Positions 1 through 64,000 of a stretch of 64,000 nucleotides of DNA are shown one piece after another. This DNA comes from Nocardioides scoriae (GTDB taxonomy: Bacteria; Actinomycetota; Actinomycetes; Propionibacteriales; Nocardioidaceae). The notes under the pieces are model-generated. The model saw only the letters and a list, made by a program, of their open reading frames with translations, did no database searches and was not told the origin of the DNA. The DNA is taken from positions 2,790,001-2,854,000 of the forward strand of contig NZ_LT629757.1 of assembly GCF_900104965.1 (NCBI RefSeq). Reading direction: 5' to 3'. Position 1 is the stretch's first letter; each line of letters begins with the position of its first letter. A program made the position numbers and the translations under genes.

Positions 1-136
1 TCTGGGCGTACGTGGCCGCCGCGTGCAGATCCCACTCCACGGCGGCGATCGGGGCGAATCGCCCGGTCGAAACGAAACCCGAGGTCAGCCCCCCACAGCC
101 GGCGAAAAGATCCATGAGCTTCGCTTCTCCCGACAC
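1..136 (-). CDS. C5-cytosine DNA methyltransferase, 5' end only (cut by window edge)
   Basis: Only the first 45 or so codons lie in the window; the gene continues past the left edge. The reverse strand reads MDLFAGCGGLTSGF, which is motif I (SAM binding) of C5-cytosine DNA methyltransferases, followed by AAVEWDLHAAATYA, matching the next conserved block of the family. The GTG at 136 gives seven residues before MDLFAG; the ATG at 115 is the alternative. It lies 41 bp past the vsr stop and is the last visible gene of the defence operon. The enzyme would methylate cytosine, the usual source of the T:G mismatches that Vsr repairs. Class 2 DISARM also uses a C5 methylase (DrmMII), but the Vsr partner suggests a Dcm-like modification enzyme. 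Catalytic PCQ motif and target-recognition domain are outside the window. Confidence 0.85.
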   Translation of the reverse strand, partial: MSGEAKLMDLFAGCGGLTSGFVSTGRFAPIAAVEWDLHAAATYAQ

Positions 137-177
137 GCCGGCAGCGTACGTGAGCGGGGGGACACTGTGCCGCAGGC

Positions 178-639
178 TCACCACGGGCGCACGGCTGCGA
201 CGACGCGCACGGCGGCCTCGCTCACCGCCTCGTGCTCCCACACCCGCACCACCGCCCATCCGGCGTCGATCAGCACGGCGTCCGTGTCACGGTCCCGCCG
301 GACGTTTCCGGCCAGCTTCTCCGACCACCAGGCGCCGTTCGCCTTGGGCGACGTGGCGTGCTCCGGGCACGCGTGCCAGAAGCACCCGTCGACGAACACA
401 GCCACCTGCCTGCGCGGGAAGGCGACGTCGATTGTTCTCCTGGGGCGGCCGGGGACCGGCCAGCCGATGCGGTAGCGCAGCCCGAGACGGTGCAGCTCAC
501 GGCGCAGCGCCAGCTCCGGAACGGTGCCCAGCCGTCTCTGCCGGCTCATGCGTGACGCGACCTCTGCGGAGGACGCTCTGACGGGTCCGTTTCGTAGCGG
601 CCCCGCCGCCGGCTCCCCGCCGTTCAGGCGAGCACCCAC
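178..639 (-). CDS. vsr: Very short patch repair (Vsr) endonuclease
   Basis: Vsr nicks next to T:G mismatches formed by deamination of 5-methylcytosine. The protein shows the family landmarks in order: an N-terminal helix with MSRQRRLGTVPELALRREL, the catalytic-Asp strand RRTIDVAF, the VAVFVDGCFWHACPEH block with metal-site Cys/His residues, WWSEKLAGNVRRDRDT, and the closing AGWAVVRVWEHE. The start is uncertain. The GTG at 639 (153 residues) keeps the conserved helix that begins before MSRQRR but overlaps the upstream gene by 16 bp. The ATG at 549 gives a shorter 123-residue form. It lies between a small winged-helix-like gene and a C5 methyltransferase, the usual Dcm-Vsr pairing, here carried inside a DISARM-type operon. 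The catalytic core is intact, unlike the second vsr copy near 28.8 kb. Confidence 0.88.
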   Translation of the reverse strand: MGARLNGGEPAAGPLRNGPVRASSAEVASRMSRQRRLGTVPELALRRELHRLGLRYRIGWPVPGRPRRTIDVAFPRRQVAVFVDGCFWHACPEHATSPKANGAWWSEKLAGNVRRDRDTDAVLIDAGWAVVRVWEHEAVSEAAVRVVAAVRPW

Positions 640-869
640 GGGGTCCCGGGGCGCCGGCCGTTCGCCGGTCGCAGAACACCGCTGTCGCGCAGCGTCTGCG
701 CCGCCCACCTGATGTCGTACTGCCAGGTGTAGAACAGGTCGCCGGAAGCGCGCAGATCATGCTCGTGACGCTGCCAGACCTCCCGTGCCACCTGCACCAC
801 CGTCCCGCTCCCACCGAGGTTCTTCAGCGCCTCGATCACCCAGCTCTTCAGGTCACTCTTGGTCGCCAC
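624..869 (-). CDS. Small winged-helix-like protein of the defence operon
   Basis: An 81-residue protein starting at GTG 869, with a purine-rich GGGGGAG about 4 bp upstream. It begins ATKSDLKSWVIEALKNLGGSGTVVQVAREVWQ and continues with HEHDLRASGDLFYTWQYDIRWAAQTLRDSGVLR, ending in a short basic tail. The pattern of helix, helix-turn-helix and tryptophan-rich helix with 'AAQTLRDSGVL' resembles the Mrr N-terminal-like winged helix often found beside restriction genes. I infer DNA binding; no catalytic residues are visible. It sits 15 bp downstream of the UvrD-like gene and overlaps vsr if the longer vsr start is used, so it is co-transcribed. It could be a specificity or recruitment subunit, or a regulator of the operon; the sequence alone does not decide. 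Confidence 0.6.
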   Translation of the reverse strand: MATKSDLKSWVIEALKNLGGSGTVVQVAREVWQRHEHDLRASGDLFYTWQYDIRWAAQTLRDSGVLRPANGRRPGTPWVLA

Positions 870-884
870 CGCTCCCCCATTCGC

Positions 885-3089
885 TCACGACGTAGCTCGT
901 TCGAAGAATTCGCTCGGGTCGCCCGTCCACAGCACAACGAGCTCGTCCCTTGCGCGCGTGGCCGCGACGTAGAACAGGGAGCGCTCTCGCAAGACGGCGT
1001 CGTCGCGTTCCTGATCGGTGAGTCCCTTGAGGACGTACTGCGCCGGCATGAGGCTGCTGTCCGCACCGAAGATGACGACACGGGAGAACTCCATGCCCTT
1101 GGCGCGGTGCATGGTCATCACGACGGGGTCCTTGGCCGTCTGCGCTTGGTTGGTCACCACGCGGACCTTGGTGCCGCGTTCGTCCAGACCGCGCGAAACC
1201 TGCTGAGCCTGGGTCGCGTCCCGCACGAGGATGCCGATCGAGTCCGGCGCCGCACCGGCAGTCACCCAGGCCCGCACCAGATCGGCGCAGGCGTCGAGCT
1301 CTTGGGTGAGGTTGTCCGCGCGGATGAGCTGTGGGGCGGGACCCAACCGGGCGGAGCGGTAGCCCGACACCTCGGCCGCGTCGGACTCCAGGTCGCTGTA
1401 GCCGCCGGTTTCGAGTACCTGGACCGCGAAATGGAGGTTTTGAGCCGTTGTCCGGTAGTTCAGCTGTAGACGCCTGGAACGCCCGACGATCTTGATGCCC
1501 AAGCGACCGAGCACCACTCGCTGGCCGTAGATCCGCTGATGGGCGTCCTCGGCTATGAAGAGGTCGTCCTGCCCCTCGGGTACGAGGGCTCTGAGAAACT
1601 GCCAGTGGGTCGGGCGGAGGTCCTGACCCTCGTCCACCAGCACGTGGTCGACGAGCGGCGATGACCTACGGCCGAGGGCCTCAGCGGCTACCGCCGCGGC
1701 CTCACCGAAGTCGATTCCTCCGTCGATACTCGATCGGGCGCGGTAGCTCTCGACGACCTTCCAGACCTCGGCGCGACGGACACGGTCCAGGGCGACGCCG
1801 CGGCCGGGTCGACGCGCCTTGAAGTAGCCGTCCCTCGACGTGATCCGACCGGGCACGACGACCATGTCGTACTCCGCCTGGAAGAACGCTGCGTGCCGCA
1901 GGTCTGCTGGGAGGTCGGCGTCGGAGGAGGCGACCGCGTCGCGCCACCGCTCGTCGCTGTCGACCAGGCGCGCTGCGATGCGTTCGCTGCGATCCCCGAG
2001 GACCGCCGAGACTGCGGCCGACATGTGAGCCGAGTTCGTCCGGATCGCCGCGCTGACTGCGGCATCGATGCCGACCACCAGCACACCGGCGTCGCCGAGC
2101 TTGTCCGCCAGCACGACCGTCGGGTCGAGCGAGCGGAGCTCGCGCTTCATACCCTCGGCCAGGGTCTTGGTGAAGGTCGTGAGCACGATGCGGGCCGACG
2201 GGTCTGCCCGGTGGAGGCGTCTGGCGCGATGCAAGAGGACCACCGTCTTGCCCGTGCCCGCACCCCCGGAAAGCCGGAACGGTCCCGACGAGGTCTGCTC
2301 GACGTAGCGGCGCTGCTCCGGGTGGAGGAACACCTTCCAGGCGGCGAAGTCGCCCTCCTCGATGATGCGCCGTAGCTCCTCGTCCTCCTCGACGAAGGTG
2401 AACTGCATCGCCGCAGCTGGGTGTTTGAGGCCGGCGATCAGGTTGGTGTCCTCGTCCGGCCCGTCGTCAGTGCGCATCTCCTCGATCGCCAACGAAGCCT
2501 TGACCTCGGCTACGGACTCACCGCTGGCCAGCGCAATCAGAGCCGATCCCTGCCAGGGCACCAGGCCGGCTGCGAGCTCGAGCAGGGCGTCCTCGTCGGA
2601 GGCTTCCAGAGCCCCCACTGCGATGTCGGACTCGAAGCCGAGCTCCTCGACCAGATCCTCGAGGGACAGGCCGAGCGCGACCAGCGGTGTCGCTGTAGTC
2701 GCGTCCCCGATGGCGGTGCCATGCTCGTCACCTGCACCGACACGGTCGGCCGGGGACTCGGCAGTCACCTGCGTGATCCCGGTGACGGGGTTGAACGTCA
2801 GCCGGACCTTCTTCGCGACGTCGATGGCGTTGTCGTGTGGCCACACCCCCAGGTACACGTAGTGGGCCTCGGTCCCCGAACCCTGAACCTTGAACAGCAC
2901 GGCGCGCCAGAACTGTGACACCCGGCCGGTGCGTACACGTGAGTCGGTGGAGTTCTGGATGGGCTCGATGTGTAGCCCGGGCAGGGCATCGTTGGCGCTC
3001 AGCTTTTCCAGGAAGGCGTACGCCTTGCCGCGCACCGAACCGTCCACCCTATTGCCGGCATCCTGCACGGCCATCACGATCTGGGGCAT
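885..3089 (-). CDS. UvrD/Rep-family helicase with RelE-like N-terminal domain
   Basis: A 734-residue superfamily 1 helicase. Residues about 20-100 contain 'KAYAFLEKLSANDALPGLHIEPIQ', then a pattern ending RVSQFWRAVLF and a hydrophobic 'YVYLGVWPHDNA' strand. This is the layout of RelE/ParE-type small basic folds. Residues about 150-230 form a helical acidic region. The ATPase core follows: LSGGAGTGKTVVLLHRA (Walker A, near 275), LVDEGQDL (Walker B, near 485), IAEDAHQRIYGQ, LQLNYRTT, TMHRAKGMEFSRVV and VAATRARDELVV, so all main SF1A motifs are present. The ATG at 3089 overlaps the upstream stop as TGATG. Helicases with this front end are often encoded in defence loci. Here it could unwind DNA for the neighbouring nuclease-bearing helicase. 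Whether the RelE-like part is an active RNase or only a binding module cannot be told. Confidence 0.82.
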   Translation of the reverse strand: MPQIVMAVQDAGNRVDGSVRGKAYAFLEKLSANDALPGLHIEPIQNSTDSRVRTGRVSQFWRAVLFKVQGSGTEAHYVYLGVWPHDNAIDVAKKVRLTFNPVTGITQVTAESPADRVGAGDEHGTAIGDATTATPLVALGLSLEDLVEELGFESDIAVGALEASDEDALLELAAGLVPWQGSALIALASGESVAEVKASLAIEEMRTDDGPDEDTNLIAGLKHPAAAMQFTFVEEDEELRRIIEEGDFAAWKVFLHPEQRRYVEQTSSGPFRLSGGAGTGKTVVLLHRARRLHRADPSARIVLTTFTKTLAEGMKRELRSLDPTVVLADKLGDAGVLVVGIDAAVSAAIRTNSAHMSAAVSAVLGDRSERIAARLVDSDERWRDAVASSDADLPADLRHAAFFQAEYDMVVVPGRITSRDGYFKARRPGRGVALDRVRRAEVWKVVESYRARSSIDGGIDFGEAAAVAAEALGRRSSPLVDHVLVDEGQDLRPTHWQFLRALVPEGQDDLFIAEDAHQRIYGQRVVLGRLGIKIVGRSRRLQLNYRTTAQNLHFAVQVLETGGYSDLESDAAEVSGYRSARLGPAPQLIRADNLTQELDACADLVRAWVTAGAAPDSIGILVRDATQAQQVSRGLDERGTKVRVVTNQAQTAKDPVVMTMHRAKGMEFSRVVIFGADSSLMPAQYVLKGLTDQERDDAVLRERSLFYVAATRARDELVVLWTGDPSEFFERATS

Positions 3090-6000
3090 CAGGCCTCTTC
3101 CTGTCGCAGTGCGTCACGGATGTCGTGGATCTCGGGTCGCACGATGCGCCAACCGGTGCCGGTGAGATCGGAGCGATCCTGGTCGTCGAGCCCGATGTCC
3201 ACCGCCACGGAGACATCGGGCCAGGCGAGGTCGATCGGGATTCCGTCCGGCCCCTCGTGCCCGATCTTCGCGCCGACCACGCCGGCCGCGTGGAGATCGA
3301 TGACCAGGGCACGCACCCCCGCGTCGGCGAAGGCGAGGTCGGCACGGAGCTCCTCCGGGACGTCGTCGTCGAGGTCTGTGCCGGCGGCAGCGCCGGCGTC
3401 GGCGTCGGCGCCGGCCAGGCTGGTCACGGTGATCGTCGTCGCGTGCGTGCGCAGGTTGAGCAGGTTCGAGAGGTGCAACCAATGACGCCACGCGTCCATG
3501 TGGGCCTGCCCCAGTCGGTGGTCCCCGTCGTCGAGCACCAGTGCGACCTCGCTGGCGGTGGCCGTACCGAGATTGCGAGCGAGGAGCGCGACCGTGTCGC
3601 CGACCCAGGCCCAGGAGGTGGGGGGTTCACCGGCGAGGGCTCCCCCGTCCAGCAGGCCTGCGGCCGCTTGCACCGCGGACTCGCCGCTGAGGACTCCGCG
3701 ATGCTGCGAGGACGCCATGGCGAACATCGGCAGCCAGTCGGCCAGCGCGGCGACGGTGGCCGGAGACGGATCCTGGATCCATCGGATCAGCCATCCCAGC
3801 GGACCGGCACGGACGAGATCGATCGCATCCGGGGTGAGTGCCCCCTGGGACATGCCCATGACGGCGCCGACCATCTGCTCGCCGAACCAGGGCGGCGCCG
3901 CTGGCGGATCGGTCAGGTCGCTCCAGGTGAGGGCGATGACCACGTGTCCCGCCTCGCGCAGTCGGGCGCGTTTGGCGACGTCGTCGTGGAGTCGGTTGAT
4001 CGCGGGGTTGGCGTGGAAGCGCCAACCGTCGCAGAAGATCATCACCGCAGGCACGGTGGTGTCGTTGCTGCGGAGGGCGAAGTCGGGCCGCGATCCCAGC
4101 ACGTTCTCCTGGGGATCGATCGTCCACACTCGTCCTCCGCCGAGCGTGATCACATAGCGGTTGCCGTTGGGTCCGGGCTTCTCGTCGACCGTCGCCCCCG
4201 CCGTCTTGAGGCGATCGCGGATCACCTGGCGGAACTTCTGCTCCAGGTGGCTCTCGGGGTCGAACCCGGTCGTTTCGTCGTCGGTCAGTGCCCATTCGCC
4301 GGTCGGGACGGGCTCGTCGGAGCTCCCGGTCCCGGCGTTGAGCAGGTCGCGCAGATGGCGTTCGGCGGCGACCCGCGAGACCCTGACCGCCCCGCCTGGG
4401 CCTGCGAACGGGAGCAGGCAGCGGTGGCACGACGCCCGTCCCTCGTCACGACAGGGACAGTCCCGCACCACTTCGTACGCCGCGAAGAGGACGGCGCGCA
4501 GCATCTCCGGCTCGGCGAGCTCCGCGAGGTAGCCGGTGCCACCCGGCACGACGTCGTGCAGCAGCAGCGCCGGCAGGTTGTCGGTCCCGCCCGGTGTGGG
4601 GTCCTCCACGAGTTCGACGGCCAGGTGGACGGGCGCACCGCCGATGTGATCGCGCAGACCCAGGAGCAGCGCCGCGGCGAGGCTGGGAGTGGCGAAGGAG
4701 TCGCCGAGCGACACCGACACTGGGAGCCGCACGACGAGCCCTTCGGTGCGCAGGATCCGCGACAGCGCGACCAGCCGGGTCTTCTCCTCCGCGGCGGCGC
4801 GAAGCGAGCACCACGGACGGTGCTCGGTGGCGTTGTTGCGATGGGTCGCGTTGTCGATCTGGCCGCACTCCGAGCACACCCGGAACAGCAGTGCGTTGCG
4901 CTCCTGACCTGCAACCGTGCGCAGTCCACCGTGACCCACCGAGCGGCCGAGATTCAGCCAACGGATGGTCAGGTCCTTCTGGTAGCGGACGCCGAAGCCG
5001 TAGCCGTCGACGTACCAGCGCCGCGACACCAGCGTCGGGTCGATGTCGGCCGCCACCACGATGTCGAAGGGCTCGCGCAGGCGGTCGTCGCGCGCGTCGT
5101 CGATCATCGCCTCGTCGCGCTTCATCATCGCGGACACCTGGTCGAGCTCCACCACGTCGAGCCGCTGCTTGACGTCGGCGAGGGCGGCGGAGCCGCAACG
5201 CGGACACGCGTCGATGCCCGCCGATCCTGGTGCGACCCGATCGGCGAAACCGCAGGCCGGGCAGAAGCACCAACGGTGGGCGGCTTCACCGTCTCGGCCC
5301 AGGTCGACGGCGTCGATGCTGATCTGGTGTCCCTGGGCGTAGAACGTGGCGCCCGGCGCGAAGTCCCGGAGCGCCAGGGCGGCACCGCGGTGATACGAGT
5401 ACGGCTCGGTCCGCCAGTCCCCCACGTCGGTGTCGAACCAGGACAGCGACACGTCGAGGGTGACCGTGTCGTCGAGGAGCGTGTAGTTCGGCAGCAGCCC
5501 GTGCGCTTCGAGGACCCCGATCCAGTGCTCTCCACGGAGGTCGGTTCGTTGCTTCAGCAGCAGCTTGCGCGCCGAGAGCGCTGACCTGAACGCCAGCTCG
5601 TCGTCCTCGGTGCGGGCCGGCGACTTCGCCCGACGCTCGAGCTCGGGCAGTGACTCCTGGATCGCATCGATGCGGTGACCGAGAGTCTCGACCTCGGTGC
5701 GCCAACGGAGCGACTCCTCGTGGACACGCACGGACAACGCGCTCGTGAGCGGCGTGCTGCCCGGGGTGACCCAGTCCCGCAGCGACTTCTCGGCCTCCTT
5801 GGTGAGGGAGGGGAACCCGTGCAGGAACGCGTCCAGATGGTCGAGGTCCTGCTCTCCGTCGACGACGAGCGCGTGCAGATAGGTGCCGACGGCGGGCGCC
5901 TCCATGGCCTCGGTCGCCGTCGTGGGATGCGGCGCATCGCCACGTCGAGCAAGGCGGTCGGCGAGCGAGGCGACGTACTGCCGACGGAGGATCTCCTCGG

Positions 6001-9000
6001 CGTCGAGGTAGGTCGCCGGCGGGCGGACCTGTCCGTTGATCATCGACAGCGGTTCGCCCAGCTGAGGCAGTTGGTCGCCGCGGCCCCGCACGAAGGCAAG
6101 GTCGAGAGCGTTGCCGGTGAGCCGGCCGGCACGTCCGACGCGCTGGAGGTACGCCGCGACCGAACGCGGCAGCGAGGCGAGCATGACGGTCGACAGGTCG
6201 CCGATGTCGATGCCCATCTCGAGGGTGGGGGTGGCGACCAGGACGTTGGGGGCCTCCGGGTCGTCGGCGCGGCTCTTGAAGCCGTTCTCGTAGGCCAGGC
6301 GCGTCTCGTCGTCGAGCAGGCTGGTGTGCTCCCGCGCGAGCACCCGCTGGATCTGCTTCGCGGCGTACATCCGTCGGTAGAAGTTGTCGACCAGCGGAGC
6401 CCGACGTCGACGTCCGGCGCACCGGGCCACATCGCACGGCGCGCCCTCGAGCTGCGCGGTCACGAGTGGGCTGCCCGGGGTGTGGGCCTGACAGGCGTCG
6501 CAGACGAGCAGGTGCTCGGTCGATCCAAGCGCTGCGTCGGGCACGACCTGCACGAGCACCTTGGTGGCGGAGATCTGATAGATCGTGGCTCCGCCCTGAG
6601 AGGTGGAGGTGAGCAGGACGTCGCGCTTCGCCAGGCGCTCGAGAAGCAGCCGCGCGAGTGTCGCGCCCTGGGTGGCGCCGGTCCCGAGCACCTTGCCGGC
6701 CCACACGGCGTACCAGCTGCGCGGTGTCGTGACCGGGTCGAGGTCGACGTCGCGGGTCAGCTTCTCGCCGCCGACGCGGGGGTAGCCCGGAGCGGCGCGC
6801 CCGGCGGGGAACGCGGGCATGCCCTCACCCTTGGGCCGACCACCCCAGACGTGGTAGCGGGCGCCGTCGTGGTCGACGTAGCGGCGGAACCACTCGTGCT
6901 CGATCGCACCGCGCTCCCGCATGCGCTCGAGCACGCCACGCGCCCATTGCACGAGCTGGGTGTCCTCGGGCGCGAAGGCGCCGAGCGTGCCGGTCCCGCC
7001 CGCGTCGGCGACCGCCTGCCTCGCCGCGGCGAGCAGCGTCGCCTCGGGTACGTCGACGTGGGCGGTCACGCTGCCGGTCCGCTCGAGGGTGCGGCCGACC
7101 CGGGACTGGAGGCCGAACTCGAGGACCGCGTCGAGGAGGAGGCGGCGGCGCACCATCGTGCGCACCTTGGGGGTGACCCGGGCAAGGGTGGCCGCCTCCC
7201 AGAAGCCCCGGAGCTTGCTCCACCCGGCAAGGTCGGGCGGGAGGATGCGGTGTCGGTTCTGCCGGTCGTCGCCGGCCGACTCGATGACCCGGTCGACGAG
7301 CGCGTCAAGAGTACGGGGGTGGTCGTTCACGGCGCTGCGGAGCACCGAGCGCAGCGTGAGGCCGTGCGAGCGGCTCTGCACGAAGCCTGCGCGGTGCGCG
7401 GCGTCCTGGACGCTGTCGGTGAAGACCAGCGCCTTCTTCTCCGCCGGGTCGAGATGCGGATCGCCGAACAGTGTCGACAGCGTCACCGAGAGCTGGGTGG
7501 CGACCGCGGAGCCGACGAAGCGGATGGCGTCGCGGGTGCGACACGACGGGCAGGTGTCGTCCTTGGACGCCTTGCCGGCCTCGTCGCCGACGTGCATGAG
7601 GACGGGGAGGACTCGACCCTCGCGCAGGTCGGCCTCGACTGTCGGTGGCGCCGTGAGGAAGCGCCGCTCGCGGGTGTGGAACCAGCGCAGTCCCTCGACG
7701 GGCGCGGCGTCGTCCAACGCGGAGAACGCCTCGGCCTCCGGCAGAGCGAGCAGGACGGCCCGGAAGCGCTCGTCCTTGGCCAGGGCACGCTTGCGGATCG
7801 TGTCGTCGTCGGTGTCGAGATCCGTGCCGGTAGGGGCGAGTGCGACGCCCCATCCCGAGCGTCCGCAGTGACGACAGAAGAGGGACGGGAACCACGGCTC
7901 GGAGCCGACGACGCCCTCGTCCTGCACGATCTCGCCGTCGTCGAACCAGCGATAGCGCACGTCGAGCGAGGCCGAGCGGTCGAGTCGGGACAGCTCGCGG
8001 ATCCACAGGTGCAGCTCGATCGACGGCATGACCCGGCCGTGCGCGGCCCGCAGGTGGCTCAGCGCGGCGACGAAGCACAGCAGGTAGGCCTCTGCCTCCT
8101 CCTGCTCGAGGCCCGCCCCTGCCACCGCGACGTCGGCGAGGTCGGCCACGTCCGCGGCTGCTGCGGCAGTGCGGATCAGCCGACCGGTCAGGGGGTGCGC
8201 GCGGAAGAGATCGAGGTCGTCGAGGCCGGTGGACGACCGATCCGGGAAGAGCACACCGGCGACCGCTGCGGTGATCGCTTCCCCTGTCGGATCCTGGCCG
8301 AGGGCGTCGACGGCTGCTGCCACGTCGCGTGCGGCACGAGCACTGTCCTCGATCGTCACGCCGGCGTCGGACACGGCGACCAGCGACGGCGCCTCCCACT
8401 GCTCGGCGGTCACGCGCGACTCGGTGACGACACAGTCCGCGCCGATGGGCTCCCCGAAGACGGTGGTGGCGAAGTCGGCGATGGCCTGACCGTCGCCTTC
8501 TCCGCCGAGCGTCGCCGACGTCGCCACGGGGGTGATGCGTCCGAGGGGACGGTCGCGGTCGTCGTCGGTGAGGTCGGCGTGGCTGTCGGGCCAGTGGCTC
8601 TTGAGCGTCAGCCCGAGACGTCGGAGGAGCATGGCCACGTCGGTGCCCTGGGCGCCGTCGTAGGTGTGGAACTCGTCGAGCACGAGGTAGCGCAGGCTCA
8701 ATGCGCTCTGCTCCCAGATCCGAGCATCTGCGTGCCGCAGCAGCAGCTGGTCGAGCATCTTGTAGTTGGTGAGGAGGATGTCGGGGGCGCTGCTGCGGAT
8801 GACGTCACGGTCGGTGATCAGGCTGTCGGCCGAGACCTTCGTGCGCGTCGGGCCCGCCTGTCCGGTGTAGAGCGCGGCGGTGACGCCGGCCAGGGCCTCG
8901 TGGGTGGTGATCATCTCCGCGAGACGCCCGGCCTGGTCGTTGGCCAACGCATTCATCGGATAGAGCAGCAGCGCCTTGGTGCCCTGCTCCCCCACCCGCT

Positions 9001-9388
9001 TGGCGCGCAGCACGTGGTCGAGGATCGGGTGGAGGAACGCCTCGGTCTTGCCGGAGCCGGTGCCCGTGGTGAGCACGGTGGGCAGGGGACGCGGTTGGTC
9101 GGGACCGAGGTCGAGGCTGGTCAACCGAGCGAACGTCTCGGCCTGGTGACCGTAGGGCGAGAACCCCTCGTACCACCCCAGGTGGTCGCGCCACCCGTCG
9201 GCGGCCGGCTCGAACGGGAGCCGCAGGCGGAGATACGGCCCCTTGAAGATCCCCGTGTCCGGGTGGGAGAGGAAGTCGAGCAGCGTCGCGCGGGCGTCCT
9301 CGTCGGCGAGCGACAGGGTCGTCCCGAGGTAGTCGAGCAGACCCTCGCGGATCGCTCTCGCTTGAACCGTGGGCAGCAGCTCACCCAT
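3089..9388 (-). CDS. Giant DEAD/DEAH helicase with MZB/DUF1998 zinc region and putative C-terminal nuclease
   Basis: A 2,099-residue superfamily 2 helicase. The N-terminal lobe has TGTGSGKT (Walker A, residues 108-115), LLLYPMNALANDQ, LVLDEFHTYDGAQG (DEFH box) and TSATLGG. The second lobe carries LVATPTLEMGIDIG and QRVGRAGRL (motif VI). A zinc ribbon (CPACGF...CPRCGS) lies near residue 1374, and a C-P-C-x7-C-x2-C cluster near 1640-1660 is the MZB/DUF1998 signature also seen in MrfA/YprA-like helicases and DrmB. Residues about 1700-1850 resemble a PD-(D/E)xK nuclease (RPDFALRS...AVMIFCDGWRFH...RLREAGHVVIALTW). It starts at ATG 9388, overlapping the methylase gene by 8 bp, and is coupled to the UvrD gene by TGATG. 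Standard DISARM has no such protein. It may supply the nuclease that DrmC provides elsewhere; that role is inference. Confidence 0.8.
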   Translation of the reverse strand: MGELLPTVQARAIREGLLDYLGTTLSLADEDARATLLDFLSHPDTGIFKGPYLRLRLPFEPAADGWRDHLGWYEGFSPYGHQAETFARLTSLDLGPDQPRPLPTVLTTGTGSGKTEAFLHPILDHVLRAKRVGEQGTKALLLYPMNALANDQAGRLAEMITTHEALAGVTAALYTGQAGPTRTKVSADSLITDRDVIRSSAPDILLTNYKMLDQLLLRHADARIWEQSALSLRYLVLDEFHTYDGAQGTDVAMLLRRLGLTLKSHWPDSHADLTDDDRDRPLGRITPVATSATLGGEGDGQAIADFATTVFGEPIGADCVVTESRVTAEQWEAPSLVAVSDAGVTIEDSARAARDVAAAVDALGQDPTGEAITAAVAGVLFPDRSSTGLDDLDLFRAHPLTGRLIRTAAAAADVADLADVAVAGAGLEQEEAEAYLLCFVAALSHLRAAHGRVMPSIELHLWIRELSRLDRSASLDVRYRWFDDGEIVQDEGVVGSEPWFPSLFCRHCGRSGWGVALAPTGTDLDTDDDTIRKRALAKDERFRAVLLALPEAEAFSALDDAAPVEGLRWFHTRERRFLTAPPTVEADLREGRVLPVLMHVGDEAGKASKDDTCPSCRTRDAIRFVGSAVATQLSVTLSTLFGDPHLDPAEKKALVFTDSVQDAAHRAGFVQSRSHGLTLRSVLRSAVNDHPRTLDALVDRVIESAGDDRQNRHRILPPDLAGWSKLRGFWEAATLARVTPKVRTMVRRRLLLDAVLEFGLQSRVGRTLERTGSVTAHVDVPEATLLAAARQAVADAGGTGTLGAFAPEDTQLVQWARGVLERMRERGAIEHEWFRRYVDHDGARYHVWGGRPKGEGMPAFPAGRAAPGYPRVGGEKLTRDVDLDPVTTPRSWYAVWAGKVLGTGATQGATLARLLLERLAKRDVLLTSTSQGGATIYQISATKVLVQVVPDAALGSTEHLLVCDACQAHTPGSPLVTAQLEGAPCDVARCAGRRRRAPLVDNFYRRMYAAKQIQRVLAREHTSLLDDETRLAYENGFKSRADDPEAPNVLVATPTLEMGIDIGDLSTVMLASLPRSVAAYLQRVGRAGRLTGNALDLAFVRGRGDQLPQLGEPLSMINGQVRPPATYLDAEEILRRQYVASLADRLARRGDAPHPTTATEAMEAPAVGTYLHALVVDGEQDLDHLDAFLHGFPSLTKEAEKSLRDWVTPGSTPLTSALSVRVHEESLRWRTEVETLGHRIDAIQESLPELERRAKSPARTEDDELAFRSALSARKLLLKQRTDLRGEHWIGVLEAHGLLPNYTLLDDTVTLDVSLSWFDTDVGDWRTEPYSYHRGAALALRDFAPGATFYAQGHQISIDAVDLGRDGEAAHRWCFCPACGFADRVAPGSAGIDACPRCGSAALADVKQRLDVVELDQVSAMMKRDEAMIDDARDDRLREPFDIVVAADIDPTLVSRRWYVDGYGFGVRYQKDLTIRWLNLGRSVGHGGLRTVAGQERNALLFRVCSECGQIDNATHRNNATEHRPWCSLRAAAEEKTRLVALSRILRTEGLVVRLPVSVSLGDSFATPSLAAALLLGLRDHIGGAPVHLAVELVEDPTPGGTDNLPALLLHDVVPGGTGYLAELAEPEMLRAVLFAAYEVVRDCPCRDEGRASCHRCLLPFAGPGGAVRVSRVAAERHLRDLLNAGTGSSDEPVPTGEWALTDDETTGFDPESHLEQKFRQVIRDRLKTAGATVDEKPGPNGNRYVITLGGGRVWTIDPQENVLGSRPDFALRSNDTTVPAVMIFCDGWRFHANPAINRLHDDVAKRARLREAGHVVIALTWSDLTDPPAAPPWFGEQMVGAVMGMSQGALTPDAIDLVRAGPLGWLIRWIQDPSPATVAALADWLPMFAMASSQHRGVLSGESAVQAAAGLLDGGALAGEPPTSWAWVGDTVALLARNLGTATASEVALVLDDGDHRLGQAHMDAWRHWLHLSNLLNLRTHATTITVTSLAGADADAGAAAGTDLDDDVPEELRADLAFADAGVRALVIDLHAAGVVGAKIGHEGPDGIPIDLAWPDVSVAVDIGLDDQDRSDLTGTGWRIVRPEIHDIRDALRQEEA

Positions 9389-12300
9389 CGCGATCCTTCA
9401 GCACCTGCTCGAAGTGGGCGTACGCCCGACGCATGTCGGCCTCGCGATCGAGGGTCACGAACGGCAGCTCGTAGGTGTAGACGGTGCCCGCCGGGTGCGT
9501 CGCGGTCCGCTCCTCCTCGGTGATCGCATCACCCCTGCGCCGCCACACCGTAAGCACCGAGTTGGGCACCTCACGACCATTGGCGTCGTAGATATACTTC
9601 GTGCGGTCGTAGCCATAGAGGACCGGGAACTGAGTGCGGTAGATCGTGCACAGCTCGTCCGCGGTGAGCCCGAGCATGAGCGCGACGAGAGCGTCGATCT
9701 CAATCAGCGCCTGCCGGCGGTCGGATGCTCGCCGAAGAGGAACCTCCCGTGTCCAACTTTGAGGCACACGTGCGATCGTCGGACGCCCTGGGTAGTCGAT
9801 CCCCCCGGTCCAGGCGTCGTCTAGTGCCAGGTCGAGGCTCACGTCGTTCCATACGTCCCCGTGGGCGGCAGTGACGCAGTTCAGTCTCATCACTCGCAGT
9901 TGCAGAGCTGGCTGAAGTGGATGAGCAGAAACAAACGGAAGCCGATCGATTGTGCTCTGCCGAATCGTTGATTTTGGAGCCGCGCGAGTGATGAAGTCCG
10001 AGACGAGCGAGGACATGAATCCAGCGATGCTGACTACCTTACTGGGGTCGTCAGGGAGAACACTCAACGAGTGGATGCCATCCACGTGAGCTGCGTCCCT
10101 GGGCAGCAGAGCAGGAATCAGCGTCCGCTCGCCAGTGTTGGCCGCCATTGCCCTCCATGCGACTCTGTTCAGCGAGGTAACAGCGACGCGCTCGTCGCCT
10201 ACATGGTCATATCGCGCGGCATACCGCGCTGCCGCAGTTGGATTCCCCGTATTTGGCTGATATTTTGTCGTCGGAATTGCGTATTCGTGGAGCTGCTCGA
10301 GGTCAATCGAAGAATAGTCCTTGTTGCTTGCCATCGATTGATTGGGGCTCTTATACATCGGATTCGCCACATGTATCTGAGGACCTTGCAAGATGACATC
10401 TTGCCACCGCCCACATGCTCCCCAGGCCACCTCAAACATCCCGCGCTTGAAATCGGCGCCCTCATCCCATCCAAGGGAGAGCAGGGGCTGGACCGAGCTC
10501 ATCCTCGACATACTTGACACCTTGTCCAACACGCTCGCGGTCGACTGATTCACAACGAAGACCATCCGAGTGCCGCCCACACCGGCGCCACCTCCGAGAG
10601 TCTCGTTCCATGTGTGCAGAGTGCGCTTAGTAACATGCTGAATGCGGCCGCGGTGAGGGCGAGTGTCCCAATGACCCTCCTCGTCTTTCACCCCGGGCTC
10701 CGGGCCAGCGCCCGAATGCACCAACGACCGCTCGACGGTGTCGGGGTGATATAGCGACGTAGCCATCAGGAAGTCGATCACGTCGCCATTCCCGCCGTAA
10801 ACGTGGACGCCGTACGTAACGAGGTTATGGATCTCGAAGAGGCCGAGCTCGTTGATGAACTGCCAGTGCCGGCGCAGGCGGGGATAGGTCGCTGAGCGAA
10901 GGTTGCCTGCACGCTCGTCGGTGAAATGGGTCTCCGGGTGCAGCAGAGCGGTGATGCCACGTGGCGACTGACGCCGCCAGGTCACCGACATGAAGCAGCG
11001 ATAGAGGTCGGGCCTCAAGCCCGCCAGGTGCGGGAACATGGTGGGCGCTGACACCGACTCGCGAAGGGCCACCTGACCTCCTGCGAGATCGAGATAGGAC
11101 CTGAGTGCCGAACTCTTGTCGAGCACCGACTCGCTCAGAGAACGGAACTCTTCCGCGGGCATCTTTGCGTCCAGTGCGAATCTGACGTCGTGGTCGGCGA
11201 GAACCGATGCGGCGTCCCAGTCGGGCCTCACCCACGGAGGGTTTCCGACCTGGAGGTCGAAGCCGCCGCGCGCAAAGACACCCGGGAACTCCAGCTCCCA
11301 GTGGAAGAAGCCCTGCTGGCTAGAGACCCGTCGGCATACGGCGAGCCAGGGATGGTCGCCAAGCACGTCGACCATGCGACGCGCGCCCGCGTAGGTCCGG
11401 TCGAGCTGCTCGGAGTCGTCGAGGCTGTCCCAGTCGAGCTCCTGCGTCAACGCTGCCTCGTTGCCGGCTCGGCGGCTGGTCTGGTTCATGCCGAGGATCT
11501 GACGGAGCGCGTCGTACCACTGCTCGAGCGTCGGCGGCTCGAGCTCATGTTCGGTGAGGGGCCAGAACCACAGCGCACACCAGGCGTCCATGACAGCGCG
11601 AAGCCGCTGATAGGCGCCGTCAGGATCCGCGAGGCTCTGCTCGATCTTTTCTCGGGTGATGGTGCGGCTGTCGGACCGAGCGTCCACCTCGCGTCCCCAG
11701 AGCGGGAGATCGCGACGGATCTGCTGTTCCGCGATCTCGAGTCGACGCGCAGCAATCTCCCACAACCGCTCGACGCGGCGGCCGAGGTCGACGAGGGTGT
11801 CCACCTCCTTGCGATCCGGCTTGCGGCGCGTCACCCGGCGCCAGGACTTGAGCGCCGCCACAGCATCAGGAGCGAGCTCGCGGATGTCGCGGCCGACCTC
11901 GGCCGCGGATCCCCAGCCCTCGGCGGGGAGAAGGAAGTGCGGCACGCGCCCGTCGATACGCTGCATCTCGCCGCCGGTGTCGAGACCGAGCTGGGTCGGC
12001 GCTGTCGTCAACCAGCTCTTGTCGTTGAGCTGATCCCGGCGATACACGGCGCGCCGCGCCCCGATGAGCGAGTTGCCGCGTCGCAGGTGGAGGCCGAACC
12101 ACGGCGCGTCGAGGCCGGCCACCATGGTGTCGAGCCACAGAGAGATTTCGGCGAGTTCGACTGCGGTCGCGTTGAGGTCGACGCCGTGCACGTTGTGGAG
12201 CGCGATGTGGGCCTTCACGCGCTGCAGCTCGAGCGGATAGACGTCCGGGTCGATGCGCTCGCCGAGCTCCTTCTGCCGACGGGTGAGGTATTCATCGGCG

Positions 12301-14009
12301 AGCTGGCGCACGGCCTCGATGGCGAACGCTCCCGATCCGAGGGCGGGCTCGCAGATGCTCAGGCGCAGGATCTCCTCGGCCGTGGTCACCTGGTCGTCCT
12401 GGTCGAGCAGCTCTTCAAGCGCCTGGGAGACGACGAACTTCGTAAGCACCTCGGGTGTGTAGTAGGACGCAGACTGCTGGCGCTCGCGACCTGCGAGGCG
12501 GAAGACGAATCCGCCTTGGTGATGAACGACCGGTCGCCGCTCACCGGTGATCGGGTCGGCCGCGGTGACGAAGTGCTCGGCGGCGAGGTGGTCGGCCCGG
12601 TCGGTCGGCACCACCCACGACCCCTTGGACGGGTCACCGTTCTTCGCCACCTCGTAGAGGTCGGTCTCGGCGAAGAAGCCGGTGTAGGACATCAAGCCCT
12701 CGTAGACAGCACCGAGCTGGTTGATGCCGAGCTCCGCGTAGGAGATGAACCCACGATCGCGGCCGCGGGCCTCCTTGCTCAGCAGCAGATGACGGAGCAC
12801 TTCCTGGAGCGCGGCGTTGCCGAGCCCGACGTCCTCGATGTGCGCGACCGCAGCCGGCTCGAAGAGATCGGCTCTGAGGTTGCGGAAGGTCAGGCCCTCG
12901 GTGACGGCGCCTTCGGCGGCGTCGCGCAGGCCGTCGTGCCCGAGGTGCAACAACCCGAAGAGCGTGGCGAGCGAGTCGTAGAGGTGCGTGCCCGACCTGG
13001 ACCGAGGTGAGACCAGCTCGACGAGGCACATCTCGCGGAGGCGGTCGATGCTGTAGCCCGACTCGTACTCCCGCGTGCCGGTCGGCAGGACACCCAGCTC
13101 GGGTGACGCCTCGGCGTAGAGCAGGAAGAGGATGCGGTAGAGGAACCTCAGCGACTGCTTCGCGAGCGGCTGCGCCTCGTCCGCAGGCAGCGGGTCGAGG
13201 CCCGCGTCGCGCCGGCGTCGTACGACCTCGTTGGCGATGATCTCGACCGACAGCCGGACGCCCTCGCGCAGGTCCTGGGAGACACCGACGGTGTGCTTGA
13301 CGGATTCCTCCAGCACCTGGCGCCACCAGATCTCGCCCTCGGCGTCCGGTGCCAGCGAGCCCGCGCACACGCAGGCCAGCGCCCTGTCGACCTCGCCCCC
13401 GCGGCGCGCGTCGTTGCGCTCGGCGACCGTCAGCAGGTCGACGGTCAGGTGGCGACCCTCGAGCCAGCGCTCGCGTTCGGCGACGAGCAGTCGGCCCCCC
13501 GACACGACGAGGGCGAACGCGGGCGGGGTCTCACCGACGAACAACGCCGACAGCAGAGCTGCCACGGACGCGATCTCCGTGCCGTCGTCCATGAGATGGG
13601 GCTCGATGAGAGTCTCGACGTCTTTGCGGATCAGGTCCTCGACCGTCTCCGAGGCCCGCGCCACGACCACCGCGAGGTCCCCGCCCGTGGCAAGACCCGC
13701 CGACCTCACCCGGATGACAGGGCCGGATCGCTGTTGGACCAGGCCCTTCGCGCCGTAGCCGAGCAGGTCGACCACGTGGTCCGCGAAGGTCCGCAGCTCG
13801 GCGTCGTCGGCGTCGGGGAGGTCCACCAGCCGGCGGATGAGATCGGCGCGCTCCCCCATGAACCGGGTGCGCACGTCACCGTCCTCGTCGTCCCACGCCT
13901 TGCGACGCTCGAGGACCTTGGCCTGGAACGATTGCCGGGTCGCGTCGGTGGTGAAGAAGTGCTCGCTGATCCAGTCGCCGGTGACGACAAGGGCATCGCT
14001 CGTGGGCAT
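9381..14009 (-). CDS. drmMI: DISARM class 1 adenine-specific methyltransferase DrmMI-like (Eco57I type)
   Basis: A 1,542-residue protein of the large Eco57I/type IIG-like N6-adenine methylase group. SAM motif I is CEPALGSGAFAIEAV (near residue 555) and the catalytic motif IV is GNPPWVRPDW (near 921). The region after motif IV, residues about 1130-1365, should be the target-recognition domain; it is encoded by clearly more AT-rich DNA (about 9,920-10,620) than its flanks. The product would mark host DNA so that the DISARM helicases ignore it. ATG 14009 lies directly next to the drmD stop (TGAATG), and the 3' end overlaps the giant helicase gene by 8 bp. Size, neighbours (drmD upstream) and motifs agree with DrmMI of class 1 DISARM. 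An independent type IIG enzyme is less likely because no nuclease motif was recognised at the N-terminus. Confidence 0.85.
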   Translation of the reverse strand: MPTSDALVVTGDWISEHFFTTDATRQSFQAKVLERRKAWDDEDGDVRTRFMGERADLIRRLVDLPDADDAELRTFADHVVDLLGYGAKGLVQQRSGPVIRVRSAGLATGGDLAVVVARASETVEDLIRKDVETLIEPHLMDDGTEIASVAALLSALFVGETPPAFALVVSGGRLLVAERERWLEGRHLTVDLLTVAERNDARRGGEVDRALACVCAGSLAPDAEGEIWWRQVLEESVKHTVGVSQDLREGVRLSVEIIANEVVRRRRDAGLDPLPADEAQPLAKQSLRFLYRILFLLYAEASPELGVLPTGTREYESGYSIDRLREMCLVELVSPRSRSGTHLYDSLATLFGLLHLGHDGLRDAAEGAVTEGLTFRNLRADLFEPAAVAHIEDVGLGNAALQEVLRHLLLSKEARGRDRGFISYAELGINQLGAVYEGLMSYTGFFAETDLYEVAKNGDPSKGSWVVPTDRADHLAAEHFVTAADPITGERRPVVHHQGGFVFRLAGRERQQSASYYTPEVLTKFVVSQALEELLDQDDQVTTAEEILRLSICEPALGSGAFAIEAVRQLADEYLTRRQKELGERIDPDVYPLELQRVKAHIALHNVHGVDLNATAVELAEISLWLDTMVAGLDAPWFGLHLRRGNSLIGARRAVYRRDQLNDKSWLTTAPTQLGLDTGGEMQRIDGRVPHFLLPAEGWGSAAEVGRDIRELAPDAVAALKSWRRVTRRKPDRKEVDTLVDLGRRVERLWEIAARRLEIAEQQIRRDLPLWGREVDARSDSRTITREKIEQSLADPDGAYQRLRAVMDAWCALWFWPLTEHELEPPTLEQWYDALRQILGMNQTSRRAGNEAALTQELDWDSLDDSEQLDRTYAGARRMVDVLGDHPWLAVCRRVSSQQGFFHWELEFPGVFARGGFDLQVGNPPWVRPDWDAASVLADHDVRFALDAKMPAEEFRSLSESVLDKSSALRSYLDLAGGQVALRESVSAPTMFPHLAGLRPDLYRCFMSVTWRRQSPRGITALLHPETHFTDERAGNLRSATYPRLRRHWQFINELGLFEIHNLVTYGVHVYGGNGDVIDFLMATSLYHPDTVERSLVHSGAGPEPGVKDEEGHWDTRPHRGRIQHVTKRTLHTWNETLGGGAGVGGTRMVFVVNQSTASVLDKVSSMSRMSSVQPLLSLGWDEGADFKRGMFEVAWGACGRWQDVILQGPQIHVANPMYKSPNQSMASNKDYSSIDLEQLHEYAIPTTKYQPNTGNPTAAARYAARYDHVGDERVAVTSLNRVAWRAMAANTGERTLIPALLPRDAAHVDGIHSLSVLPDDPSKVVSIAGFMSSLVSDFITRAAPKSTIRQSTIDRLPFVSAHPLQPALQLRVMRLNCVTAAHGDVWNDVSLDLALDDAWTGGIDYPGRPTIARVPQSWTREVPLRRASDRRQALIEIDALVALMLGLTADELCTIYRTQFPVLYGYDRTKYIYDANGREVPNSVLTVWRRRGDAITEEERTATHPAGTVYTYELPFVTLDREADMRRAYAHFEQVLKDRDG

Positions 14010-16886
14010 TCAGACCGCCCTCCCGTCCGCGGTGGGGAAGACGACCAGGAGCGGTCGGACCGTGCGCTGGTCGGGCCGCAGCGACAGCGCCACGTCGCGC
14101 TCGACCTCGACCCGCGATCGCCGGTCGCGCAGACCGGCACGCTGGGTGAGCTCCAGAGCAAGTTCGTCCCAGGTGTCCGTGCGCGCGGCCCACCGTTCGA
14201 CCCTGGCCGTCACCTCGGCCTCCACGGCGTCGAGCGTCATGTCCAACGAGGCCCGAGCGGCCGCGACCGCGGGCGCCACGTGACGTCGCAACTCCATGAT
14301 GTCGGGCGTGCGGCCGCGATTGACGAGCGACCCGGTGATCCCTAGTGCGATGAGAGCGGCCGAGGCGTCTTGGAAGGTCTCGACCGGGCTGAAGGTCAGG
14401 TTGCCCGGGCTGGGGAAGGACACCACCGCGAAGCTGGACGTGACGATCTGGCCGCGGGCGTTCATCAGCGCCGCGTGGGTGAGGACGGACACGTGCTCCA
14501 CCGGTCCCTCGACGGCGAAGATCTGGTTGCGCCCCAGCGCAGCGAGCGCGCGGTCGGCTGCCCAGTCCAGCGCCGGATGCAGTGGCGCGAGGAAGTGCGC
14601 CTCCGGCCACAGCGACGTCGAGCCTGCGCCACGGGCTTCTTCGATGGCGCGTCGACCGCGGTCCGACGAGGTGGCGAGCTTCATCGACTCGGTGACTCGA
14701 CGCTCGCGGAGATAACTCTGGGGCAGCACGTCGAGGCGTTGGCAGAGGTCCGGCGGCGGGTTGAATTCCGCGACCGCGTGCCCGGGGTGCACTCGCCAGC
14801 CGACGCCGTTCGGGGGTGGGGAGGCAGGGGTCTCGAGAGCCTCGTCGAGCGCGTCGGTGAGAAACGCGACCCGATCGGGATAGAGCCCGGATCCCGACGG
14901 CGCCTCGGACGCACGCTCCGCCTGGTGAGCAGTCGGGGCGTCGGCTACGGCGAACAGCGCCATCAAGGCGTCCAGGTCACCGCCCTGTGCCACCTGCTCC
15001 GGGCTGCGGACCGTGTCGTCCAGATCGCGCTCGCCCGCGAGCACCTGTCGGATCGCCTCCTCCTCGGCGGCCACGTCGTGCTTGCCCATCAAGGAGGCGG
15101 AGTCCCCGAGCGCTTTGTGGGCCTCGTGCTCCTTCTGCACCAGACGCTCGAGGATGCGCACGTCGCCGGCGAAGCCTTCGCTGGTCGGGTCCAGCAACAG
15201 CGTGGTGATGACAGGTCGGTGGCGCTGGCCGTAGCGGTCGATGCGCCCGTTGCGCTGCTCGATCCGGATGAGGCTCCACGGGATGTCGAAGTGGACGAGG
15301 TGGTGGCACTGGAGATGCAGGTTGACGCCCTCGGACGCCACGTCGCCGGTGACCAGGACACGGATCGGCGACGACTCCTGCTTGAAGGACTCGACGACCT
15401 CCCGCTGGTCCACGTCGGACAGCCCTCCGTGCAGGACGACCACCTCGTCGGACGAGAATGCCAGGTCGCTCATCAGGTTCTCCCGCAGCCAGGTCAGGGT
15501 CGCCACCCGCTCGGCGAACACCACCACGCGCTCGCTCGCCCCCGGGCGGACACCGATCCCGCCGAAGTGGTCGACCAGGGCGGCGTACTTGGCCGAACCG
15601 GACTCGACACAGTCCCGGTTCAACTCGCGCAGACGCTCCAACGCACGGCGCTCACGACCGGCCTGGACGGTGTCGCCGGTGATGCGCTTGGTCCTCTCGA
15701 GGACCGAGGCCTCGAACGCGGCCGGGGACGACAGGAACGCCTTGGCGAGAGTCCACGGGAAGAGCTTGGCGTTGGCCCCGGAGTACGGCGACCGGCCGGA
15801 CTCCGGATGCAACCAGACGGTGTCGAGCTCCTCCGCCAGCGCGTTCTCGGCGGCCGACGCCGGCACCAGGACGTTGCGGGGGTCGTGCCTCTCGGGCCAT
15901 TTGCCGCCGACCACTGCCGCGACGTCGGGGCTGTGGCGGTGACGCCGGATGACCAGGCGGCGCACCTCGTCCTCGACGAGGGTGCCGTCGGGCCTGACCG
16001 CGCTCGGCTCCAGCATCGAGACCAGCTCAGCGAACGACTCGGCCTTGCCGTTGTGCGGGGTCGCCGAGGCCAGGATCAGCGCGTCGCTGCGGGTCGAGAG
16101 CAGACGCGCGAGCCGGTTGTTCTGCGACGTCGAGTTGGTGACGTTGTGGGACTCGTCGATGACCACGGCGTCCCAGTGCTGCTTCTCCAGGTGGGAGAGG
16201 TAGGCATCGCTCTTGAGGGTGTCGATGGAGACGATCACGCGCTTGAAGAAGGAGAAGGGGTTGCGGTTCGCCGGCAGCTTCTGACGGATCCGCTGGATGC
16301 CGACCGAGTCGAGACGCACGAAGGGCAACGCGAACCGCGTCCACAGCTCGAACTGCATCTGCTCGAGCACGTGTCGCGGCGTCACGACGAGGATCCGTTC
16401 GCCTCGGCCGCGGCGTACCAGCTCGGACAGGATCATGCCGATCTCGAGGGTCTTGCCCAGGCCCACGGCGTCCGCGAGCAGGATGCGTGGGCGCAGGTTG
16501 TCCCGGCTCAGCGCCTGGGTGACCGCCTTGAGCTGGTAGTCCAGCGGGTCGGCCAGGCCCTGACGGGCGACCGTGAGGTTCGGGTCGTCCACCGGGACCG
16601 CGGTGCGTCGGAGCGTTGACTCCAGCCACAGGCGGGCGCGCCGGTGGCCCGGGGAGTCGTCCGCCACGACTTCAGCGGCCGCCGGATCGAGGACCTCGAT
16701 GTCGTCCAGCGCCGTGCTGAAGATCGCTTCGGTGTCCCGCACCAGCTCGGACAGGCCCTGGACCTCGACGAACCACCCGTCGGTCGCACGCTCGGCGCGG
16801 TTGACCAGCCAGGTCTCGTCGCGGACGACGACGACCGATCCGACGGGCGCGTGGAACGCCTCGCCAGCGTGCCGGAGCTCGGTCAC
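14010..16886 (-). CDS. drmD: DISARM SNF2-like helicase DrmD
   Basis: A 958-residue SNF2/RapA-like superfamily 2 ATPase. It shows ADAVGLGKTLEIGMILSEL (Walker A, near residue 137), ILVVTPRHVLEQMQFE (motif Ia), AVVIDESHNV (DESH box, near 244), LILASATPHNGK (motif III), VLVTGDVASEGVNLHLQCHH and IRIEQRNGRIDRYGQ (motifs V and VI), followed by a long C-terminal region. DrmD is the marker gene of class 1 DISARM and always accompanies DrmMI there. I chose GTG 16886 because GAGGG lies about 10 bp upstream and it falls 17 bp after the drmB stop. An open frame continues upstream to 17096, but that part overlaps the conserved cysteine end of drmB and reads as low-complexity Arg/Gly/Pro. The gene abuts drmMI with no spacer. 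Confidence 0.87.
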   Translation of the reverse strand: MTELRHAGEAFHAPVGSVVVVRDETWLVNRAERATDGWFVEVQGLSELVRDTEAIFSTALDDIEVLDPAAAEVVADDSPGHRRARLWLESTLRRTAVPVDDPNLTVARQGLADPLDYQLKAVTQALSRDNLRPRILLADAVGLGKTLEIGMILSELVRRGRGERILVVTPRHVLEQMQFELWTRFALPFVRLDSVGIQRIRQKLPANRNPFSFFKRVIVSIDTLKSDAYLSHLEKQHWDAVVIDESHNVTNSTSQNNRLARLLSTRSDALILASATPHNGKAESFAELVSMLEPSAVRPDGTLVEDEVRRLVIRRHRHSPDVAAVVGGKWPERHDPRNVLVPASAAENALAEELDTVWLHPESGRSPYSGANAKLFPWTLAKAFLSSPAAFEASVLERTKRITGDTVQAGRERRALERLRELNRDCVESGSAKYAALVDHFGGIGVRPGASERVVVFAERVATLTWLRENLMSDLAFSSDEVVVLHGGLSDVDQREVVESFKQESSPIRVLVTGDVASEGVNLHLQCHHLVHFDIPWSLIRIEQRNGRIDRYGQRHRPVITTLLLDPTSEGFAGDVRILERLVQKEHEAHKALGDSASLMGKHDVAAEEEAIRQVLAGERDLDDTVRSPEQVAQGGDLDALMALFAVADAPTAHQAERASEAPSGSGLYPDRVAFLTDALDEALETPASPPPNGVGWRVHPGHAVAEFNPPPDLCQRLDVLPQSYLRERRVTESMKLATSSDRGRRAIEEARGAGSTSLWPEAHFLAPLHPALDWAADRALAALGRNQIFAVEGPVEHVSVLTHAALMNARGQIVTSSFAVVSFPSPGNLTFSPVETFQDASAALIALGITGSLVNRGRTPDIMELRRHVAPAVAAARASLDMTLDAVEAEVTARVERWAARTDTWDELALELTQRAGLRDRRSRVEVERDVALSLRPDQRTVRPLLVVFPTADGRAV

Positions 16887-16903
16887 GTTGTCGATCCCTC
16901 CGG

Positions 16904-18625
16904 TCAGTCGACGAACGAGTTCAGGAAGCCGTCCTCGGGACGGTCGGGCAACCCCACGAGGCAAGCACGGTCGAGCTCCCGGTTGGCGAGCTCGCAGCTC
17001 GTCTCCGGCAGGAGCTGGCACGCATGGCAGGCCGCCAAGTTGAGCGCGTCCGCGCCACCCGAGACCGTCTCGATGCACACCGGATCGGAGGAGCACCAGC
17101 GTGCACGCCTCGTCGCGGACAGCACGAGTGGCCAGACGCGATCTGCGCGCGACTGCGCTGCCAGACCACCGAGGCTGCCCGCCGAGTCGGCGGACGCGGT
17201 GTAGATCAGGATCCCGGCCTGCCCCTCCTTGCTGTAGACACGCTCGCGCAGCGAAGCCACCGGGTAGCCGGCATCCAGGCTGAGCTCGGTGAGCAGTGCG
17301 TGGGCCAGCGAGTGCAGCAGCAGCTCGCGGGGACCGATCCGCTTGACGTGCGGCACACCCATTGCTTCGGCCCGGATGCGGTAGGCCTCCTCGATCGCCT
17401 TGGCCCGGGACTTCGCGAAGTCTCCTGCCTCCCAGGTCGCCAGGGCCGTCTCGTCGATCTGGAAGAAGACACCTTCACCGAGCACTTCGATGGCGGGCAG
17501 CCAGGTGGGTTTCTGTGCGGTCAGCGGTGCGACGCGGTTGCCCTCCTCCCCCTCACTCCACGGGGTCACGCGGGTGAAGCCCTGCAGAGCGCGCACCTCC
17601 CGTAGTCGCGCCACCTCCGACACCTGCGTCAAGAGCCGATTCGCCTCGTCGGGCAGACCCTCGACCCGAGTACAGACGAACTGCTGACGGGGGTCCTTCT
17701 CCGGGCGCCCCTTGACCAGGGCGCCGTACTCGTCCGCTCGCAGATCGGCGTCGTCTGGGATCTCGTCCGAGGCCTCACCACGCATCACGAGGATCGCCTG
17801 AACCAGGTCGTCGACCTCGACGCCGGCCTCCTTGTCCATATCCATCCCGACCAGTGTCGCGGCCAGTGCCGCGGCAGGGATGTGCTGCACCATCGGCCAG
17901 TACTTGTTGATCGTCCGGTGCGCTCCCTCCGACCACGGAGGAATGGAGATCGCCGACCTGACCGACGCGAACCAGACGTTGGAGGCACCTCGCTGCAGGG
18001 TGCGCGGCGTCTGGTCGCAGGTGTCCGCGGCCGCGCCGCGCAACCAGGGACGGTTGCCCCAGCACTTGCTGATCCCGATCAGCGCTTGGGGCGAGAACGA
18101 CCCGGCCAGACTGCGCCCGGGTGCCCCGCACGAGCACGAGATGACGATGTCGCCCAGGGACGAGCTCTGGCCTCGGGTGCGCAGGAAGAGCTGGTGGCTC
18201 TTGTCGGCATCCGGCCGCTCACCCTTGTGCACCCAGGCGGAGTAGGGGAAGTCGTCGATGTGCCCACCGGGGCAGCAGATGACGAACCGGGAGGGCACGA
18301 GCGTGCGCTGACAACGGTCGCATTCGTTTCCGTCCCAGCCGCAGAAGTCGTTCAGCCGCCCGAGACGGTGACACTTCGGGCAGTGGAACATCCGTGGGAA
18401 CCGCACGACCGGCAGATCCTTCTTGCCCCTCGACGGAGGCATCCGAAAGGTACGCACCTCCATGGAGCGAGCCAAGCGGGGCTCGGTCACCTCTGGGCAC
18501 TGGCTCTCGGTCCAGTCGTCCGTGCCGAGCAACATGAAGCTCTCGTCCCGAGCCGGGAAGAGCGCCCCCACACCGTACGTCGTCACCATCTGGCTTCGAC
18601 GGGCCTCGGCCACTTTACGGACCAT
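16904..18625 (-). CDS. drmB: DISARM protein DrmB (DUF1998)
   Basis: A 573-residue protein that begins MVRKVAEARRSQMVTTYGVGALFPARDESFML, the typical DrmB opening. It is rich in paired cysteines: FHCPKCHRLGRLNDFCGW..CDRCQRT, CCPGGHIDDFPYSAWVHKG and CSCGAPGRSL. The DUF1998 end reads CIETVSGGADALNLAACHACQLLPETSC. In known class 1 DISARM, DrmB pairs with DrmA to form a DNA-sensing helicase complex that recognises invading DNA. ATG 18625 overlaps the drmA stop as TGATG; a longer in-frame start at 18709 would overlap drmA by 85 bp and is unlikely. It is followed after 17 bp by drmD. The DNA-binding and zinc roles come from the family; the cysteine motifs are visible. Confidence 0.88.
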   Translation of the reverse strand: MVRKVAEARRSQMVTTYGVGALFPARDESFMLLGTDDWTESQCPEVTEPRLARSMEVRTFRMPPSRGKKDLPVVRFPRMFHCPKCHRLGRLNDFCGWDGNECDRCQRTLVPSRFVICCPGGHIDDFPYSAWVHKGERPDADKSHQLFLRTRGQSSSLGDIVISCSCGAPGRSLAGSFSPQALIGISKCWGNRPWLRGAAADTCDQTPRTLQRGASNVWFASVRSAISIPPWSEGAHRTINKYWPMVQHIPAAALAATLVGMDMDKEAGVEVDDLVQAILVMRGEASDEIPDDADLRADEYGALVKGRPEKDPRQQFVCTRVEGLPDEANRLLTQVSEVARLREVRALQGFTRVTPWSEGEEGNRVAPLTAQKPTWLPAIEVLGEGVFFQIDETALATWEAGDFAKSRAKAIEEAYRIRAEAMGVPHVKRIGPRELLLHSLAHALLTELSLDAGYPVASLRERVYSKEGQAGILIYTASADSAGSLGGLAAQSRADRVWPLVLSATRRARWCSSDPVCIETVSGGADALNLAACHACQLLPETSCELANRELDRACLVGLPDRPEDGFLNSFVD

Positions 18626-21600
18626 CAGCTCTTCGATCCCTTCGTCGGAGGTACGAGGAAGAGGGCGGTCGTCGCATCGACCTCTCGGAGACTCGTCATC
18701 GTGGCCCATGCCGGATCGCTCACCGGGAACACCAGCTCGTCCTCGTTGAGCACCATGCCGGGATCGACGAGCAGGAACCCGCTGGACTCACGCCAGCCCG
18801 GGTACTTCAAGCTGCCGGCATCGGCTGCATCCGCCCAGGCTTCGATCAGTGCCGTCATCTGCGAGCGCACCTTGTCCACCTCGTCCGGCGCGATGCTGTG
18901 CGCACGGTCGAGGAACGACTGCAGAGCGGACTCCAGAGCGGACCGCTGCGTCTTGATCGCTCCTGCCGCGCCATCGCTCGCGAGCCCGTCGACGAGCAGT
19001 CGTGCGTAGGACACCAGCACGCCGTGGAGGCCGCGGTCACGCGCCCTTGCCGCGAACGGCGTCGCGCTCGTCGCCTCCACCTGGCGGTAGAGAGCCCGGT
19101 GGTAGGAACCGAAGCTTTCGTAGTGCGAGAGGTCCCGGGACCGGGCAGCGTTGTAGAGCACGACAACGAGACCCGGGTGCTGACGCCCGACCCGGCTCGT
19201 CGACTGGATGTACTCCGCCGTTGCCTGGGGCTGTCCCATCACGACCATGAGCCCGAGACGATCCACGTCCAGACCGACGGAGATCATGTTGGTCGCCAGC
19301 ACGACATCCTGTGTCTCGGTGTCGGGCAGCGCACGGCTGAGGCTCGCGAGCGCCTCGGGAATCTCCGCCGAGTCGACACGTGACGTCAGCTCGCCCGGCT
19401 CGGGAATCTCTCTGACGTCCGTGCCCATTCGGCCGGCGAGCACCTTGAGCCGGTCCGGGACGTCGTCCAGCACCTGCATGTAGGCACCTCCGAGAACACG
19501 GAGGCTGTTGAAGTAACCGAGCAATGTCCAGTAGGCGTCGCGCACCTTCTCGTCGCCGGGGAGGTCCTGGGCGGCCTGGAGCAGCGCGGCGTAGGTGCGG
19601 ACCATGAGTGTCGTGTGGCTCGTCGAGGGAGCCGCGATGCCGAGATACCGCCGTGTGCCCTTCTTGTCCGGCGATGCCTGGACCGAGAAGTACGAGTCGG
19701 TGTTGTCGAGGCCGGGGGGTGGGAACTGACGCGAGTCCCGGTCGAAGACCGCACGGACCTGCTTCTTCGCGCGCCGAATGGTCGCTGTGGACGCCACCAC
19801 CTTGGGCCGTGCGATTCCGGTGCAGGCGGCGTCCACGGCCGCCTCGTAGAGCCCGACCATGGTGCCGAGCGGTCCGCTGATGAGGTGCAGCTCGTCCTGG
19901 ACGATGAGGTCGGGCGGTGGGTTCGCGCCATCGCGCGAGAACAGACTGCGCACCTGCTCCCGCCACGCCATCATCGCGAACTTGTCGACCGTCCCGATCA
20001 CCAGGGACGGTCGCTCTCGATAGACGTCCTCGTCGACGAGATGCACCGGCAGCCCATCCGCGAACTCACAGGCCGCGCCCCCGCACCGCACCACCATGCG
20101 ATCCGGCGACTTCTTGATGAGGTAGTCGTCCAGACCCAGGTCGTGCCCGCACACGGGGCAATGGAGCAGCTGGTACGGGTTGCCCTCGTCCTTCGGATTG
20201 ATGCCGTCCCGGAGCTTGTTCAATGCCCTGCGTGCCTCGGAGACCTTGAGCGGCGTGGCGCCACGCCCGACCCACAGACCCAACGAGATCGGCTCCGCGT
20301 TCTTCATCTGCTCACGCCGGATCGACTCCAGCGCGCAGATCAGGCCGGCGGCCCGCTCGAACTGCTGGATGGTGAGCAGCCTCAGCGTGTAGCGCATGAT
20401 CACGGACACCCCGCCGTGGGCAGGATTGCGAAGACGGCGAAGAAGAATGGAGAACCCGATCAGACCGAGGTAGGCCTCGGTCTTGCCACCGCCGGTGGGG
20501 AACCACAGCAGGTCCGCGATCTCACGGTCCGGCGAGGTCGGGTCGATCAGCCCCTCGAGGTTGAGCAGAATGAACGCCATCTGGAAGGGACGCCAGGTCT
20601 GCGGCCGCTCCTCGATCCCCCGCTGGCGATCCTGCCGGGTGCGCTGCAGGGCCATCGCCGCATTCATGAGCCTGAATGCGCGCTCCGCATCAGGATCGGC
20701 ACCCATGCGCTCGATGCCGCGCTCCATGCGGTCCGCTGCCTGAGCCGCGTCCGCCAAGTGCCTTCGCCCGGTCGCTTGCAACTCCGGAGCCAGTGTCGCG
20801 ATCTCGCCTTCGCGCTCGGTGATCCAATCGCGGTAGGACGCGACGAGGGCCACGAGCGGCTCGACGCCACCCGTCGCCAGCTCGTCCATCCTCATCACGA
20901 TCCCCGAACCACCTGCCGGCTCGGCCAGCGGCACGTCGTACGACGGGGTGAAGGTGGTGGCGAGCTCCTTCGTCGGCCCGTCGTCGGACCACTTGACCGC
21001 GCAGCCGTGACCCACGGCCATGTCCTCGACGTCGCGGAAGAGCAGGGCGTAGGAGTCGAGATCCTCGTCGTCCAGGCCGGCCGAGCTTTCCGCCCGGCGT
21101 GCGCTGAACGACCCTTCGTCCACCCGCGCGGTGATGGACGGTTGGAACCAACAGTGAGCGTCCTTGCGAGCGTTCTTTTCCGGGACACCGACATTGAGCA
21201 GAACGCACGTGACTGAGGAAGTGCCGCCCCGGGGCTCACGCACGACGACCAGGAGATCCAGGTCCTCCGCGAGATGATGGGTCCGCCGGTCGACGATCCC
21301 CGTGTCGACGCGAACGGGGTCCGGACTGACGGCCACCCGATCCCACGTTCCGTCCCCGTCCTCCGCCTCGCGATAGCGCGCAGCCTCCACCTCGACGACG
21401 ACGTGCGGCACCAGGCCCGGGTCGACCGCGAACGTCATCCCCATGGTCGAGGGATAGCGCATGTGCGACAGAGCAACCGCGGGGTCGAACGACGCATCGG
21501 CACCACCTGCCCCGCCGGATTCGGCACTGTCAGGATCGTCGACTTCTTCCTCCATCACGGCGTCGTCCCGAGGATGAAGGATCCCGACGGCGAAGCGGTC

Positions 21601-21708
21601 CAGAGGCGGCTCGGACAGCTTCGCTGCCCCCGCTCCACCGATCAGGTCCTGCTCCAGCGATGCGACCAGGGAGTTGCGAAAGTCGTACCACGCTGCAATT
21701 TCGCCCAC
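18625..21708 (-). CDS. drmA: DISARM helicase DrmA
   Basis: A 1,027-residue superfamily 2 helicase, first gene of the operon. Motifs: LLWFPTGGGKTEAYLGLIGF (Walker A, near residue 401), VIMRYTLRLLTIQQFERA (Ia), LHCPVCGHDL (a zinc-type cysteine pair), LIVQDELHLISGPLGTM (DELH box, near 604), VASTATIRRAKKQ (III), VLATNMISVGLDVDRLGLM (V) and STSRVGRQHPG (VI). In DISARM, DrmA translocates on DNA and works with DrmB to detect unmodified incoming DNA. The frame opens with GTG 21708 (VGEIAAWYDFRNSLV); an ATG 11 bp upstream is out of frame. The start is therefore less certain than the rest. The 282-bp gap upstream, shared with the divergent gene at 21991, should hold the operon promoter. Confidence 0.88.
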   Translation of the reverse strand: MGEIAAWYDFRNSLVASLEQDLIGGAGAAKLSEPPLDRFAVGILHPRDDAVMEEEVDDPDSAESGGAGGADASFDPAVALSHMRYPSTMGMTFAVDPGLVPHVVVEVEAARYREAEDGDGTWDRVAVSPDPVRVDTGIVDRRTHHLAEDLDLLVVVREPRGGTSSVTCVLLNVGVPEKNARKDAHCWFQPSITARVDEGSFSARRAESSAGLDDEDLDSYALLFRDVEDMAVGHGCAVKWSDDGPTKELATTFTPSYDVPLAEPAGGSGIVMRMDELATGGVEPLVALVASYRDWITEREGEIATLAPELQATGRRHLADAAQAADRMERGIERMGADPDAERAFRLMNAAMALQRTRQDRQRGIEERPQTWRPFQMAFILLNLEGLIDPTSPDREIADLLWFPTGGGKTEAYLGLIGFSILLRRLRNPAHGGVSVIMRYTLRLLTIQQFERAAGLICALESIRREQMKNAEPISLGLWVGRGATPLKVSEARRALNKLRDGINPKDEGNPYQLLHCPVCGHDLGLDDYLIKKSPDRMVVRCGGAACEFADGLPVHLVDEDVYRERPSLVIGTVDKFAMMAWREQVRSLFSRDGANPPPDLIVQDELHLISGPLGTMVGLYEAAVDAACTGIARPKVVASTATIRRAKKQVRAVFDRDSRQFPPPGLDNTDSYFSVQASPDKKGTRRYLGIAAPSTSHTTLMVRTYAALLQAAQDLPGDEKVRDAYWTLLGYFNSLRVLGGAYMQVLDDVPDRLKVLAGRMGTDVREIPEPGELTSRVDSAEIPEALASLSRALPDTETQDVVLATNMISVGLDVDRLGLMVVMGQPQATAEYIQSTSRVGRQHPGLVVVLYNAARSRDLSHYESFGSYHRALYRQVEATSATPFAARARDRGLHGVLVSYARLLVDGLASDGAAGAIKTQRSALESALQSFLDRAHSIAPDEVDKVRSQMTALIEAWADAADAGSLKYPGWRESSGFLLVDPGMVLNEDELVFPVSDPAWATMTSLREVDATTALFLVPPTKGSKS

Positions 21709-21990
21709 AGGGCCCCCATCCCGAGATCATGCGCGATTCGTCAGTTTGCCAGCTCCTAAACAAAAAGCCAGGACCTGGTCCGGCTCGGAGAGCTGCGCGC
21801 TCCAGGAGGTGAGCACGCGCACGAGGCTTGCAGGGTGCTGAGATGGCCCATCATCAAGCGGTTGCGAGCACCGCTGGCGATGTAATCTCACGACGCGTCA
21901 CCATTGCTGAGCTCGATTCGGCTCGGTGACGAGTCGACGAGCGGCGACGCCGCACTCCTGCTCCCGCGAAATCTCACCAGGAGGCTGCGA
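21709..21990. promoter_or_regulatory. Divergent intergenic region of the defence operon
   Basis: This 282-bp gap separates drmA (leftward) from the membrane-protein gene (rightward) and is the only place where the nine-gene operon can have its main promoter. It contains an AT-rich patch around 21746-21767 and a small palindrome CCAGGACCTGG at 21768-21778. I see no convincing -35/-10 hexamers or long operator, so a specific promoter is not called. No open frame with a good ribosome-binding site was found in it. Confidence 0.45.
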
Positions 21991-22503
21991 ATGTCTGCCG
22001 AGATGGCGTCCGCTCTCACCGGCGCACTGACCCTACTGGCGGCCATCTGGGCAGGTGTGACAGCCACACGTCTGTACCGGGTCGAACAGGAACGCGACCG
22101 CGCTCGAGTGGCAGCCGAACGACGAAGTCAGGCAGAACAATTCGCAGGCTGGGTGTCGTGGGTACCCCAGCCCCATCTCGCCATCGACCTGCCTGAGGGT
22201 CTGAGGTCGCCGAACCTGGCTCTGAGGAACGCGAACTCCGTTCCTGTGTACGACGTCACCGTCCGCTACTTCCACGGCGACATTCCCGCGGGCGAGCAGT
22301 CGTTCTCCGTCATTTCACCAACGGATTCCGATACTCAACATCGCGAGATCAAGTCGGAAACGATGCGCGAGGTGCTGCTGCAACCTCGGCCTGCCGCTAC
22401 TCGTCTGGACCTTCGAGTGGCGCTCTCGTTCACCGATGCCCGAGGCAGGAGGTGGGAGCGTGACCGTCAGGGCCGGCTGCGCGATTTCGGCACCGAAGCG
22501 TGA
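21991..22503 (+). CDS. Membrane-anchored protein of unknown function
   Basis: A 170-residue protein with one clear N-terminal membrane helix (ALTGALTLLAAIWAGVTA, residues about 7-24). A charged coiled segment follows (RLYRVEQERDRARVAAERRSQAEQ). The cytoplasmic or external part looks all-beta (SWVPQPHLAIDL, LALRNANSVPVYDVTVRYF, RLDLRVALSFTDARGRRWERD). The start is set by AGGAGG at 21979-21984, six bases before ATG 21991; an earlier frame opening at 21904 lacks a ribosome-binding site. I do not recognise a named family. The 'formal promise' of the fold is a beta-sandwich binding domain next to a membrane anchor. It lies 58 bp upstream of the LRAT-domain gene on the same strand and divergent from DISARM, so it may be a partner or sensor of the LRAT protein. 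No function is assigned. Confidence 0.7.
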   Translation: MSAEMASALTGALTLLAAIWAGVTATRLYRVEQERDRARVAAERRSQAEQFAGWVSWVPQPHLAIDLPEGLRSPNLALRNANSVPVYDVTVRYFHGDIPAGEQSFSVISPTDSDTQHREIKSETMREVLLQPRPAATRLDLRVALSFTDARGRRWERDRQGRLRDFGTEA

Positions 22504-22561
22504 GCTGACCCGGGCTGAAAAGACCCTTTGCAGTTTCATCGCCCATCTGGAGGAGTGACGT

Positions 22562-23485
22562 ATGGCCCGCGCCGACCACATCTACGTCCGCAGACCCGCG
22601 GGATACACCCATCACGGTGTCGACTGCGGTGACGGCACGGTCATCCACTTCACGGGCGAGCCCGGTCAACAAAAGATCAACGCCTCGATCGCTCGGACCT
22701 CGCTCGAGGAGTTCCTCGACGGAGGCAAGCTGCTGGTCAGGGAGTACGGAAAGCGCAACGATGTCGACACCACGATCGGACGGGCAGAGTCCAGGATCAG
22801 TGAGACGGGCTACCACCTCGTCGTCAACAACTGCGAACACTTCGCCACCTGGTGCTGCACCGGCAAGCCCGTCAGCGAGCAGGTCCGGGGGGTCGGCAGC
22901 CTCACCGCGCACGGCGCCGTCGCCACTGGCGCTGCTGCGGCCACGTCGGGAGTCGTCGCCGGGCTCGGTGTGACCGCGGGACTGAGCGGCCCGGGCATCA
23001 TGAGCGGTCTCGCCGCGGCCGGTAGCGCAGTCGGTGGTGCGGCGAGCGGCCCAGCCGTTCTCGCGGCCCTTCCGGCCGTCGTGAGCATCGGCATCACCAA
23101 CGTGGCGCTTCGCGACGACGAGACACTCCCGCCGAGCGAGCGAGCCTCGCGCAGGGACGGACGATGGGCGTCCGTAGCGGGTGCGGGAGGTGCCATGGCC
23201 GGAGGCATCGGCGCGATCAGCGCGGCCGGTACCGTCAGTGGACTCAGCGGAGCAGGGATAGCCAGCGGGCTCGCGGGCATCGGTGCGCTTGCAGGCGGAG
23301 GGATGGCCGCAGGGACCGCCGTGGTCGTCGCAGCACCCGCAGTGGCGGCTGCCGCAATCGGCACGGGGGTCTATCTAGCGGGGCGCAAGCTACGAACCCG
23401 CAAGCGCGCCGAGCCGCGGACCCCGATCACGTCCGAGGTGGAGGGGCTGCAGTCCACGGACAAGCGAGATCACTCGGAGGGCTGA
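22562..23485 (+). CDS. LRAT-domain (NlpC/P60-like) protein with duplicated glycine-zipper membrane segments
   Basis: A 307-residue protein. The N-terminal 100 residues form an LRAT (lecithin:retinol acyltransferase-like) domain: YTHHGVDCGDGTVIHFTG supplies His18 and His29, and VVNNCEHFATWC supplies the putative nucleophile Cys91. Enzymes of this fold are thiol acyltransferases or phospholipases that act on membrane lipids. Residues about 118-180 and 205-270 are glycine/alanine-rich and hydrophobic. They contain two matching units, GLSGPGIMSGLA (140-151) and GLSGAGIASGLA (227-238), each followed by a GG-rich stretch and a second hydrophobic run. Such glycine zippers commonly pack as transmembrane hairpins. 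GGAGGAG at 22549-22555 fixes the ATG 22562 start. Next to a defence operon, a membrane-acting suicide effector is plausible but unproven; a lipid-remodelling housekeeping enzyme is the alternative. Confidence 0.8.
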   Translation: MARADHIYVRRPAGYTHHGVDCGDGTVIHFTGEPGQQKINASIARTSLEEFLDGGKLLVREYGKRNDVDTTIGRAESRISETGYHLVVNNCEHFATWCCTGKPVSEQVRGVGSLTAHGAVATGAAAATSGVVAGLGVTAGLSGPGIMSGLAAAGSAVGGAASGPAVLAALPAVVSIGITNVALRDDETLPPSERASRRDGRWASVAGAGGAMAGGIGAISAAGTVSGLSGAGIASGLAGIGALAGGGMAAGTAVVVAAPAVAAAAIGTGVYLAGRKLRTRKRAEPRTPITSEVEGLQSTDKRDHSEG

Positions 23486-23507
23486 CACAGCCTCCGAGCC
23501 CGAGCAC

Positions 23508-24350
23508 TCACCGCTGATGGAACGCCGTGTCCACCACCAGAGCAGCGGCGATGCTGAGCAACCGGAGCGGCCCCGTCACGTGGCCGGGAAACTCCACGAC
23601 GTAGTTGTCCCCCTTGGTGAACAGCTCCTTGGCCAGACTCGCCCGAGTCTTCGTGATGCGCGCGACCACGCTGCCGCCGGTGTCCTGGACGTGGAAGTCG
23701 CGATGTCGCCCGCGGTCGTCCGAGTGGACAGCCCCGATCAGCTTGTTGCCGGCGTCCTCCAGCTTGAACCGACGGTCCTTCTTGTTCGGATTCATCGACG
23801 GCACGATGCGTCCGGTCTTGCCGCCGTACTCGTCGGCCACCACGACCTTGGACGTGAGCAGGTTCGACTCGCGTCGGAGATCGAACAGGGGGCGCCCCTC
23901 CATGTCCACCACCTGCATACGGCTCGACAGCCGTTTCCCCCGGACGGCCGCCACCTGCAGACCGTTGCGGTCGTAGATCGCGTACTCGGCGCGCAGCTCG
24001 ACCAGCTTTCCCTTCTGGTTGATGACGAGGACGGGCTCGCTCAAGATCGCCAGGTCTGCCCCGCCGGCGATGGAGGCGACCTCGATCTTCTGCACCTGCT
24101 TCTGGATCCTCGCCGCTGCCCGGCTGACGGGCGGACTGCCCGAGACCTGCCGGTTCCCCTCCCGTGGGTAGGGCTGAGCAGCACGGGGCGTGTTCGGAAC
24201 CACGGCCAGCGGTGCGACCGCGACGGGAGGGTCGACCCACTGACGACCGTTCGAGGCCACGTGCTCGGTCCAGCGGACGCCGTCCCAGAACCGGTGCTCG
24301 GCACGACGGAAAGGGTCTGCATGCCAACCGGCAGGCGGGACTTGCGGCAT
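23508..24350 (-). CDS. DUF2510 plus LURP-one/scramblase-like protein
   Basis: A 280-residue protein. Residues about 8-30 (GWHADPFRRAEHRFWDGVRWTEHV) are the DUF2510 motif, a short tryptophan-rich module common at the front of actinobacterial membrane-associated proteins. After a proline-rich linker, residues about 90-280 show the repeated beta strands of the LURP-one/phospholipid-scramblase (Tubby-like) fold: SEPVLVINQKGKLVELRAEYAIYDRNG, RPLFDLRRESNLLTSK, YVVEFPGHVTGPLRLLSIAAALVVDTAFHQ, the last with a hydrophobic C-terminal helix. GGAAGG about 7 bp upstream of ATG 24350 decides the start; the frame stays open to 24476 without a ribosome-binding site. It is convergent with the LRAT gene, 22 bp from its stop. 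A lipid-binding role fits the fold. Any link to the LRAT enzyme is inference. Confidence 0.72.
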   Translation of the reverse strand: MPQVPPAGWHADPFRRAEHRFWDGVRWTEHVASNGRQWVDPPVAVAPLAVVPNTPRAAQPYPREGNRQVSGSPPVSRAAARIQKQVQKIEVASIAGGADLAILSEPVLVINQKGKLVELRAEYAIYDRNGLQVAAVRGKRLSSRMQVVDMEGRPLFDLRRESNLLTSKVVVADEYGGKTGRIVPSMNPNKKDRRFKLEDAGNKLIGAVHSDDRGRHRDFHVQDTGGSVVARITKTRASLAKELFTKGDNYVVEFPGHVTGPLRLLSIAAALVVDTAFHQR

Positions 24351-24477
24351 GGACGTGCCTTCCACGAGATCTGAGCGCAGCTTCCTGAGACGGGCCAAAT
24401 CTACGAGTGCGGCCGGTGTCGTGTGGTCGGAACCAGAGTCCGGGACCAAGGCACCTCCGGTGAGTTCACCGACCACC

Positions 24478-25287
24478 TCACCGGATCCCCGACCGCGAAA
24501 AGCCGTCGACGAAGAACCGCTGCAGCGCCACGAACACCACGAGCAGCGGCACGCAGGACAGCAGCAGCGCCATCGCCATCAGACCGCCGTAGTCGGCGTC
24601 GAACTGGCCCTGGAGGAACCGCAGCGCGACGGGGAGCGTGTAGAGGTCGGGGTCACGCAGCGTGATCAGTGGCCACAGGAAGTCGTTCCACTGGGTCATG
24701 AACGCCAGCAGGACCATGACGGCGATGAGCGGCTTCGCCATCGGGAGTACGACGTACCGCAGCGTCGCCCACGTGCCGCAGCCGTCCAACCGGGCGGCAT
24801 CGAGCAGCTCGTCGGGCACCGACACGAAGAACTGCCGTGCCAGGAACACCCCCAGCGCCGTCGAGGCCGAGGGAAGGATCACCGCCCAGAACAGGCCGAT
24901 CAGGCCCATCCGGGCGACCAGCTCGAACTGCGGGATCATCACCGCCTGCGCCGGCACCATCAGCGTGCTCAGCACGATCAGCAGCACGACCGTGCGGCCA
25001 GCGAACTGCAGCTTGGCCAGCGCGAACCCGGCCGCCAGGTTGACCGCGACCGACAGCGCCGTGGTGAGCGTGGCGACGATCATCGCGTTGGAGAACCATC
25101 GCCAGACCGGGAAGCTGGCGAACAGGTTCGAGAAGTTCGCGGTCGTGAACCGGGAGGGCCACAGGCTGGCGCCGCCGTCGAAGACCAGCTCGCGCAGGGT
25201 GAAGACGACCACCACCATCGCGAACAGCGGCAGCACGAACACCGCCGAGACAGCCAAGCAGATGACGAAGCGGAGAGGGCGGCTCAT
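24478..25287 (-). CDS. ABC sugar transporter permease, MalG type
   Basis: A 269-residue inner-membrane permease with six predicted helices, starting MSRPLRFVICLAVSAVFVLPLFAMVVVVF. It carries the family's EAA-like cytoplasmic loop (DELLDAARLDGCGTWATLRYVVLPMAKPLI), where the ATPase docks, and ends LQRFFVDGFSRSGIR. This is the CUT1 MalG-type pattern for import of oligosaccharides or glycerol-phosphate-like substrates. ATG 25287 overlaps the upstream permease stop (both share 25287). The solute-binding protein and the ATP-binding subunit are not in the window, so the transporter cannot work from this locus alone; such permeases sometimes share a distant ATPase. With the truncated partner upstream, this looks like a remnant operon at the island edge. 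Confidence 0.85.
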   Translation of the reverse strand: MSRPLRFVICLAVSAVFVLPLFAMVVVVFTLRELVFDGGASLWPSRFTTANFSNLFASFPVWRWFSNAMIVATLTTALSVAVNLAAGFALAKLQFAGRTVVLLIVLSTLMVPAQAVMIPQFELVARMGLIGLFWAVILPSASTALGVFLARQFFVSVPDELLDAARLDGCGTWATLRYVVLPMAKPLIAVMVLLAFMTQWNDFLWPLITLRDPDLYTLPVALRFLQGQFDADYGGLMAMALLLSCVPLLVVFVALQRFFVDGFSRSGIR

Positions 25288-26078
25288 CACGCCTCCTGAC
25301 GGCGGTTGACCCGCAGCTGGACCGCGGTGATGGCCAGGGTGATGACGAGCAGGACGAGGCCGACGGTGGCGCCGTACCCGAAGTTGCGCGAGGGCCCGAA
25401 GCCCTCGTCGTAGGCGTAGGTGACCAGCATCGTCGTGGAGTAGCCGGGCCCGCCGTTGGTCATCACGTAGACGACGTCGAAGACCTGGAACGACCAGATC
25501 ATGTTGATCACGACCAAGAAAAAAGTGGTGGGCCGCAGCCACGGCACGATCACGTGGCGCACCCGGTTGAACCCGCCGGCGCCGTCCATCGTGGCCGCCT
25601 CGAGGACCTCCTTGTCGACGTCCTGGAGCGCCGCGAGGTAGACGAGCATCCCGAAGCCGACCCGCGTCCACAGCGTCATCACGACCACCGACAGCATCGC
25701 CAGCGCGCCGTTGCTCTGCCACGACACCGGTCCGACGCCGAGGTCCCTGAGCACGCCGTTGACGATGCCGACCGACTCGTCGAACAGCAGCAGCCCGACG
25801 AGCGACACCACCAGCGAGCTGACCGCGATCGGCAGGTAGACGATCGTGCGGAACACCCCGCGCCCGGGCAGCGCCTTGTCCATCAGCATCGCCAGGCCGA
25901 GGCCGAGGCCGAGCCCGACGCTGAGCGGCACCGTGGCGACGGTGAAGATCGCGGTGTTGAGCAGCGCCCGCCAGAACACGGCGTCGGAGAGCAGCCGCAA
26001 CAGGTTGGTCACGCCCGACCACTCGCCGGGCCGGAAGGACCGCTTGGCCTGGAACGACGTCAGCAGCGACCACACCAA
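25287..26078 (-). CDS. ABC sugar transporter permease, MalF type, 5' end damaged
   Basis: The MalF-type partner of the downstream permease. It shows membrane helices and the docking loop KEVLEAATMDGAGGFNRVRHVIVPWLRP, followed by WSFQVFDVVYVMTNGGPGYSTTMLV. The first acceptable start is TTG 26078, which removes most of transmembrane helix 1. The same frame stays coding-like upstream to 26159 (LIRCVAGLLTAAFLLIGLFLLVP, the missing helix) but then meets a TGA at 26160-26162 with no start codon between. A GTG at 26163 is in a neighbouring frame and would need one frameshift. So the 5' end is broken or uses a non-standard start, and no substrate-binding-protein gene lies upstream. Probably a decaying gene; sequencing error is possible. 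Confidence 0.75.
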   Translation of the reverse strand: MVWSLLTSFQAKRSFRPGEWSGVTNLLRLLSDAVFWRALLNTAIFTVATVPLSVGLGLGLGLAMLMDKALPGRGVFRTIVYLPIAVSSLVVSLVGLLLFDESVGIVNGVLRDLGVGPVSWQSNGALAMLSVVVMTLWTRVGFGMLVYLAALQDVDKEVLEAATMDGAGGFNRVRHVIVPWLRPTTFFLVVINMIWSFQVFDVVYVMTNGGPGYSTTMLVTYAYDEGFGPSRNFGYGATVGLVLLVITLAITAVQLRVNRRQEA

Positions 26079-26283
26079 GGGGACGAGCAGGAACAGCCCG
26101 ATCAGCAGGAAGGCGGCCGTCAGCAGGCCGGCAACACATCGGATCAGCCGGCGGGCTTGTCACAGGATCGGGGTCAACGGACAGGTTCCGGACAGCCGGG
26201 TCTCGCTCGACCATGACCAGGCCGCGGATACGAGTCGCGCTTCCGGGTTGGCGCCGACCGGTCGCGCACGGTAGGCACGGGGG

Positions 26284-27033
26284 GTGGACGTGGGCGTGGA
26301 CGGGCAGGCGGTCAGCGAGGTCTTCCGCGTCCTCGACCTCGCCGGCGTGCTGGCCAACGCCGTGCTGGGCGGGGTGATCGCCCGGCGGGAGCGGTTGGAC
26401 CCGATCGGGTTCGTGGTGCTGGCGACCCTGACGGGCCTCGGTGGCGGGTTCATCCGCGACACCCTGCTGCAGGCCGGACCGCCCGTGGCGCTGACGGACC
26501 CGGCGTACCTGCTGACGGCGCTGGTCGGGGCGGCGATCGCCTACTCGCTCCGGGTGGAGGGCCGTGCCTGGGACGGCACCTGGCCCGTGGTCGACGCACT
26601 GGCACTGGGCTGCTGGGCTTCGGTCGGTGCGCAGAAGACGCTCGACACCGGGCTCGGCTGGCTGCCCGCGATCCTGCTCGGCACCATCACCGCGACCGGC
26701 GGCGGGCTGGTGCGCGACGTGGTTCTGCGGCGGGTGCCGGGCATCCTCGGCGGCAACACGCTCTACGCCACCTCGGCCATCGCGGCGGCGGCGACGCAGG
26801 TCGTCACGACCGCGCTGGGGTACCCCGTGGCCGGCTCGCTGGTGGCCCTGGTCGTCGGCGCCGGTCTGGTGCTGCTCGCCCGCCGACGCGGCTGGATGCT
26901 GCCCGACGCGGACGCCTGGTCGCGGGCCGTCGCCGTGCGCTCCCGAGCCCGGCGAATCGCCGAGCGGGCCCACCCGGTGCGGCGGCTGCGCGACCGGCGT
27001 CGTGCCCGGCACCAGCGCGACGGCGAGGGCTAG
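26284..27033 (+). CDS. TRIC-type (UPF0126/YadS-like) cation channel
   Basis: A 249-residue membrane protein built of two homologous halves, as in the prokaryotic TRIC channels. The first half has GLGGGFIRDTLLQAGPPVALTDPAYLLTAL and the second has ATGGGLVRDVVLRRVPGILGGNTLYATSAI; each carries the conserved GGG-x-hydrophobic-RD kink. About seven hydrophobic helices are visible, then an Arg-rich cytoplasmic tail. Family members form homotrimeric monovalent-cation channels. GTG 26284 is used; further GTGs at 26290 and 26296 are possible. The stop overlaps the convergent folate-type gene by 4 bp. It opens ordinary chromosomal sequence to the right of the accessory region. Confidence 0.85.
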   Translation: MDVGVDGQAVSEVFRVLDLAGVLANAVLGGVIARRERLDPIGFVVLATLTGLGGGFIRDTLLQAGPPVALTDPAYLLTALVGAAIAYSLRVEGRAWDGTWPVVDALALGCWASVGAQKTLDTGLGWLPAILLGTITATGGGLVRDVVLRRVPGILGGNTLYATSAIAAAATQVVTTALGYPVAGSLVALVVGAGLVLLARRRGWMLPDADAWSRAVAVRSRARRIAERAHPVRRLRDRRRARHQRDGEG

Positions 27034-27962
27034 GACCGGTCAGGACGCCGGGGGGGCGGCTCGGTGGGCAGCCCCCGGAGGGCGTCGAGCACGACCTTGA
27101 CCCGGGGGATCTCGTGGGTCCGGTAGATGCCGGTCTGCCCGAGCGAGGCCAGCACGGCGAAGAAGCCCTCGGCGGTCCGAACCTCCTCGCCGAAGAGGTC
27201 GATGGCGCTCGGCAGGGCGTGGCAGACCGGGACGCCGAGCGCGCGCAGGCGGAAGGTCTGGAGCAGGACGGCCGCCTGGTAGCGCGCCCGGTCGACCGGG
27301 TCGGGCAGCCACGAGAAGCCGAAGCCGATGCCGGGGTCGACGGCCACGCTCGGCACGCCCATCGACCGGGCGTGGGCCACGCGGGCCTCGAACTGCTCGA
27401 GCATCACCGGGAACGGGTCGGCGGCGACCGGGTGCTCGGTCGGGTCGTGGAGGTCGCGGGCGTGCGTGCCGACGATGTGGCACATCACCACCGAGGCGCC
27501 GTACGACGCGGCGAGGCCGAACATCTCCTCGTCGTCGGACGAGCCGCTGAGGTTGAGCACGGCGGCGCCGGCCTTGAGGCAGGCATCGACGACCGAGGGG
27601 TGGTAGCTCTCGACCGAGACCGCGACGCCGGCGGCGGCGAGCTCCTCGATGACCGGCACCATCTGGTCGGCCTGCTGCTGGGCGGTCACCCGGTCGGCGG
27701 CGGCGTCGCTCGACTCCGCGCCGAGGTCGACGACGTCGGCGCCCTGGGCGGCGAGGACGCGGCCGCGGCGTACGGCGTGCTCGCGGGAGCTGGAGACGCT
27801 CTCGCGGTACCACGAGTCGCGCGAGAGGTTGACGATCCCCATCAGCGCCGGGCGCGCATCGGTGTCGAGGCTGTGGTCGCCGATGAGGAACGGCGCGACC
27901 TCGTGGTCGAGGTCGTCGCCGTGCTCGGCGACCAGGGCGGCCAGGGCCTTGAGGTCGATCAC
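27030..27962 (-). CDS. Dihydropteroate synthase-like (FolP family) protein
   Basis: A 310-residue TIM-barrel protein of the pterin-binding family. Supporting patterns are ALMGIVNLSRDSW (the FolP opening, normally NVTPDSFSDGG), GADVVDLGAESSD, VSVESYHPSVVDACLKAGAAVLNLSGS and VAVDPGIGFGF (the FolP DPGIGFGK region). The canonical TPDSFSDGG loop that binds p-aminobenzoate/pterin pyrophosphate is replaced by LSRDSWYRES, and KT in the DPGIGFGKT motif is missing, so it may not be a true sulfonamide-target synthase. GTG 27962 overlaps the stop of the upstream reductase gene (GTGA). A reductase of the RibD/DHFR fold and a FolP-like protein sharing an operon suggests a pterin- or folate-related step, but the substrate is unknown. 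Confidence 0.7.
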   Translation of the reverse strand: MIDLKALAALVAEHGDDLDHEVAPFLIGDHSLDTDARPALMGIVNLSRDSWYRESVSSSREHAVRRGRVLAAQGADVVDLGAESSDAAADRVTAQQQADQMVPVIEELAAAGVAVSVESYHPSVVDACLKAGAAVLNLSGSSDDEEMFGLAASYGASVVMCHIVGTHARDLHDPTEHPVAADPFPVMLEQFEARVAHARSMGVPSVAVDPGIGFGFSWLPDPVDRARYQAAVLLQTFRLRALGVPVCHALPSAIDLFGEEVRTAEGFFAVLASLGQTGIYRTHEIPRVKVVLDALRGLPTEPPPRRPDRS

Positions 27963-28705
27963 GCGTTGTCCCTGCGGACGTAGCGCGACATCAGGAAGTC
28001 GTCGGCCGCGATCACGTGGACCAGCTCGAAGCCGCGCGGGTCGGCGAGCATGTCGGTGGGCGGCGTCTTCTCCGTGCCGACGAGCATCGGGGAGAACGTC
28101 AGGTCGGCCTCGTCGAGGCGCCCCGACGCGGCGGCGTCGCGCAGCAGGGTGGGTCCGCCCTCGCAGACGATGCGCCACAGGCCGCGCTCGACGAGCCGGT
28201 CGATCACCCACGACACCTCGACGGTGTCGCCCTCGGCCTGGACCACCTCGCAGCGCTCCCGCACCTGGGCGAGCCGCTCGGGGTCGGGGTCGGCGGTGGT
28301 GAACACCAGTGGCGTCAACGTCGAGCCGGTGAAGCCGTCGTCGCCCAGCGGCAGCGTCAGCGAGCCGGAGACGACCACGATCACGGGCGCGTCGGCCTGT
28401 CCGGCGGCGACCCGGCGCTTGGCGTCGTCGTCGGTGGAGTGCAGCGGGCCGTACTCCTCGGCCTTGAGGGTGCCGCCGCCGACGAGGACGGCGTCGGCGA
28501 AGCGGCGTACGGCGGTGAACACCTCGCCGTCGGCGTCACCGGTGATCGAGCCGCTGAGGCCGTCGCCACCGGCCGCGGCGCCGTCGAGGGTGGCGACCAT
28601 CATCGCGCGGACGTACGCCTGCCCGGCCCGCTCGGGCCAGGGGTAGTGGTCCGGCAGGTCGGTGCTCGCCACGGGGCCGCGCTGGGGGCCGTAGATGATC
28701 TCCAC
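27959..28705 (-). CDS. Pyrimidine reductase family protein (RibD C-terminal / DHFR-like)
   Basis: A 248-residue NADPH-dependent reductase of the RibD C-terminal/dihydrofolate-reductase fold. Visible landmarks: YVRAMMVATLDGAAAGGDGLSGSI (substrate and cofactor loop), DAVLVGGGTLKAEEYGPL (the conserved G-x-x-T-x-x-x-E-x-Y-G), and WRIVCEGGPTLLRDAAASGRLDEADLTFSPMLVG, the EGGP nucleotide-binding turn. The family reduces pterin- or flavin-pathway intermediates. It lacks the deaminase half of bifunctional RibD. GTG 28705 is the start, with no strong ribosome-binding site seen. It is translationally coupled (GTGA) to the FolP-like gene. Confidence 0.8.
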   Translation of the reverse strand: MEIIYGPQRGPVASTDLPDHYPWPERAGQAYVRAMMVATLDGAAAGGDGLSGSITGDADGEVFTAVRRFADAVLVGGGTLKAEEYGPLHSTDDDAKRRVAAGQADAPVIVVVSGSLTLPLGDDGFTGSTLTPLVFTTADPDPERLAQVRERCEVVQAEGDTVEVSWVIDRLVERGLWRIVCEGGPTLLRDAAASGRLDEADLTFSPMLVGTEKTPPTDMLADPRGFELVHVIAADDFLMSRYVRRDNA

Positions 28706-28729
28706 CGGGACAACATAGGCAGGCGGTCC

Positions 28730-29002
28730 TCACCCCTGTGGGTGACCTCCACCCGGGTCGGTCGGGCTGCGGCTCGGGACCCGTTGACGGTAGGCGTCCT
28801 CGACGAGGTCGCCGGCGTGCTCCGGCAGCTCGTGCTCCCAGACCCGCACCACGTCCCAGCCGGCGGCGTGGAGCTCCTCGTCGGTGCTGCTGCGCCGGTT
28901 GCCGGGCACCGTGACCTGGACGCGGTAGCGCAGGCCCCGGCGGTGCAGCTCGGAGCGCAGCGCGATCTCCGGCCTGGTGTCGCGGCGGGCCAGCGTCGAC
29001 AT
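28730..29002 (-). pseudogene. Vsr endonuclease with the catalytic core deleted
   Basis: The 90-residue frame joins the two ends of a Vsr protein. It starts MSTLARRDTRPEIALRSELHRRGLRYRVQVTVPGNRR and then jumps directly to STDEELHAAGWDVVRVWEHE. Compared with the intact vsr at 178-639, about 50 residues are missing between NRR and TDEEL: the catalytic-Asp strand (RTIDVAF), the FVDGCFWH metal site and the WW..K..N..RD helix. The frame is kept, so an in-frame deletion of about 150 bp is the simplest history. The conserved first helix may begin before ATG 29002, since upstream codons (VEPGAALSSK) look coding, but no good start is visible there. No methyltransferase gene lies next to it. Unlikely to have nuclease activity. 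Confidence 0.75.
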
Positions 29003-29090
29003 CTTCGAGGACAGCGCCGCGCCGGGCTCGACGCGGTCGGGCTCGGGGGCAGGCAGGGGTCCTCCTGGGGGGTCGACGGGCTCCGGCCTC

Positions 29091-29135
29091 GGCCCTTCGA
29101 GACAGGACGTCGTCCTTCCTCAGGGACCGAGGGGG
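29091..29135. repeat. Dispersed 40-bp repeat, family A copy 1
   Basis: Opens GGCCCTTCGAGACAGGACGT and ends TTCCTCAGGGACCGAGGGGG. It lies between the isochorismatase stop (29158) and the truncated vsr gene. It is the most divergent of four full copies in the next 1.4 kb. The CCCTTCGAGAC...CAGGGACCG layout is a palindromic intergenic repeat of the kind common in Nocardioidaceae and related actinobacteria. Confidence 0.75.
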
Positions 29136-29157
29136 CGGTCAGGGTCCGATGGGGCGG

Positions 29158-29709
29158 TCAGGCGAAGGCGACCTCGTCGGTCTTCACGACGCCGGTGGTG
29201 CGGCCGGGGGCGGAGGTGAAGCCCCAGTACATGTTGGTGAACTGGATGACCTCGGCCGGGGGGATGTTGCCCCACTGGGTCATGTCCTGGGTGGTGTGGG
29301 CGTCGGCGACGAGCGTGACGTCGTACCCCCGGGCCAGGCCGCCGTGGAGGGTGGAGCGGATGCAGGCGTCGGTCTGGGCGCCGGTGACCACGAGGCGCCC
29401 CACCCCCCGCTCGGCGAGGACCTGCTCGAGGTCGGTGTCCTCGAAGGAGTCGCCGTAGGTCTTGTCGACGAGCGGCTCGTCGTCGCGGCGTTGGAGCTCC
29501 GGGACGTACTGCCAGGCGTCGCTGTCGCGCGGCATGCCCTCGTCGTGGTGGGCGACCCAGACGACGGGGACGTCCTCGGCGCGGGCCTTGTCGACCAGGG
29601 CGGCGATGTTGGCCACGACGGTGTCGCGGTCCTCGGCGCCCTCGGTGACGTCCTGCTGCACGTCGATGACGAGCAGCGCGGTCTTCGGTCGGTCCTGCAG
29701 GGTGGTCAT
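29158..29709 (-). CDS. Isochorismatase-family cysteine hydrolase
   Basis: A 183-residue hydrolase of the isochorismatase-like fold. ALLVIDVQQDVTEGAED contains the catalytic Asp (DVQ), PVVWVAHHDEGMPRDSDAW follows, and VGRLVVTGAQTDACIRSTLHGGLARGYDVTLVADAH contains the nucleophilic Cys (T-D-A-C) and the family's cis-peptide region. A Lys at the DKTYGDSF position completes the D-K-C triad. Substrates of the family range from isochorismate to nicotinamide and small amides; this member's is not predictable. ATG 29709 is followed upstream by a repeat-rich gap, so it is probably monocistronic. Confidence 0.85.
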   Translation of the reverse strand: MTTLQDRPKTALLVIDVQQDVTEGAEDRDTVVANIAALVDKARAEDVPVVWVAHHDEGMPRDSDAWQYVPELQRRDDEPLVDKTYGDSFEDTDLEQVLAERGVGRLVVTGAQTDACIRSTLHGGLARGYDVTLVADAHTTQDMTQWGNIPPAEVIQFTNMYWGFTSAPGRTTGVVKTDEVAFA

Positions 29710-29800
29710 GGCGGCCTCCGGTCCGCCCCGCCGGATGCGGGGATGCGGCCACGGTAGGACGGGGCACCGACAGTCGTCAGCCCCTGGTGGGGCGGCCCTT

Positions 29801-29895
29801 CGGCCCTTCGAGACACGACTTCGTCGTTCCTCAGGGACCGAAGGGCCGCGTTCCTCAGGGACCGGGGTCGCGCGTTCCTCGAGGACCGAGGGGGT
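29801..29895. repeat. Dispersed repeat, family A copy 2 with partial copies and hairpin
   Basis: A full copy (29802-29840) whose ends CGGCCCTTCG (29801-29810) and CGAAGGGCCG (29838 onward) are exact reverse complements, so the unit can fold into a hairpin. Two shortened tails (CGTTCCTCAGGGACCG near 29848 and CGCGTTCCTCGAGGACCGAG near 29871) follow in tandem. It sits between the divergent isochorismatase and VOC genes. Confidence 0.75.
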
Positions 29896-29938
29896 GTGGC
29901 AGGGTCGTGGGCCGTCGGGACGAGCAGAGGAGACGCAC

Positions 29939-30352
29939 GTGCAGGTGACGCAGGTCGGAGCGGCGTACGCCGTCGCGGAGCCCACGGAGGCGGGCCGGTG
30001 GTTCGCCGAGCACCTCGGGTTCGAGGTGCTGGTGGACCTCGGGTGGTACGTCAGCACCCGTCACGCGGGCTGCGAGGGCCTGCGGGTCGACCTGGTCGCG
30101 CGCGACCACGAGACCTGGGTCGAGCCCGCCGACGGGGTGCGCGGCGCGATGCTGGCGCTGGTGGTGACCGACGTCGACAGCCACCACGACCGGCTGGTCG
30201 CCGCCGGCGTCGAGGTGCTCGAGCCGCTCGTGACCGAGCCGTGGGGTCAGCGCCGGGTGCAGCTGGCGGGCCCCGACGGGCTGGTGGTCGAGCTGGTGGG
30301 GCCCGTCGAGCCGGACCCGGCGTGGATGGCCGCCCAGGGGCTGGCGGGCTGA
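29939..30352 (+). CDS. VOC-superfamily (glyoxalase/bleomycin-resistance) protein
   Basis: A 137-residue vicinal-oxygen-chelate fold protein. It has the paired beta-alpha-beta modules: TQVGAAYAVAEPTEAGRWFAEHLGFEVLVDLGWYVSTR in the first half, and MLALVVTDVDSHHDRLVAAGVEVLEPLVTEPWGQRRVQLAGPDGLVVELV in the second, ending with the conserved GPDG-x-x-VEL strand whose Glu often binds metal. Members act as lyases, dioxygenases or drug-binding proteins; nothing here chooses between them. GTG 29939 is preceded by AGAGGAGA at 29926-29933. Confidence 0.8.
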   Translation: MQVTQVGAAYAVAEPTEAGRWFAEHLGFEVLVDLGWYVSTRHAGCEGLRVDLVARDHETWVEPADGVRGAMLALVVTDVDSHHDRLVAAGVEVLEPLVTEPWGQRRVQLAGPDGLVVELVGPVEPDPAWMAAQGLAG

Positions 30353-30356
30353 GCTC

Positions 30357-30395
30357 GGCCCTTCGAGACACGACTTCGTCGTTCCTCAGGGACCG
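30357..30395. repeat. Dispersed repeat, family A copy 3
   Basis: Identical in core to copies 2 and 4 (GGCCCTTCGAGACACGACTT then CGTCGTTCCTCAGGGACCGG). It begins four bases after the VOC stop and lies in the convergent gap to the MFS gene, where the inverted ends could act as a two-way terminator. Confidence 0.75.
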
Positions 30396-30404
30396 GGGGT
30401 GGTC

Positions 30405-30476
30405 GGCCCTTCGAGACACGACTTCGTCGTTCCTCAGGGACCGAGGGGGTGTTCGTTCCTCAGGGACCGAGGGGGG
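30405..30476. repeat. Dispersed repeat, family A copy 4 plus partial copy
   Basis: A second tandem copy (30405-30444) nine bases after copy 3, followed by a shortened tail CGTTCCTCAGGGACCGAGGG near 30454-30473. Together with copy 3 it fills the whole gap between two convergent genes (stops at 30352 and 30488). Confidence 0.75.
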
Positions 30477-30487
30477 CCGAGGGCGCC

Positions 30488-31951
30488 TCAGCGGGCGAGG
30501 GGCTCCAGGGCGACCGCGGCGCCGTCGGCCTCGGTGGCCGGTGCGTCGTCGGCGGTCGAGCGGGTGACGACCTTGACCACCGGCACCGCTACCGCGACCA
30601 GGGCGGCGAGGGCCGAGGTGACGACCAGGACCGAGAAGCCGTGGGTGTAGCCCGACTCGATCGGCAGGCCGTCGGGGCGCAGGTTGGCGGTGACGACGCT
30701 GGCCAGCACCGCGCTGCCGAGCGCGCCGCCGACGGTGCGGATGTTGGCGTTCATGCCGCTGGCCACACCGGTCTGCGACTGCGGGACGGCGTCGACGATG
30801 AGGTTCGACATGGCCGCGAAGGCCAGGCCGAACCCGAGGCCGAGCACGGTGCTCTCGATGAGCAGGTGCCACACGTGGTCGTGGAAGAGGACCAGCGCGA
30901 GCAGGCCCAGCGAGGTCAGGGTGGCGCCGGCGACCAGGACGGCCTTCGACCCGAAGCGGGCGGCCGCGCGGCCGGAGTAGAGGCCGGCCAGGAAGGTGGC
31001 GACCGTCTGCGGCAGCAGCAGCAGGCCCGACTGGGTGACCGAGGCGCCGAAGCCGTAGCCGGTGACGTCGTCGGGGGTCTGGAGGAACTGCGGGAGGAAG
31101 GCGAACATCGAGTACATCCCCATCCCGAAGAGCAGGGCCACCAGGTTGACGGTCCAGACCGTGGGGATCCGCATCATGCGCATGTCGATGAGGGGCGAGT
31201 CGCTGTGCGCCTCGGCGTACACCCACACGGGCAGCAGCACGACCGTGGCGGCGAACAGGCCGACCGTGATCGGCGAGCCCCAGCCCCAGCTGTGGCCCTG
31301 GGAGACCGCGAGCAGGAGCGTCACCAGCCACGAGGAGAGCAGCGCGGCGCTGAGCAGGTTGATGCGGCCGGGCGTGCGCTCGGGCGACTCGGGGACGAAC
31401 CAGTGCGCGGCGGCGGCGGCCAGCAGGGTCATGATCATCGGCAGCCAGAACAGCCAGCGGTAGCTGAGCGCGTCGACGATCGGGCCGGCCAGCACCAGGC
31501 CGATGCCGCCGCCGACGGCGAGCAGCGCGGCCGACGTACCGACCGCACCGGCGACCTTCTCCCGAGGAAACTCGTCGCGGATGATCCCGAAGGTCAGCGG
31601 CAGCACGCCGCCGCCGACGCCCTGGATCGCGCGGGCGGCGATCAGCACGCCGATGCTCGGGGCGAGCGCGGCCAGCAGGGAGCCGACGGCCAGGGCGAGC
31701 AGCGCGACGACGAGCATCCGCTCCTTGCCGACCTTGTCGCCGACGCGGCCGATGATCGGGGTGAAGACCGAGGCGGAGAGCAGGTACGCCGTCAGCACCC
31801 ACGTGACCGTCGCCTGGTCGGTGTCGAGCGCCGCCTCGATGGTCGGCAGCACCGGGTTGACCATCGACTGCAGCAGCGAGAACGACGCCACGCCTGCGCA
31901 CAGGACGAGGTACGTCACGCGGTAGTCGGTGCGGGTGTCAGTGCTGGCCAT
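30488..31951 (-). CDS. MFS drug-efflux transporter (DHA2, 14-helix type)
   Basis: A 487-residue major-facilitator protein. Helix 1 with the DHA2 motif VLCAGVASFSLLQSMVNPVLPTIEAAL is followed by VTWVLTAYLLSASVFTPIIGRVGDKVGKERMLV (motif A loop G-x-x-x-D-x-x-G-x-[KR]) and ARAIQGVGGGVLPLTFGIIRDEFPREKVAGAVG (motifs B and C region). Length and number of hydrophobic runs fit 14 helices. Substrates are typically antibiotics, dyes or toxic metabolites. ATG 31951 is used; ATG 31963 adds MGRL in the same frame. No TetR/MarR neighbour is adjacent; a 333-bp leader gap with strong dyads lies upstream. Confidence 0.85.
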   Translation of the reverse strand: MASTDTRTDYRVTYLVLCAGVASFSLLQSMVNPVLPTIEAALDTDQATVTWVLTAYLLSASVFTPIIGRVGDKVGKERMLVVALLALAVGSLLAALAPSIGVLIAARAIQGVGGGVLPLTFGIIRDEFPREKVAGAVGTSAALLAVGGGIGLVLAGPIVDALSYRWLFWLPMIMTLLAAAAAHWFVPESPERTPGRINLLSAALLSSWLVTLLLAVSQGHSWGWGSPITVGLFAATVVLLPVWVYAEAHSDSPLIDMRMMRIPTVWTVNLVALLFGMGMYSMFAFLPQFLQTPDDVTGYGFGASVTQSGLLLLPQTVATFLAGLYSGRAAARFGSKAVLVAGATLTSLGLLALVLFHDHVWHLLIESTVLGLGFGLAFAAMSNLIVDAVPQSQTGVASGMNANIRTVGGALGSAVLASVVTANLRPDGLPIESGYTHGFSVLVVTSALAALVAVAVPVVKVVTRSTADDAPATEADGAAVALEPLAR

Positions 31952-31963
31952 CAGGCGTCCCAT

Positions 31964-32296
31964 CGGTGCGGCGTACGTCGAGAAGTGGTCGCAGGCGATC
32001 AACGCTGACCGGCGCCGGACGGTTGTAGAAGTGCAACCACCGGAGATCCATTCCCCGCGGACGTGTGCGGTGGGTCTCGCCGCGAGGGTGAGGCTCGCCG
32101 AGGCGCAGGCCGATCGAGGTGCCGGTGGCGTCGTACCTCCGGTGGAGGCACCTGGTGTGGAGCGCGCGGACTCGGGAGAGGTCAACCCCCACCAGAGCCC
32201 CGGGAAACCCGTCGCTTCCCGGGCGAAATCGACCCGGGGAAGCAGCGGTTTCCCAGGGGCCCTTGGGAAACCGGCCCCCCGATCCGACCCCCGACC
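31964..32296. other. Non-coding gap with nested inverted repeats
   Basis: This 333-bp gap between the IclR stop and the MFS start holds no convincing gene. It contains a short dyad (GGTTG...CAACC, 32021-32038) nearest the MFS gene and a block of mutually complementary arms. Arm 1 at 32202-32223 (begins GGGAAACCCG) pairs with arm 2 at 32233-32254 (ends AGCGGTTTCCC). Arm 2's TTTCCC end can instead pair with GGGAAA at 32265-32270 around the palindromic AGGGGCCCTT. It may be the IclR terminator or an attenuator for the pump. Confidence 0.5.
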
Positions 32297-33115
32297 TCAC
32301 CCCGCTGACGAGTCGGCCCGCACCTCGGCGTGGGGGCGGGACTGCCAGCGGGCCCAGTCGTCGCTGACGTCGCCGGCGGTGCGGAGCAGGTGGGGCAGGT
32401 GGTCGTCGAGGAGGGTCCGGGTCGAGGTCTCGGCGGCGTGGACGGTGACGTTCATGGCCGCGCGGACGGCGCCGGTGCCGTCGCGGACGGGCACGGCGAC
32501 CGAGCGGACGCCCGGGGCGAGCTCCTCGTCGGCCAGGGCCCAGCCGCGGGCGCGGACCGAGACCAGCTCGTCGGCGAGCTGGGCGGGGGTGCGGCCGATG
32601 TACGCCGGCAGGCCCGACCGGCTGGGCTCCGCGAGCACCCGGTCGAGCTCGGCGGGGGGCAGGGCGGCGAGCAGGACCTTGCCCTGGCTGGTCTGCGCGG
32701 CGGGGAAGCGGGTGCCGATCTCGACGCGCAGCGCGATGATCTTCGGGACCGAGACGCGGGCGACGTAGACGATGTCGGAGCCGTCGAGCTGGGCCATCGA
32801 CGACGACTCCCCCGTGCGGCCCACCAGCGCCTCGAGGTGGGGCCGGGCGACGTCCCACAGGCCGAGCGAGGCGACGTAGGCCATCCCGAGCTCGATCACC
32901 CGCGGGGTGAGCTCGAAGCGGGCGTCGACGCCGCGGACGTAGCCCAGCTCCTGCAGCGTCAGCAGCAGCCGCCGGGCCGTGGGGCGCGCCAGGCCGGTGG
33001 CGGTGGCGACCTCGGTCAGCGACATCTGGCGGTGGGCCCCGTCGAAGGCCGCCAGGACGTCGAGGCCGCGCGCCAGCGCCTCCACGAAGTCGGGACCAGA
33101 GCCACGACCGGCCAT
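32297..33115 (-). CDS. IclR-family transcriptional regulator
   Basis: A 272-residue regulator. The N-terminal winged helix (FVEALARGLDVLAAFDGAHRQMSLTEVATATGLARPTARRLLLTLQELGYV) is followed by the IclR effector domain with VSVPKIIALRVEIGTRFPAAQTSQGKVLLAAL and DEELAPGVRSVAVPVRDGTGAVRAAMNVTV. It is close to the PcaR/PobR group that controls aromatic catabolism. It lies 37 bp downstream of the amidohydrolase on the same strand and just across from the CoA-transferase/LigAB operon, so it probably controls both through the divergent promoter region at 34647-34911. Confidence 0.88.
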   Translation of the reverse strand: MAGRGSGPDFVEALARGLDVLAAFDGAHRQMSLTEVATATGLARPTARRLLLTLQELGYVRGVDARFELTPRVIELGMAYVASLGLWDVARPHLEALVGRTGESSSMAQLDGSDIVYVARVSVPKIIALRVEIGTRFPAAQTSQGKVLLAALPPAELDRVLAEPSRSGLPAYIGRTPAQLADELVSVRARGWALADEELAPGVRSVAVPVRDGTGAVRAAMNVTVHAAETSTRTLLDDHLPHLLRTAGDVSDDWARWQSRPHAEVRADSSAG

Positions 33116-33152
33116 GTGTCCTCCTGGGGTGGGTCTCGACCGACGGCTGACT

Positions 33153-34646
33153 CTACGAGCCGGCGCCGGAGCCGGGCTCGCCGAACACGCTGCCGCGGGC
33201 GCCGTGCGTGGCGTGGGACTTGTAGTCGGTGTACTGGTACGGGTTGTCGAGGACGTCGTCGTCCTCGGGCAGCTGGGGGTTCATCCCGGCCTGCCAGACC
33301 TCCTCGCCCATCGAGGAGCGCAGGTGCTCGACCGTGTCGTCGACCTGGGCGCGGACGGCCGCGGCGTCGTACCCGATCAGCACGCCCTCGGACTTCACGA
33401 CCCGGCCGTCGACGAGCACCGTGTGGACGTCGCCGCGCTGGGCCTGGAAGGCGACGTGGCCGTAGGGGTTGAGCAGCGGGAACGACACGGGCGAGCGGTC
33501 GTTCTTGAGCAGCACCACGTCGGCCTTCTTGCCGGGCTGCAGCGAGCCGAGGTCGTCGCGGCCGAGCGCCCGGGCGCCGCCGCGGGTGGCCCAGTCGACG
33601 ACCTGCTCGGCGCGCAGGTGCACGTTGGTGACGGTGTCGCCCTTGGCGTGCGCCTCGAGGTGCTCGCGCGAGCGGTCGGCGCCGAGCGTGGTGCGCATCG
33701 CGGAGAACAGGTCGCTGCTCCACCACACGCTGGTGTCCATCGACAGCGACACGTCGATGCCGTGGCGGCGCAGCTGCCAGGTGGGGGGGTAGCCCTGGCC
33801 GGCGCTCTGCTCGGACTCGGTCGAGACCGACGCGGAGCCGCCCGAGGCGGCGATCCGGTGGTAGGAGTCGGTGCTGAGCGTGGCCGCGTGGACGTAGACC
33901 GTCTCGGGCGTCATGAAGCCGTGGTCGTGCATCAGCCGGATGCCGTCGTCGTTGGTGGCGCCCCACACGCCGGCGTGGGTGGTGACGGGCAGCCCGAGCT
34001 CGCGGGCGACCTCGAAGGCGGGCTTCTCGGGGAACGCCGGGTCGCCGGTCACGTCGAAGGCCAGCTGCAGCCCGAGCAGGTCGCTGCTGCCGCGGTGGCG
34101 CTGCAGGAAATCCTGGACGGCCCGGTCGGCGGTCCACTCCCACGGGCCGGCCTGGATGTTGCCGTAGGCCAGCACGAACCGGCCCGGCACCGCCGCCAGG
34201 CCCTCGACCGCCGCCTCGGCGTGGTCAACGGTCTGCAGGCCGTGGGACCAGTCGACGGTGGTGGTGACGCCGGCCTCGATCGCGTCCCACGCGGAGAGCA
34301 GGTTGCCGGCCCGCACGTCCTCGGGTCGGAACGCCCTGCCGTGCTCGAGGTAGTACCAGACGAAGTACTGCGTCAGCGTCCAGTCGGCGCCGTAGCCGCG
34401 CATCGCGGTCTGCCACATGTGGCGGTGGGTGTCGATCATCCCGGGCATCACCACGCCACCGGTGGCGTCGACCTCGTGGGTGCCCTCGGGCACGTCGAGG
34501 GCTACGCCGACCGCCTCGATCCGGTCGCCCACGACCAGCACGTCGGCGCCCTCGAGCACGGTGTGCTGGTCGTCCATCGTCAGCACCGTGCCGCCGCGCA
34601 GGACGACGGGCCGACCGGGCTGGGGGGTCTCGGGGGCGTGGCTCAT
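33153..34646 (-). CDS. Amidohydrolase, TrzA/AtzA-type aminohydrolase
   Basis: A 497-residue metal-dependent hydrolase. It opens VVLRGGTVLTMDDQHTVLEGADVLVVGDRI, the beta-sandwich of the family, then VVMPGMIDTHRHMWQTAMRGY (metal motif H-R-H in place of the usual H-x-H), VTTHAGVWG, VHAATLSTDSYHRI and VSLSMDTSVWWSSDLF (catalytic Asp). The C-terminus closes with GSLQPGKKADVVLLKND. The family deaminates or dechlorinates purines, triazines and related N-heterocycles; the substrate here is unknown. It is divergent from the aromatic-ring-cleavage operon and co-directional with the IclR gene, suggesting it feeds or shares regulation with that pathway. Confidence 0.83.
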   Translation of the reverse strand: MSHAPETPQPGRPVVLRGGTVLTMDDQHTVLEGADVLVVGDRIEAVGVALDVPEGTHEVDATGGVVMPGMIDTHRHMWQTAMRGYGADWTLTQYFVWYYLEHGRAFRPEDVRAGNLLSAWDAIEAGVTTTVDWSHGLQTVDHAEAAVEGLAAVPGRFVLAYGNIQAGPWEWTADRAVQDFLQRHRGSSDLLGLQLAFDVTGDPAFPEKPAFEVARELGLPVTTHAGVWGATNDDGIRLMHDHGFMTPETVYVHAATLSTDSYHRIAASGGSASVSTESEQSAGQGYPPTWQLRRHGIDVSLSMDTSVWWSSDLFSAMRTTLGADRSREHLEAHAKGDTVTNVHLRAEQVVDWATRGGARALGRDDLGSLQPGKKADVVLLKNDRSPVSFPLLNPYGHVAFQAQRGDVHTVLVDGRVVKSEGVLIGYDAAAVRAQVDDTVEHLRSSMGEEVWQAGMNPQLPEDDDVLDNPYQYTDYKSHATHGARGSVFGEPGSGAGS

Positions 34647-34743
34647 GGGGGCTCCTCGGGCTGGGGGCTGTCGCGGTCGGTTCGTGACGGACGCTGGTCC
34701 GCTGGGCGGACACCCGACCACTGTGGACGTGACGCCGACCACA

Positions 34744-34783
34744 CGTCAAGGGGGTACGACGAGATTCAACGACCTCCTTGACA
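34744..34783. promoter_or_regulatory. Dyad with divergent -35-like elements
   Basis: The arms GTCAAGG (34745-34751) and CCTTGAC (34776-34782) are exact reverse complements 24 bp apart. Each arm contains a -35-like hexamer pointing outward: TTGACG toward the amidohydrolase and TTGACA (34778-34783) toward the CoA-transferase. The -10 boxes are weak on both sides. This is the likely divergent promoter and a candidate IclR-type operator region. Confidence 0.4.
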
Positions 34784-34911
34784 GCCACAGACAGGCGCCA
34801 ACAGACTGACCGGGCCGTACGCCGCCCGCAGCGGACCGACGTCCGCTCGCGGCCCCGGACCACGACCTCGACACCTCACCCGACCCCGCACCGCCTCTCG
34901 AAGGAGCGCCG

Positions 34912-36120
34912 ATGACCTCCCAGCCCGAGCTCGCAGCGGAGCCGCGCAGCGGCCCCCTCGCCGGACTGCTGGTGGCCGACTTCTCGCGCATCCTGGCGGG
35001 CCCCTACGCCACGATGCTGATGGCCGACCTGGGCGCCGAGGTGGTCAAGGTCGAGGGCCCGGCCGGCGACGACACCCGCAGCTGGTCACCGCCCCTGCGC
35101 GAGGGCGTGTCGACGTACTTCCTCGGGGTGAACCGCAACAAGCGCTCGATCGCCCTCGACCTCAAGGACGCCGACGACGTCGCGGTCGCGCAGGAGCTGG
35201 CGCGCCGGGCCGATGTCGTGATCGAGAACTTCCGACCGGGCGGGCTGGCCCGCTTCGGCCTCGACTACGACACCGTGGCGGCCGGCAACCCCGGGGTGGT
35301 CTACGCCTCGATCAGCGGCTTCGGCAGCGGGCCCGAGGGCGCGAAGCTGCCGGGGTACGACCTCATCGTCCAGGCCATCTCCGGTCTGATGAGCCTCACC
35401 GGCTCCCCCGACGGCGAGCCCTACCGCGCCGGGATCTCGGTCTTCGACGTGATGGCCGGGCTGCACGCCACCATCGGCGTGCTGTCGGCGGTCCACCAGC
35501 GCCACGAGACCGGGCGCGGCCAGCACGTCGAGGTCAACCTGCTCTCCTCGGCGCTGTCGGGGCTGGTCAACCAGAGCAGCGCCTACGTCGCGGGCGGCGT
35601 CGTCCCGACGCGGATGGGCAACAGCCACCCCAGCCTGTTCCCCTACGAGCCGCTGCCGTGCTCGGACCGCGACCTGATCGTCACCGCCGGCAACAACGGC
35701 CAGTTCCGCAAGCTGGTCGAGGTGCTCGGCGTGCCCGAGCTGGCCGACGACCCGCGCTTCGCCCGCAACGAGGACCGCACCGCCCACCGCGACGAGCTGC
35801 GGCCGCTGCTGGTCGAGCGGCTCTCGACCCGGACCGCGCTGGAGTGGTTCGACGACATCATCGCCGCGGGCGTGCCGTGCGGGCCGATCAACACCGTCGA
35901 CGGCGGCGTCGCCTTCGCCGAGGGCGTGGGCCTCGAGCCGGTGGTGGAGGTGGGCGAGGGCGAGCACGCGGTGCCCTCGATCCGCAACCCGATCCGGTTC
36001 TCCGAGACGCCCCCCGACTACCGCCGCCCGCCGCCGTCGCTCGACGAGCACGGCGCCGAGATCCGCGCCTGGCTGGCCGCGCCGGCCCCCGCCGGCAACG
36101 AGAGGGACGAGGACCGATGA
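34912..36120 (+). CDS. Class III (CaiB/BaiF) CoA-transferase
   Basis: A 402-residue family III CoA-transferase. It begins PLAGLLVADFSRILAGPYATMLMADLGAEVVKVEGP, the typical opening, then SWSPPLREGVSTYFLGVNRNKRSIALDL, and RAGISVFDVMAGLHATIGVLSAVHQR around the catalytic-Asp region. It moves CoA between carboxylic acids by a ping-pong mechanism. GAAGGAG lies just upstream of ATG 34912. The stop overlaps the citryl-CoA-lyase-like gene as ATGA, so the two are co-translated. This suggests CoA activation of a C4-C6 hydroxy-acid that the lyase then splits. Confidence 0.87.
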   Translation: MTSQPELAAEPRSGPLAGLLVADFSRILAGPYATMLMADLGAEVVKVEGPAGDDTRSWSPPLREGVSTYFLGVNRNKRSIALDLKDADDVAVAQELARRADVVIENFRPGGLARFGLDYDTVAAGNPGVVYASISGFGSGPEGAKLPGYDLIVQAISGLMSLTGSPDGEPYRAGISVFDVMAGLHATIGVLSAVHQRHETGRGQHVEVNLLSSALSGLVNQSSAYVAGGVVPTRMGNSHPSLFPYEPLPCSDRDLIVTAGNNGQFRKLVEVLGVPELADDPRFARNEDRTAHRDELRPLLVERLSTRTALEWFDDIIAAGVPCGPINTVDGGVAFAEGVGLEPVVEVGEGEHAVPSIRNPIRFSETPPDYRRPPPSLDEHGAEIRAWLAAPAPAGNERDEDR

Positions 36121-36929
36121 GCCACGAGATCGACGGACTGGAGTTCCCCACCTCGCTGGGCACCTCGACGCCCGACACCATCAGCCTGCTGGGCCAGGAC
36201 CTGACCGCCGACCTGATGGGCAAGGTCGGGTTCGGCGAGCTGGCCTTCTGGCTGGTCGCCATGCGCCGGCCGACCGCAGGCGAGGTGCGGGTCTTCGAGT
36301 CGGTGCTGGTCGCGCTGGCCGACCACGGCTTCACCCCGACGGCCATCGCGGCGCGGGTGACGTACCTGTCGGCCCCCGACTCGCTCCAGGGCGCGCTCGC
36401 CGCGGGCCTGCTCGGCGGCGGCTCGCGGTTCCTCGGCGTGACCGAGGACTGCGGCGGCTACCTCCACGACGTGCTCACCGCCCACGAGGCCGCCGGCCAC
36501 CCGCTGCCCACCACCGACGAGGAGTGGGACGACCTCGCGCTGGCCTCGGTCACCGCCACGCGGGAGGCGAAGCGGTTCGTGCCCGGCCTGGGCCACCCGG
36601 TCCACAAGCAGGGCGACCCCCGCACCCCGGTGCTCATCGGCATCGCCGAGGAGGAGGGCCTGCGCGGCCCCCACCTGCGGCTCTTCGAGGCCATCGGCCG
36701 CACCCACGCCTCGGTGCTGGGCCGGCACCTGCCGCTCAACGGCGCCGGCGTCTGCGGCGCGGCGCTGGCCGACCTGGGCCTGCCCGTCGAGCTGCTGCGC
36801 GGCTTCGCGCTGCTCGCCCGCGCGGCCGGCCTGCTCGGCCAGCTGGCCGAGGAGCGCCGCCGCCCGATCGCGAGCGACATCTACCTCACCGTCGACCGCA
36901 ACGCGGCGTACGTCGACCCCGAGAGCTGA
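36117..36929 (+). CDS. Citryl-CoA lyase-like protein (short citrate synthase family)
   Basis: A 270-residue protein of the citrate-synthase fold, much shorter than true citrate synthase (about 430). It keeps GLGHPVHKQGDPRTPVLIG, containing the active-site His of the family, and FEAIGRTHASVLGRHLPLNGAGVCGAALADLGLP. The N-terminus SLLGQDLTADLMGKVGFGELAFWLVAMRRPT matches the citryl-CoA-lyase (CitE-unrelated, Ccl-like) group. It would cleave or form a C-C bond in citryl-CoA-type thioesters. Position between a CoA-transferase (4-bp overlap) and an extradiol dioxygenase indicates a role in aromatic breakdown, probably on a CoA-activated aldol-type intermediate. Confidence 0.78.
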   Translation: MSHEIDGLEFPTSLGTSTPDTISLLGQDLTADLMGKVGFGELAFWLVAMRRPTAGEVRVFESVLVALADHGFTPTAIAARVTYLSAPDSLQGALAAGLLGGGSRFLGVTEDCGGYLHDVLTAHEAAGHPLPTTDEEWDDLALASVTATREAKRFVPGLGHPVHKQGDPRTPVLIGIAEEEGLRGPHLRLFEAIGRTHASVLGRHLPLNGAGVCGAALADLGLPVELLRGFALLARAAGLLGQLAEERRRPIASDIYLTVDRNAAYVDPES

Positions 36930-36960
36930 CCCCACCCCACCACCCGAGAGGAGCGCCCCG

Positions 36961-37824
36961 GTGGCCGAAGTCTGCGCCGTCATCGCCTCGACGCACCACC
37001 CCTTCTACTACCGCGCCAGCACCGCGACCGGGGCCGACCGGCCGCCGTTCGCCGACGAGTGGGTGGCCAAGATCGAGGCCTTCCGGGAGACGCTGACGCG
37101 GGCCCGCCCCGACGTGCTGGTGATGGTCGGCAGCGACCACTTCCACCAGCTGTGGTTGGACAACATGCCGCAGTTCCTCGTCGGCAAGGCACCCTTCTAC
37201 GACGCCAACTGGTACAACGAGGAGCGCGAGTTCGGGCTGCCCCGGATGCGGCTCGCGGGCCAGGAGGACCTCTCGGCGCACATCCTGCGCCACGGCCTCG
37301 ACGCCGACTTCGACCTGGCGTTCAGCAACGAGCTGCGCATCGACCACAGCATCACCTGCCCGATCATCACGCTGCGGCCCGAGGCCGACCTGCCGATCGT
37401 GCCGATCTACACCAACATCTTCGCGCCGCCGCTCCCGCAGCCGAAGCGGTTCGTGCAGCTCGGCCAGACCATCCGCCAGCTCGTCGAGTCGTGGCCCGAG
37501 GACCTGCGGGTGGCCATCATCGGCACCGGCCACCTCTCGCTCGAGCTCGGCGGGCCGCGCCAGTTCGGCGAGCACGGCCCGGACCCGGAGTTCGACCGCA
37601 GGGCGGTGGAGTGGATCGCCTCCGGCGACCTCGAGGGCTGCCTCGCCGAGGTCACCCTCGACAGCCTGCACCTGCCGGGCAACGCCACCCACGGCTTCAT
37701 GGACTTCATGCTGATGATGGGCGTGGCCGGGGAGGGCCAGAAGGCGCACCACGTCGACTCCCTCGACCTGTTCCACACGATGGAGGCCTACTTCACGTGG
37801 TACCCGAACGGGGTGCCCCAGTGA
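36961..37824 (+). CDS. Extradiol ring-cleavage dioxygenase, LigB-type catalytic subunit
   Basis: A 287-residue class III extradiol dioxygenase beta subunit. Conserved points are VIASTHHPFYY (paired His at the metal site), LVMVGSDHFHQLWLD (catalytic and metal-near His), LRIDHSITCPIITL and VAIIGTGHLSLELGG. Enzymes of this type use Fe(II) to open catechol-like rings such as protocatechuate (4,5-cleavage) or gallate. GTG 36961 is preceded by GAGAGGAG. The stop overlaps the LigA-type gene (GTGA), so the alpha and beta subunits are made together. Substrate not predictable. Confidence 0.85.
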   Translation: MAEVCAVIASTHHPFYYRASTATGADRPPFADEWVAKIEAFRETLTRARPDVLVMVGSDHFHQLWLDNMPQFLVGKAPFYDANWYNEEREFGLPRMRLAGQEDLSAHILRHGLDADFDLAFSNELRIDHSITCPIITLRPEADLPIVPIYTNIFAPPLPQPKRFVQLGQTIRQLVESWPEDLRVAIIGTGHLSLELGGPRQFGEHGPDPEFDRRAVEWIASGDLEGCLAEVTLDSLHLPGNATHGFMDFMLMMGVAGEGQKAHHVDSLDLFHTMEAYFTWYPNGVPQ

Positions 37825-38180
37825 GCCGCTACCTGCTCGACAAGTTCCTCTTCACGATCGACCGCGACCCCGAGCTGGTCGAGCGCTACCGCGAGGACCC
37901 CGCCGGCACCGTGACCTGGTGGGAGGCCGAGATGGCCAACCGGCTGCTGTCGTGCACGGCTCCCGAGCAGTCGACGTGGCAGGCGTTCACCGACGCGGAG
38001 CGGGCGGCGCTCGTGGGCCACGACCACGTCACGCTCTTCGAGATGGGCGCGCACCCGTTCCTCACGCTGACGCTGTTCATCGCCCTGTTCGAGCGCGACC
38101 ACGGGCCGATGGAGTACCAGACGGCGTACGCCCGGGCGATGCAGCACCTGACGCTCCCCTACCCCGACATCACCACCTGA
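37821..38180 (+). CDS. LigA-type small subunit of the extradiol dioxygenase
   Basis: A 119-residue all-helical protein starting at GTG 37821 inside the end of the LigB gene. The pattern YLLDKFLFTIDRDPELVERYREDPAGTV, ANRLLSCTAPEQSTWQAFTDAERAALVGHD and VTLFEMGAHPFLTLTLFIALFERDHG is that of protocatechuate 4,5-dioxygenase alpha (LigA) and Rieske-free relatives, where it caps the active site of the beta subunit. Length agrees with LigA (about 120-140). It is followed after 12 bp by an MDR oxidoreductase. Confidence 0.8.
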   Translation: MSRYLLDKFLFTIDRDPELVERYREDPAGTVTWWEAEMANRLLSCTAPEQSTWQAFTDAERAALVGHDHVTLFEMGAHPFLTLTLFIALFERDHGPMEYQTAYARAMQHLTLPYPDITT

Positions 38181-38192
38181 GCGGGTGCGGTC

Positions 38193-39173
38193 GTGAGAGC
38201 GGCGCTGGTCCACCGGCCCGGTGAGGCGCCGGCCGTCGGGGACCGGCCGGACGCCGTCGCGGCGCCGGGACGGACGCTGGTGCGGACGACCGCTGCGCCC
38301 GTCGTGCCCCTCGACGTGCTGGCGGCGTCGGGGACGTCGTACTTCGGGCGGCCGGCGACGCCGTACGTGCCGGGCGTGCAGGGGGTCGGCGTGGTCGTCG
38401 ACTCGCAGGTCCACCCGGCCGGCATCCGGGTGTGGTGCGCGACGAGCGCCGGGATGGCGCCGGGCGACGGCGCGCTGGCCGAGCTCTGCTCGGTGGCCGA
38501 CGCCGACGTGGTGCCGCTGGGCGCGGTCGACGTCGGTGACGCGGCGCTGGCGGCGCTCGGCCTGTCGGCCGTCGCGGCCTGGGCCTGCCTCGCCTGGCGC
38601 GCCGGCCTGGCCGCGGGCGAGCGGGTGGCCGTGCTCGGCGGGGGCGGCGCGGTCGGCCAGGCCGGCATCGGCGCCGCGCGGGTGCTGGGCGCGGGCCGGG
38701 TGGTCGCGGTCTGCCGCGGCGACGCGGCCGCCGCGCGGGCCCGGGAGGCGGGCGCCGACGAGGTGCTGGTGGGCGTGCCCCCGGCCGAGCTGACCGACGC
38801 GCTGCGCGACGCCGCGGGCGGCCCGGTCGACGTCGTCCTCGACCCGGTGTTCGGCGAGGTCGCCGAGGCGGCCTGCGCGGCGCTCGGCGACCACGGCCGC
38901 CTGGTCAACCTCGGCGGCTCGGCCGGCGACACGGCCCGGCTGTCCTCGGCCGCGCTGCGCAGCCGCTCGATCAGCGTCCTCGGGCACACCAACAACGCCC
39001 TGTCCCCCCGGCAGCGGGCCGACGCCCTCCTAGCCGTGGCCGACCACGCCGCCGCCGGGCGGGTGGCGGTGGCCCACCGGGTGGTCCCGCTCGACGACGT
39101 CGGCCGAGCCTGGGGCGAGACGGCCGCCGGCCGGGCGGCCCCGCGGTGGGTGGTGGGGTTCGCGGGCCCGTAG
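38193..39173 (+). CDS. MDR-family quinone oxidoreductase-like protein
   Basis: A 326-residue medium-chain dehydrogenase/reductase without zinc-ligand cysteines. The Rossmann motif VAVLGGGGAVGQAGIGAARVLGAGRVVAV binds NAD(P)H, and PVDVVLDPVFGEVAEAACAALGDHGRLVNLGGSAGD matches the quinone-reductase (QOR) group. The N-terminal GroES-like part is recognisable (PATPYVPGVQGVGVVVDSQV). GTG 38193 follows the LigA stop by 12 bp, so it is likely the last gene of the ring-cleavage operon and may handle an unsaturated or aldehyde intermediate. The substrate is unknown. Confidence 0.8.
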   Translation: MRAALVHRPGEAPAVGDRPDAVAAPGRTLVRTTAAPVVPLDVLAASGTSYFGRPATPYVPGVQGVGVVVDSQVHPAGIRVWCATSAGMAPGDGALAELCSVADADVVPLGAVDVGDAALAALGLSAVAAWACLAWRAGLAAGERVAVLGGGGAVGQAGIGAARVLGAGRVVAVCRGDAAAARAREAGADEVLVGVPPAELTDALRDAAGGPVDVVLDPVFGEVAEAACAALGDHGRLVNLGGSAGDTARLSSAALRSRSISVLGHTNNALSPRQRADALLAVADHAAAGRVAVAHRVVPLDDVGRAWGETAAGRAAPRWVVGFAGP

Positions 39174-39183
39174 GCCGCCCCGG

Positions 39184-40683
39184 CTACCCCCGCTGCTTGA
39201 GCGGCTGGGTGGCCGGACCCTCGAGGACCGCGCCGTCGGGGGCGAAGCGGGAGCCGTGGAGGGGGCAGTCCCAGCTGCGCTCGGCGTCGTTCCACTTCAG
39301 GACGCCGCCCAGGTGGGTGCAGATGCCGACGACCGCGCACTGCTCGCCCTCGGGCCCGGTGGTGCGGCCGGTCGGGAGCAGGCCGGCGCGGCCGAGGTCG
39401 CCGGTGCCCTCGGGGGCGTGGTCCGGCGCGCGGTGGAGCAGGCCGCGGGCGGCGCCGAGGCCGAGGAAGGCGCCGACGCCGAGGTTCATCCGGGCCAGCT
39501 GGAGCGCGCCCCTGGCGCCGAGGCGGGCGCCGTGGAGGGTCTGCGCCCAGGACGGCTCGGCGCCGAGGACCTGGCCGGCGAGGGTGAGGGAGGCGGCGAC
39601 GGCGTTGGACATGCCCCACTTCTCGTAGCCCGTGGCCAGGCGCAGGTGGTCGCCGCCGCGCGGCACGAGTCCGACGTACGGCAGCGCGTCGGCGGGTGCG
39701 TAGTCCTGCGCCGACCAGTGGTGGGTCTCGACCGCGCCCGGGTAGTGCTCGGCCGTCCAGGCCCGGAGCCGGTCGACGTGCTCGGCCTCGGAGCGGGTGC
39801 GCCCGACGCCGTGCCCGGCGCCGCCGATCAGCAGCAGCCGGCCGTCGGCGCGGGGGACGTCGCGGACCGAGCGGGAGTCGGAGCCCGCGGAGAGGTACAT
39901 CCCGTCGGGCGGCGGCGTCTGCTCGGTCGTCCGGAACGCCAGCGCGTAGGAGCGCTGCGCCTCCATCTTGGCGAAGTGCAGACCCCGGTCGAGCAGCGGG
40001 CCGCCGGTGGCGAGCACCACCTCGCGGGCGCGCAGCGTGCGGCCGTCGGCCAGGTCGAGCGAGGGACCGCCCTGGATCCCGCCCGCGACGTCCGCACCCG
40101 TGACGCGGTGGCCCTGGTGGACCGTCCCGCCGTGGGCCCGGACCTGCGCCACGAGCGCGGCCAGCACGTCCATCGGGTCGAACTGCGCCTGGTCGGCGAG
40201 CCCGGTGGCGCGGTGCACCGGGAACCGCTCGTCGAGCCTGGCGTGCAGCGTCACCGGCAGGCCGGCCTCGGCCGCGACCGCGTGCTCGCGCTCGACGGTG
40301 ACGACCTCGCTGTGCTTCAGCGCGAAGGTGTACGCCGTGCGCCGTTGCAGCGCCACGTCGTGGTCCTCGCAGAACCGGGCCAGCCAGGCCACGCCCTCGA
40401 CCTGCGCCTGCACGTAGGCGCGCGTGACCTGGGCGGAGTGGTGGCTGCGCACCCGGGACAGGTGGGTGCCCTGGAGCGCGGAGAGCTTGGCCGTGGTGTT
40501 GCCCGTGGCCACGGCGCCGACGGTGCGCGCCTCGAGCACGGCCACGCGACGCCCCGCCCGGGCGAGCAGCAGGGCGGTGGTGAGGCCGGTCAGCCCGGCG
40601 CCGACGACCAGGACGTCGTGGTCCTCGGCGGTCAGCGGGTCGTCGTGGACGGGCGTCGCGTCGGCGTGCCAGAGGGAGGTCAT
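39184..40683 (-). CDS. FAD-dependent oxidoreductase with C-terminal Rieske domain
   Basis: A 499-residue two-domain protein. The FAD part has DVLVVGAGLTGLTTALLLARAGRRVAVLEA (dinucleotide fold) and the DAO-type motifs TGNTTAKLSALQ and LRLATGYEKWGMSNAVAASLTLAG. The last 70 residues form a Rieske [2Fe-2S] domain: CTHLGG and CPLHGSRF supply Cys-His/Cys-His ligands. Proteins of this layout move electrons from a reduced substrate through FAD to the iron-sulfur centre; the physiological substrate is not established for most. It is divergent from a Zn-dependent alcohol dehydrogenase, sharing an operator-like palindrome at 40712-40737, and convergent with the MDR gene (10-bp gap). Confidence 0.85.
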   Translation of the reverse strand: MTSLWHADATPVHDDPLTAEDHDVLVVGAGLTGLTTALLLARAGRRVAVLEARTVGAVATGNTTAKLSALQGTHLSRVRSHHSAQVTRAYVQAQVEGVAWLARFCEDHDVALQRRTAYTFALKHSEVVTVEREHAVAAEAGLPVTLHARLDERFPVHRATGLADQAQFDPMDVLAALVAQVRAHGGTVHQGHRVTGADVAGGIQGGPSLDLADGRTLRAREVVLATGGPLLDRGLHFAKMEAQRSYALAFRTTEQTPPPDGMYLSAGSDSRSVRDVPRADGRLLLIGGAGHGVGRTRSEAEHVDRLRAWTAEHYPGAVETHHWSAQDYAPADALPYVGLVPRGGDHLRLATGYEKWGMSNAVAASLTLAGQVLGAEPSWAQTLHGARLGARGALQLARMNLGVGAFLGLGAARGLLHRAPDHAPEGTGDLGRAGLLPTGRTTGPEGEQCAVVGICTHLGGVLKWNDAERSWDCPLHGSRFAPDGAVLEGPATQPLKQRG

Positions 40684-40711
40684 GCTGCCCCGTGCCCGAT
40701 CAGGCGGGGTC

Positions 40712-40737
40712 CACGCACACCCCCGGGGGTGGGCGTG
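40712..40737. promoter_or_regulatory. 26-bp palindrome in a divergent promoter region
   Basis: A dyad with no spacer, left half CACGCACACCCCC and right half GGGGGTGGGCGTG, complementary at 12 of 13 positions. It is centred between the FAD/Rieske gene (start 40683) and the alcohol dehydrogenase (start 40809). The CCCC/GGGG core resembles CsoR/RicR-like copper sites only loosely. A regulator bound here could control both genes. Confidence 0.5.
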
Positions 40738-40808
40738 CGGGTGCGTCCGACGGGTACGGAGCACCGTTCGCCGACGGCCACCTCGGTCGCCGTACGAGAG
40801 GAGCCCGC

Positions 40809-41990
40809 ATGAAGGCAGTCACCTGGCACGGCAAGCGCGACGTCCGCGTCGAGGACGTCCCCGACCCTCGGATCGAGCAGCCCACCGACGCGATCGTCAA
40901 GATCACCTCGAGCGGCCTGTGCGGCTCCGACCTGCACCTGTACGAGACGCTCGGCCCGTTCATGGGCCAGGGCGACGTGCTCGGCCACGAGCCGATGGGC
41001 ATCGTCGAGGAGGTCGGCCCCGAGGCGGGCGACCTGAAGGTCGGCGACCGCGTGGTGATGCCCTTCCAGATCTGCTGCGGCCACTGCTGGATGTGCGAGC
41101 GCGGCCTCTACACGCAGTGCGAGACCACCCAGGTCCGCGACCAGGGCATGGGGGCGGCGCTCTTCGGCTTCAGCAAGCTGTACGGCGAGGTGCCCGGCGC
41201 CCAGGCGGAGTACCTGCGCGTCCCGCAGGCCCAGTTCATGCCGATCAAGGTGCCGCACGGCCCGGTCGACGAGCGGTTCCTCTTCCTCTCCGACGTGCTG
41301 CCGACCGCGTGGCAGTCCGTGGAGTACGCCGACACCCCCGACGGCGGCACCCTGCTGGTCCTCGGGCTCGGCCCGATCGGCGACATGGCCGTCCGGATCG
41401 CGCTCCACCGCGGCCTGCGGGTCATCGGCGTCGACCGCGTCACCGAGCGGCTCGACCGCGTCCGGGCGCTCGGTGCGGAGGTCGTCGACATGCGCGAGGT
41501 CGACGACATCGGCGAGGAGGTCCGCTCCCGCACGGCCGGTCGCGGCGCCGACGCCGTCATCGACGCCGTCGGCATGGAGGCGCACGGGTCCCCCGTCGCC
41601 GAGATGGGCCAGAAGCTGTTCAACGCCCTGCCCAAGCGGCTCTCGGCCACCGTGATGAACAAGGTCGGCCTCGACCGGATGTCGGCGATCTACACCGCCA
41701 TCGACGCCGTGCGCCGCGGCGGCACCGTCTCGCTCATCGGCGTGTACGGCGGCCAGAGCGACCCGATGCCGATTCTCACGATGTTCGACAAGCAGCTCCA
41801 GCTGCGGATGGGCCAGGCCAACGTGCGCCGCTGGTCCGACGCCATCATGCCGCTGCTCCTCGACGACGCCGACCCGCTCGGCACCGAGTCCTTCACGACC
41901 CACCAGGTGCCGCTCGCCGACGCCGCGGGGGCGTACGAGCGGTTCCAGAAGAAGCAGGACGGGACCATCAAGGTGGTCTTCAAGCCGTAG
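40809..41990 (+). CDS. Zinc-dependent alcohol/formaldehyde dehydrogenase-like protein
   Basis: A 393-residue MDR dehydrogenase with catalytic zinc ligands in SSGLCGSDLHLY (Cys) and GHEPMGIVEEVG (His-Glu). The structural zinc lobe is CCGHCWMCERGLYTQC (four Cys). The NAD fold is LLVLGLGPIGDMAVRIALHRGLRVIGVD, and the family's long insertion follows (SRTAGRGADAVIDAVGMEAHG). It is closest to glutathione-dependent formaldehyde dehydrogenase-type enzymes (FdhA-like). ATG 40809 follows GAGAGGAG. It ends just before a 21-bp-stem hairpin that is a good terminator candidate. Confidence 0.87.
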   Translation: MKAVTWHGKRDVRVEDVPDPRIEQPTDAIVKITSSGLCGSDLHLYETLGPFMGQGDVLGHEPMGIVEEVGPEAGDLKVGDRVVMPFQICCGHCWMCERGLYTQCETTQVRDQGMGAALFGFSKLYGEVPGAQAEYLRVPQAQFMPIKVPHGPVDERFLFLSDVLPTAWQSVEYADTPDGGTLLVLGLGPIGDMAVRIALHRGLRVIGVDRVTERLDRVRALGAEVVDMREVDDIGEEVRSRTAGRGADAVIDAVGMEAHGSPVAEMGQKLFNALPKRLSATVMNKVGLDRMSAIYTAIDAVRRGGTVSLIGVYGGQSDPMPILTMFDKQLQLRMGQANVRRWSDAIMPLLLDDADPLGTESFTTHQVPLADAAGAYERFQKKQDGTIKVVFKP

Positions 41991-42009
41991 GGGTGACCGC
42001 CCCGGGCGG

Positions 42010-42072
42010 GGTAGTCCGAGACGTTCGGCACCTGATTCGTCCGTTTCGACCTGCCGAACGTCTCGGACTACC
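42010..42072 (+). terminator. Perfect 21-bp inverted repeat after the dehydrogenase gene
   Basis: Left arm 42010-42030 (GGTAGTCCGAGACG then TTCGGCA) and right arm 42052-42072 (TGCCGAACG then TCTCGGACTACC) are exact complements with a 21-base loop. It begins 20 bp after the stop at 41990. There is no U-tract, so it may be an intrinsic terminator of the actinobacterial I-shaped kind or a mobile palindromic repeat. Confidence 0.6.
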
Positions 42073-42150
42073 GGTCCACGGGGCGGGAATGACGACACCC
42101 GGCCGCGCGCTGGGTACGACGAGGACCCGTACCCGACCAGAGGAGACACC

Positions 42151-43209
42151 GTGCGCGCGATCGGCTACCGCACCACCGGAGACGCGAGCCGGCTCGAGGA
42201 CGTCGAGCTGCCCGACCCCACCCCCGGCGAGCGGGACCTGCTCGTGGAGGTGCGGGCGGTCTCGGTGAACCCCGTCGACACCAAGATCATCGGTCGCCAG
42301 GGCCCCGACGAGGGCGAGGACGTCAAGGTGCTCGGCTGGGACGTCGCGGGGGTCGTCCGCGAGGTCGGGCCGGGCGTCACGGGCTTCGCGGCCGGCGACG
42401 AGGTCTGGTACGCCGGGTCGCTGGTCCGCCCCGGCGCCGACAGCGAGCTCCACCTCGTCGACGAGCGGATCGCGGCCCGCAAGCCGTCCAGCCTGTCCTT
42501 CGCCGAGGCGGCCGCCCTGCCGCTGACCACCATCACCGCCTGGGAGCTGCTCTTCGACCGGCTCGGCGTCGAGCGCGACGGCGGCGAGGGCCAGGTGCTC
42601 CTGGTCGTCGGCGCGGCCGGCGGCGTCGGCTCGATCCTCGTGCAGCTGGCGTCGCGGCTGACGCGGCTGCGCGTCGTCGGCACCGCCTCGCGCCCGGAGT
42701 CGGAGCAGTGGGCCCGCGACCTGGGCGCCCACGACGTCGTCGACCACTCCCAGGAGCTCGTGCCCCAGCTGCGCGACCTGGGGATCGACTCGGTGCCGCT
42801 GGTGGCCGCGCTGACCCACACCGACGAGCACTACGAGCAGCTGGTCGAGGCGCTGGCACCCCAGGGCCGGATCGCCGTCATCGACGACCCCGAGGGCGGG
42901 CTGAACATCGCCCCGCTCAAGCAGAAGTCGGGCTCGCTGCACTGGGAGTTCATGTTCACCCGGTCGATGTTCGGGACCGACGACATGCACCTGCAGGGCG
43001 ACCTGCTGGCCGAGGTCGCCCGGCTCGTCGACGAGGGCGTGCTGCGGACGACGACCGGCGCCGGGGACGAGGCGCCGAAGCCGATCTCCGCGGCGGCGCT
43101 GCGCGAGGCCCACGAGTTCATCAGCTCCCACCGAGCGGTCGGCAAGGTCGTCCTCGAGGGCTGGGGCGACGACCGGGCCGACACCTCCGCGGCGGGGTCG
43201 GCCGGCTGA
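42151..43209 (+). CDS. NADPH:quinone reductase-like zinc-free MDR oxidoreductase
   Basis: A 352-residue MDR protein of the zinc-binding-lacking alkene/quinone reductase group. It shows VRAVSVNPVDTKIIGRQGP, VLGWDVAGVVREVGPGVTGFAAGDEVWYAGS, LPLTTITAWELLFDRLGV and the Rossmann motif LLVVGAAGGVGSILVQLASRLTRLRVVGTAS. The family reduces quinones or enones with NADPH and is often oxidative-stress related. GTG 42151 is preceded by AGAGGAGA. The stop overlaps the following small gene's probable start. Confidence 0.85.
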   Translation: MRAIGYRTTGDASRLEDVELPDPTPGERDLLVEVRAVSVNPVDTKIIGRQGPDEGEDVKVLGWDVAGVVREVGPGVTGFAAGDEVWYAGSLVRPGADSELHLVDERIAARKPSSLSFAEAAALPLTTITAWELLFDRLGVERDGGEGQVLLVVGAAGGVGSILVQLASRLTRLRVVGTASRPESEQWARDLGAHDVVDHSQELVPQLRDLGIDSVPLVAALTHTDEHYEQLVEALAPQGRIAVIDDPEGGLNIAPLKQKSGSLHWEFMFTRSMFGTDDMHLQGDLLAEVARLVDEGVLRTTTGAGDEAPKPISAAALREAHEFISSHRAVGKVVLEGWGDDRADTSAAGSAG

Positions 43210-43634
43210 GCGGCGCCGTCGCCCGCGGGTCGCTGGGCGCCTGGGTGCTCAAGGTCGACCCGACCGGCTCCGACATCGGCGGCCTGCTGGCCGGAGAGCC
43301 CGTCGCGCGCTGCGTGCGGGCGTCGTACCGCACCGCGCTGGTGGCTCCCGGCGACCCCGTGCTGCTGTGGGTCAGCGGTCGCGACGCCACCTGGCCGGCC
43401 GGCGTCCACGGGTCCGGTCGGGTGCTCGCGGCCGTCGACGACGCCGGCCCCGGACAGCCGTCGGTGTGCGTCGCGCTGCGACCGGTCGACCCGCCCGTGC
43501 TGCGGGCCGACCTGCTCGCCCACCCCGTGCTATCCGGGCTCGAGGTGCTGCGGATGGCGGCGGGCAGCAACCCCTCGCACGTCACCCGCGAGCAGCTCGA
43601 CGCCCTGCGGCACGGCTGGCCGCAGGTGGGCTGA
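43206..43634 (+). CDS. EVE/PUA-like domain protein
   Basis: A protein of about 140 residues: GAWVLKVDPTGSDIGGLLAGEPVARCVRASYRTALVAPGDPVLLWVSGRD, then AGVHGSGRVLAAV and CVALRPVDPPVLRADLLAHPVLSGLEVLRMAAGSNPSHVTREQL. This is the pattern of the EVE domain, a PUA-like fold that reads modified bases in DNA or RNA. The start is unsure: a CTG at 43206 overlapping the upstream stop fits the conserved GAWVLK opening, while GTG 43245 would cut that strand. Ending TREQLDAL is typical of short EVE proteins. Function not known here. Confidence 0.65.
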   Translation: MSGAVARGSLGAWVLKVDPTGSDIGGLLAGEPVARCVRASYRTALVAPGDPVLLWVSGRDATWPAGVHGSGRVLAAVDDAGPGQPSVCVALRPVDPPVLRADLLAHPVLSGLEVLRMAAGSNPSHVTREQLDALRHGWPQVG

Positions 43635-43667
43635 GGCCTCCGACCGCGGGCGCGGCAGGATCGGGGC

Positions 43668-44813
43668 ATGAGCGCGTCGTACGTCGTGATCGGGGCCGGG
43701 CTGGCCGGGGCCGCCACCGCTTGGAGGCTGGCGCAGCGGGGGTGCGAGGTGACGCTCGTCGAGCGGAGCCGGCCCGCCAACCCGGACGGCAGCTCGCACG
43801 GCTCGGCGCGGATCCTGCGGCACGCCTACCCGGACCCCTTTCACGCCGGGCTCGTCGGCCGGGCGGCCGAGCAGTGGGACGAGCTGGAGGACGCCAGCGG
43901 CGAGCGGCTCGTGCGGCGGGTCGGCGCGCTGGACCACGGCCCCGAGCGCGACCCGCGCCGGTTGGCCGGGGTGCTCGCCGAGGTCGGCGTCGCGCACGAG
44001 CTGGTCGGCGCCGCCGAGGCGCGGCAGCGGTGGCCGGGGCTGCGCTTCGAGGGCGAGGCGATGTGGCACCCGTCCGCCGGGGTGCTCGACGCGGAGGCGA
44101 GCGTGCTGGCGATGACGCGGCTGGCCGAGGCGGCCGGGGCGACGGTGCTGCGCGACCGGCCGGTGGCGCAGGTGCGGCGCGAGCCGACGGGCTACCTGGT
44201 CGAGACCGCCGCCGCCGACCCGCTCGCCGCCGACCGGGTCGTGGTCGCCGCCGGCGGCTGGCTGCCCGACCTCGTCGACCGGCTCCCGGACCCCGCGCGG
44301 CTGCGGGCGCTGCTGCCGGCGTTCGCGGTCACCCAGGAGAGCGCGTTCCACTTCCCCTACCGCGACGACGCGGACGCGGGGCACTGGCCGACCTCCATCC
44401 ACCAGGACGCCGGGATGACGGTCTACGCCCTGCCCGGCGGCCGCGACGCCGAGCGGGACGGCCGGGCCGGCCACAAGGTCGCCGAGCTGCACGGCGGCCG
44501 GTCGATCGGCTCCGCGGTGCACGCCGACGGCGTCGTCGACCCCGCCCAGCGGCAGCGGCTGACGGCGTACGTCGAGCGCTGGCTGCCCGGCCTCGAGCCC
44601 GCGCCGTACGCCGAGACGACCTGCCTGTTCACCACCACGCCGACCGAGGACTTCGTCATCGACGAGGTCGACGGCCTCACCGTGGTCTCCGCGTGCTCGG
44701 GCCACGGCGCGAAGTTCGCCCCGCTGCTCGGGACGCTGGCCGCCGACCGCGCGATGCGGCACGACGAGCCGGTCCCGGGGGCGTGGGCGCGGCTGGCCTT
44801 CCCGGGCCGCTGA
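43668..44813 (+). CDS. FAD-dependent oxidase of the DAO / monomeric sarcosine oxidase group
   Basis: A 381-residue flavoprotein starting SYVVIGAGLAGAATAWRLAQRGCEVTLVERS (FAD-binding fold). It continues with SSHGSARILRHAYPDPFHAGLVGRA, the SHG-x-x-R-x-x-R pattern of monomeric sarcosine/N-methyltryptophan oxidases, and ends with VSACSGHGAKFAPLLGTLAADRA, the usual flavin-contacting GHG-x-K-x-x-P motif. These enzymes oxidise secondary amines or amino acids with O2, releasing peroxide. It stands alone, 34 bp after the EVE-like gene and 145 bp before the mycosporine cluster. Whether it trims amines related to that cluster is unknown. Confidence 0.83.
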   Translation: MSASYVVIGAGLAGAATAWRLAQRGCEVTLVERSRPANPDGSSHGSARILRHAYPDPFHAGLVGRAAEQWDELEDASGERLVRRVGALDHGPERDPRRLAGVLAEVGVAHELVGAAEARQRWPGLRFEGEAMWHPSAGVLDAEASVLAMTRLAEAAGATVLRDRPVAQVRREPTGYLVETAAADPLAADRVVVAAGGWLPDLVDRLPDPARLRALLPAFAVTQESAFHFPYRDDADAGHWPTSIHQDAGMTVYALPGGRDAERDGRAGHKVAELHGGRSIGSAVHADGVVDPAQRQRLTAYVERWLPGLEPAPYAETTCLFTTTPTEDFVIDEVDGLTVVSACSGHGAKFAPLLGTLAADRAMRHDEPVPGAWARLAFPGR

Positions 44814-44858
44814 GCCTGCAGGACGAGACGGACTTCCACCCCTGCGGGTGTGTGTGTA

Positions 44859-44884
44859 ACCTCAACAGCATGTTGAGGTAATAA
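44859..44884 (+). promoter_or_regulatory. Palindromic operator and -10 upstream of the mycosporine cluster
   Basis: ACCTCAACA (44859-44867), a GCA spacer, then TGTTGAGGT (44871-44879): two perfect 9-bp arms. TAATAA (44879-44884) immediately downstream is a good -10 box, so a dimeric repressor bound here would block RNA polymerase. It lies 75 bp before the HAD-like gene that opens the cluster. The sequence class fits MarR/TetR/PadR-type operators; the regulator is not identified in the window. Confidence 0.6.
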
Positions 44885-44958
44885 CCGGGCAAGTAAACAC
44901 CGCGTTGAACTTCACCGGGTCGTCCACCGACGTCCCCCACTCACCCTAGGAGCACGCC

Positions 44959-45627
44959 ATGAGCGCGATTCTGTTCGGTTCCATCAGCACCGTCGCCGAC
45001 ACCTCGGAGCTGCAGCGGCAGTCCTTCAACGAGGCCTTCGCCGCCCACGGCCTGGACTGGACCTGGGAGCGCGAGGACTACGTCCGGATGCTCGAGCAGA
45101 GCGGCGGGGCCGACCGGGTCACGGCGTACGCCCAGGAGCGCGGCGTCGAGGTCGACGCCGCCGCCGTCCACCGCACCAAGTCGGAGATCTTCCAGAAGCG
45201 GCTCATCACCGACGGCGTCGAGCCCCGCGACGGCGTGGTCGACACCATCGCCGCCGCGCAGCGCGGTGGCGTCAAGCTCGGCCTGGTCACCACCACCTCC
45301 CCCGACAACGTCGAGGCGCTGGTCACCGCGCTGCGGCCCCACGTCGACATCAGCGGCTTCGACGTCGTCGTCGACGTCACCCAGGTGGAGCAGCCCAAGC
45401 CCGATCGCGACGCCTACGACTTCGCGCTCGACCGCCTCGGCGAGACCTCCGACTCCGTCGTGGCCGTCGAGGACAACCTCGGGGGCGTCCAGGCCGCGGC
45501 GTCCGCCGGTCTGGTCTGCGTGGCCTTCCCCAACACCAACACCTCGGGGCACGACTTCGCCGGCGCCCACGCGCGCGTCGACCGCCTCGACGCCGACCAG
45601 CTCATCGGCCTGGCCACCAGCGCCTGA
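44959..45627 (+). CDS. HAD-fold protein lacking the catalytic aspartates, head of the mycosporine cluster
   Basis: A 222-residue HAD subfamily I protein similar to beta-phosphoglucomutase/phosphatase enzymes. Motif II ([11 protein letters not shown]), motif III Lys ([10 protein letters not shown]) and motif IV ([10 protein letters not shown]) are all present. Motif I, normally F-D-x-D-G-T, reads [10 protein letters not shown]: both the nucleophile and the general acid/base aspartates are missing. Classical phosphoryl transfer is therefore unlikely. It lies 61 bp upstream of mysA on the same strand with its own promoter-operator, so it belongs to the cluster. It may bind a sugar phosphate such as sedoheptulose 7-phosphate or regulate the cyclase; that is inference. 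Confidence 0.8.
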
Positions 45628-45688
45628 CCGGCGCCCCCACCCGAGACCCACCCCGCACGACGACCCCCCACGGATCGAGGACCCCTGC

Positions 45689-46900
45689 ATGTCCAGCGTC
45701 GACGCCACCCTGACCGCTACCGAGTCGTCCTTCCACGTGGAGGGACGCGAGAACATCGACTTCAGCCTCGTCTACAGCCGAGGGGTCTTCGACGTCGACA
45801 ACACCGACCTCGCGGAGAGCTACCAGCCCTACGGCCGGTGCCTCATGGTGGTCGACGAGGCCGTGCAGGAGCTGCACGGCGACCGGATCGAGGCCTACTT
45901 CGCCCACCACGGGATCGAGCTGACGGTCTTCGCGATCAAGATCGGTGAGCAGCGCAAGACGCTGCGCACCGTCGAGACGATCGTGGACGCCTTCGCCGAC
46001 TTCGGGCTGCTGCGCAAGGAGCCGGTCCTGGTCGTGGGCGGCGGGCTCACCACCGACGTCGCGGGGTTCGCCTGCGCGTCGTACCGCCGCAGCACCAACT
46101 ACATCCGCATCCCCACCACCCTGATCGGGCTGATCGACGCCAGTGTGTCGATCAAGGTCGCGGTCAACCACGGGAAGCACAAGAACCGTCTGGGCGCCTA
46201 CCACGCGTCGCAGAAGGTGCTGCTCGACTTCTCGCTGCTGGAGACGCTGCCCGAGGACCAGGTCCGCAACGGCATGGCCGAGCTCATCAAGATCTCGGTC
46301 GTCGCCAACAGCGAGATCTTCGACCTGCTCGAGAAGTACGGCGAGGACCTGCTCCGCACCCGGTTCGGCCACCTGGACGGCAGCGACCAGCTGCGCGAGG
46401 TCGCCGACACCATCACCTACGAGGCCATCAAGACGATGCTCACCCTGGAGGTCCCCAACCTCCACGAGCTCGACCTCGACCGGGTGATCGCCTACGGCCA
46501 CACCTGGAGCCCCACCCTCGAGCTGAGCCCCGAGGTGCCCTACTTCCACGGCCACGCCATCAACGTCGACATGGCGTTCTCGGCCACCATCGCCGAGGAG
46601 CTGGGCTACATCTCCGAGATCGAGCGCGACCGCATCCTCGGCGTGATGAGCAGCATCGGGCTCGCGCTCGACAGCCCGCACCTGACGCCGGAGCTGCTGC
46701 GCAAGGGCACCGAGTCGATCATGCAGACCCGTGACGGCCTGCTCCGTGCGGCGCTGCCGCAGCCGATCGGCGCCTGCGTCTTCGCCAACGACCTCGACGC
46801 CGACCAGCTCGACCGGATGCTGGCCTCGCACAAGGAGCTGGTGCGGGGCTACCCGCGCCAGGGGGACGGCGAGGACATGTTCACCTCGCCGGCCGCCTGA
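45689..46900 (+). CDS. mysA: Sedoheptulose-7-phosphate cyclase, desmethyl-4-deoxygadusol synthase-like (MysA)
   Basis: A 403-residue enzyme of the dehydroquinate-synthase superfamily. The NAD-binding turn is [21 protein letters not shown] (near residue 117). The probable zinc ligands are in [10 protein letters not shown] (Glu), AYGHTWSP (His) and [10 protein letters not shown] (His). The opening [24 protein letters not shown] marks the sugar-phosphate-cyclase branch, which includes desmethyl-4-deoxygadusol synthase and 2-epi-5-epi-valiolone synthase. Because it is followed at once by an O-methyltransferase and ATP-grasp ligases, the desmethyl-4-deoxygadusol assignment is preferred: it would turn sedoheptulose 7-phosphate into the cyclohexenone core of mycosporines. 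ATG 45689 begins [11 protein letters not shown]. Confidence 0.85.
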
Positions 46901-46909
46901 GGTCGCGCC

Positions 46910-47758
46910 GTGACGACGCAGACGACCGGCCCGACCGCCCGGACGGACCCCCCGCCGCCCGGCCCGCGGCCGGTCACCCCGGTGGCGATCCTGGCCGACA
47001 GCCTGGCCCGGATCGCCTCCCGCCTCGGCGAGCTCGAGGGGGTGGATCCCGACCTGGGCTCGGAGATCCGCCGCGCCGCCGAGCTCGCCGGGGGCCTGGA
47101 CGACTACACGGCCCGCCTCAGCACCCCCGAGTCCCCCGCGCTGCGGGCGCTCGCCGAGCGCACCGCCGCCGAGGACTGGGAGGCCCACACCGGCACCGCC
47201 CTGGAGCAGGAGATGCTCTCGGGCCACGTCGAGGGCCAGACCCTCAAGATGCTGGTGCACGCCACCCGGGCCACCCGGGTCCTGGAGATCGGGATGTTCA
47301 CGGGCTACTCCGCCCTGGCCATGGCCGAGGCCCTGCCCGACGAGGGCGTCGTGGTGGCCTGCGAGATCGACCCCCGGGTCGCGGAGATCGCGCAGGAGTG
47401 CTTCGACGCCACCCCCGACGGCGACAAGATCGACGTCCACGTCGGCCCGGCCATCGACACCCTGCACGCGCTCGCCGACGCGGGCGCCCACTTCGACCTG
47501 GTCTTCATCGACGCCGACAAGGCGGGCTACGTCGACTACTTCCACGCGCTGCTCGACTCGCGGCTGCTGGCCCCGCGGGCGCTCGTCGCCGTCGACAACA
47601 CGCTGATGCAGGGCCTGCCCTGGCGCAGCGACGACACCACCGCCAACGGCGAGGCGATCGCGCGCTTCAACCAGGTCGTGGCCGACGACCCGTGCGTGGA
47701 GCAGGTCGTGCTGCCGGTCCGCGACGGGATCACCCTGATCCGCAGGGTGCGCGCGTGA
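46910..47758 (+). CDS. mysB: O-methyltransferase (MysB), 4-deoxygadusol forming
   Basis: A 282-residue SAM-dependent methyltransferase of the caffeoyl-CoA O-methyltransferase type. It shows RVLEIGMFTGYSALAMAEALP (SAM motif I), VVACEIDPRVAEIAQECF, and DLVFIDADKAGYVDYFHALLD followed by LVAVDNTLMQG (metal-binding and catalytic region). In the mycosporine pathway this step methylates desmethyl-4-deoxygadusol to 4-deoxygadusol. GTG 46910 starts 9 bp after the mysA stop, and its own stop overlaps mysC (GTGA). The N-terminal 25 residues are a proline/threonine-rich extension. Confidence 0.85.
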   Translation: MTTQTTGPTARTDPPPPGPRPVTPVAILADSLARIASRLGELEGVDPDLGSEIRRAAELAGGLDDYTARLSTPESPALRALAERTAAEDWEAHTGTALEQEMLSGHVEGQTLKMLVHATRATRVLEIGMFTGYSALAMAEALPDEGVVVACEIDPRVAEIAQECFDATPDGDKIDVHVGPAIDTLHALADAGAHFDLVFIDADKAGYVDYFHALLDSRLLAPRALVAVDNTLMQGLPWRSDDTTANGEAIARFNQVVADDPCVEQVVLPVRDGITLIRRVRA

Positions 47759-49068
47759 CGGTGCGCGACACCGCACGCACCCTGGGCGCCGTCGCGGCGC
47801 TCGGGGCCACGGCCCCGCTCAACGCCGCGGTCACCGGCGCGGCGCTGCTCAGCACCGTGGTGCGGCCGGGTCGTCCCCGCGCCCGCGCCGCCCGCCCGCT
47901 GACGGTGATGGTCAGCGGCGGCAAGATGACCAAGGCGCTGCAGCTGTGCCGCTCCTTCCACGCCGCCGGCCACCGCGTGGTGCTGGTCGAGACGGCCGGC
48001 TACCGGCTGACCGGCCACCGGTCCTCCCGCTCGGTCGCCGCCTTTCACACGGTCCCGGCGCCCGGCGACCCGACGTACGCCGACGCGCTGGAGGCGATCG
48101 CCAGGGCCGAGGGCGTCGACGCCTACGTGCCGGTCTGCAGCCCCGCCAGCAGCGTCGCCGACGCGCGGGCCAAGAAGCAGCTCGAGCAGGTCTGCGAGGT
48201 GGTCCACCTCGACGCCGACGTGCTGGAGCGGCTCGACGACAAGTTCGAGTTCGCCCGGGCCGCGGCGGCGCTCGGCCTCGCGGTGCCCGACACCCACCGG
48301 ATCACCGACCCCCAGCAGGTCCTCGACCACGACTTCTCGCAGGCCACGCGGCCCTACATCCTCAAGAGCATCGCCTACGACCCCGTGCACCGGCTCGACC
48401 TGACGCGGCTGCCCTTCGGGCCGCCGGAGGCGATGGAGGCGTTCGTGCGGTCGCTGCCGATCAGCGAGGACAACCCCTGGATCCTGCAGGAGTTCATCGA
48501 GGGGCGGGAGTTCTGCACCCACTCGACCGTGCGCGGCGGCCGGCTGACCGTCTACTGCTGCTGCGCCTCGTCGGCCTTCCAGATCAACTACGAGATGGTC
48601 GACCACCCGGCCATCCGGGCCTGGGTCGACCGCTTCGTCGAGGGCCAGGACCTGACCGGCCAGGTGTCGCTGGACTTCATCGAGGACGCCGACGGCGAGG
48701 TGTTCGCCATCGAGTGCAACCCGCGCACGCACTCGGCCGTCACGATGCTCTACGACCACGACGGCGTGGCCGACGCCTACCTCTCCGACGAGCCGGGCCC
48801 GGTCGTGGTGCCCACGGCGACCAGCCGTCCGACGTACTGGCTCTACCACGAGGTCTGGCGCCTGCTCACCCTCCCGGACCGCCGCGAGCGGCTGCGCACC
48901 ATCACCCGCGGCACCGACGCGATCCTGCAGCGGACCGACCCGCTGCCGTTCTTCCTCGAGCACCACGTGCAGGTCCCCGCCTTGCTGCTGCGCAAGCTGC
49001 GCTCCGGGGGCTCCTGGATCCGGATCGACTTCAACATCGGCAAGCTCGTCGAGGCGGGGGGCGACTGA
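47755..49068 (+). CDS. mysC: ATP-grasp ligase (MysC), mycosporine-glycine synthase
   Basis: A 437-residue ATP-grasp enzyme with a hydrophobic N-terminal segment (GAVAALGATAPLNAAVTGAALLSTVV), as in other MysC proteins. The nucleotide fold is visible in LTVMVSGGKMTKALQLCRSFHAAGHRVVLVE. ATP-grasp residues fall in RPYILKSIAYDP, WILQEFIEGREFCTHSTVRGG and GEVFAIECNPRTHSAVTMLY (Mg-binding Glu/Asn). It ends LRKLRSGGSWIRIDFNIGKLVE. In characterised pathways MysC joins glycine to 4-deoxygadusol to give mycosporine-glycine. Start GTG 47755 is inside the mysB stop; its stop overlaps mysD (TGATG). Confidence 0.85.
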   Translation: MTVRDTARTLGAVAALGATAPLNAAVTGAALLSTVVRPGRPRARAARPLTVMVSGGKMTKALQLCRSFHAAGHRVVLVETAGYRLTGHRSSRSVAAFHTVPAPGDPTYADALEAIARAEGVDAYVPVCSPASSVADARAKKQLEQVCEVVHLDADVLERLDDKFEFARAAAALGLAVPDTHRITDPQQVLDHDFSQATRPYILKSIAYDPVHRLDLTRLPFGPPEAMEAFVRSLPISEDNPWILQEFIEGREFCTHSTVRGGRLTVYCCCASSAFQINYEMVDHPAIRAWVDRFVEGQDLTGQVSLDFIEDADGEVFAIECNPRTHSAVTMLYDHDGVADAYLSDEPGPVVVPTATSRPTYWLYHEVWRLLTLPDRRERLRTITRGTDAILQRTDPLPFFLEHHVQVPALLLRKLRSGGSWIRIDFNIGKLVEAGGD

Positions 49069-50144
49069 TGGCCGGCTCCACCGGCCCGGGCGCAACCGGG
49101 CGACCGCTGAGGGTGCTGCACCTCGTCGGCTCGGCCGAGAGCGACTTCCTGGCCGAGCTGTCCCGGCTCTACGCCGCCGACTGCCTGGCCGCGACCGCCG
49201 ACCCGGCGTACGACGTGACGGTGGCGGTGGTCTCCCCCGACGGCTCCTGGCGCTTCCCCACCGGTCTCGGACCCGACGAGCTCGCCGCGGCCGCACCGGT
49301 GGACGTGGCGGCCGCGATCGGGCGGCTGCGCGAGCTGGCGCCCGACGTGGCGGTGCCGCAGATGTTCTGCCTGCCCGGGATGACGACCCACCGCTCGCTG
49401 CTCGACCTGCTCGGCATCCCCTTCGTGGGCAACCGCGCGGACGTGATGGCGCTGGCCGCCCACAAGGCCCGGGCCAAGGCGGTCGTCGCGGCCGCCGGCG
49501 TGCGCGTCCCGGCGGGGCAGCTGCTGCGGCCCGGCGACGTCGCCTCGGTCCCGCTGCCCGTCGTGGTGAAGCCGGTCGACGCCGACAACTCGATGGGCGT
49601 GGCGCTGGTCCGCGAGCCGGACGCGCTCGACGCCGCCGTGGCCGCGGCGTTCGAGCACTCGGGCGAGGTGCTCGTCGAGGAGTACGTCGAGCTCGGCCGC
49701 GAGGTCCGCTGCGGCGTCCTCGAGGTGGACGGCGAGCTGGTCGCGCTCCCGCTCGAGGAGTACGCCGTGGACCGCGAGACCAAGCCCGTGCGCGGCTACG
49801 ACGACAAGCTCCGGCGCGACGACGCCGACGGTTCGGGCGACGGCGCCCTCGCGCTGGTGGCCAAGGAGGCGGCGTACGCCTGGATCGTGGACGTCGCCGA
49901 CCCGTTGACCGCCCGCGTGCAGGAGGCCGCGAAGGCGTGCCACCGGGCGCTGGGCTGCCGCGACTACAGCCTGTTCGACTTCCGCGTGGACGCCGACGGG
50001 GAGCCGTGGTTCCTCGAGGCCGGCCTCTACTGCTCCTACGCCTCCACGAGCGTCGTCGCGGTGATGGCGGGGGCCGCCGGCACCTCGCTGCCCGCGCTCT
50101 TCCGGCAGGGTGTCCACCAGGCCCTCGCCCGCGGCGTCCGCTGA
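49068..50144 (+). CDS. mysD: D-Ala-D-Ala ligase-like enzyme (MysD)
   Basis: A 358-residue ATP-grasp ligase of the D-alanine-D-alanine-ligase group: VPQMFCLPGMTTHRSLLDLLGIPFVGNRADVMALAAHKARAK, then VVVKPVDADNSMGVALVRE, EVLVEEYVELGREVRCGVLEVDG, and GCRDYSLFDFRVDADGEPWFLEAGLYCSYAS. In mycosporine pathways MysD condenses a second amino acid (Ser, Thr and others) with mycosporine-glycine to form disubstituted sunscreens such as shinorine. No NRPS-type MysE is present, so this is the mysABCD arrangement. ATG 49068 overlaps mysC. The amino acid used cannot be read from sequence. Confidence 0.85.
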   Translation: MAGSTGPGATGRPLRVLHLVGSAESDFLAELSRLYAADCLAATADPAYDVTVAVVSPDGSWRFPTGLGPDELAAAAPVDVAAAIGRLRELAPDVAVPQMFCLPGMTTHRSLLDLLGIPFVGNRADVMALAAHKARAKAVVAAAGVRVPAGQLLRPGDVASVPLPVVVKPVDADNSMGVALVREPDALDAAVAAAFEHSGEVLVEEYVELGREVRCGVLEVDGELVALPLEEYAVDRETKPVRGYDDKLRRDDADGSGDGALALVAKEAAYAWIVDVADPLTARVQEAAKACHRALGCRDYSLFDFRVDADGEPWFLEAGLYCSYASTSVVAVMAGAAGTSLPALFRQGVHQALARGVR

Positions 50145-50178
50145 CCGACCCGACCGTCCCGCCCCCCGAGGAGTCCCC

Positions 50179-51003
50179 GTGCAGCTCAACCCCACCACCC
50201 CCGTCGGCGCCGTCGTCACCGACCTCGACCTCGCGGACGTGACCCCTGCGAGCGCGGAGGAGGTCAAGGACCTGCTGGCCGAGCACGGCGTGCTGGTCTT
50301 CCCCGGCCAGGAGGTCGACGACGCGGCGTTCCTGGAGTTCCTGCGCTGCTTCGGCGACCTGGCCTTCACCGTCGGGGAGACCCCCGTCGACGGCTTCCCC
50401 GACCTCAACGTCATCAGCAACGTCGGCCGCACCACCCCGCCGCGGAGCCAGTTCCACGTCGACTCCAGCTACATGAGGGTGCCGCCGGCGTACACCGCGC
50501 TGCGGACCGTGGAGATCCCCGCCCAGGGCGGCGAGACCCTGTTCACCAACCAGTACGCCGCCTTCGAGGCGCTGCCCGACGACCTCGTCGAGCGCCTCGA
50601 CGGCCGCACCGTCACCCACGTCGTCACCGGTCTCGACCTCGACGAGGACGAGGAGACGCAGGCCGAGCACCCGCTGTTCCGGCCGCACCCGCGCTCGGGC
50701 CGGACGGCGCTCTACCTGTCCACCCCTGCGCGCTGCGTCGCGATCAGCGGGATGGACGACGACGAGGCCGCCTCGACGATCGCGACCCTGCTCGAGCACT
50801 CCACCCGGCCCGAGAACACGCTGCGCCACGCGTGGGCGCCCGGCGACGTGGTGATGTGGGACAACGGCGCCGTGCTGCACCGCGCCGACCACTCCGACGT
50901 CGTGGGCGACCGCGTCATGCACCGCGGGATGGTGTCGGGGGCCGCCGCGTCGGGCGCCGACACCGGCGTCGCGCACCCCGGGAGCGACCACCCGGGCTGG
51001 TGA
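50179..51003 (+). CDS. TauD/TfdA-family Fe(II)/2-oxoglutarate dioxygenase of the mycosporine cluster
   Basis: A 274-residue TauD-type dioxygenase starting at GTG 50179, with GAGGAG at 50168-50173, 34 bp after mysD. The metal facial triad is FHVDSSY (H-x-D) and the distal His in VMWDNGAVLHRADHS; the 2-oxoglutarate Arg is in RVMHRGMVSG. Early strands DLDLADVTPASAEEVKDLLAEHGVLVFPGQEVDDAAFLEF match the family. Cyanobacterial palythine clusters use MysH, a phytanoyl-CoA-type 2-oxoglutarate enzyme, which is a different branch. This one may hydroxylate or trim the finished mycosporine, but it could also have an unrelated role. Confidence 0.83.
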   Translation: MQLNPTTPVGAVVTDLDLADVTPASAEEVKDLLAEHGVLVFPGQEVDDAAFLEFLRCFGDLAFTVGETPVDGFPDLNVISNVGRTTPPRSQFHVDSSYMRVPPAYTALRTVEIPAQGGETLFTNQYAAFEALPDDLVERLDGRTVTHVVTGLDLDEDEETQAEHPLFRPHPRSGRTALYLSTPARCVAISGMDDDEAASTIATLLEHSTRPENTLRHAWAPGDVVMWDNGAVLHRADHSDVVGDRVMHRGMVSGAAASGADTGVAHPGSDHPGW

Positions 51004-51025
51004 TGCGCACCCCGGCCGGTGTGGG

Positions 51026-51781
51026 ATGGGCCGGGTGAGGACCGACCTGCGCGTGGCCGTCGCCCAGCCGGACGTGCACGCGCTTGACGTGGCGGCCAAC
51101 GTCGCCGCCCACGCCGCCGTCGTGCGCGGGGCGCGGGCCCGGCTGGTGGTGTTCCCGGAGCTGTCGCTGACCGGCTACGAGCTGGACGCACCGTCCCTGG
51201 CGCCCACCGACCCGCGGCTGGCGCCCCTCGTCGAGGCGTGCCGCGCCACCGGGTCCGTGGCGCTCGTCGGTGCGCCGGTCGTCGTCGCCGGCGACCGGTC
51301 GAGCCTCGAGCACATCGGCACGCTGCGGGTCGACCGCGCCGGCGTCGCGACGGCGTACCTCAAGGTCTCGCTGGGCGACGCCGAGGCCGAGCGCTTCGCC
51401 CCAGGACCCGGTCCGGTCGCGATCGACGTCGACGGGTGGCGCGTCGGCCTCGCGACCTGCCGGGACACCGGCATCGCGGCCCACGTCGCGGCGACCGCGG
51501 CGCTGGGCCTCGACCTGTACGCCGCGGGCGTCGTCCACCACGCCCACGAGCGCGCCGAGCTGTCGCACCGGGCCCGCGCGATCGCCGCCGCGACCGGCGC
51601 CCCCGTCGCGCTGGCCAGCTGCGCGGCCCCCACCGGCGAGGGCTACGCCGCCACCGCCGGCCACTCGTCGGTCCACGACCGCCACGGCGCGCTGCTCGTC
51701 GAGGCCGGAGCCGCGACCGGCTGGGTGGCGGTGACCCTGCGGGCCACCGCGGGCGAGACGCCAGACGGCCCGCGCGACTAG
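51026..51781 (+). CDS. Nitrilase-superfamily carbon-nitrogen hydrolase
   Basis: A 251-residue CN-hydrolase. The catalytic triad is complete: Glu in VVFPELSLTGYEL, Lys in AYLKVSLGDAE, Cys in VGLATCRDTGIA. RVAVAQPDVHA and GTLRVDRAG complete the fold. The length fits stand-alone amidases such as omega-amidase or deaminated-glutathione amidase. It follows the dioxygenase by 22 bp on the same strand, so it may be carried on the mycosporine transcript, although its substrate is unknown. Confidence 0.82.
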   Translation: MGRVRTDLRVAVAQPDVHALDVAANVAAHAAVVRGARARLVVFPELSLTGYELDAPSLAPTDPRLAPLVEACRATGSVALVGAPVVVAGDRSSLEHIGTLRVDRAGVATAYLKVSLGDAEAERFAPGPGPVAIDVDGWRVGLATCRDTGIAAHVAATAALGLDLYAAGVVHHAHERAELSHRARAIAAATGAPVALASCAAPTGEGYAATAGHSSVHDRHGALLVEAGAATGWVAVTLRATAGETPDGPRD

Positions 51782-51878
51782 CAGCTCGGCGCGGACCGGC
51801 GGGCTGCAGGCGGGGACGGGCGCCCGGGGGCTGCGAACTGGTCGTCGGTCGGGCCGCCGGGGGCCGGGGTCCGCGCTT

Positions 51879-51897
51879 CGAGGTGAGGGTTACCTTC
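51879..51897 (+). promoter_or_regulatory. IdeR/DmdR-type iron box
   Basis: CGAGGTGAGGGTTACCTTC agrees with the actinobacterial iron-box consensus (TTAGGTTAGGCTAACCTAA) at 12 of 19 positions, including the AGGT and ACCT half-sites. It ends five bases before the ATG of the siderophore-interacting protein, so it probably overlaps the promoter of a short-leader transcript and represses when iron is plentiful. Confidence 0.55.
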
Positions 51898-51902
51898 GTC
51901 GC

Positions 51903-52688
51903 ATGCACGCCTACGTCCTCGAGACCTCCCGCCCGACGCCCGGCCTGGTGCGGGTGGTGCTCGAGGGCGGCGGGCTGGACGGGTTCGTGGTGCCGGAGGC
52001 GACCGACGCCTACGTCAACGTGGCCCTGCCGCCGGCGGGGGCGCCGTACGACGCGGTGTTCGACCCCAAGGCGGTCCGTGATCAGCACCCGGCCGAGACC
52101 TGGCCCGCGCGGCGGCGCTACACCGTGCGGGCGTGGGACGCCGAGGCTCAGCAGCTGACGATCGACTTCGTGGTGCACGGCGACGAGGGCGTGGCGGGGC
52201 CCTGGGCCGCGGCGGCCCAGCCGGGCGACGTGCTCGTCTTCGAGGGGCCCGGCGGTGGCTACCGCCCCGACCCGGCGGCCGACTGGCACCTGCTGGTCGG
52301 CGACGAGTCGGCGCTGCCGGCGATCGCGGCGTCGGTGGAGGTGCTGCCCGCCGGGGCGCGGGCGGTCGTGCGCCTGCTGTGCGACGACGCCGACCACGAG
52401 CTGGCGCTGGACGGCGCCGCCGACCTCGACGTCGTGTGGCTGCACCGTGCGGACGGCGAGAGCCTGGAGGCGGCCGTCGCGGCGCTCGACTGGCCGGCCG
52501 GCACGGTGCACGCGTTCGTCCACGGCGAGGCCGACGAGATCCGGGCGATCCGTCGCCACCTGCTGACCGAGCGGGGCGTGGCGCGGGCGCAGATGTCGTG
52601 CTCGCCCTACTGGCGGCGCGACTTCACCGACGAGGCCTGGCGCCGGGTCAAGCGCGACTTCGTGCAGGCCATGGACGCCGACGCCTAG
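51903..52688 (+). CDS. Siderophore-interacting protein (FAD-linked ferric reductase)
   Basis: A 261-residue flavoprotein of the ViuB/YqjH type that reduces ferric siderophores in the cytoplasm to free iron. Landmarks: TWPARRRYTVRAWD (FAD-binding R-x-Y-T/S), LTIDFVVHGDEGVAGPWAAAAQPGDVLVFEGPGG (typical H-x-x-x-G-P-x-x-W-A-x-x-A), LVGDESALPAIAASVE, and VHAFVHGEADEIRAIRRHLLTERG, ending MSCSPYWRRDFTDEAW. ATG 51903 directly follows an iron box. It is convergent with the TetR gene, overlapping by 4 bp. Confidence 0.87.
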   Translation: MHAYVLETSRPTPGLVRVVLEGGGLDGFVVPEATDAYVNVALPPAGAPYDAVFDPKAVRDQHPAETWPARRRYTVRAWDAEAQQLTIDFVVHGDEGVAGPWAAAAQPGDVLVFEGPGGGYRPDPAADWHLLVGDESALPAIAASVEVLPAGARAVVRLLCDDADHELALDGAADLDVVWLHRADGESLEAAVAALDWPAGTVHAFVHGEADEIRAIRRHLLTERGVARAQMSCSPYWRRDFTDEAWRRVKRDFVQAMDADA

Positions 52689-53278
52689 GGGGTCGCGACC
52701 GCGTCCATCGCCTCGTCGAGCAGCGGCCCGAGGCGGGCGCCGTCGTGCTCGGCCCACAGCTCCTGCGCCTCCTGCAGGCAGGCGAGCGCGCAGCTGGTGA
52801 GCGCCCGGGCGCGGGCGTCGGGCCCGCGGCGGCCGGAGCGCGCGGGCAGGCGCTGCTCCACCAGCGGCACGAGCAGCTCCAGCCAGCGCCGGTGGCGCTC
52901 GGTCAGCACGCCGCGCAGCGACGGCTCGTCGCGGAGCATCAGCTGGAGCGGGCGCGAACGCTCGGCGTGGGCCTCCTGCACCTCGACCAGCTGGTCGAAC
53001 GCACGTCGCAGCGCCGGCCAGGCCGGCTCGTCGTCGGGCCGCGCCGCCAGCGCCGCTGCGAGCTCCTCGCCCGACTCCAGCAGCCGCTCGAGGACGAGCT
53101 CCTCCTTGCCGGCGAAGTAGCGGAAGAAGGTGCGCCGCGACATCCCCGCCGCGGCCGCGATCTGCTCGACCGTGGTCGCCTCGAACCCGTCACGCGCGAA
53201 GAGCAGCCACGCCTGGCGCATCACCTCGCCGCGGACGGCCCCGCGGGCGGTGTCGCGGAGCGCGGGAGAAGGAGGCAC
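52685..53278 (-). CDS. TetR-family transcriptional regulator
   Basis: A 197-residue regulator with the TetR DNA-binding front: RQAWLLFARDGFEATTVEQIAAAAGMSRRTFFRYFAGKEELV, helix-turn-helix intact. The C-terminal ligand domain is alanine/leucine-rich with HAERSRPLQLMLRDEPSLRG. GTG 53278 is the likely start (VPPSPALRDTARGAV). It is divergent from the MFS pump starting at 53378, the standard repressor-pump arrangement; a palindromic site in the 99-bp gap is its probable operator. Confidence 0.87.
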   Translation of the reverse strand: MPPSPALRDTARGAVRGEVMRQAWLLFARDGFEATTVEQIAAAAGMSRRTFFRYFAGKEELVLERLLESGEELAAALAARPDDEPAWPALRRAFDQLVEVQEAHAERSRPLQLMLRDEPSLRGVLTERHRRWLELLVPLVEQRLPARSGRRGPDARARALTSCALACLQEAQELWAEHDGARLGPLLDEAMDAVATP

Positions 53279-53317
53279 GGGGTGAGGGTACCAGTGAGCA
53301 TCACCACATGCCGTTTG

Positions 53318-53332
53318 TGACACTGCGTGCCA
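53318..53332. promoter_or_regulatory. Candidate TetR operator
   Basis: TGACAC-TGC-GTGCCA is an inverted repeat with one mismatch, centred in the gap between the divergent TetR and MFS genes and just upstream of TACAGT (53342-53347), a possible -10 for the pump. Position suggests autoregulation and repression of the pump. Confidence 0.45.
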
Positions 53333-53377
53333 TGTTCGTCGTACAGTGACGCCTCCCGACCTCGCAGGAGCCCGCTC

Positions 53378-54808
53378 ATGACCACCGCCACCACTCCCGG
53401 CACGTCTCCGGGCACGCCCGCCACCACCTCGCGCCGCGCCACCGTCGAGCTGCTGTTCATCGGCCTCGGCGCGCTCGTCGTCGCCCTGTCGCAGTCGCTG
53501 CTGATCCCGGTGCTCTCGACCCTGCCCGCGGATCTCGACACCTCCGCGGGCAACGTGACCTGGCTGCTGACCTCGACGCTGCTCGTCGCCGCGGTGTCGG
53601 TGCCGATCATGGGTCGGCTCGGCGACATGTTCGGCAAGCGGCTGATGCTGCTCGTCGCGCTCGGCGCGCTGCTCGTCGGCTCCCTGCTCGCCGCGGTCAC
53701 CGACCACGTCGGGCTGCTCGTCCTGGGCCGCGCCATCCAGGGCATGGCCGCCGCGGCCATCCCGCTGGGCATCAGCCTGCTGGCCACCGTGATGCCCCGG
53801 GAGCGGGTCGCCTCCTCGACCGCGCTGGTCAGCGCGATGCTCGGCGTCGGCGGTGCGCTGGGCCTGCCGCTGGCCGGCTTCGTGGCCGAGCACGCCAGCT
53901 TCCACGCGCTGTTCTGGATCACCTCGGGCGCCAGCCTGGTCGCGATCGTCGGCATCCTGCTGGTCGTGCCCGAGGCGCCCGAGCGCTCCGGCGGCCGGGT
54001 CGACCTGGTCGGGGCCGGACTGCTCGCCGCCACCCTGGTCGCGCTGCTGCTCCCCCTGAGCCAGAGCGCCACCTGGGGCTGGGACGACCCGCGGGTGGCC
54101 GTCCTGCTCGCCGCTTCGGCCGTGCTGCTGGTCCTGCTCGGCTGGAGCCAGACCCGGATCCACGACCCGCTGATCGACCTCACCGCGCTCCGAAGCCGCC
54201 CGATCGTGCTGACCAACCTGGCCTCGATCCTGTTCGGGTTCGCGCTGTTCGCGTCGTTCATCGGCACCGCGTCGTACGTCGAGGCGCCGGAGGCCAGCGG
54301 CTACGGCTTCGGCGCCAGCCTGCTCACCGGCGGCCTGGTGCTGCTGCCCAGCGGCATCGCGATGCTGCTCTTCTCGGGGGTCGCGGCGATGCTCATCAAG
54401 CGCCGGGGCGCCGGCTCCACGCTCGCGCTCGGCGCCGCGGTCGTGGCCGCCGGCTGGCTGATGCGGATCGTGGTGACCGACCACCTGTGGCAGGTCGTCG
54501 TGGGCACCACGATCGTCGGCATCGGCACCGGCATCGGGTACGCCGCGATCCCCTCGCTCATCAACGCCTTCACCCCGGCCGGCGAGATCGCGGCGGCCAA
54601 CGGGCTCAACACGCTGTTCCGCAGCCTCGGCAGCTCCCTCGCCTCGGCGTTCGGCGGCGCCATCCTGGCCGCCGACTCGGTGATCCTCGGGTCGTTCGCC
54701 GTGCCGTCGCTGAGCGCCTACCGCGAGCTGTTCGCCCTGTGCGCCGGCGCGGCCGTGCTCACCGCGCTGATCGTCACGATGATCCCCAAGGCGGTCCCGG
54801 CCGACTGA
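53378..54808 (+). CDS. MFS transporter (DHA2 type)
   Basis: A 476-residue major-facilitator protein: FIGLGALVVALSQSLLIPVLSTLPADLDTSAGNVTWLLTSTLLVAAVSVPIMGRLGDMFGKRLML gives helices 1-2 with the motif A loop, and LGRAIQGMAAAAIPLGISLLATVMPRERVA gives the helix 4-5 region. Late helices include GYAAIPSLINAFTPAGEIAAANGLNTLFRSLGSSLASA. It probably exports a toxic compound sensed by the divergent TetR protein. GCAGGAG lies before ATG 53378. An 83-bp palindromic repeat follows 12 bp after its stop. Confidence 0.86.
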   Translation: MTTATTPGTSPGTPATTSRRATVELLFIGLGALVVALSQSLLIPVLSTLPADLDTSAGNVTWLLTSTLLVAAVSVPIMGRLGDMFGKRLMLLVALGALLVGSLLAAVTDHVGLLVLGRAIQGMAAAAIPLGISLLATVMPRERVASSTALVSAMLGVGGALGLPLAGFVAEHASFHALFWITSGASLVAIVGILLVVPEAPERSGGRVDLVGAGLLAATLVALLLPLSQSATWGWDDPRVAVLLAASAVLLVLLGWSQTRIHDPLIDLTALRSRPIVLTNLASILFGFALFASFIGTASYVEAPEASGYGFGASLLTGGLVLLPSGIAMLLFSGVAAMLIKRRGAGSTLALGAAVVAAGWLMRIVVTDHLWQVVVGTTIVGIGTGIGYAAIPSLINAFTPAGEIAAANGLNTLFRSLGSSLASAFGGAILAADSVILGSFAVPSLSAYRELFALCAGAAVLTALIVTMIPKAVPAD

Positions 54809-54820
54809 CCGATCGGCCGA

Positions 54821-54903
54821 CTGGACGTCGTTTCCGGTCACTGGACGTCTGTTGCAACAGACGTTCAGTGACCGGTTACCCGGACGTCCGGGTAATCAGC
54901 GCC
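54821..54903. repeat. 83-bp palindromic repeat, family B copy 1
   Basis: Two palindromes in series. The first has arms CCGGTCACTGGACGTCTGTTG and CAACAGACGTTCAGTGACC plus GG with no loop and one mismatch. The second is TTACCCGGACGTCCGGGTAA, perfect over 20 bp. It ends TCAGCGCC. A second copy at 63888-63970 matches at about 72 of 83 positions. Both follow a gene's stop by a few bases, as terminators or REP-like elements would. Confidence 0.75.
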
Positions 54904-54932
54904 CCTCACCGCCCCGCTGCCAGACTCGCCGG

Positions 54933-56090
54933 ATGAGCGACCCGAGTGCCGAGCTGGTCCCCTTCACCGCGGCCGTGCCGCAGGCCGAGATCGACGACCT
55001 GCGGGCCCGGATCCGGGCCACCCGGTGGCCGGGGCCGGCCCCCGGCGAGGCCGACGACCCGTGGGCGCGGGGGGTGCCGGTCGACTACCTGCGCGAGCTC
55101 GCGGCGTACTGGGCCGACGGGTTCGACTGGCGCACCCACGAGGCCCGGCTCAACGCCCACCCGCAGCTGACCACGACGGTCGACGGGCAGCGCCTCCACC
55201 TGCTGCACGTCCGGTCGCCGGAGCCCGACGCGCTGCCGCTGGTGGTGACGCACGGCTGGCCGGGCTCGGTGCTGGAGTTCCTCGACGTCCTCGGGCCGCT
55301 GACCGACCCGGTCGCGCACGGCGGGGACGCGCGCGACGCGTTCCACGTGGTCGCCCCGAGCATCCCCGGCTACGGCTTCTCCGGCCCGGTCACCGAGCCG
55401 GGCTGGGACCCCGCGCGGGTCGGGCGGGCGTTCGCGACCCTGATGCACCGCCTCGGCTACGAGAGGTACGCCGCCCAGGGCGGCGACTGGGGCTCCACCA
55501 TCAGCCGCGAGATCGGGATCGCCGACCCCGAGCACGTCGTCGGCGTGCACCTCAACATGCTGCTGCAACGGACCCCGCGCGACCCGGCCGAGGTGCGCGA
55601 CGACGAGGAGCGGGCCCGCGTCGAGGAGGTGGCGCGCTACGTCCGCGACGGGTCGGGCTACCGCTCCGTCCAGGCGACGCGGCCGCAGACGCTGGCCTAC
55701 GCGCTCACCGACTCGCCGGTCGGGCAGCTGGCCTGGATCGTGGAGAAGTTCCGCGAGTGGACCGACAACGCGGGCCTGCCCGAGGACGCCGTCGATCGCG
55801 ACCTGCTGCTGGCCGACGTGTCGCTCTACTGGTTCACCCGGACGGCCGGCTCCTCGGCCCAGCTCTACCTCGAGGCGGCGGCCGCGCGCCGCGGCGTACG
55901 CCCCTCGACGGTGCCGACCGGCGTCGCGGTCTTCCCCCGCGACATCGCCCGGCCGATCCGTCGCCTGGCCGAGGAGACGGACCGGATCGTGCGCTGGACC
56001 GAGATGGAGCGGGGCGGCCACTTCGCCGCGATGGAGGAGCCCGACCTGCTGGTCGAGGACGTCCGCGCGATGTTCCGCGAGCTGCGGTGA
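54933..56090 (+). CDS. Epoxide hydrolase (microsomal type, EHN domain)
   Basis: A 385-residue alpha/beta hydrolase with the N-terminal EHN domain (VPQAEIDDLRARIRATRWPGP...WARGVPVDYLRELAAYWADGFDWRTHEARLNAHPQ). The oxyanion motif is VVTHGWPGSVLEF; the nucleophilic Asp is in AAQGGDWGSTISREIG; the catalytic His is in ERGGHFAAMEEPDLLVED. These enzymes open epoxides to diols. ATG 54933. The stop overlaps the SRPBCC gene (GTGA). Confidence 0.88.
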   Translation: MSDPSAELVPFTAAVPQAEIDDLRARIRATRWPGPAPGEADDPWARGVPVDYLRELAAYWADGFDWRTHEARLNAHPQLTTTVDGQRLHLLHVRSPEPDALPLVVTHGWPGSVLEFLDVLGPLTDPVAHGGDARDAFHVVAPSIPGYGFSGPVTEPGWDPARVGRAFATLMHRLGYERYAAQGGDWGSTISREIGIADPEHVVGVHLNMLLQRTPRDPAEVRDDEERARVEEVARYVRDGSGYRSVQATRPQTLAYALTDSPVGQLAWIVEKFREWTDNAGLPEDAVDRDLLLADVSLYWFTRTAGSSAQLYLEAAAARRGVRPSTVPTGVAVFPRDIARPIRRLAEETDRIVRWTEMERGGHFAAMEEPDLLVEDVRAMFRELR

Positions 56091-56584
56091 GCGACCTGAC
56101 GGCGTGGGCCGCGTCCTCGCTGTCGGGGTCCCGCGTGGTCGCCGCCGACCCCACCACCGTCGGGGCGCTGGTCTCCGACGTCACCCGCACCGGCGAGTGG
56201 AGCCCCGTGTGCGCCGCGGCGTGGTGGGAGGACGACGTCGCGCCCGGGCCACGGGCCGGGGCGTGGTTCGGCGGTCGCAACCAGGTCCCCGGCCGGACCT
56301 GGGAGACCCGCTCGCTGGTGCTCGACGCCGAGCCGGGCCGGACGTTCCGCTGGCAGGTCGAGGGCCGCTACGCCACCTGGGGCTACGCGCTGCGCCCGGT
56401 CGAGACCTCCGGCGCGGTCCACACCGAGCTGACCGAGACCTACGAGCTCGGCGGGGCGACCGTGGCCCGCTTCGAGGAGCTGTACGCCGACCGCGCCGCC
56501 GAGGTCCTCGATGCCCGCTGCCGCGAGGCGCGCGAGGGCATCCCGGCGACCCTGGCCGCGCTGGCCCGGATCCTCGAGGGCTGA
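56087..56584 (+). CDS. SRPBCC-family (polyketide cyclase/START-like) protein
   Basis: A 165-residue SRPBCC-fold protein: VVAADPTTVGALVSDVTRTGEWSPVCAAAWWEDDV, AWFGGRNQVPGRTWETRSLVLDAEPGRTFRWQV and YALRPVETSGAVHTELTETYEL form the expected helix-grip strands, closed by a long C-terminal helix (ARCREAREGIPATLAALARILEG). Members bind hydrophobic small molecules. It is translationally coupled to the epoxide hydrolase, so the two may handle the same lipophilic compound. Confidence 0.82.
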   Translation: MSDLTAWAASSLSGSRVVAADPTTVGALVSDVTRTGEWSPVCAAAWWEDDVAPGPRAGAWFGGRNQVPGRTWETRSLVLDAEPGRTFRWQVEGRYATWGYALRPVETSGAVHTELTETYELGGATVARFEELYADRAAEVLDARCREAREGIPATLAALARILEG

Positions 56585-56600
56585 CGGGCTCACGCGATGA

Positions 56601-56616
56601 CGTGACCCACGTCACA
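56601..56616. promoter_or_regulatory. CRP/GlxR-like binding site
   Basis: CGTGACCCACGTCACA fits GTGA-N6-TCAC(A), the CRP/GlxR consensus, and is part of a wider dyad (GATGACGTGAC...GTCACATCATC, one mismatch). It lies 75 bp upstream of the GAF-ANTAR gene, so it may tie this regulator to cAMP signalling. Confidence 0.5.
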
Positions 56617-56690
56617 TCATCCGCGGTGGTCTGGGTACGGGCAGGGCGAAGGAGGCCGGCGCCGTCCTGCCCGCACGGCGCCGGACACGC

Positions 56691-57407
56691 ATGACTGCTG
56701 CACGCCCCACGCTCGACCGCGCCACCACCCCTGCTCCCACCCGCACTCCCACCCGCACACCCCGCCCCACGTCCGGCGGCACCGATCGCCCGCCCCGTCG
56801 CACCCGGCCGCTGCTCGACCAGGTCCGCGACCTCGTCGGCGACTGCCTCGGCCTCACCGTGACCGGCACGGTCGGGGGCGTCGCGGTGACGCTGGTGGCC
56901 ACCGACGAGCAGGCCGCGCTCCTCGACGCGCTGCAGCACCTCGAGGGCGGTCCCTGCCGCCGGGTGGACCGCGGCGAGGTGGTGTCCGCCGGGTCGCGCG
57001 ACCTCGTGTCGCGTCGCTGGCGCCACCTGGCCGAGGAGGTCTCCCAGCTCGGCGTCCGGTCGGCGCTGGCGCTGCCGCTGCGCGACGGGTGCCGCGTCGT
57101 CGGCGCCGTCACGGTGTACGCCGCCAGCGAGTCCACCCCCGACCACGACGCCCTGCTCGCGCTGGTGCAGCCGTGGGTCGAGACGGCCCGCGACCAGGCG
57201 GCGGGCACCCTCGACGAGCGGCGCTCCCGCGCCGCGGCGCCGCGCAGCCTGCGCGCCGACGGCCTGGTGCACCGCGCGGCCGGGGTGCTGGCCGTCCGTG
57301 TGGCCGTCGACCCGGCAGCCGCCCGCGAGCGCCTGGAGGACGCCGCGCTCCACGCCGGGCTGCGACCCGAGCGGCTCGCCCAGGTCCTGCTCGCGCTGCA
57401 CCCGTGA
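56691..57407 (+). CDS. GAF-ANTAR regulator
   Basis: A 238-residue protein. After a Pro/Thr/Arg-rich N-terminus of about 40 residues comes a GAF-like sensor (DCLGLTVTGTVGGVAVTLVATDEQAALLDALQHLEGGPCRRVDRG...LGVRSALALPLRDGCRVVGAVTVYA). A C-terminal ANTAR-type helical domain follows (GLVHRAAGVLAVRVAVDPAAARERLEDAALHAGLRPERLAQVLLALHP). ANTAR domains bind paired RNA hexaloop hairpins and prevent transcription termination; the GAF part probably senses a ligand. The ANTAR match is weak in its first helix, so RNA binding is not certain. ATG 56691. Confidence 0.72.
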   Translation: MTAARPTLDRATTPAPTRTPTRTPRPTSGGTDRPPRRTRPLLDQVRDLVGDCLGLTVTGTVGGVAVTLVATDEQAALLDALQHLEGGPCRRVDRGEVVSAGSRDLVSRRWRHLAEEVSQLGVRSALALPLRDGCRVVGAVTVYAASESTPDHDALLALVQPWVETARDQAAGTLDERRSRAAAPRSLRADGLVHRAAGVLAVRVAVDPAAARERLEDAALHAGLRPERLAQVLLALHP

Positions 57408-57412
57408 GGGGC

Positions 57413-58081
57413 CTAGCCGACGACGAGCCGCACGCGCTCCCCCCTCGGCTGCGCCCCGACCGCACCGAGGTCGCCGACCACGGTGACGGCCCCGCGAGCG
57501 ACGCCGTCGGCCAGGCCGATGGCCACCACGTGGGCGCCGGCGGCGACCCCGGCGTCGACCCCGGCCCCGCTGTCCTCGAACACCACGCAGTCGCCCGCGT
57601 CGGCGCCCAGGCGGTCGGCGGCGGTCAGGTAGGGGTCGGGCGCGGGCTTGCCGGCCTCGACCTCCTCGGCGCTCACCAGCACGTCCGGCAGCGGCAGCCC
57701 AGCGGCCCGGAGCCGGGCCAGGGCCAGCGGTCGGGTGGCCGAGGTCGCGACCGCCCACCGCACGCCCGCCAGCGACCCGAGCAGCTCGGCGGCGCCCGGC
57801 AGCGCGGTCGTGAGGGAGGCGGTGCCGAGCTCGAGCTCGTTGATCCGGTCGGTGGCCACGGCCACCTGGTCGGCGGGGAGCAGGGTCATCACCGTGTCCT
57901 GGGCACGCCGCCCGTGGATCATCTCCAGCACCCGCTCCTCGTCGAGGTCGTGCTCCTGGGCCCACTGCCGCCAGGCCCGGTTGCCGGCGTCGACGGAGTC
58001 GACCAGCACCCCGTCGTTGTCGAAGAGCAGGGCGGCGACGTCGAGCTCGAGCGGGCCGGGGCGGGCGGGTTCGGTGTTCAC
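57413..58081 (-). CDS. HAD-superfamily hydrolase (sugar-phosphatase type)
   Basis: A 222-residue HAD-IA phosphatase with an intact catalytic set: ALLFDNDGVLVDS (motif I, D-N-D-G), WAVATSATRPLA (motif II), EEVEAGKPAPDPYLTAADRLG (motif III Lys), CVVFEDSGAGVDAGVAAGAHVVAI (motif IV). It belongs to the phosphoglycolate/sugar-phosphatase group. GTG 58081 is chosen; a TTG at 58090 would add three residues. It is convergent with the GAF-ANTAR gene (5 bp apart). It serves as a useful contrast to the motif-I-less HAD protein at 44959. Confidence 0.85.
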   Translation of the reverse strand: MNTEPARPGPLELDVAALLFDNDGVLVDSVDAGNRAWRQWAQEHDLDEERVLEMIHGRRAQDTVMTLLPADQVAVATDRINELELGTASLTTALPGAAELLGSLAGVRWAVATSATRPLALARLRAAGLPLPDVLVSAEEVEAGKPAPDPYLTAADRLGADAGDCVVFEDSGAGVDAGVAAGAHVVAIGLADGVARGAVTVVGDLGAVGAQPRGERVRLVVG

Positions 58082-58122
58082 GCGCTGCAACCTACGGGGT
58101 CCACGACCGTTAGCCTCCGCAG

Positions 58123-59187
58123 GTGAAGATCGTGTGGAGCAGCTTCGACGGCCGGTACAGCGACAGCCCGCGGGCGCTCTACGAGGCGCTGCGGTCGCGG
58201 CGCGACGACCTCGAGCACACCTGGCTGGCCAAGGCCGAGCACCGCTCCACCTTCCCCGACCACGCGACCACGGTCGACGCCGCCGGCGCCGAGGCCGTCG
58301 CCGCGCTCGAGGCGGCCGACCTGGTCGTGGCCAACACCCACGTCCGGCTGCCGTGGACCAAGCGGGCGGGCGCGACGTACGTCCAGACCTGGCACGGCAC
58401 GCCGCTCAAGACCGTGCACCGCGACGTGCTCTGGGCGCCCGACGGCCTCCTCGACGAGCTCGACGAGGACGTCGCGAAGTGGGACCTGCTGCTCTCGCCG
58501 AACCCCCACTCGACCCGCTACCTGTCCCAGGCCTTCCGCTGGACCGGTGCGCTGCTGGAGAGCGGCTACCCCCGCAACGACGTGCTCAGCCCGCCCGCCC
58601 ACGACGAGCGCCGGGCCGAGGTGCGCGCCCGTCTGGGCATCGAGGACGACCGCACGGTCGTGCTCTACGCCCCGACGTGGCGCGACGAGGAGGGCTACGA
58701 CCCGAGCCGCCCGGTGCCGGTCCGGCTCGACGTCGAGGCCTTCGGAGCCGCGCTCGGGGAGGACCACACGCTGCTGGTCCGCGCCCACAACATGGTCACC
58801 GGGCGCTGGGAGGTCACCGGCGCCGACTGGCTCCAGGACGTCTCGATCGAGCCCTCCGACGTGGCCGACCTCTACACCGCGGCCGACGTGCTGATCACCG
58901 ACTACTCCTCGGTGATGTTCGACTTCGCCGTCACCGGGCGACCGATCCTCTTCCTGGTCGCCGACCTGGAGCAGTACGCCTCGGTCACGCGCGGCTTCTA
59001 CCTCGACCTGTGGCCGCAGGCACCCGGGCCGCAGCTGCGCGACACCGACGAGGTGGTCGCGGCGCTGCGCGACCTGCCGGCGGTGGAGAAGGAGTTCTCC
59101 GAGCGGTACGCCGCGTTCGCCGCGACGTACACCTCGCTCGAGGACGGCCACGCGACCGAGCGGGTGCTCGACCACCTCGGGCTCTAG
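58123..59187 (+). CDS. CDP-glycerol glycerophosphotransferase (teichoic-acid type)
   Basis: A 354-residue GT-B-like polymerase of the TagB/TagF group. TYVQTWHGTPLKTVHRDV is the nucleotide-binding and catalytic W-H-G-T region, followed by WDLLLSPNPHSTRYLSQAF, GYPRNDVL, VVLYAPTWRDEEGYDPS and ADVLITDYSSVMFDFAVTGRPILFLVADLEQYASVTRGFYLD, the SSVMFD motif that binds CDP-glycerol phosphate. It would extend a glycerol- or ribitol-phosphate wall polymer at the inner membrane face. GTG 58123. It overlaps the convergent MFS gene by 4 bp. Confidence 0.85.
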   Translation: MKIVWSSFDGRYSDSPRALYEALRSRRDDLEHTWLAKAEHRSTFPDHATTVDAAGAEAVAALEAADLVVANTHVRLPWTKRAGATYVQTWHGTPLKTVHRDVLWAPDGLLDELDEDVAKWDLLLSPNPHSTRYLSQAFRWTGALLESGYPRNDVLSPPAHDERRAEVRARLGIEDDRTVVLYAPTWRDEEGYDPSRPVPVRLDVEAFGAALGEDHTLLVRAHNMVTGRWEVTGADWLQDVSIEPSDVADLYTAADVLITDYSSVMFDFAVTGRPILFLVADLEQYASVTRGFYLDLWPQAPGPQLRDTDEVVAALRDLPAVEKEFSERYAAFAATYTSLEDGHATERVLDHLGL

Positions 59188-60410
59188 GCCGGGTCGGACC
59201 CGCCGCCCGCGGGTCGGGGGCGCTGCTCGCGGGCGTAGGGCACCACCAGGGCCGAGGGCACCAGCACCATCGCGACGACCAGCAGGGCGTCGAGGGTGCC
59301 GACGTGGTCGGCGACGAAGCCGAGCAGCGGCGGGCCGGCGAGGAACGCGGCGTACCCGATCGTCGAGACCACGCTGACCCGCACCGCCGCCCGGGCGGGG
59401 TCGTCGGCCGCGGCGCTCATGCCGACCGGGAAGCCGAGCGAGGCGCCCAGGCCCCACAGCACGACGCCCAGCACCACCAGCGCGGGCTGCTGGCCGAGCA
59501 CGATCAGCAGCACGCCGCCGCCCGCGCCGACCATCGTGGCCCACAGCGTCGGCACCCGGCCGAGGCGGTCGAGCAGGACCGGGCCGACCAGGCGACCCGC
59601 GGTCATCGCGGTCACGAACACCGCGAACCCGGCGACACCGACCCAGTGCGGCACGTCGTACCCGTCGACCAGCGCGAGCGCCAGCCAGTCGTTGGCCGTG
59701 CCCTCGGTCAGCGCCAGGGCCAGCACCATCACCCCGATGAGCAGGGTGCGCGGCTCGCGCCAGGCGGTCCACGCCGAGCTGCGGGGCGCCTCCTCGTCGA
59801 CCGGCTCGTCGGGCAGGAAGGAGCGGGTCGCGGCGACCAGCCCGAAGGCCGCCACCAGGGTGACGACGGGCAGGTGCACGACGGCGGGCACCCCGAGCGC
59901 GACCACCCCGGCGCCGAGGGCCGAGCCGAGCACGGTGCCACCGCTGAACGCCGCGTGGAAGCGGGGCATCACGGTGCGGCCGAGATGGCGCTCGACGGCG
60001 GCTCCCTCGACGTTCATCGAGACGTCCCAGGTGCCGGTGCCGACGCCGTACAGGAACAGCCCGAGCGCCGCGAGCCACGGCGACCCCGCCGCCAGTGCGC
60101 CCGAGACCGTGCCGAGCCCGACCAGGCCGGAGAACCCCGCGACCCGGATCACCCCGACCGTGCCGAGCCGGCTGATCGCGACGCCGGTCAGCGGCATCGC
60201 GACCAGCGAGCCGAGCGCGATGGCGAGCAGCAGCAGGCCCAGCTGGCCGTTGTCGAGCCCGAGGTCGCTGCGGGCCTCGGGGATCCGCGAGATCCAGCTG
60301 GAGAAGAGCAGCCCGTTGAGCAGGAACGTGACGGCGACCCCGTTGCGGGCGGCCAGCACCGCCGGTCCGAGGGGGCCGGGTGCGGTCGGGCGGAGGGGAG
60401 CAGCGGTCAC
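59184..60410 (-). CDS. MFS transporter
   Basis: A 408-residue, 12-helix major-facilitator protein. RNGVAVTFLLNGLLFSSWISRIPEARSDLGLDNGQLGLLLLAIALGSLVAMPLTGVAISRLGTVGV gives helices 1-2. GVGTGTWDVSMNVEGAAVERHLGRTVMPRFHAAFSGGTVLGSALG shows the G-x-x-D-x-x-x-N-x-x pattern of a FucP/YfkF-like sugar or efflux subgroup. Substrate unknown. GTG 60410 starts VTAAPLRP; a nested inverted repeat at 60439-60526 lies in its leader. Confidence 0.82.
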   Translation of the reverse strand: MTAAPLRPTAPGPLGPAVLAARNGVAVTFLLNGLLFSSWISRIPEARSDLGLDNGQLGLLLLAIALGSLVAMPLTGVAISRLGTVGVIRVAGFSGLVGLGTVSGALAAGSPWLAALGLFLYGVGTGTWDVSMNVEGAAVERHLGRTVMPRFHAAFSGGTVLGSALGAGVVALGVPAVVHLPVVTLVAAFGLVAATRSFLPDEPVDEEAPRSSAWTAWREPRTLLIGVMVLALALTEGTANDWLALALVDGYDVPHWVGVAGFAVFVTAMTAGRLVGPVLLDRLGRVPTLWATMVGAGGGVLLIVLGQQPALVVLGVVLWGLGASLGFPVGMSAAADDPARAAVRVSVVSTIGYAAFLAGPPLLGFVADHVGTLDALLVVAMVLVPSALVVPYAREQRPRPAGGGSDPA

Positions 60411-60438
60411 CGGACGAGCCTAGGTGGCGCCCGTGGCC

Positions 60439-60526
60439 CGCAGACGCGCGGACCCATGTATGCCGCGGCGTACGGTTTGCCCGGCTTTGCCCACCCTCTC
60501 GCCGTACTTGTGTCCGCGCGTCTGCG
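60439..60526. promoter_or_regulatory. Nested inverted repeat, possible structured leader
   Basis: CGCAGACGCGCGGAC (60439-60453) and GTCCGCGCGTCTGCG (60512-60526) are perfect 15-bp arms enclosing 58 bp. Inside, GTACGG (60470-60475) and CCGTAC (60502-60507) form a second stem. It occupies most of the gap between the MFS start (60410, minus) and the small plus-strand gene at 60606. It could be a structured 5' leader of the MFS transcript or a remnant palindromic element. Confidence 0.5.
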
Positions 60527-60605
60527 ACCTCTCGCACCGAAACCGGGTCACGGTCACCACCTGCGCGGTTGACTGGCCCCACCACCTCCCGGGGAGTGAA
60601 CGCCT

Positions 60606-60917
60606 GTGCCTGTTGACGCCGTCGACACCCTCGTCGCTGCTGCGCCGTGCGCCGTGGCGGCGGCGCTGACGCGGATGCTCCCGGGCTACGGGTGGACGCT
60701 GACCGAGATCGGCGGCTTCGGCCGGCTGGTGACCTGGAAGGCGTTCGACGCCGACCTCGAGCTGGTCGACCTCCAGGCCGAGCTGCTCGACGTGCCCGAC
60801 CAGCCGGGGGTCACCCGGCTGCGCATCACCCGCGTCGACGTGGCGCTGAGGTCGGTCGAGCGGTTCGTGAGCCCCCCGCGGCGCGACACCGGCGCGCGGC
60901 CCTCGGCCGCCGGCTGA
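60606..60917 (+). CDS. Small protein of unknown function
   Basis: A 103-residue protein starting at GTG 60606 (VPVDAVDTLVAAAPCAVAAALTRMLPGYGWTLTEIGGFGRLVTWKAFDADLELVDLQAEL). It is mixed alpha/beta with no membrane helix or signal peptide, ending in a short Arg/Pro/Ala-rich tail. I do not recognise the family. The upstream GGGGAG at 60593-60598 is a fair ribosome-binding site. Codon use matches the neighbours, so it is probably real. Confidence 0.55.
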   Translation: MPVDAVDTLVAAAPCAVAAALTRMLPGYGWTLTEIGGFGRLVTWKAFDADLELVDLQAELLDVPDQPGVTRLRITRVDVALRSVERFVSPPRRDTGARPSAAG

Positions 60918-61036
60918 GCGGCCAGACCGACGCGGCGGGCGTCGTACGCCGCGCACAGGCTCCTCACAGCCACCACAGGTCCGCCTCCCAGGCGGCGACC
61001 CCAGGATCGGACCCACCCGACCCGAGGAGCCCGCGC

Positions 61037-62449
61037 GTGACCACGCTCGCCCCGCTGCTGCGCACCCCGCTGCGGCCCCCCGCCCGACCCGGGCGTCGCG
61101 CCCGGGTGGACGCGGCCGTGCGCACCGGCGCGCTGGCGGCGCTGTGGCTCGCGCTGCTGCTGGTGACGTACTGGTGGGTGGCCGACCGCGGCGTCCAGGA
61201 CCTCGTCGCCGGCTGGGGATCGGGCCTGACGTCCTTCGGCCGGCTCAGCGGGCTGGTCGCCTCGGTCCTGCTGCTCGCCCAGGTGGCCCTGATGGCGCGG
61301 GTGCCGGCGCTGGAGCGGGCCTTCGGACAGGACCGGCTGGCGCGGCTGCACCGCGTCGTCGGCTTCACGTCGTTCGACCTGGTGCTGCTGCACGTCGTCA
61401 CCACCACCTGGGGGTACGCCGCCGGCGACCTGCTCGCCTCCCCCGCCACCCTGTGGGAGCTGACCGTCGACGAGCCCGGCATGCTGCTGGCAGTCGCCGG
61501 GTCGCTGTGCCTGGTGATGGTCGTGGTGACGAGCATCAGGGCGGCCCGCCGGCGGCTGCGCTACGAGTCGTGGCACCTGCTGCACCTCTACGCCTACCTC
61601 GGCGTCGGCCTGGCGCTCCCGCACCAGCTGTGGACCGGCGCGCAGCTCACCGGGTCGACGGCCCGCACGGTCTTCTGGTGGGGCGCCTGGATCGCCGTCG
61701 CCGTCGCCGTCCTGGTGTGGCGGGTCGGGCGGCCGCTGGCGCTCAACCTGCGCCACCGGCTGCGCGTGAGCCACGTCGTCGACGAGGGCGACGGCCTCTG
61801 GTCGGTGCACGTCACCGGCCGCCGCCTCGACCGCCTCGGCGCCGAGGCTGGCCAGTTCTTCAGCTGGCGCTTCCTGGGCCGCGAGGGCTGGACCCGCGCC
61901 AACCCGTACTCCCTGTCCGCCGCTCCCGACGGCCACTCGCTGCGCATCACCGTGCAGGGCGTCGGCGACGGCAGCCACGCCTCGCGGGTGCTGCGGCCCG
62001 GCTCGCGTGCCCTGGTCGAGGGGCCCTACGGCCGGCTCGGGGAGCGCGCCCGCACCCGCCCCCGCGTCGCCCTCATCGGTGCCGGGGTCGGCATCACGCC
62101 GCTGCGCGCGCTGGCCGAGGGCCTGGCCTACGCCCCCGGCGACGCGACGTACGTCGAGCGCTGCACCACAGCGCCGCTGTTCGTCGCCGAGGTCGACGCC
62201 CTGGTCCGGCACCGCGGCCTGCACGTGCTGCGGCTGCCCGGCCACCGCCGCCACCCCGACTCCTGGCTCGGCGACGGCATGGCCGACCCGGTCGACGACC
62301 TCGGCCACCTCCTGCACTGGATCCCCGACGTCGCCGAGCGCGACGTCTACGTCTGCGGCCCGGCGCCGTGGGCCGAGCTCGTGCGCCGCACCCTCGACGC
62401 CGCCGGCGTCCACCCCGACCACGTCCACCTCGAGACCTTTGCCTGGTGA
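61037..62449 (+). CDS. Ferric-reductase-like transmembrane flavoprotein
   Basis: A 470-residue protein with a multi-helix membrane half and a cytoplasmic ferredoxin-reductase half. Membrane residues include LARLHRVVGFTSFDLVLLHVVTTTWGY and YESWHLLHLYAYLGVGLALPHQLW, whose spaced His residues would hold b-type hemes. The flavin domain has ARTRPRVALIGAGVGITPLRALAEGLA (NAD(P)-binding glycine turn), WTRANPYSLSAAPDG (FAD R-x-x-P-Y-S-x-S) and RDVYVCGPAPWAELVRRTL. It would carry electrons from NAD(P)H across the membrane. Together with the FMN-binding and ApbE genes directly downstream it forms a flavin electron-export module. GTG 61037 follows GAGGAG. Confidence 0.86.
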   Translation: MTTLAPLLRTPLRPPARPGRRARVDAAVRTGALAALWLALLLVTYWWVADRGVQDLVAGWGSGLTSFGRLSGLVASVLLLAQVALMARVPALERAFGQDRLARLHRVVGFTSFDLVLLHVVTTTWGYAAGDLLASPATLWELTVDEPGMLLAVAGSLCLVMVVVTSIRAARRRLRYESWHLLHLYAYLGVGLALPHQLWTGAQLTGSTARTVFWWGAWIAVAVAVLVWRVGRPLALNLRHRLRVSHVVDEGDGLWSVHVTGRRLDRLGAEAGQFFSWRFLGREGWTRANPYSLSAAPDGHSLRITVQGVGDGSHASRVLRPGSRALVEGPYGRLGERARTRPRVALIGAGVGITPLRALAEGLAYAPGDATYVERCTTAPLFVAEVDALVRHRGLHVLRLPGHRRHPDSWLGDGMADPVDDLGHLLHWIPDVAERDVYVCGPAPWAELVRRTLDAAGVHPDHVHLETFAW

Positions 62450-62456
62450 TCCGACC

Positions 62457-62999
62457 ATGAGACGCATCTCCCTGTGGGTGCTCAGCACCCTGTCCGTGCT
62501 CGTCCTGCTCTTCGGCTACAGCACCTCGACGGCCGGCCCGCTCGCCGCCGGCGCCGCCAGCTCGGCGGAGTCCGGCCCGACCGCGGGCAGCGGCACGACC
62601 AGCGGCAGCACCAGCGGGTCGACCGCCTCCGGCTCGACCGGCTCGACCGGCTCGACCGGCTCGACCGGATCCGGCTCGACCGACGCGGGATCGACCGGCG
62701 CGGGCAGCTCCGGGAGCTCCGGGAGCACCACCGTCGCGGGGTCGGTCGCCCAGACCCAGTGGGGGCCGGTCCAGGTCCAGATCTCGGTGGCCGACGGCAA
62801 GGTCACCCAGGTCGACGTGCTGCAGCAGCCGAGCGGCAACCCCAAGGACCAGGAGATCAACGCCTACGCGCTGCCGATCCTCACCCAGGAGACGATCGAC
62901 GCCCAGAGCGCGCAGATCGACATGGTCAGCGGGGCGACCGTGACCAGCGACGGCTACGTCCAGTCGCTGCAGAGCGCCCTCGACCAGGCCGGCCTGTGA
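62457..62999 (+). CDS. Exported FMN-binding protein with Gly/Ser/Thr-rich linker
   Basis: A 180-residue protein with an N-terminal signal/membrane segment (ISLWVLSTLSVLVLLFGYSTS). Residues about 38-92 are a low-complexity linker made of repeated GST and GSSG units (including four GST triplets in series). The FMN-binding domain follows: VQVQISVADGKVTQVDVLQQPSGN, ALPILTQETIDAQSAQIDMVSGATVTSDGYVQSLQSAL. The SGATVTS motif is the site where ApbE covalently attaches FMN to Thr. It lies 7 bp after the reductase and overlaps apbE (GTGA), which is the enzyme needed to flavinylate it. Confidence 0.87.
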   Translation: MRRISLWVLSTLSVLVLLFGYSTSTAGPLAAGAASSAESGPTAGSGTTSGSTSGSTASGSTGSTGSTGSTGSGSTDAGSTGAGSSGSSGSTTVAGSVAQTQWGPVQVQISVADGKVTQVDVLQQPSGNPKDQEINAYALPILTQETIDAQSAQIDMVSGATVTSDGYVQSLQSALDQAGL

Positions 63000-63883
63000 T
63001 CCGCGCCGGTCTGCCGACCACCACCCGGGCCGCCACGCGGGACGCCCACCGACCCGCTTCCCGACCCGCCTCGGCCACCCGGGCGGCACGGCCTGCCCGC
63101 GTCGACGCCGGCCTGCCCGCGATGCCGGTCCACCGCCGGGTCGAGCACGTGATGGGGATGCCGATCAGCCTGGCCCTGCGCGGCCGGCACGCCGCGGACG
63201 CCCAGGCCGACGCGGCGTGGGACCACGCCCTGGCGGTGCTCCGCGAGGCCGACCGCGTCTTCAGCACCTACCGCGCCGACTCCGTGGTGAGCCGGCTGCA
63301 GCGCGCCGAGCTCGCCCTCGACGACTGCCCCCGCGAGGTCCACGAGGTGCTCGCGCTGGGCGAGCGGGCGCGGGTCGAGTCCGACGGCGCGTTCGACGTA
63401 CGCCGGGCCGGTCCGGACGGCGCCCTCGTGCTCGACCCGTCCGGCGTCGTCAAGGGCTGGGCCGTCGACCGGGCGTTCCGCGCCTTCGACGACCTGCGCG
63501 CCACCGACGTCTGCCTCGCCGCCGGCGGCGACCTGGCCTGCCGCACCGCGCTGCCCGGCTCGCAGGGCTGGCGCATCGGCGTCGAGGACCCCCACGACGC
63601 CAGCCGCGTGCTGGCCGTGGTGCCGGCGCGCGACGGCGCCGTCGCCACCTCCGGACTGGCCCACCGCGGCGCCCACCTCGTCGACGCCCGCACCGGCACC
63701 ACCCCGGCCGACGTCGCCTCGGTCACCGTCGTGGCCGCCGACCTCGTGACCGCCGACCTCGACGCCACCTCGGCCTTCGCGCGCGGCGGCGACGCCGCCC
63801 GCTGGCTCGGCGCCCGCCCCGGTCGCGCCGGCGTCGTCGTGTGGGCCGACGGTCGGGCGGAGGTGGTGGGGCGGGCCGACTAG
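62996..63883 (+). CDS. apbE: FAD:protein FMN transferase (ApbE)
   Basis: A 295-residue ApbE enzyme that moves FMN from FAD onto Thr in SGAT motifs of exported flavoproteins. Landmarks: VMGMPISLALRG, EADRVFSTYRADSVVSRLQ, SGVVKGWAVDRAF, VCLAAGGDLACR and GAVATSGLAHRGAHLVDARTGTTPADVASVTVVAADLVTADLDATSAF, matching the metal- and FAD-binding regions. The N-terminus has a 40-residue Arg/Ala/Pro-rich extension with no clear signal peptide. GTG 62996 is inside the FMN-binding gene's stop. Its obvious substrate is that neighbour. Confidence 0.88.
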   Translation: MIRAGLPTTTRAATRDAHRPASRPASATRAARPARVDAGLPAMPVHRRVEHVMGMPISLALRGRHAADAQADAAWDHALAVLREADRVFSTYRADSVVSRLQRAELALDDCPREVHEVLALGERARVESDGAFDVRRAGPDGALVLDPSGVVKGWAVDRAFRAFDDLRATDVCLAAGGDLACRTALPGSQGWRIGVEDPHDASRVLAVVPARDGAVATSGLAHRGAHLVDARTGTTPADVASVTVVAADLVTADLDATSAFARGGDAARWLGARPGRAGVVVWADGRAEVVGRAD

Positions 63884-63887
63884 GGCA

Positions 63888-63970
63888 CTGGACGTCCTTT
63901 TCGGTCACCTGACGCCTGTTGCAACAGACGTCCAGTAGCTGATGACCCGGACGTCCGGGTAATCAGCGCC
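63888..63970. repeat. 83-bp palindromic repeat, family B copy 2
   Basis: Begins CTGGACGTCC five bases after the apbE stop and ends GGGTAATCAGCGCC. It shares CTGTTGCAACAGACGT and the CCCGGACGTCCGGG core with copy 1 (54821-54903) and is the same length. Several changes break the first stem (about 11 differences in 83), so the copies have drifted apart while the second palindrome is kept. Confidence 0.75.
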
Positions 63971-64000
63971 GCCGTCCGCCACCACGACCCCCCGGTGCGC

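Follow-up and report, generated by a model that had tools for sequence, protein, structure and literature searches.

The locus in Nocardioides scoriae (NZ_LT629757.1) comprises 11 genes in one co-directional run of ~29 kb which, judged by sequence, is two interleaved virus defense systems: an ARMADA and a relative of DISARM. The best explanation, which we favor with some confidence, is that ARMADA Type II is nested in a DrmC-less DISARM-like module and that the pair would give joint, layered defense. We found no description of a DrmC-less DISARM-like system of this kind in the literature searched.

Gene order and the ARMADA Type II genes

The genes are listed in Table 1, and those in the window (the whole 64,000-nucleotide stretch analyzed) bear out the gene calls and positions of a preliminary description of this DNA. 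The operon runs on to the left of the window, where we find the remainder of dcm, a second gene for a UvrD-type SF1 helicase (uvrD2), and a gene for a TmtA-like protein, and ARMADA sits between the two halves of the second module (module 2). We infer a single transcript across the whole run. The 81-aa open frame downstream of armD has no match in Pfam. A GmrSD gene lies next door to the locus.

Table 1. Features of the locus; uvrD2 and the tmtA-like gene lie to the left of the window
Feature	Coordinates	Strand	Description	Basis
drmA	18625..21708	-	1027 aa, YprA-type SF2 helicase, module 2	DISARM_DrmAS, PADLOC DrmA
drmB	16904..18625	-	DUF1998/MZB protein; start overlaps drmA stop	NCBIfam DrmB_fam
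armA	14010..16886	-	BrxHII/RapA-like SNF2 helicase	Pfam SNF2-rel_dom, Helicase_C
armB	9381..14009	-	PglX-like N6-adenine-type methylase, 1542 aa	PADLOC PDLC03611
armC	3089..9388	-	YprA-family giant helicase, 2099 aa, C-terminal Vsr-type nuclease domain	Pfam DEAD, Helicase_C, MZB
armD	885..3089	-	RelE-like domain fused to UvrD/GajB-like helicase	Pfam UvrD; predicted RelE-type fold
small ORF	624..869	-	81 aa	open frame 15 bases past armD stop
vsr	178..549	-	Vsr endonuclease	NCBIfam vsr; Pfam Vsr from ATG at 549; conserved columns
dcm, 5' end	1..136	-	C5-cytosine methylase; start GTG 136 or 181	Pfam DNA_methylase
uvrD2	L013:13364-15076		second UvrD helicase	Pfam UvrD
tmtA-like gene	L013:8644-13278		GHKL-SF2 protein	Pfam ResIII/DEAD, SACS

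The four genes first labeled drmD, drmMI, giant helicase, and RelE-UvrD helicase are identified by their sequences as a complete ARMADA Type II (ArmA-B-C-D). ARMADA is described in a preprint (Bell et al. 2025, PMC12458937), whose authors demonstrated anti-phage activity for an E. coli system. The window genes agree with that description: armA, armB, armC, and armD follow one another in strict order on one strand, the YprA-like ArmC carries a DUF1998/MZB region (Pfam MZB) and a C-terminal Vsr-type nuclease domain (hhalign probability of 80.6 against the Vsr family), and the N terminus of ArmD is predicted to adopt a RelE-type fold. What differs is their setting, with one half of a DrmAB-based system on either side. 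The armB product, which contains NPPW and GSGAF motifs, has a full-length match to PADLOC PDLC03611 (REase_MTase_IIG) that scores 1376.5 bits, compared with 192.1 bits for the best DrmMI model, and the armA product scores 321.8 bits against DrmD, for which the NCBIfam cut-off is 610. PADLOC profile matches do show homology of ArmA to DrmD and of ArmB to DrmMI, as the preprint also states.

Homologous ARMADA loci were sampled as the best 80 of 506, so the sample leans toward relatives of the window. All four arm genes are present in the fetched stretch of 58 of these best 80 loci, and in each of the 58 the order is ABCD on one strand. In 69 of the best 80, the system that contains the ArmA/ArmB pair has no DrmB_fam match within 20 kb, a figure limited by contig ends.

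DrmA, DrmB, and their partners

We assign drmA and drmB to a module separate from ARMADA. Both products pass curated DISARM models, DrmA with 962.5 bits against DISARM_DrmAS (NCBIfam cut-off, 950) and 791 bits against PADLOC DrmA, and DrmB with 473.8 bits against DrmB_fam (NCBIfam cut-off, 240). Class 1 DrmA is characterized by an EVE-like domain and a trigger loop toward its N terminus. The window DrmA appears to have a shorter N terminus than Serratia DrmA, and its alignment to 7s9v begins at residue 194 of that structure, with the earlier part unaligned. This residue falls inside the trigger loop, which an excerpt of Bravo 2022 places at residues 176 to 232.

The phospholipase-D nuclease DrmC is typical of class 1 DISARM and has been reported to be nonessential. 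As the preliminary description proposed, the co-directional set contains no drmC: there is no PLDc_2 match within about 313 kb, and the region beyond the left edge of the window, where a drmC gene might have been found, is occupied by the genes named above. Among the 14 closest DrmA relatives, no locus has an HKD-type open frame, scored by the motif H.K....D in frames of 180 to 520 aa and not by a profile. In trees of DrmA and DrmB (the latter omitting L236, a truncated sequence), the window falls in a clade that comprises 11 rows linked to TmtA-like and UvrD2 genes, 8 of them chosen for their ARMADA neighbor, and that is separate from the rows with DrmC. This placement supports the proposal that the window DrmA and DrmB form a branch distinct from DrmC-bearing DISARM.

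The closest DrmA relatives comprise 14 loci besides the window, found among 328 genomes with scores of at least 760 bits, a limit chosen after seeing the data, at a gap between 761 and 620 bits. DrmB and UvrD2 adjoin DrmA in all 14, and a TmtA-like gene lies in the same neighborhood in all 14, preceding UvrD2 in 13 and located beyond ARMADA in the other (G278). The window locus departs from these relatives in that its uvrD2 and tmtA-like gene sit away from drmAB. A C5-methylase match is present in 12/14 loci, 8 of them strong and 4 weak (95 to 130 bits), and Vsr in 10/14, with Vsr not found in the other 4; both vary in position and strand. The window Vsr itself scores 109.2 bits against the NCBIfam model (cut-off, 97.85). 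No ARMADA gene occurs within 18 kb in 9 of the 14 loci; ARMADA is beside module 2 in 4, and the fifth is a second copy in G728, near the ARMADA of the first copy. Outside this set, a Tsukamurella locus (NZ_LR134452.1) has no TmtA-like gene, and on alphaproteobacterial plasmids UvrD-DrmA-DrmB is found in different company. A drmAB pair of the window's kind is usually accompanied by genes for a UvrD helicase, a GHKL-SF2 helicase, Dcm, and Vsr.

The TmtA-like protein (1546 aa) fuses a GHKL/HSP90-like ATPase to a RadD-like SF2 helicase. Its best match to the PADLOC models for TmtA, which we take to be Tiamat, is 158.6 bits over residues 13 to 423 in the N-terminal part, and no TmtA model matches it at full length; the SF2 part matches other models, and the GHKL domain shows similarity only to sacsin and HATPase_c. 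The protein resembles Tiamat in its N-terminal part but is encoded in an operon, whereas Tiamat stands alone. Of 396 genomes, 4 encode the full-length GHKL-SF2 protein, and in every one of them DrmB shares a contig with it. Separately, TmtA-like matches without ARMADA occur in L237 to L239 and in L227, where the match spans only the helicase half. In the account of GHKL (MORC/paraMORC) restriction systems by Iyer 2008 (PMC2292703), a GHKL ATPase, an SF2 helicase, Dcm, and Vsr likewise share one neighborhood; here, by contrast, GHKL and SF2 form a single chain coupled to DrmAB and UvrD.

Linkage of the two modules

Among the best 80 of 506 ARMADA loci, 11 have DrmB no more than 20 kb away, against about 0.16 (0.156) expected from random placement, a calculation that ignores operon length, clustering in islands, and kinship and was set for at least 10 loci within 20 kb (the eleventh, L116, is at 18.5 kb). 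On the ArmB tree, 16 linked rows require 11 changes, with a minimum of 8 if starred branches are counted. Nine loci from short contigs were scored neither linked nor unlinked, 4 of the 16 rows (G561, G728, G719, and L276) were included on account of their linkage, and L276 sits on a long branch. In G561 the order is vsr-dcm-tmtA-uvrD2-drmA-drmB-armABCD, all on one strand. armA also follows drmB in G728 and in Tsukamurella NZ_LR134452.1, and the same-strand gaps between the two genes are 18 (window), 35 (Tsukamurella), 93 (G561), and 99 (G728) bases. Related Microbacteriaceae supply four of the 11 linked loci, and their arrangement is different, with ARMADA on the opposite strand.

ARMADA II may more widely tend to pair with a second YprA-family helicase system. 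By our count such a neighbor is seen in 29 of the best 80 of 506 loci: DrmB_fam within 20 kb in 11, DruE-like genes in 10 (6 of them compared with PADLOC models), and a divergent DrmA/DrmB pair in 8 (comparison with families covered one of the 8 and one further locus not among the 80). DruE-type genes were confirmed beside ARMADA in all six actinobacterial cases tested. The available part of PMC12458937 gives Druantia III and Zorya II, not DrmAB, as pairings.

The two systems could be independent neighbors in a defense island, the ARMADA operon having inserted into the module 2 operon, perhaps with read-through, and serving no joint function. This reading, which we consider unlikely but the strongest of the alternatives, fits the fact that each module mostly occurs without the other, the island-like company of ARMADA (DruE-type and divergent DrmAB genes), and the adjoining GmrSD gene. 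The excess of linked loci, the repeated changes on the ArmB tree, and the short same-strand gaps argue against it. By the refuting condition set in the preliminary description, the locus is a tandem of two systems, but hardly a chance one, given how often the pairing recurs. Side-by-side recurrence in other species suggests that the nested modules work together.

Proposed mechanism and the place of Dcm and Vsr

Gene content, gene order, domain assignments, recurrence, and phylogeny are observed; we infer each step of the following mechanism. ArmB (adenine type) and Dcm (cytosine), the two methylase types already recognized in the set, would mark host DNA. DrmAB would load on DNA with 5' single-stranded ends, such as incoming or replicating phage DNA, by analogy with Serratia DISARM; the GHKL-SF2 protein may serve as a clamp gated by ATP and as a translocase, a role suggested for paraMORC restriction systems, with UvrD unwinding. 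Cleavage would fall to Vsr and the Vsr-type domain of ArmC instead of a phospholipase-D nuclease. With a YprA helicase of its own, ARMADA would act on related DNA intermediates, making defense by the pair layered and probably synergistic. Such synergy was reported for ARMADA II and Druantia III in E. coli (PMC12458937), which likewise joins ARMADA II to a second YprA-helicase system, although the partner here is DrmAB based. The least certain points are physical contact between the modules and the role of Vsr, which may cut phage DNA or be confined to repairing T:G mismatches left by Dcm.

Vsr and Dcm may instead form an orphan methylase-repair pair, carried along in the island and without a role in module 2, a reading that we also judge improbable. 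Dcm-Vsr pairs occur in several defense contexts, according to excerpts of Iyer 2008 (PMC2292703) and Hudaiberdiev 2017, and the variable place and strand of the genes, the loci in which Vsr was not found, and the limited number of strong Dcm matches accord with a travelling pair; their frequency near the DrmAB of module 2 speaks against it, as does the inclusion of a cytosine methylase, DrmMII, among DISARM methylases (Bravo 2022, in part). We are evenly divided on a broader proposal, that the TmtA-like protein, UvrD, DrmA, DrmB, Dcm, and Vsr constitute an undescribed DISARM class in which a chaperone-type ATPase motor replaces the phospholipase-D nuclease, and which repeatedly docks onto ARMADA II to give a ten-gene composite immune machine that combines two YprA helicases and sets two methylation marks. 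If this second system is real, it offers a way in which DISARM may work without DrmC and adds an HSP90-like ATPase to it, and the coupling of DrmAB to DNA destruction could be tested with different partners. The repeated coupling to ARMADA would also supply a natural set of composites in which to study why systems with YprA helicases come together.

With class 1 and class 2 DISARM the window shares DrmA, DrmB, and a methylase; it differs in its UvrD and GHKL-SF2 partners, and its SNF2 and PglX-like genes are those of ARMADA. Of the class 1 components, DrmA and DrmB were found and DrmD, DrmMI, and DrmC were not. The first interpretation, a single expanded class 1 DISARM with ArmA and ArmB as DrmD and DrmMI and the giant helicase replacing DrmC, is very improbable: the curated matches of drmA and drmB and the homology of ArmA and ArmB favor it, but the DrmD and DrmMI scores fall far below those of ARMADA-type families, the giant helicase is ArmC, each module is mostly found without the other, and two more partners are encoded beyond the left edge of the window. 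The best PADLOC models divide the locus into DISARM pieces, a IIG enzyme, and Gabija-like and Druantia-like genes, so that the ARMADA operon can be misfiled, as can the drmAB-UvrD-TmtA-like system.

Gene run and its ARMADA II module

The source genome is a single contig of 4.06 Mb, in which the window corresponds to G000:C1:2790001-2854000. Reading down the minus strand from position 21708, the genes are drmA, drmB, a SNF2 helicase, a PglX-like methylase, a 2099-aa helicase, a RelE-UvrD protein, an 81-aa open reading frame, vsr, and dcm. Past the left edge of the window, in stretch L013, the same run continues with the remainder of dcm, a UvrD-type helicase gene (uvrD2), and a GHKL-SF2 gene, here called tmtA-like, whose product has a sacsin/HSP90-like (GHKL) ATPase at its N terminus and an SF2 helicase at its C terminus. 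The whole run comprises eleven genes over approximately 29 kb, with no intergenic gap larger than approximately 90 bases. A GmrSD-type restriction gene lies beyond it, and another GmrSD gene is found between armB and armC in ARMADA locus L114.

Coordinates and loci of the features discussed (positions without a locus prefix are those of the window)
Feature	Location	Strand	Remarks
dcm, end	L013:15084		left of the window
uvrD2	GTG start L013:15076		UvrD-type helicase; starts 7 bases past the dcm end
tmtA-like gene	ATG L013:13278, end L013:8644		frame of 1546 aa; 1544 aa counted from the ATG
GmrSD-type restriction gene	L013:6591-8273	plus	beyond and convergent with the tmtA-like gene
LRAT-domain protein	22562-23485	plus	307 aa; 89.9 bits
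ABC-transporter permease-like and pterin-binding (DHPS-like) genes	24478-28211	minus
Vsr-like frame	28730-29002	minus	90 aa
HTH_3 protein	L261:8610-10775		N-terminal HTH_3 domain
MzaA-type protein, divergent DrmA and DrmB, Vsr gene, ARMADA	L208:426-11734; L125:1221-7857		MzaA-type protein is sigma-70-like
RecD-like helicase	L206:9557-13369		1270 aa; Mycolicibacterium peregrinum
DrmB-linked ARMADA loci	L061, L074, L082, L083, L084, L098, L099, L104, L109, L114, L116		L116 at 18.5 kb
ARMADA loci with a DruE-like gene	L045, L051, L052, L065, L088, L089, L094, L095, L096, L106

The SNF2 helicase and PglX-like methylase, named drmD and drmMI in the preliminary description, together with the 2099-aa helicase and RelE-UvrD, are ARMADA II, an already described system, and fit its published description gene by gene. 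In the relevant portions of the Bell et al. 2025 preprint (PMC12458937), ArmA is a BrxHII/RapA helicase, ArmB a PglX-like methylase, ArmC a YprA helicase with a terminal Vsr-type nuclease, and ArmD a RelE domain joined to a GajB-like UvrD; gene order is strict, and all four genes are required for non-abortive defense in E. coli. Here, the ArmC end aligns to the Vsr family with the D, H, N-R, and K positions conserved, and the ArmD N terminus is predicted to adopt a RelE/YoeB/YafQ fold.

ArmB has at least 5032 homologs at an E value of 1e-20 or better among 7992 scored, and the best 119 besides itself share 57-64% identity over 98-100% of its length. From GTDB species genomes, we took the best 80 of 506 loci encoding an ArmB relative, with 10-kb flanks; these are the 80 ARMADA loci referred to below. 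All four arm genes fall within the stretch in 58 of the 80, invariably in the order ABCD on one strand (58/58); at least one gene was not found in the stretch in the other 22, in many of which the stretch or contig ends.

A DISARM-like module without DrmC

The remaining named genes (drmA, drmB, uvrD2, tmtA-like, dcm, and vsr; module 2) constitute a DISARM-like system lacking DrmC. Among 328 sampled genomes of the class, a DrmA threshold of 760 bits or more returned 14 loci besides that of the window, in 13 genomes, and their surroundings were scanned up to 18 kb from DrmA with HMMs built in this analysis. DrmB adjoins DrmA in all 14, and UvrD2 adjoins DrmA on the opposite side, at 0-25 bases, in all 14 but not in the window. 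The tmtA-like gene comes immediately before uvrD2 in 13 of them; the exception, G278, has it approximately 29 kb off, on the far side of ARMADA. Of the 14 loci, 12 give a C5-methylase match (strong in 8, at least 455 bits; weak in 4, 95-130 bits) and 10 have Vsr (at least 180 bits). None of the 14 has a same-strand open reading frame within 4 kb that carries the HKD motif used as a test for DrmC.

In a phylum-wide sample of 396 genomes, DrmB exceeded its cut-off in 24, and the GHKL-SF2 protein was matched at full length in four, each time with DrmB on the same contig. Those 24 genomes hold 25 DrmB loci. In nine, an HKD frame directly follows DrmB, and none of these nine has a TmtA-like neighbor. 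In DrmA and DrmB trees of 42 rows each, the window falls in a clade of 11 (SH-aLRT 100 and 97) made up solely of rows with TmtA-like and/or UvrD2 neighbors, while the 11 DrmC-linked rows lie elsewhere; since 8 of the 11 clade rows entered the set for nearby ARMADA, clustering by ARMADA is uninformative. A second clade (L196-L199, L237-L239) has TmtA-like neighbors and no UvrD2 call. Several ARMADA-less loci encode a protein of approximately 690-720 aa divergently before the tmtA-like gene (L261, and similarly G761, G653, G688, and G410); the HTH_3 protein of L261 may regulate module 2.

Walker A is present in all six ATPases examined (DrmA, ArmA, ArmC, ArmD, UvrD2, and TmtA-like). A pattern search of DrmA, ArmA, ArmC, and TmtA-like found a simple Walker B pattern in DrmA and TmtA-like and none in ArmA or ArmC. 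ArmB contains an NPPW motif, and Dcm contains the C5 methylase motifs PCQ, ENV, and QxRxR. The window DrmA keeps the helicase core, its alignment to Serratia DrmA starting only at residue 194. Every TmtA-like homolog (27/27) matches SACS, and the helicase part is RadD-like (best PDB match 6jde, E 2.5e-30); the GHKL ATPase and the RadD-like helicase share a single chain. Passages of Bravo 2022 (PMC9142583) describe Serratia DrmAB as binding 5'-overhang DNA, autoinhibited by a trigger loop, and without DrmC on co-purification, DrmC appearing non-essential. Iyer 2008 (PMC2292703) suggested that, where restriction operons combine a GHKL ATPase with SF2 helicases, Dcm, and Vsr, the ATPase reorganizes protein complexes and DNA, and likened such ATPases to MutL, a partner of UvrD. 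From these published roles and the TmtA-like fusion, we infer a scheme in which self DNA would be marked by Dcm and ArmB, DrmAB and UvrD would recognize DNA ends or forks, the TmtA-like protein would provide ATP-gated clamping and translocation, and Vsr and ArmC would cut DNA.

Joining of the two modules

One strand of G561 carries vsr-dcm-tmtA-uvrD2-drmA-drmB-armA-armB-armC-armD; these ten genes also occur in the window, but with vsr-dcm-uvrD2-tmtA placed behind armD. G728 has tmtA-uvrD2-drmA-drmB-armABCD plus a second module 2 copy nearby without ARMADA of its own, in G278, as in the window, ARMADA separates drmAB from the tmtA-like gene, and in G719 the modules are adjacent on opposite strands. 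The Tsukamurella tyrosinosolvens locus (NZ_LR134452.1) is annotated as DNA cytosine methyltransferase, hypothetical, UvrD, helicase-related, DUF1998, DEAD helicase, "restriction endonuclease subunit M," a Zn-binding helicase split over two ORFs, and UvrD; an HMM check found no tmtA-like gene at this locus. In the window, 18 bases separate drmB from armA; the corresponding gaps are 35 bases (Tsukamurella), 93 (G561), and 99 (G728).

DrmB exceeds its cut-off in 18 genomes of the 80 ARMADA loci (19 copies); 11 of the 80 have it no more than 20 kb from an ARMADA gene. Random placement predicts approximately 0.16 linked loci, with P = 2e-15 for at least 10, figures that take no account of operon length, island clustering, or kinship. 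Eleven changes are required to explain the 16 linked rows on a tree of 85 ArmB proteins; starred branches force at least 8 of these, indicating that the association was gained or lost many times. No ARMADA gene lies within 18 kb at nine of the 14 module 2 loci, and at 69 of the 80 ARMADA loci there is no DrmB_fam match within 20 kb; the pairing is thus a tendency rather than a rule. The literature searched yielded no account of ARMADA II combined with module 2; the relevant part of Hudaiberdiev 2017 (PMC5704561) describes an association of Dcm and Vsr with UvrD-Cas4 fusions and a separate one between YprA helicases and Cas4. We regard the locus as a member of a DISARM-like class that recurrently forms a composite with ARMADA.

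Other partners of ARMADA II and surroundings of the run

A second YprA gene, DruE-like by an HMM of this analysis, occurs near ARMADA II in 10 of the 80 actinobacterial loci, and DruE was the best PADLOC match for all six checked. This resembles the Druantia-ARMADA pairing known in E. coli. A divergent DrmA/DrmB pair is present in 8 of the 80, six of them with a Vsr gene. The MzaA check covered one of these eight (L097, read as L208) plus G204, outside the 80; in both, the gene before the divergent DrmA has sigma-70 regions and an MzaA match. Together, DrmB_fam within 20 kb, DruE-like, or divergent DrmAB partners accompany ARMADA II in 29 of the 80 loci. The sigma part of the L208 protein is joined, in one chain, to an SF1 helicase that carries a Vsr-type MTES_1575 domain. 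The RecD-like helicase of L206, located between drmB and armA, is a full-length match to the PADLOC candidate PDC-S68 (1425.6 bits).

Within the window, the LRAT-domain gene lies close upstream of drmA on the opposite strand, and the small genes around it have no Pfam matches. Farther along, the permease-like and DHPS-like genes look like the housekeeping border of the island. The 90-aa frame beyond them resembles both ends of Vsr without the catalytic middle (Pfam Vsr, 21.5 bits, below the cut-off of 27) and, judged from its sequence, is a decayed Vsr remnant.
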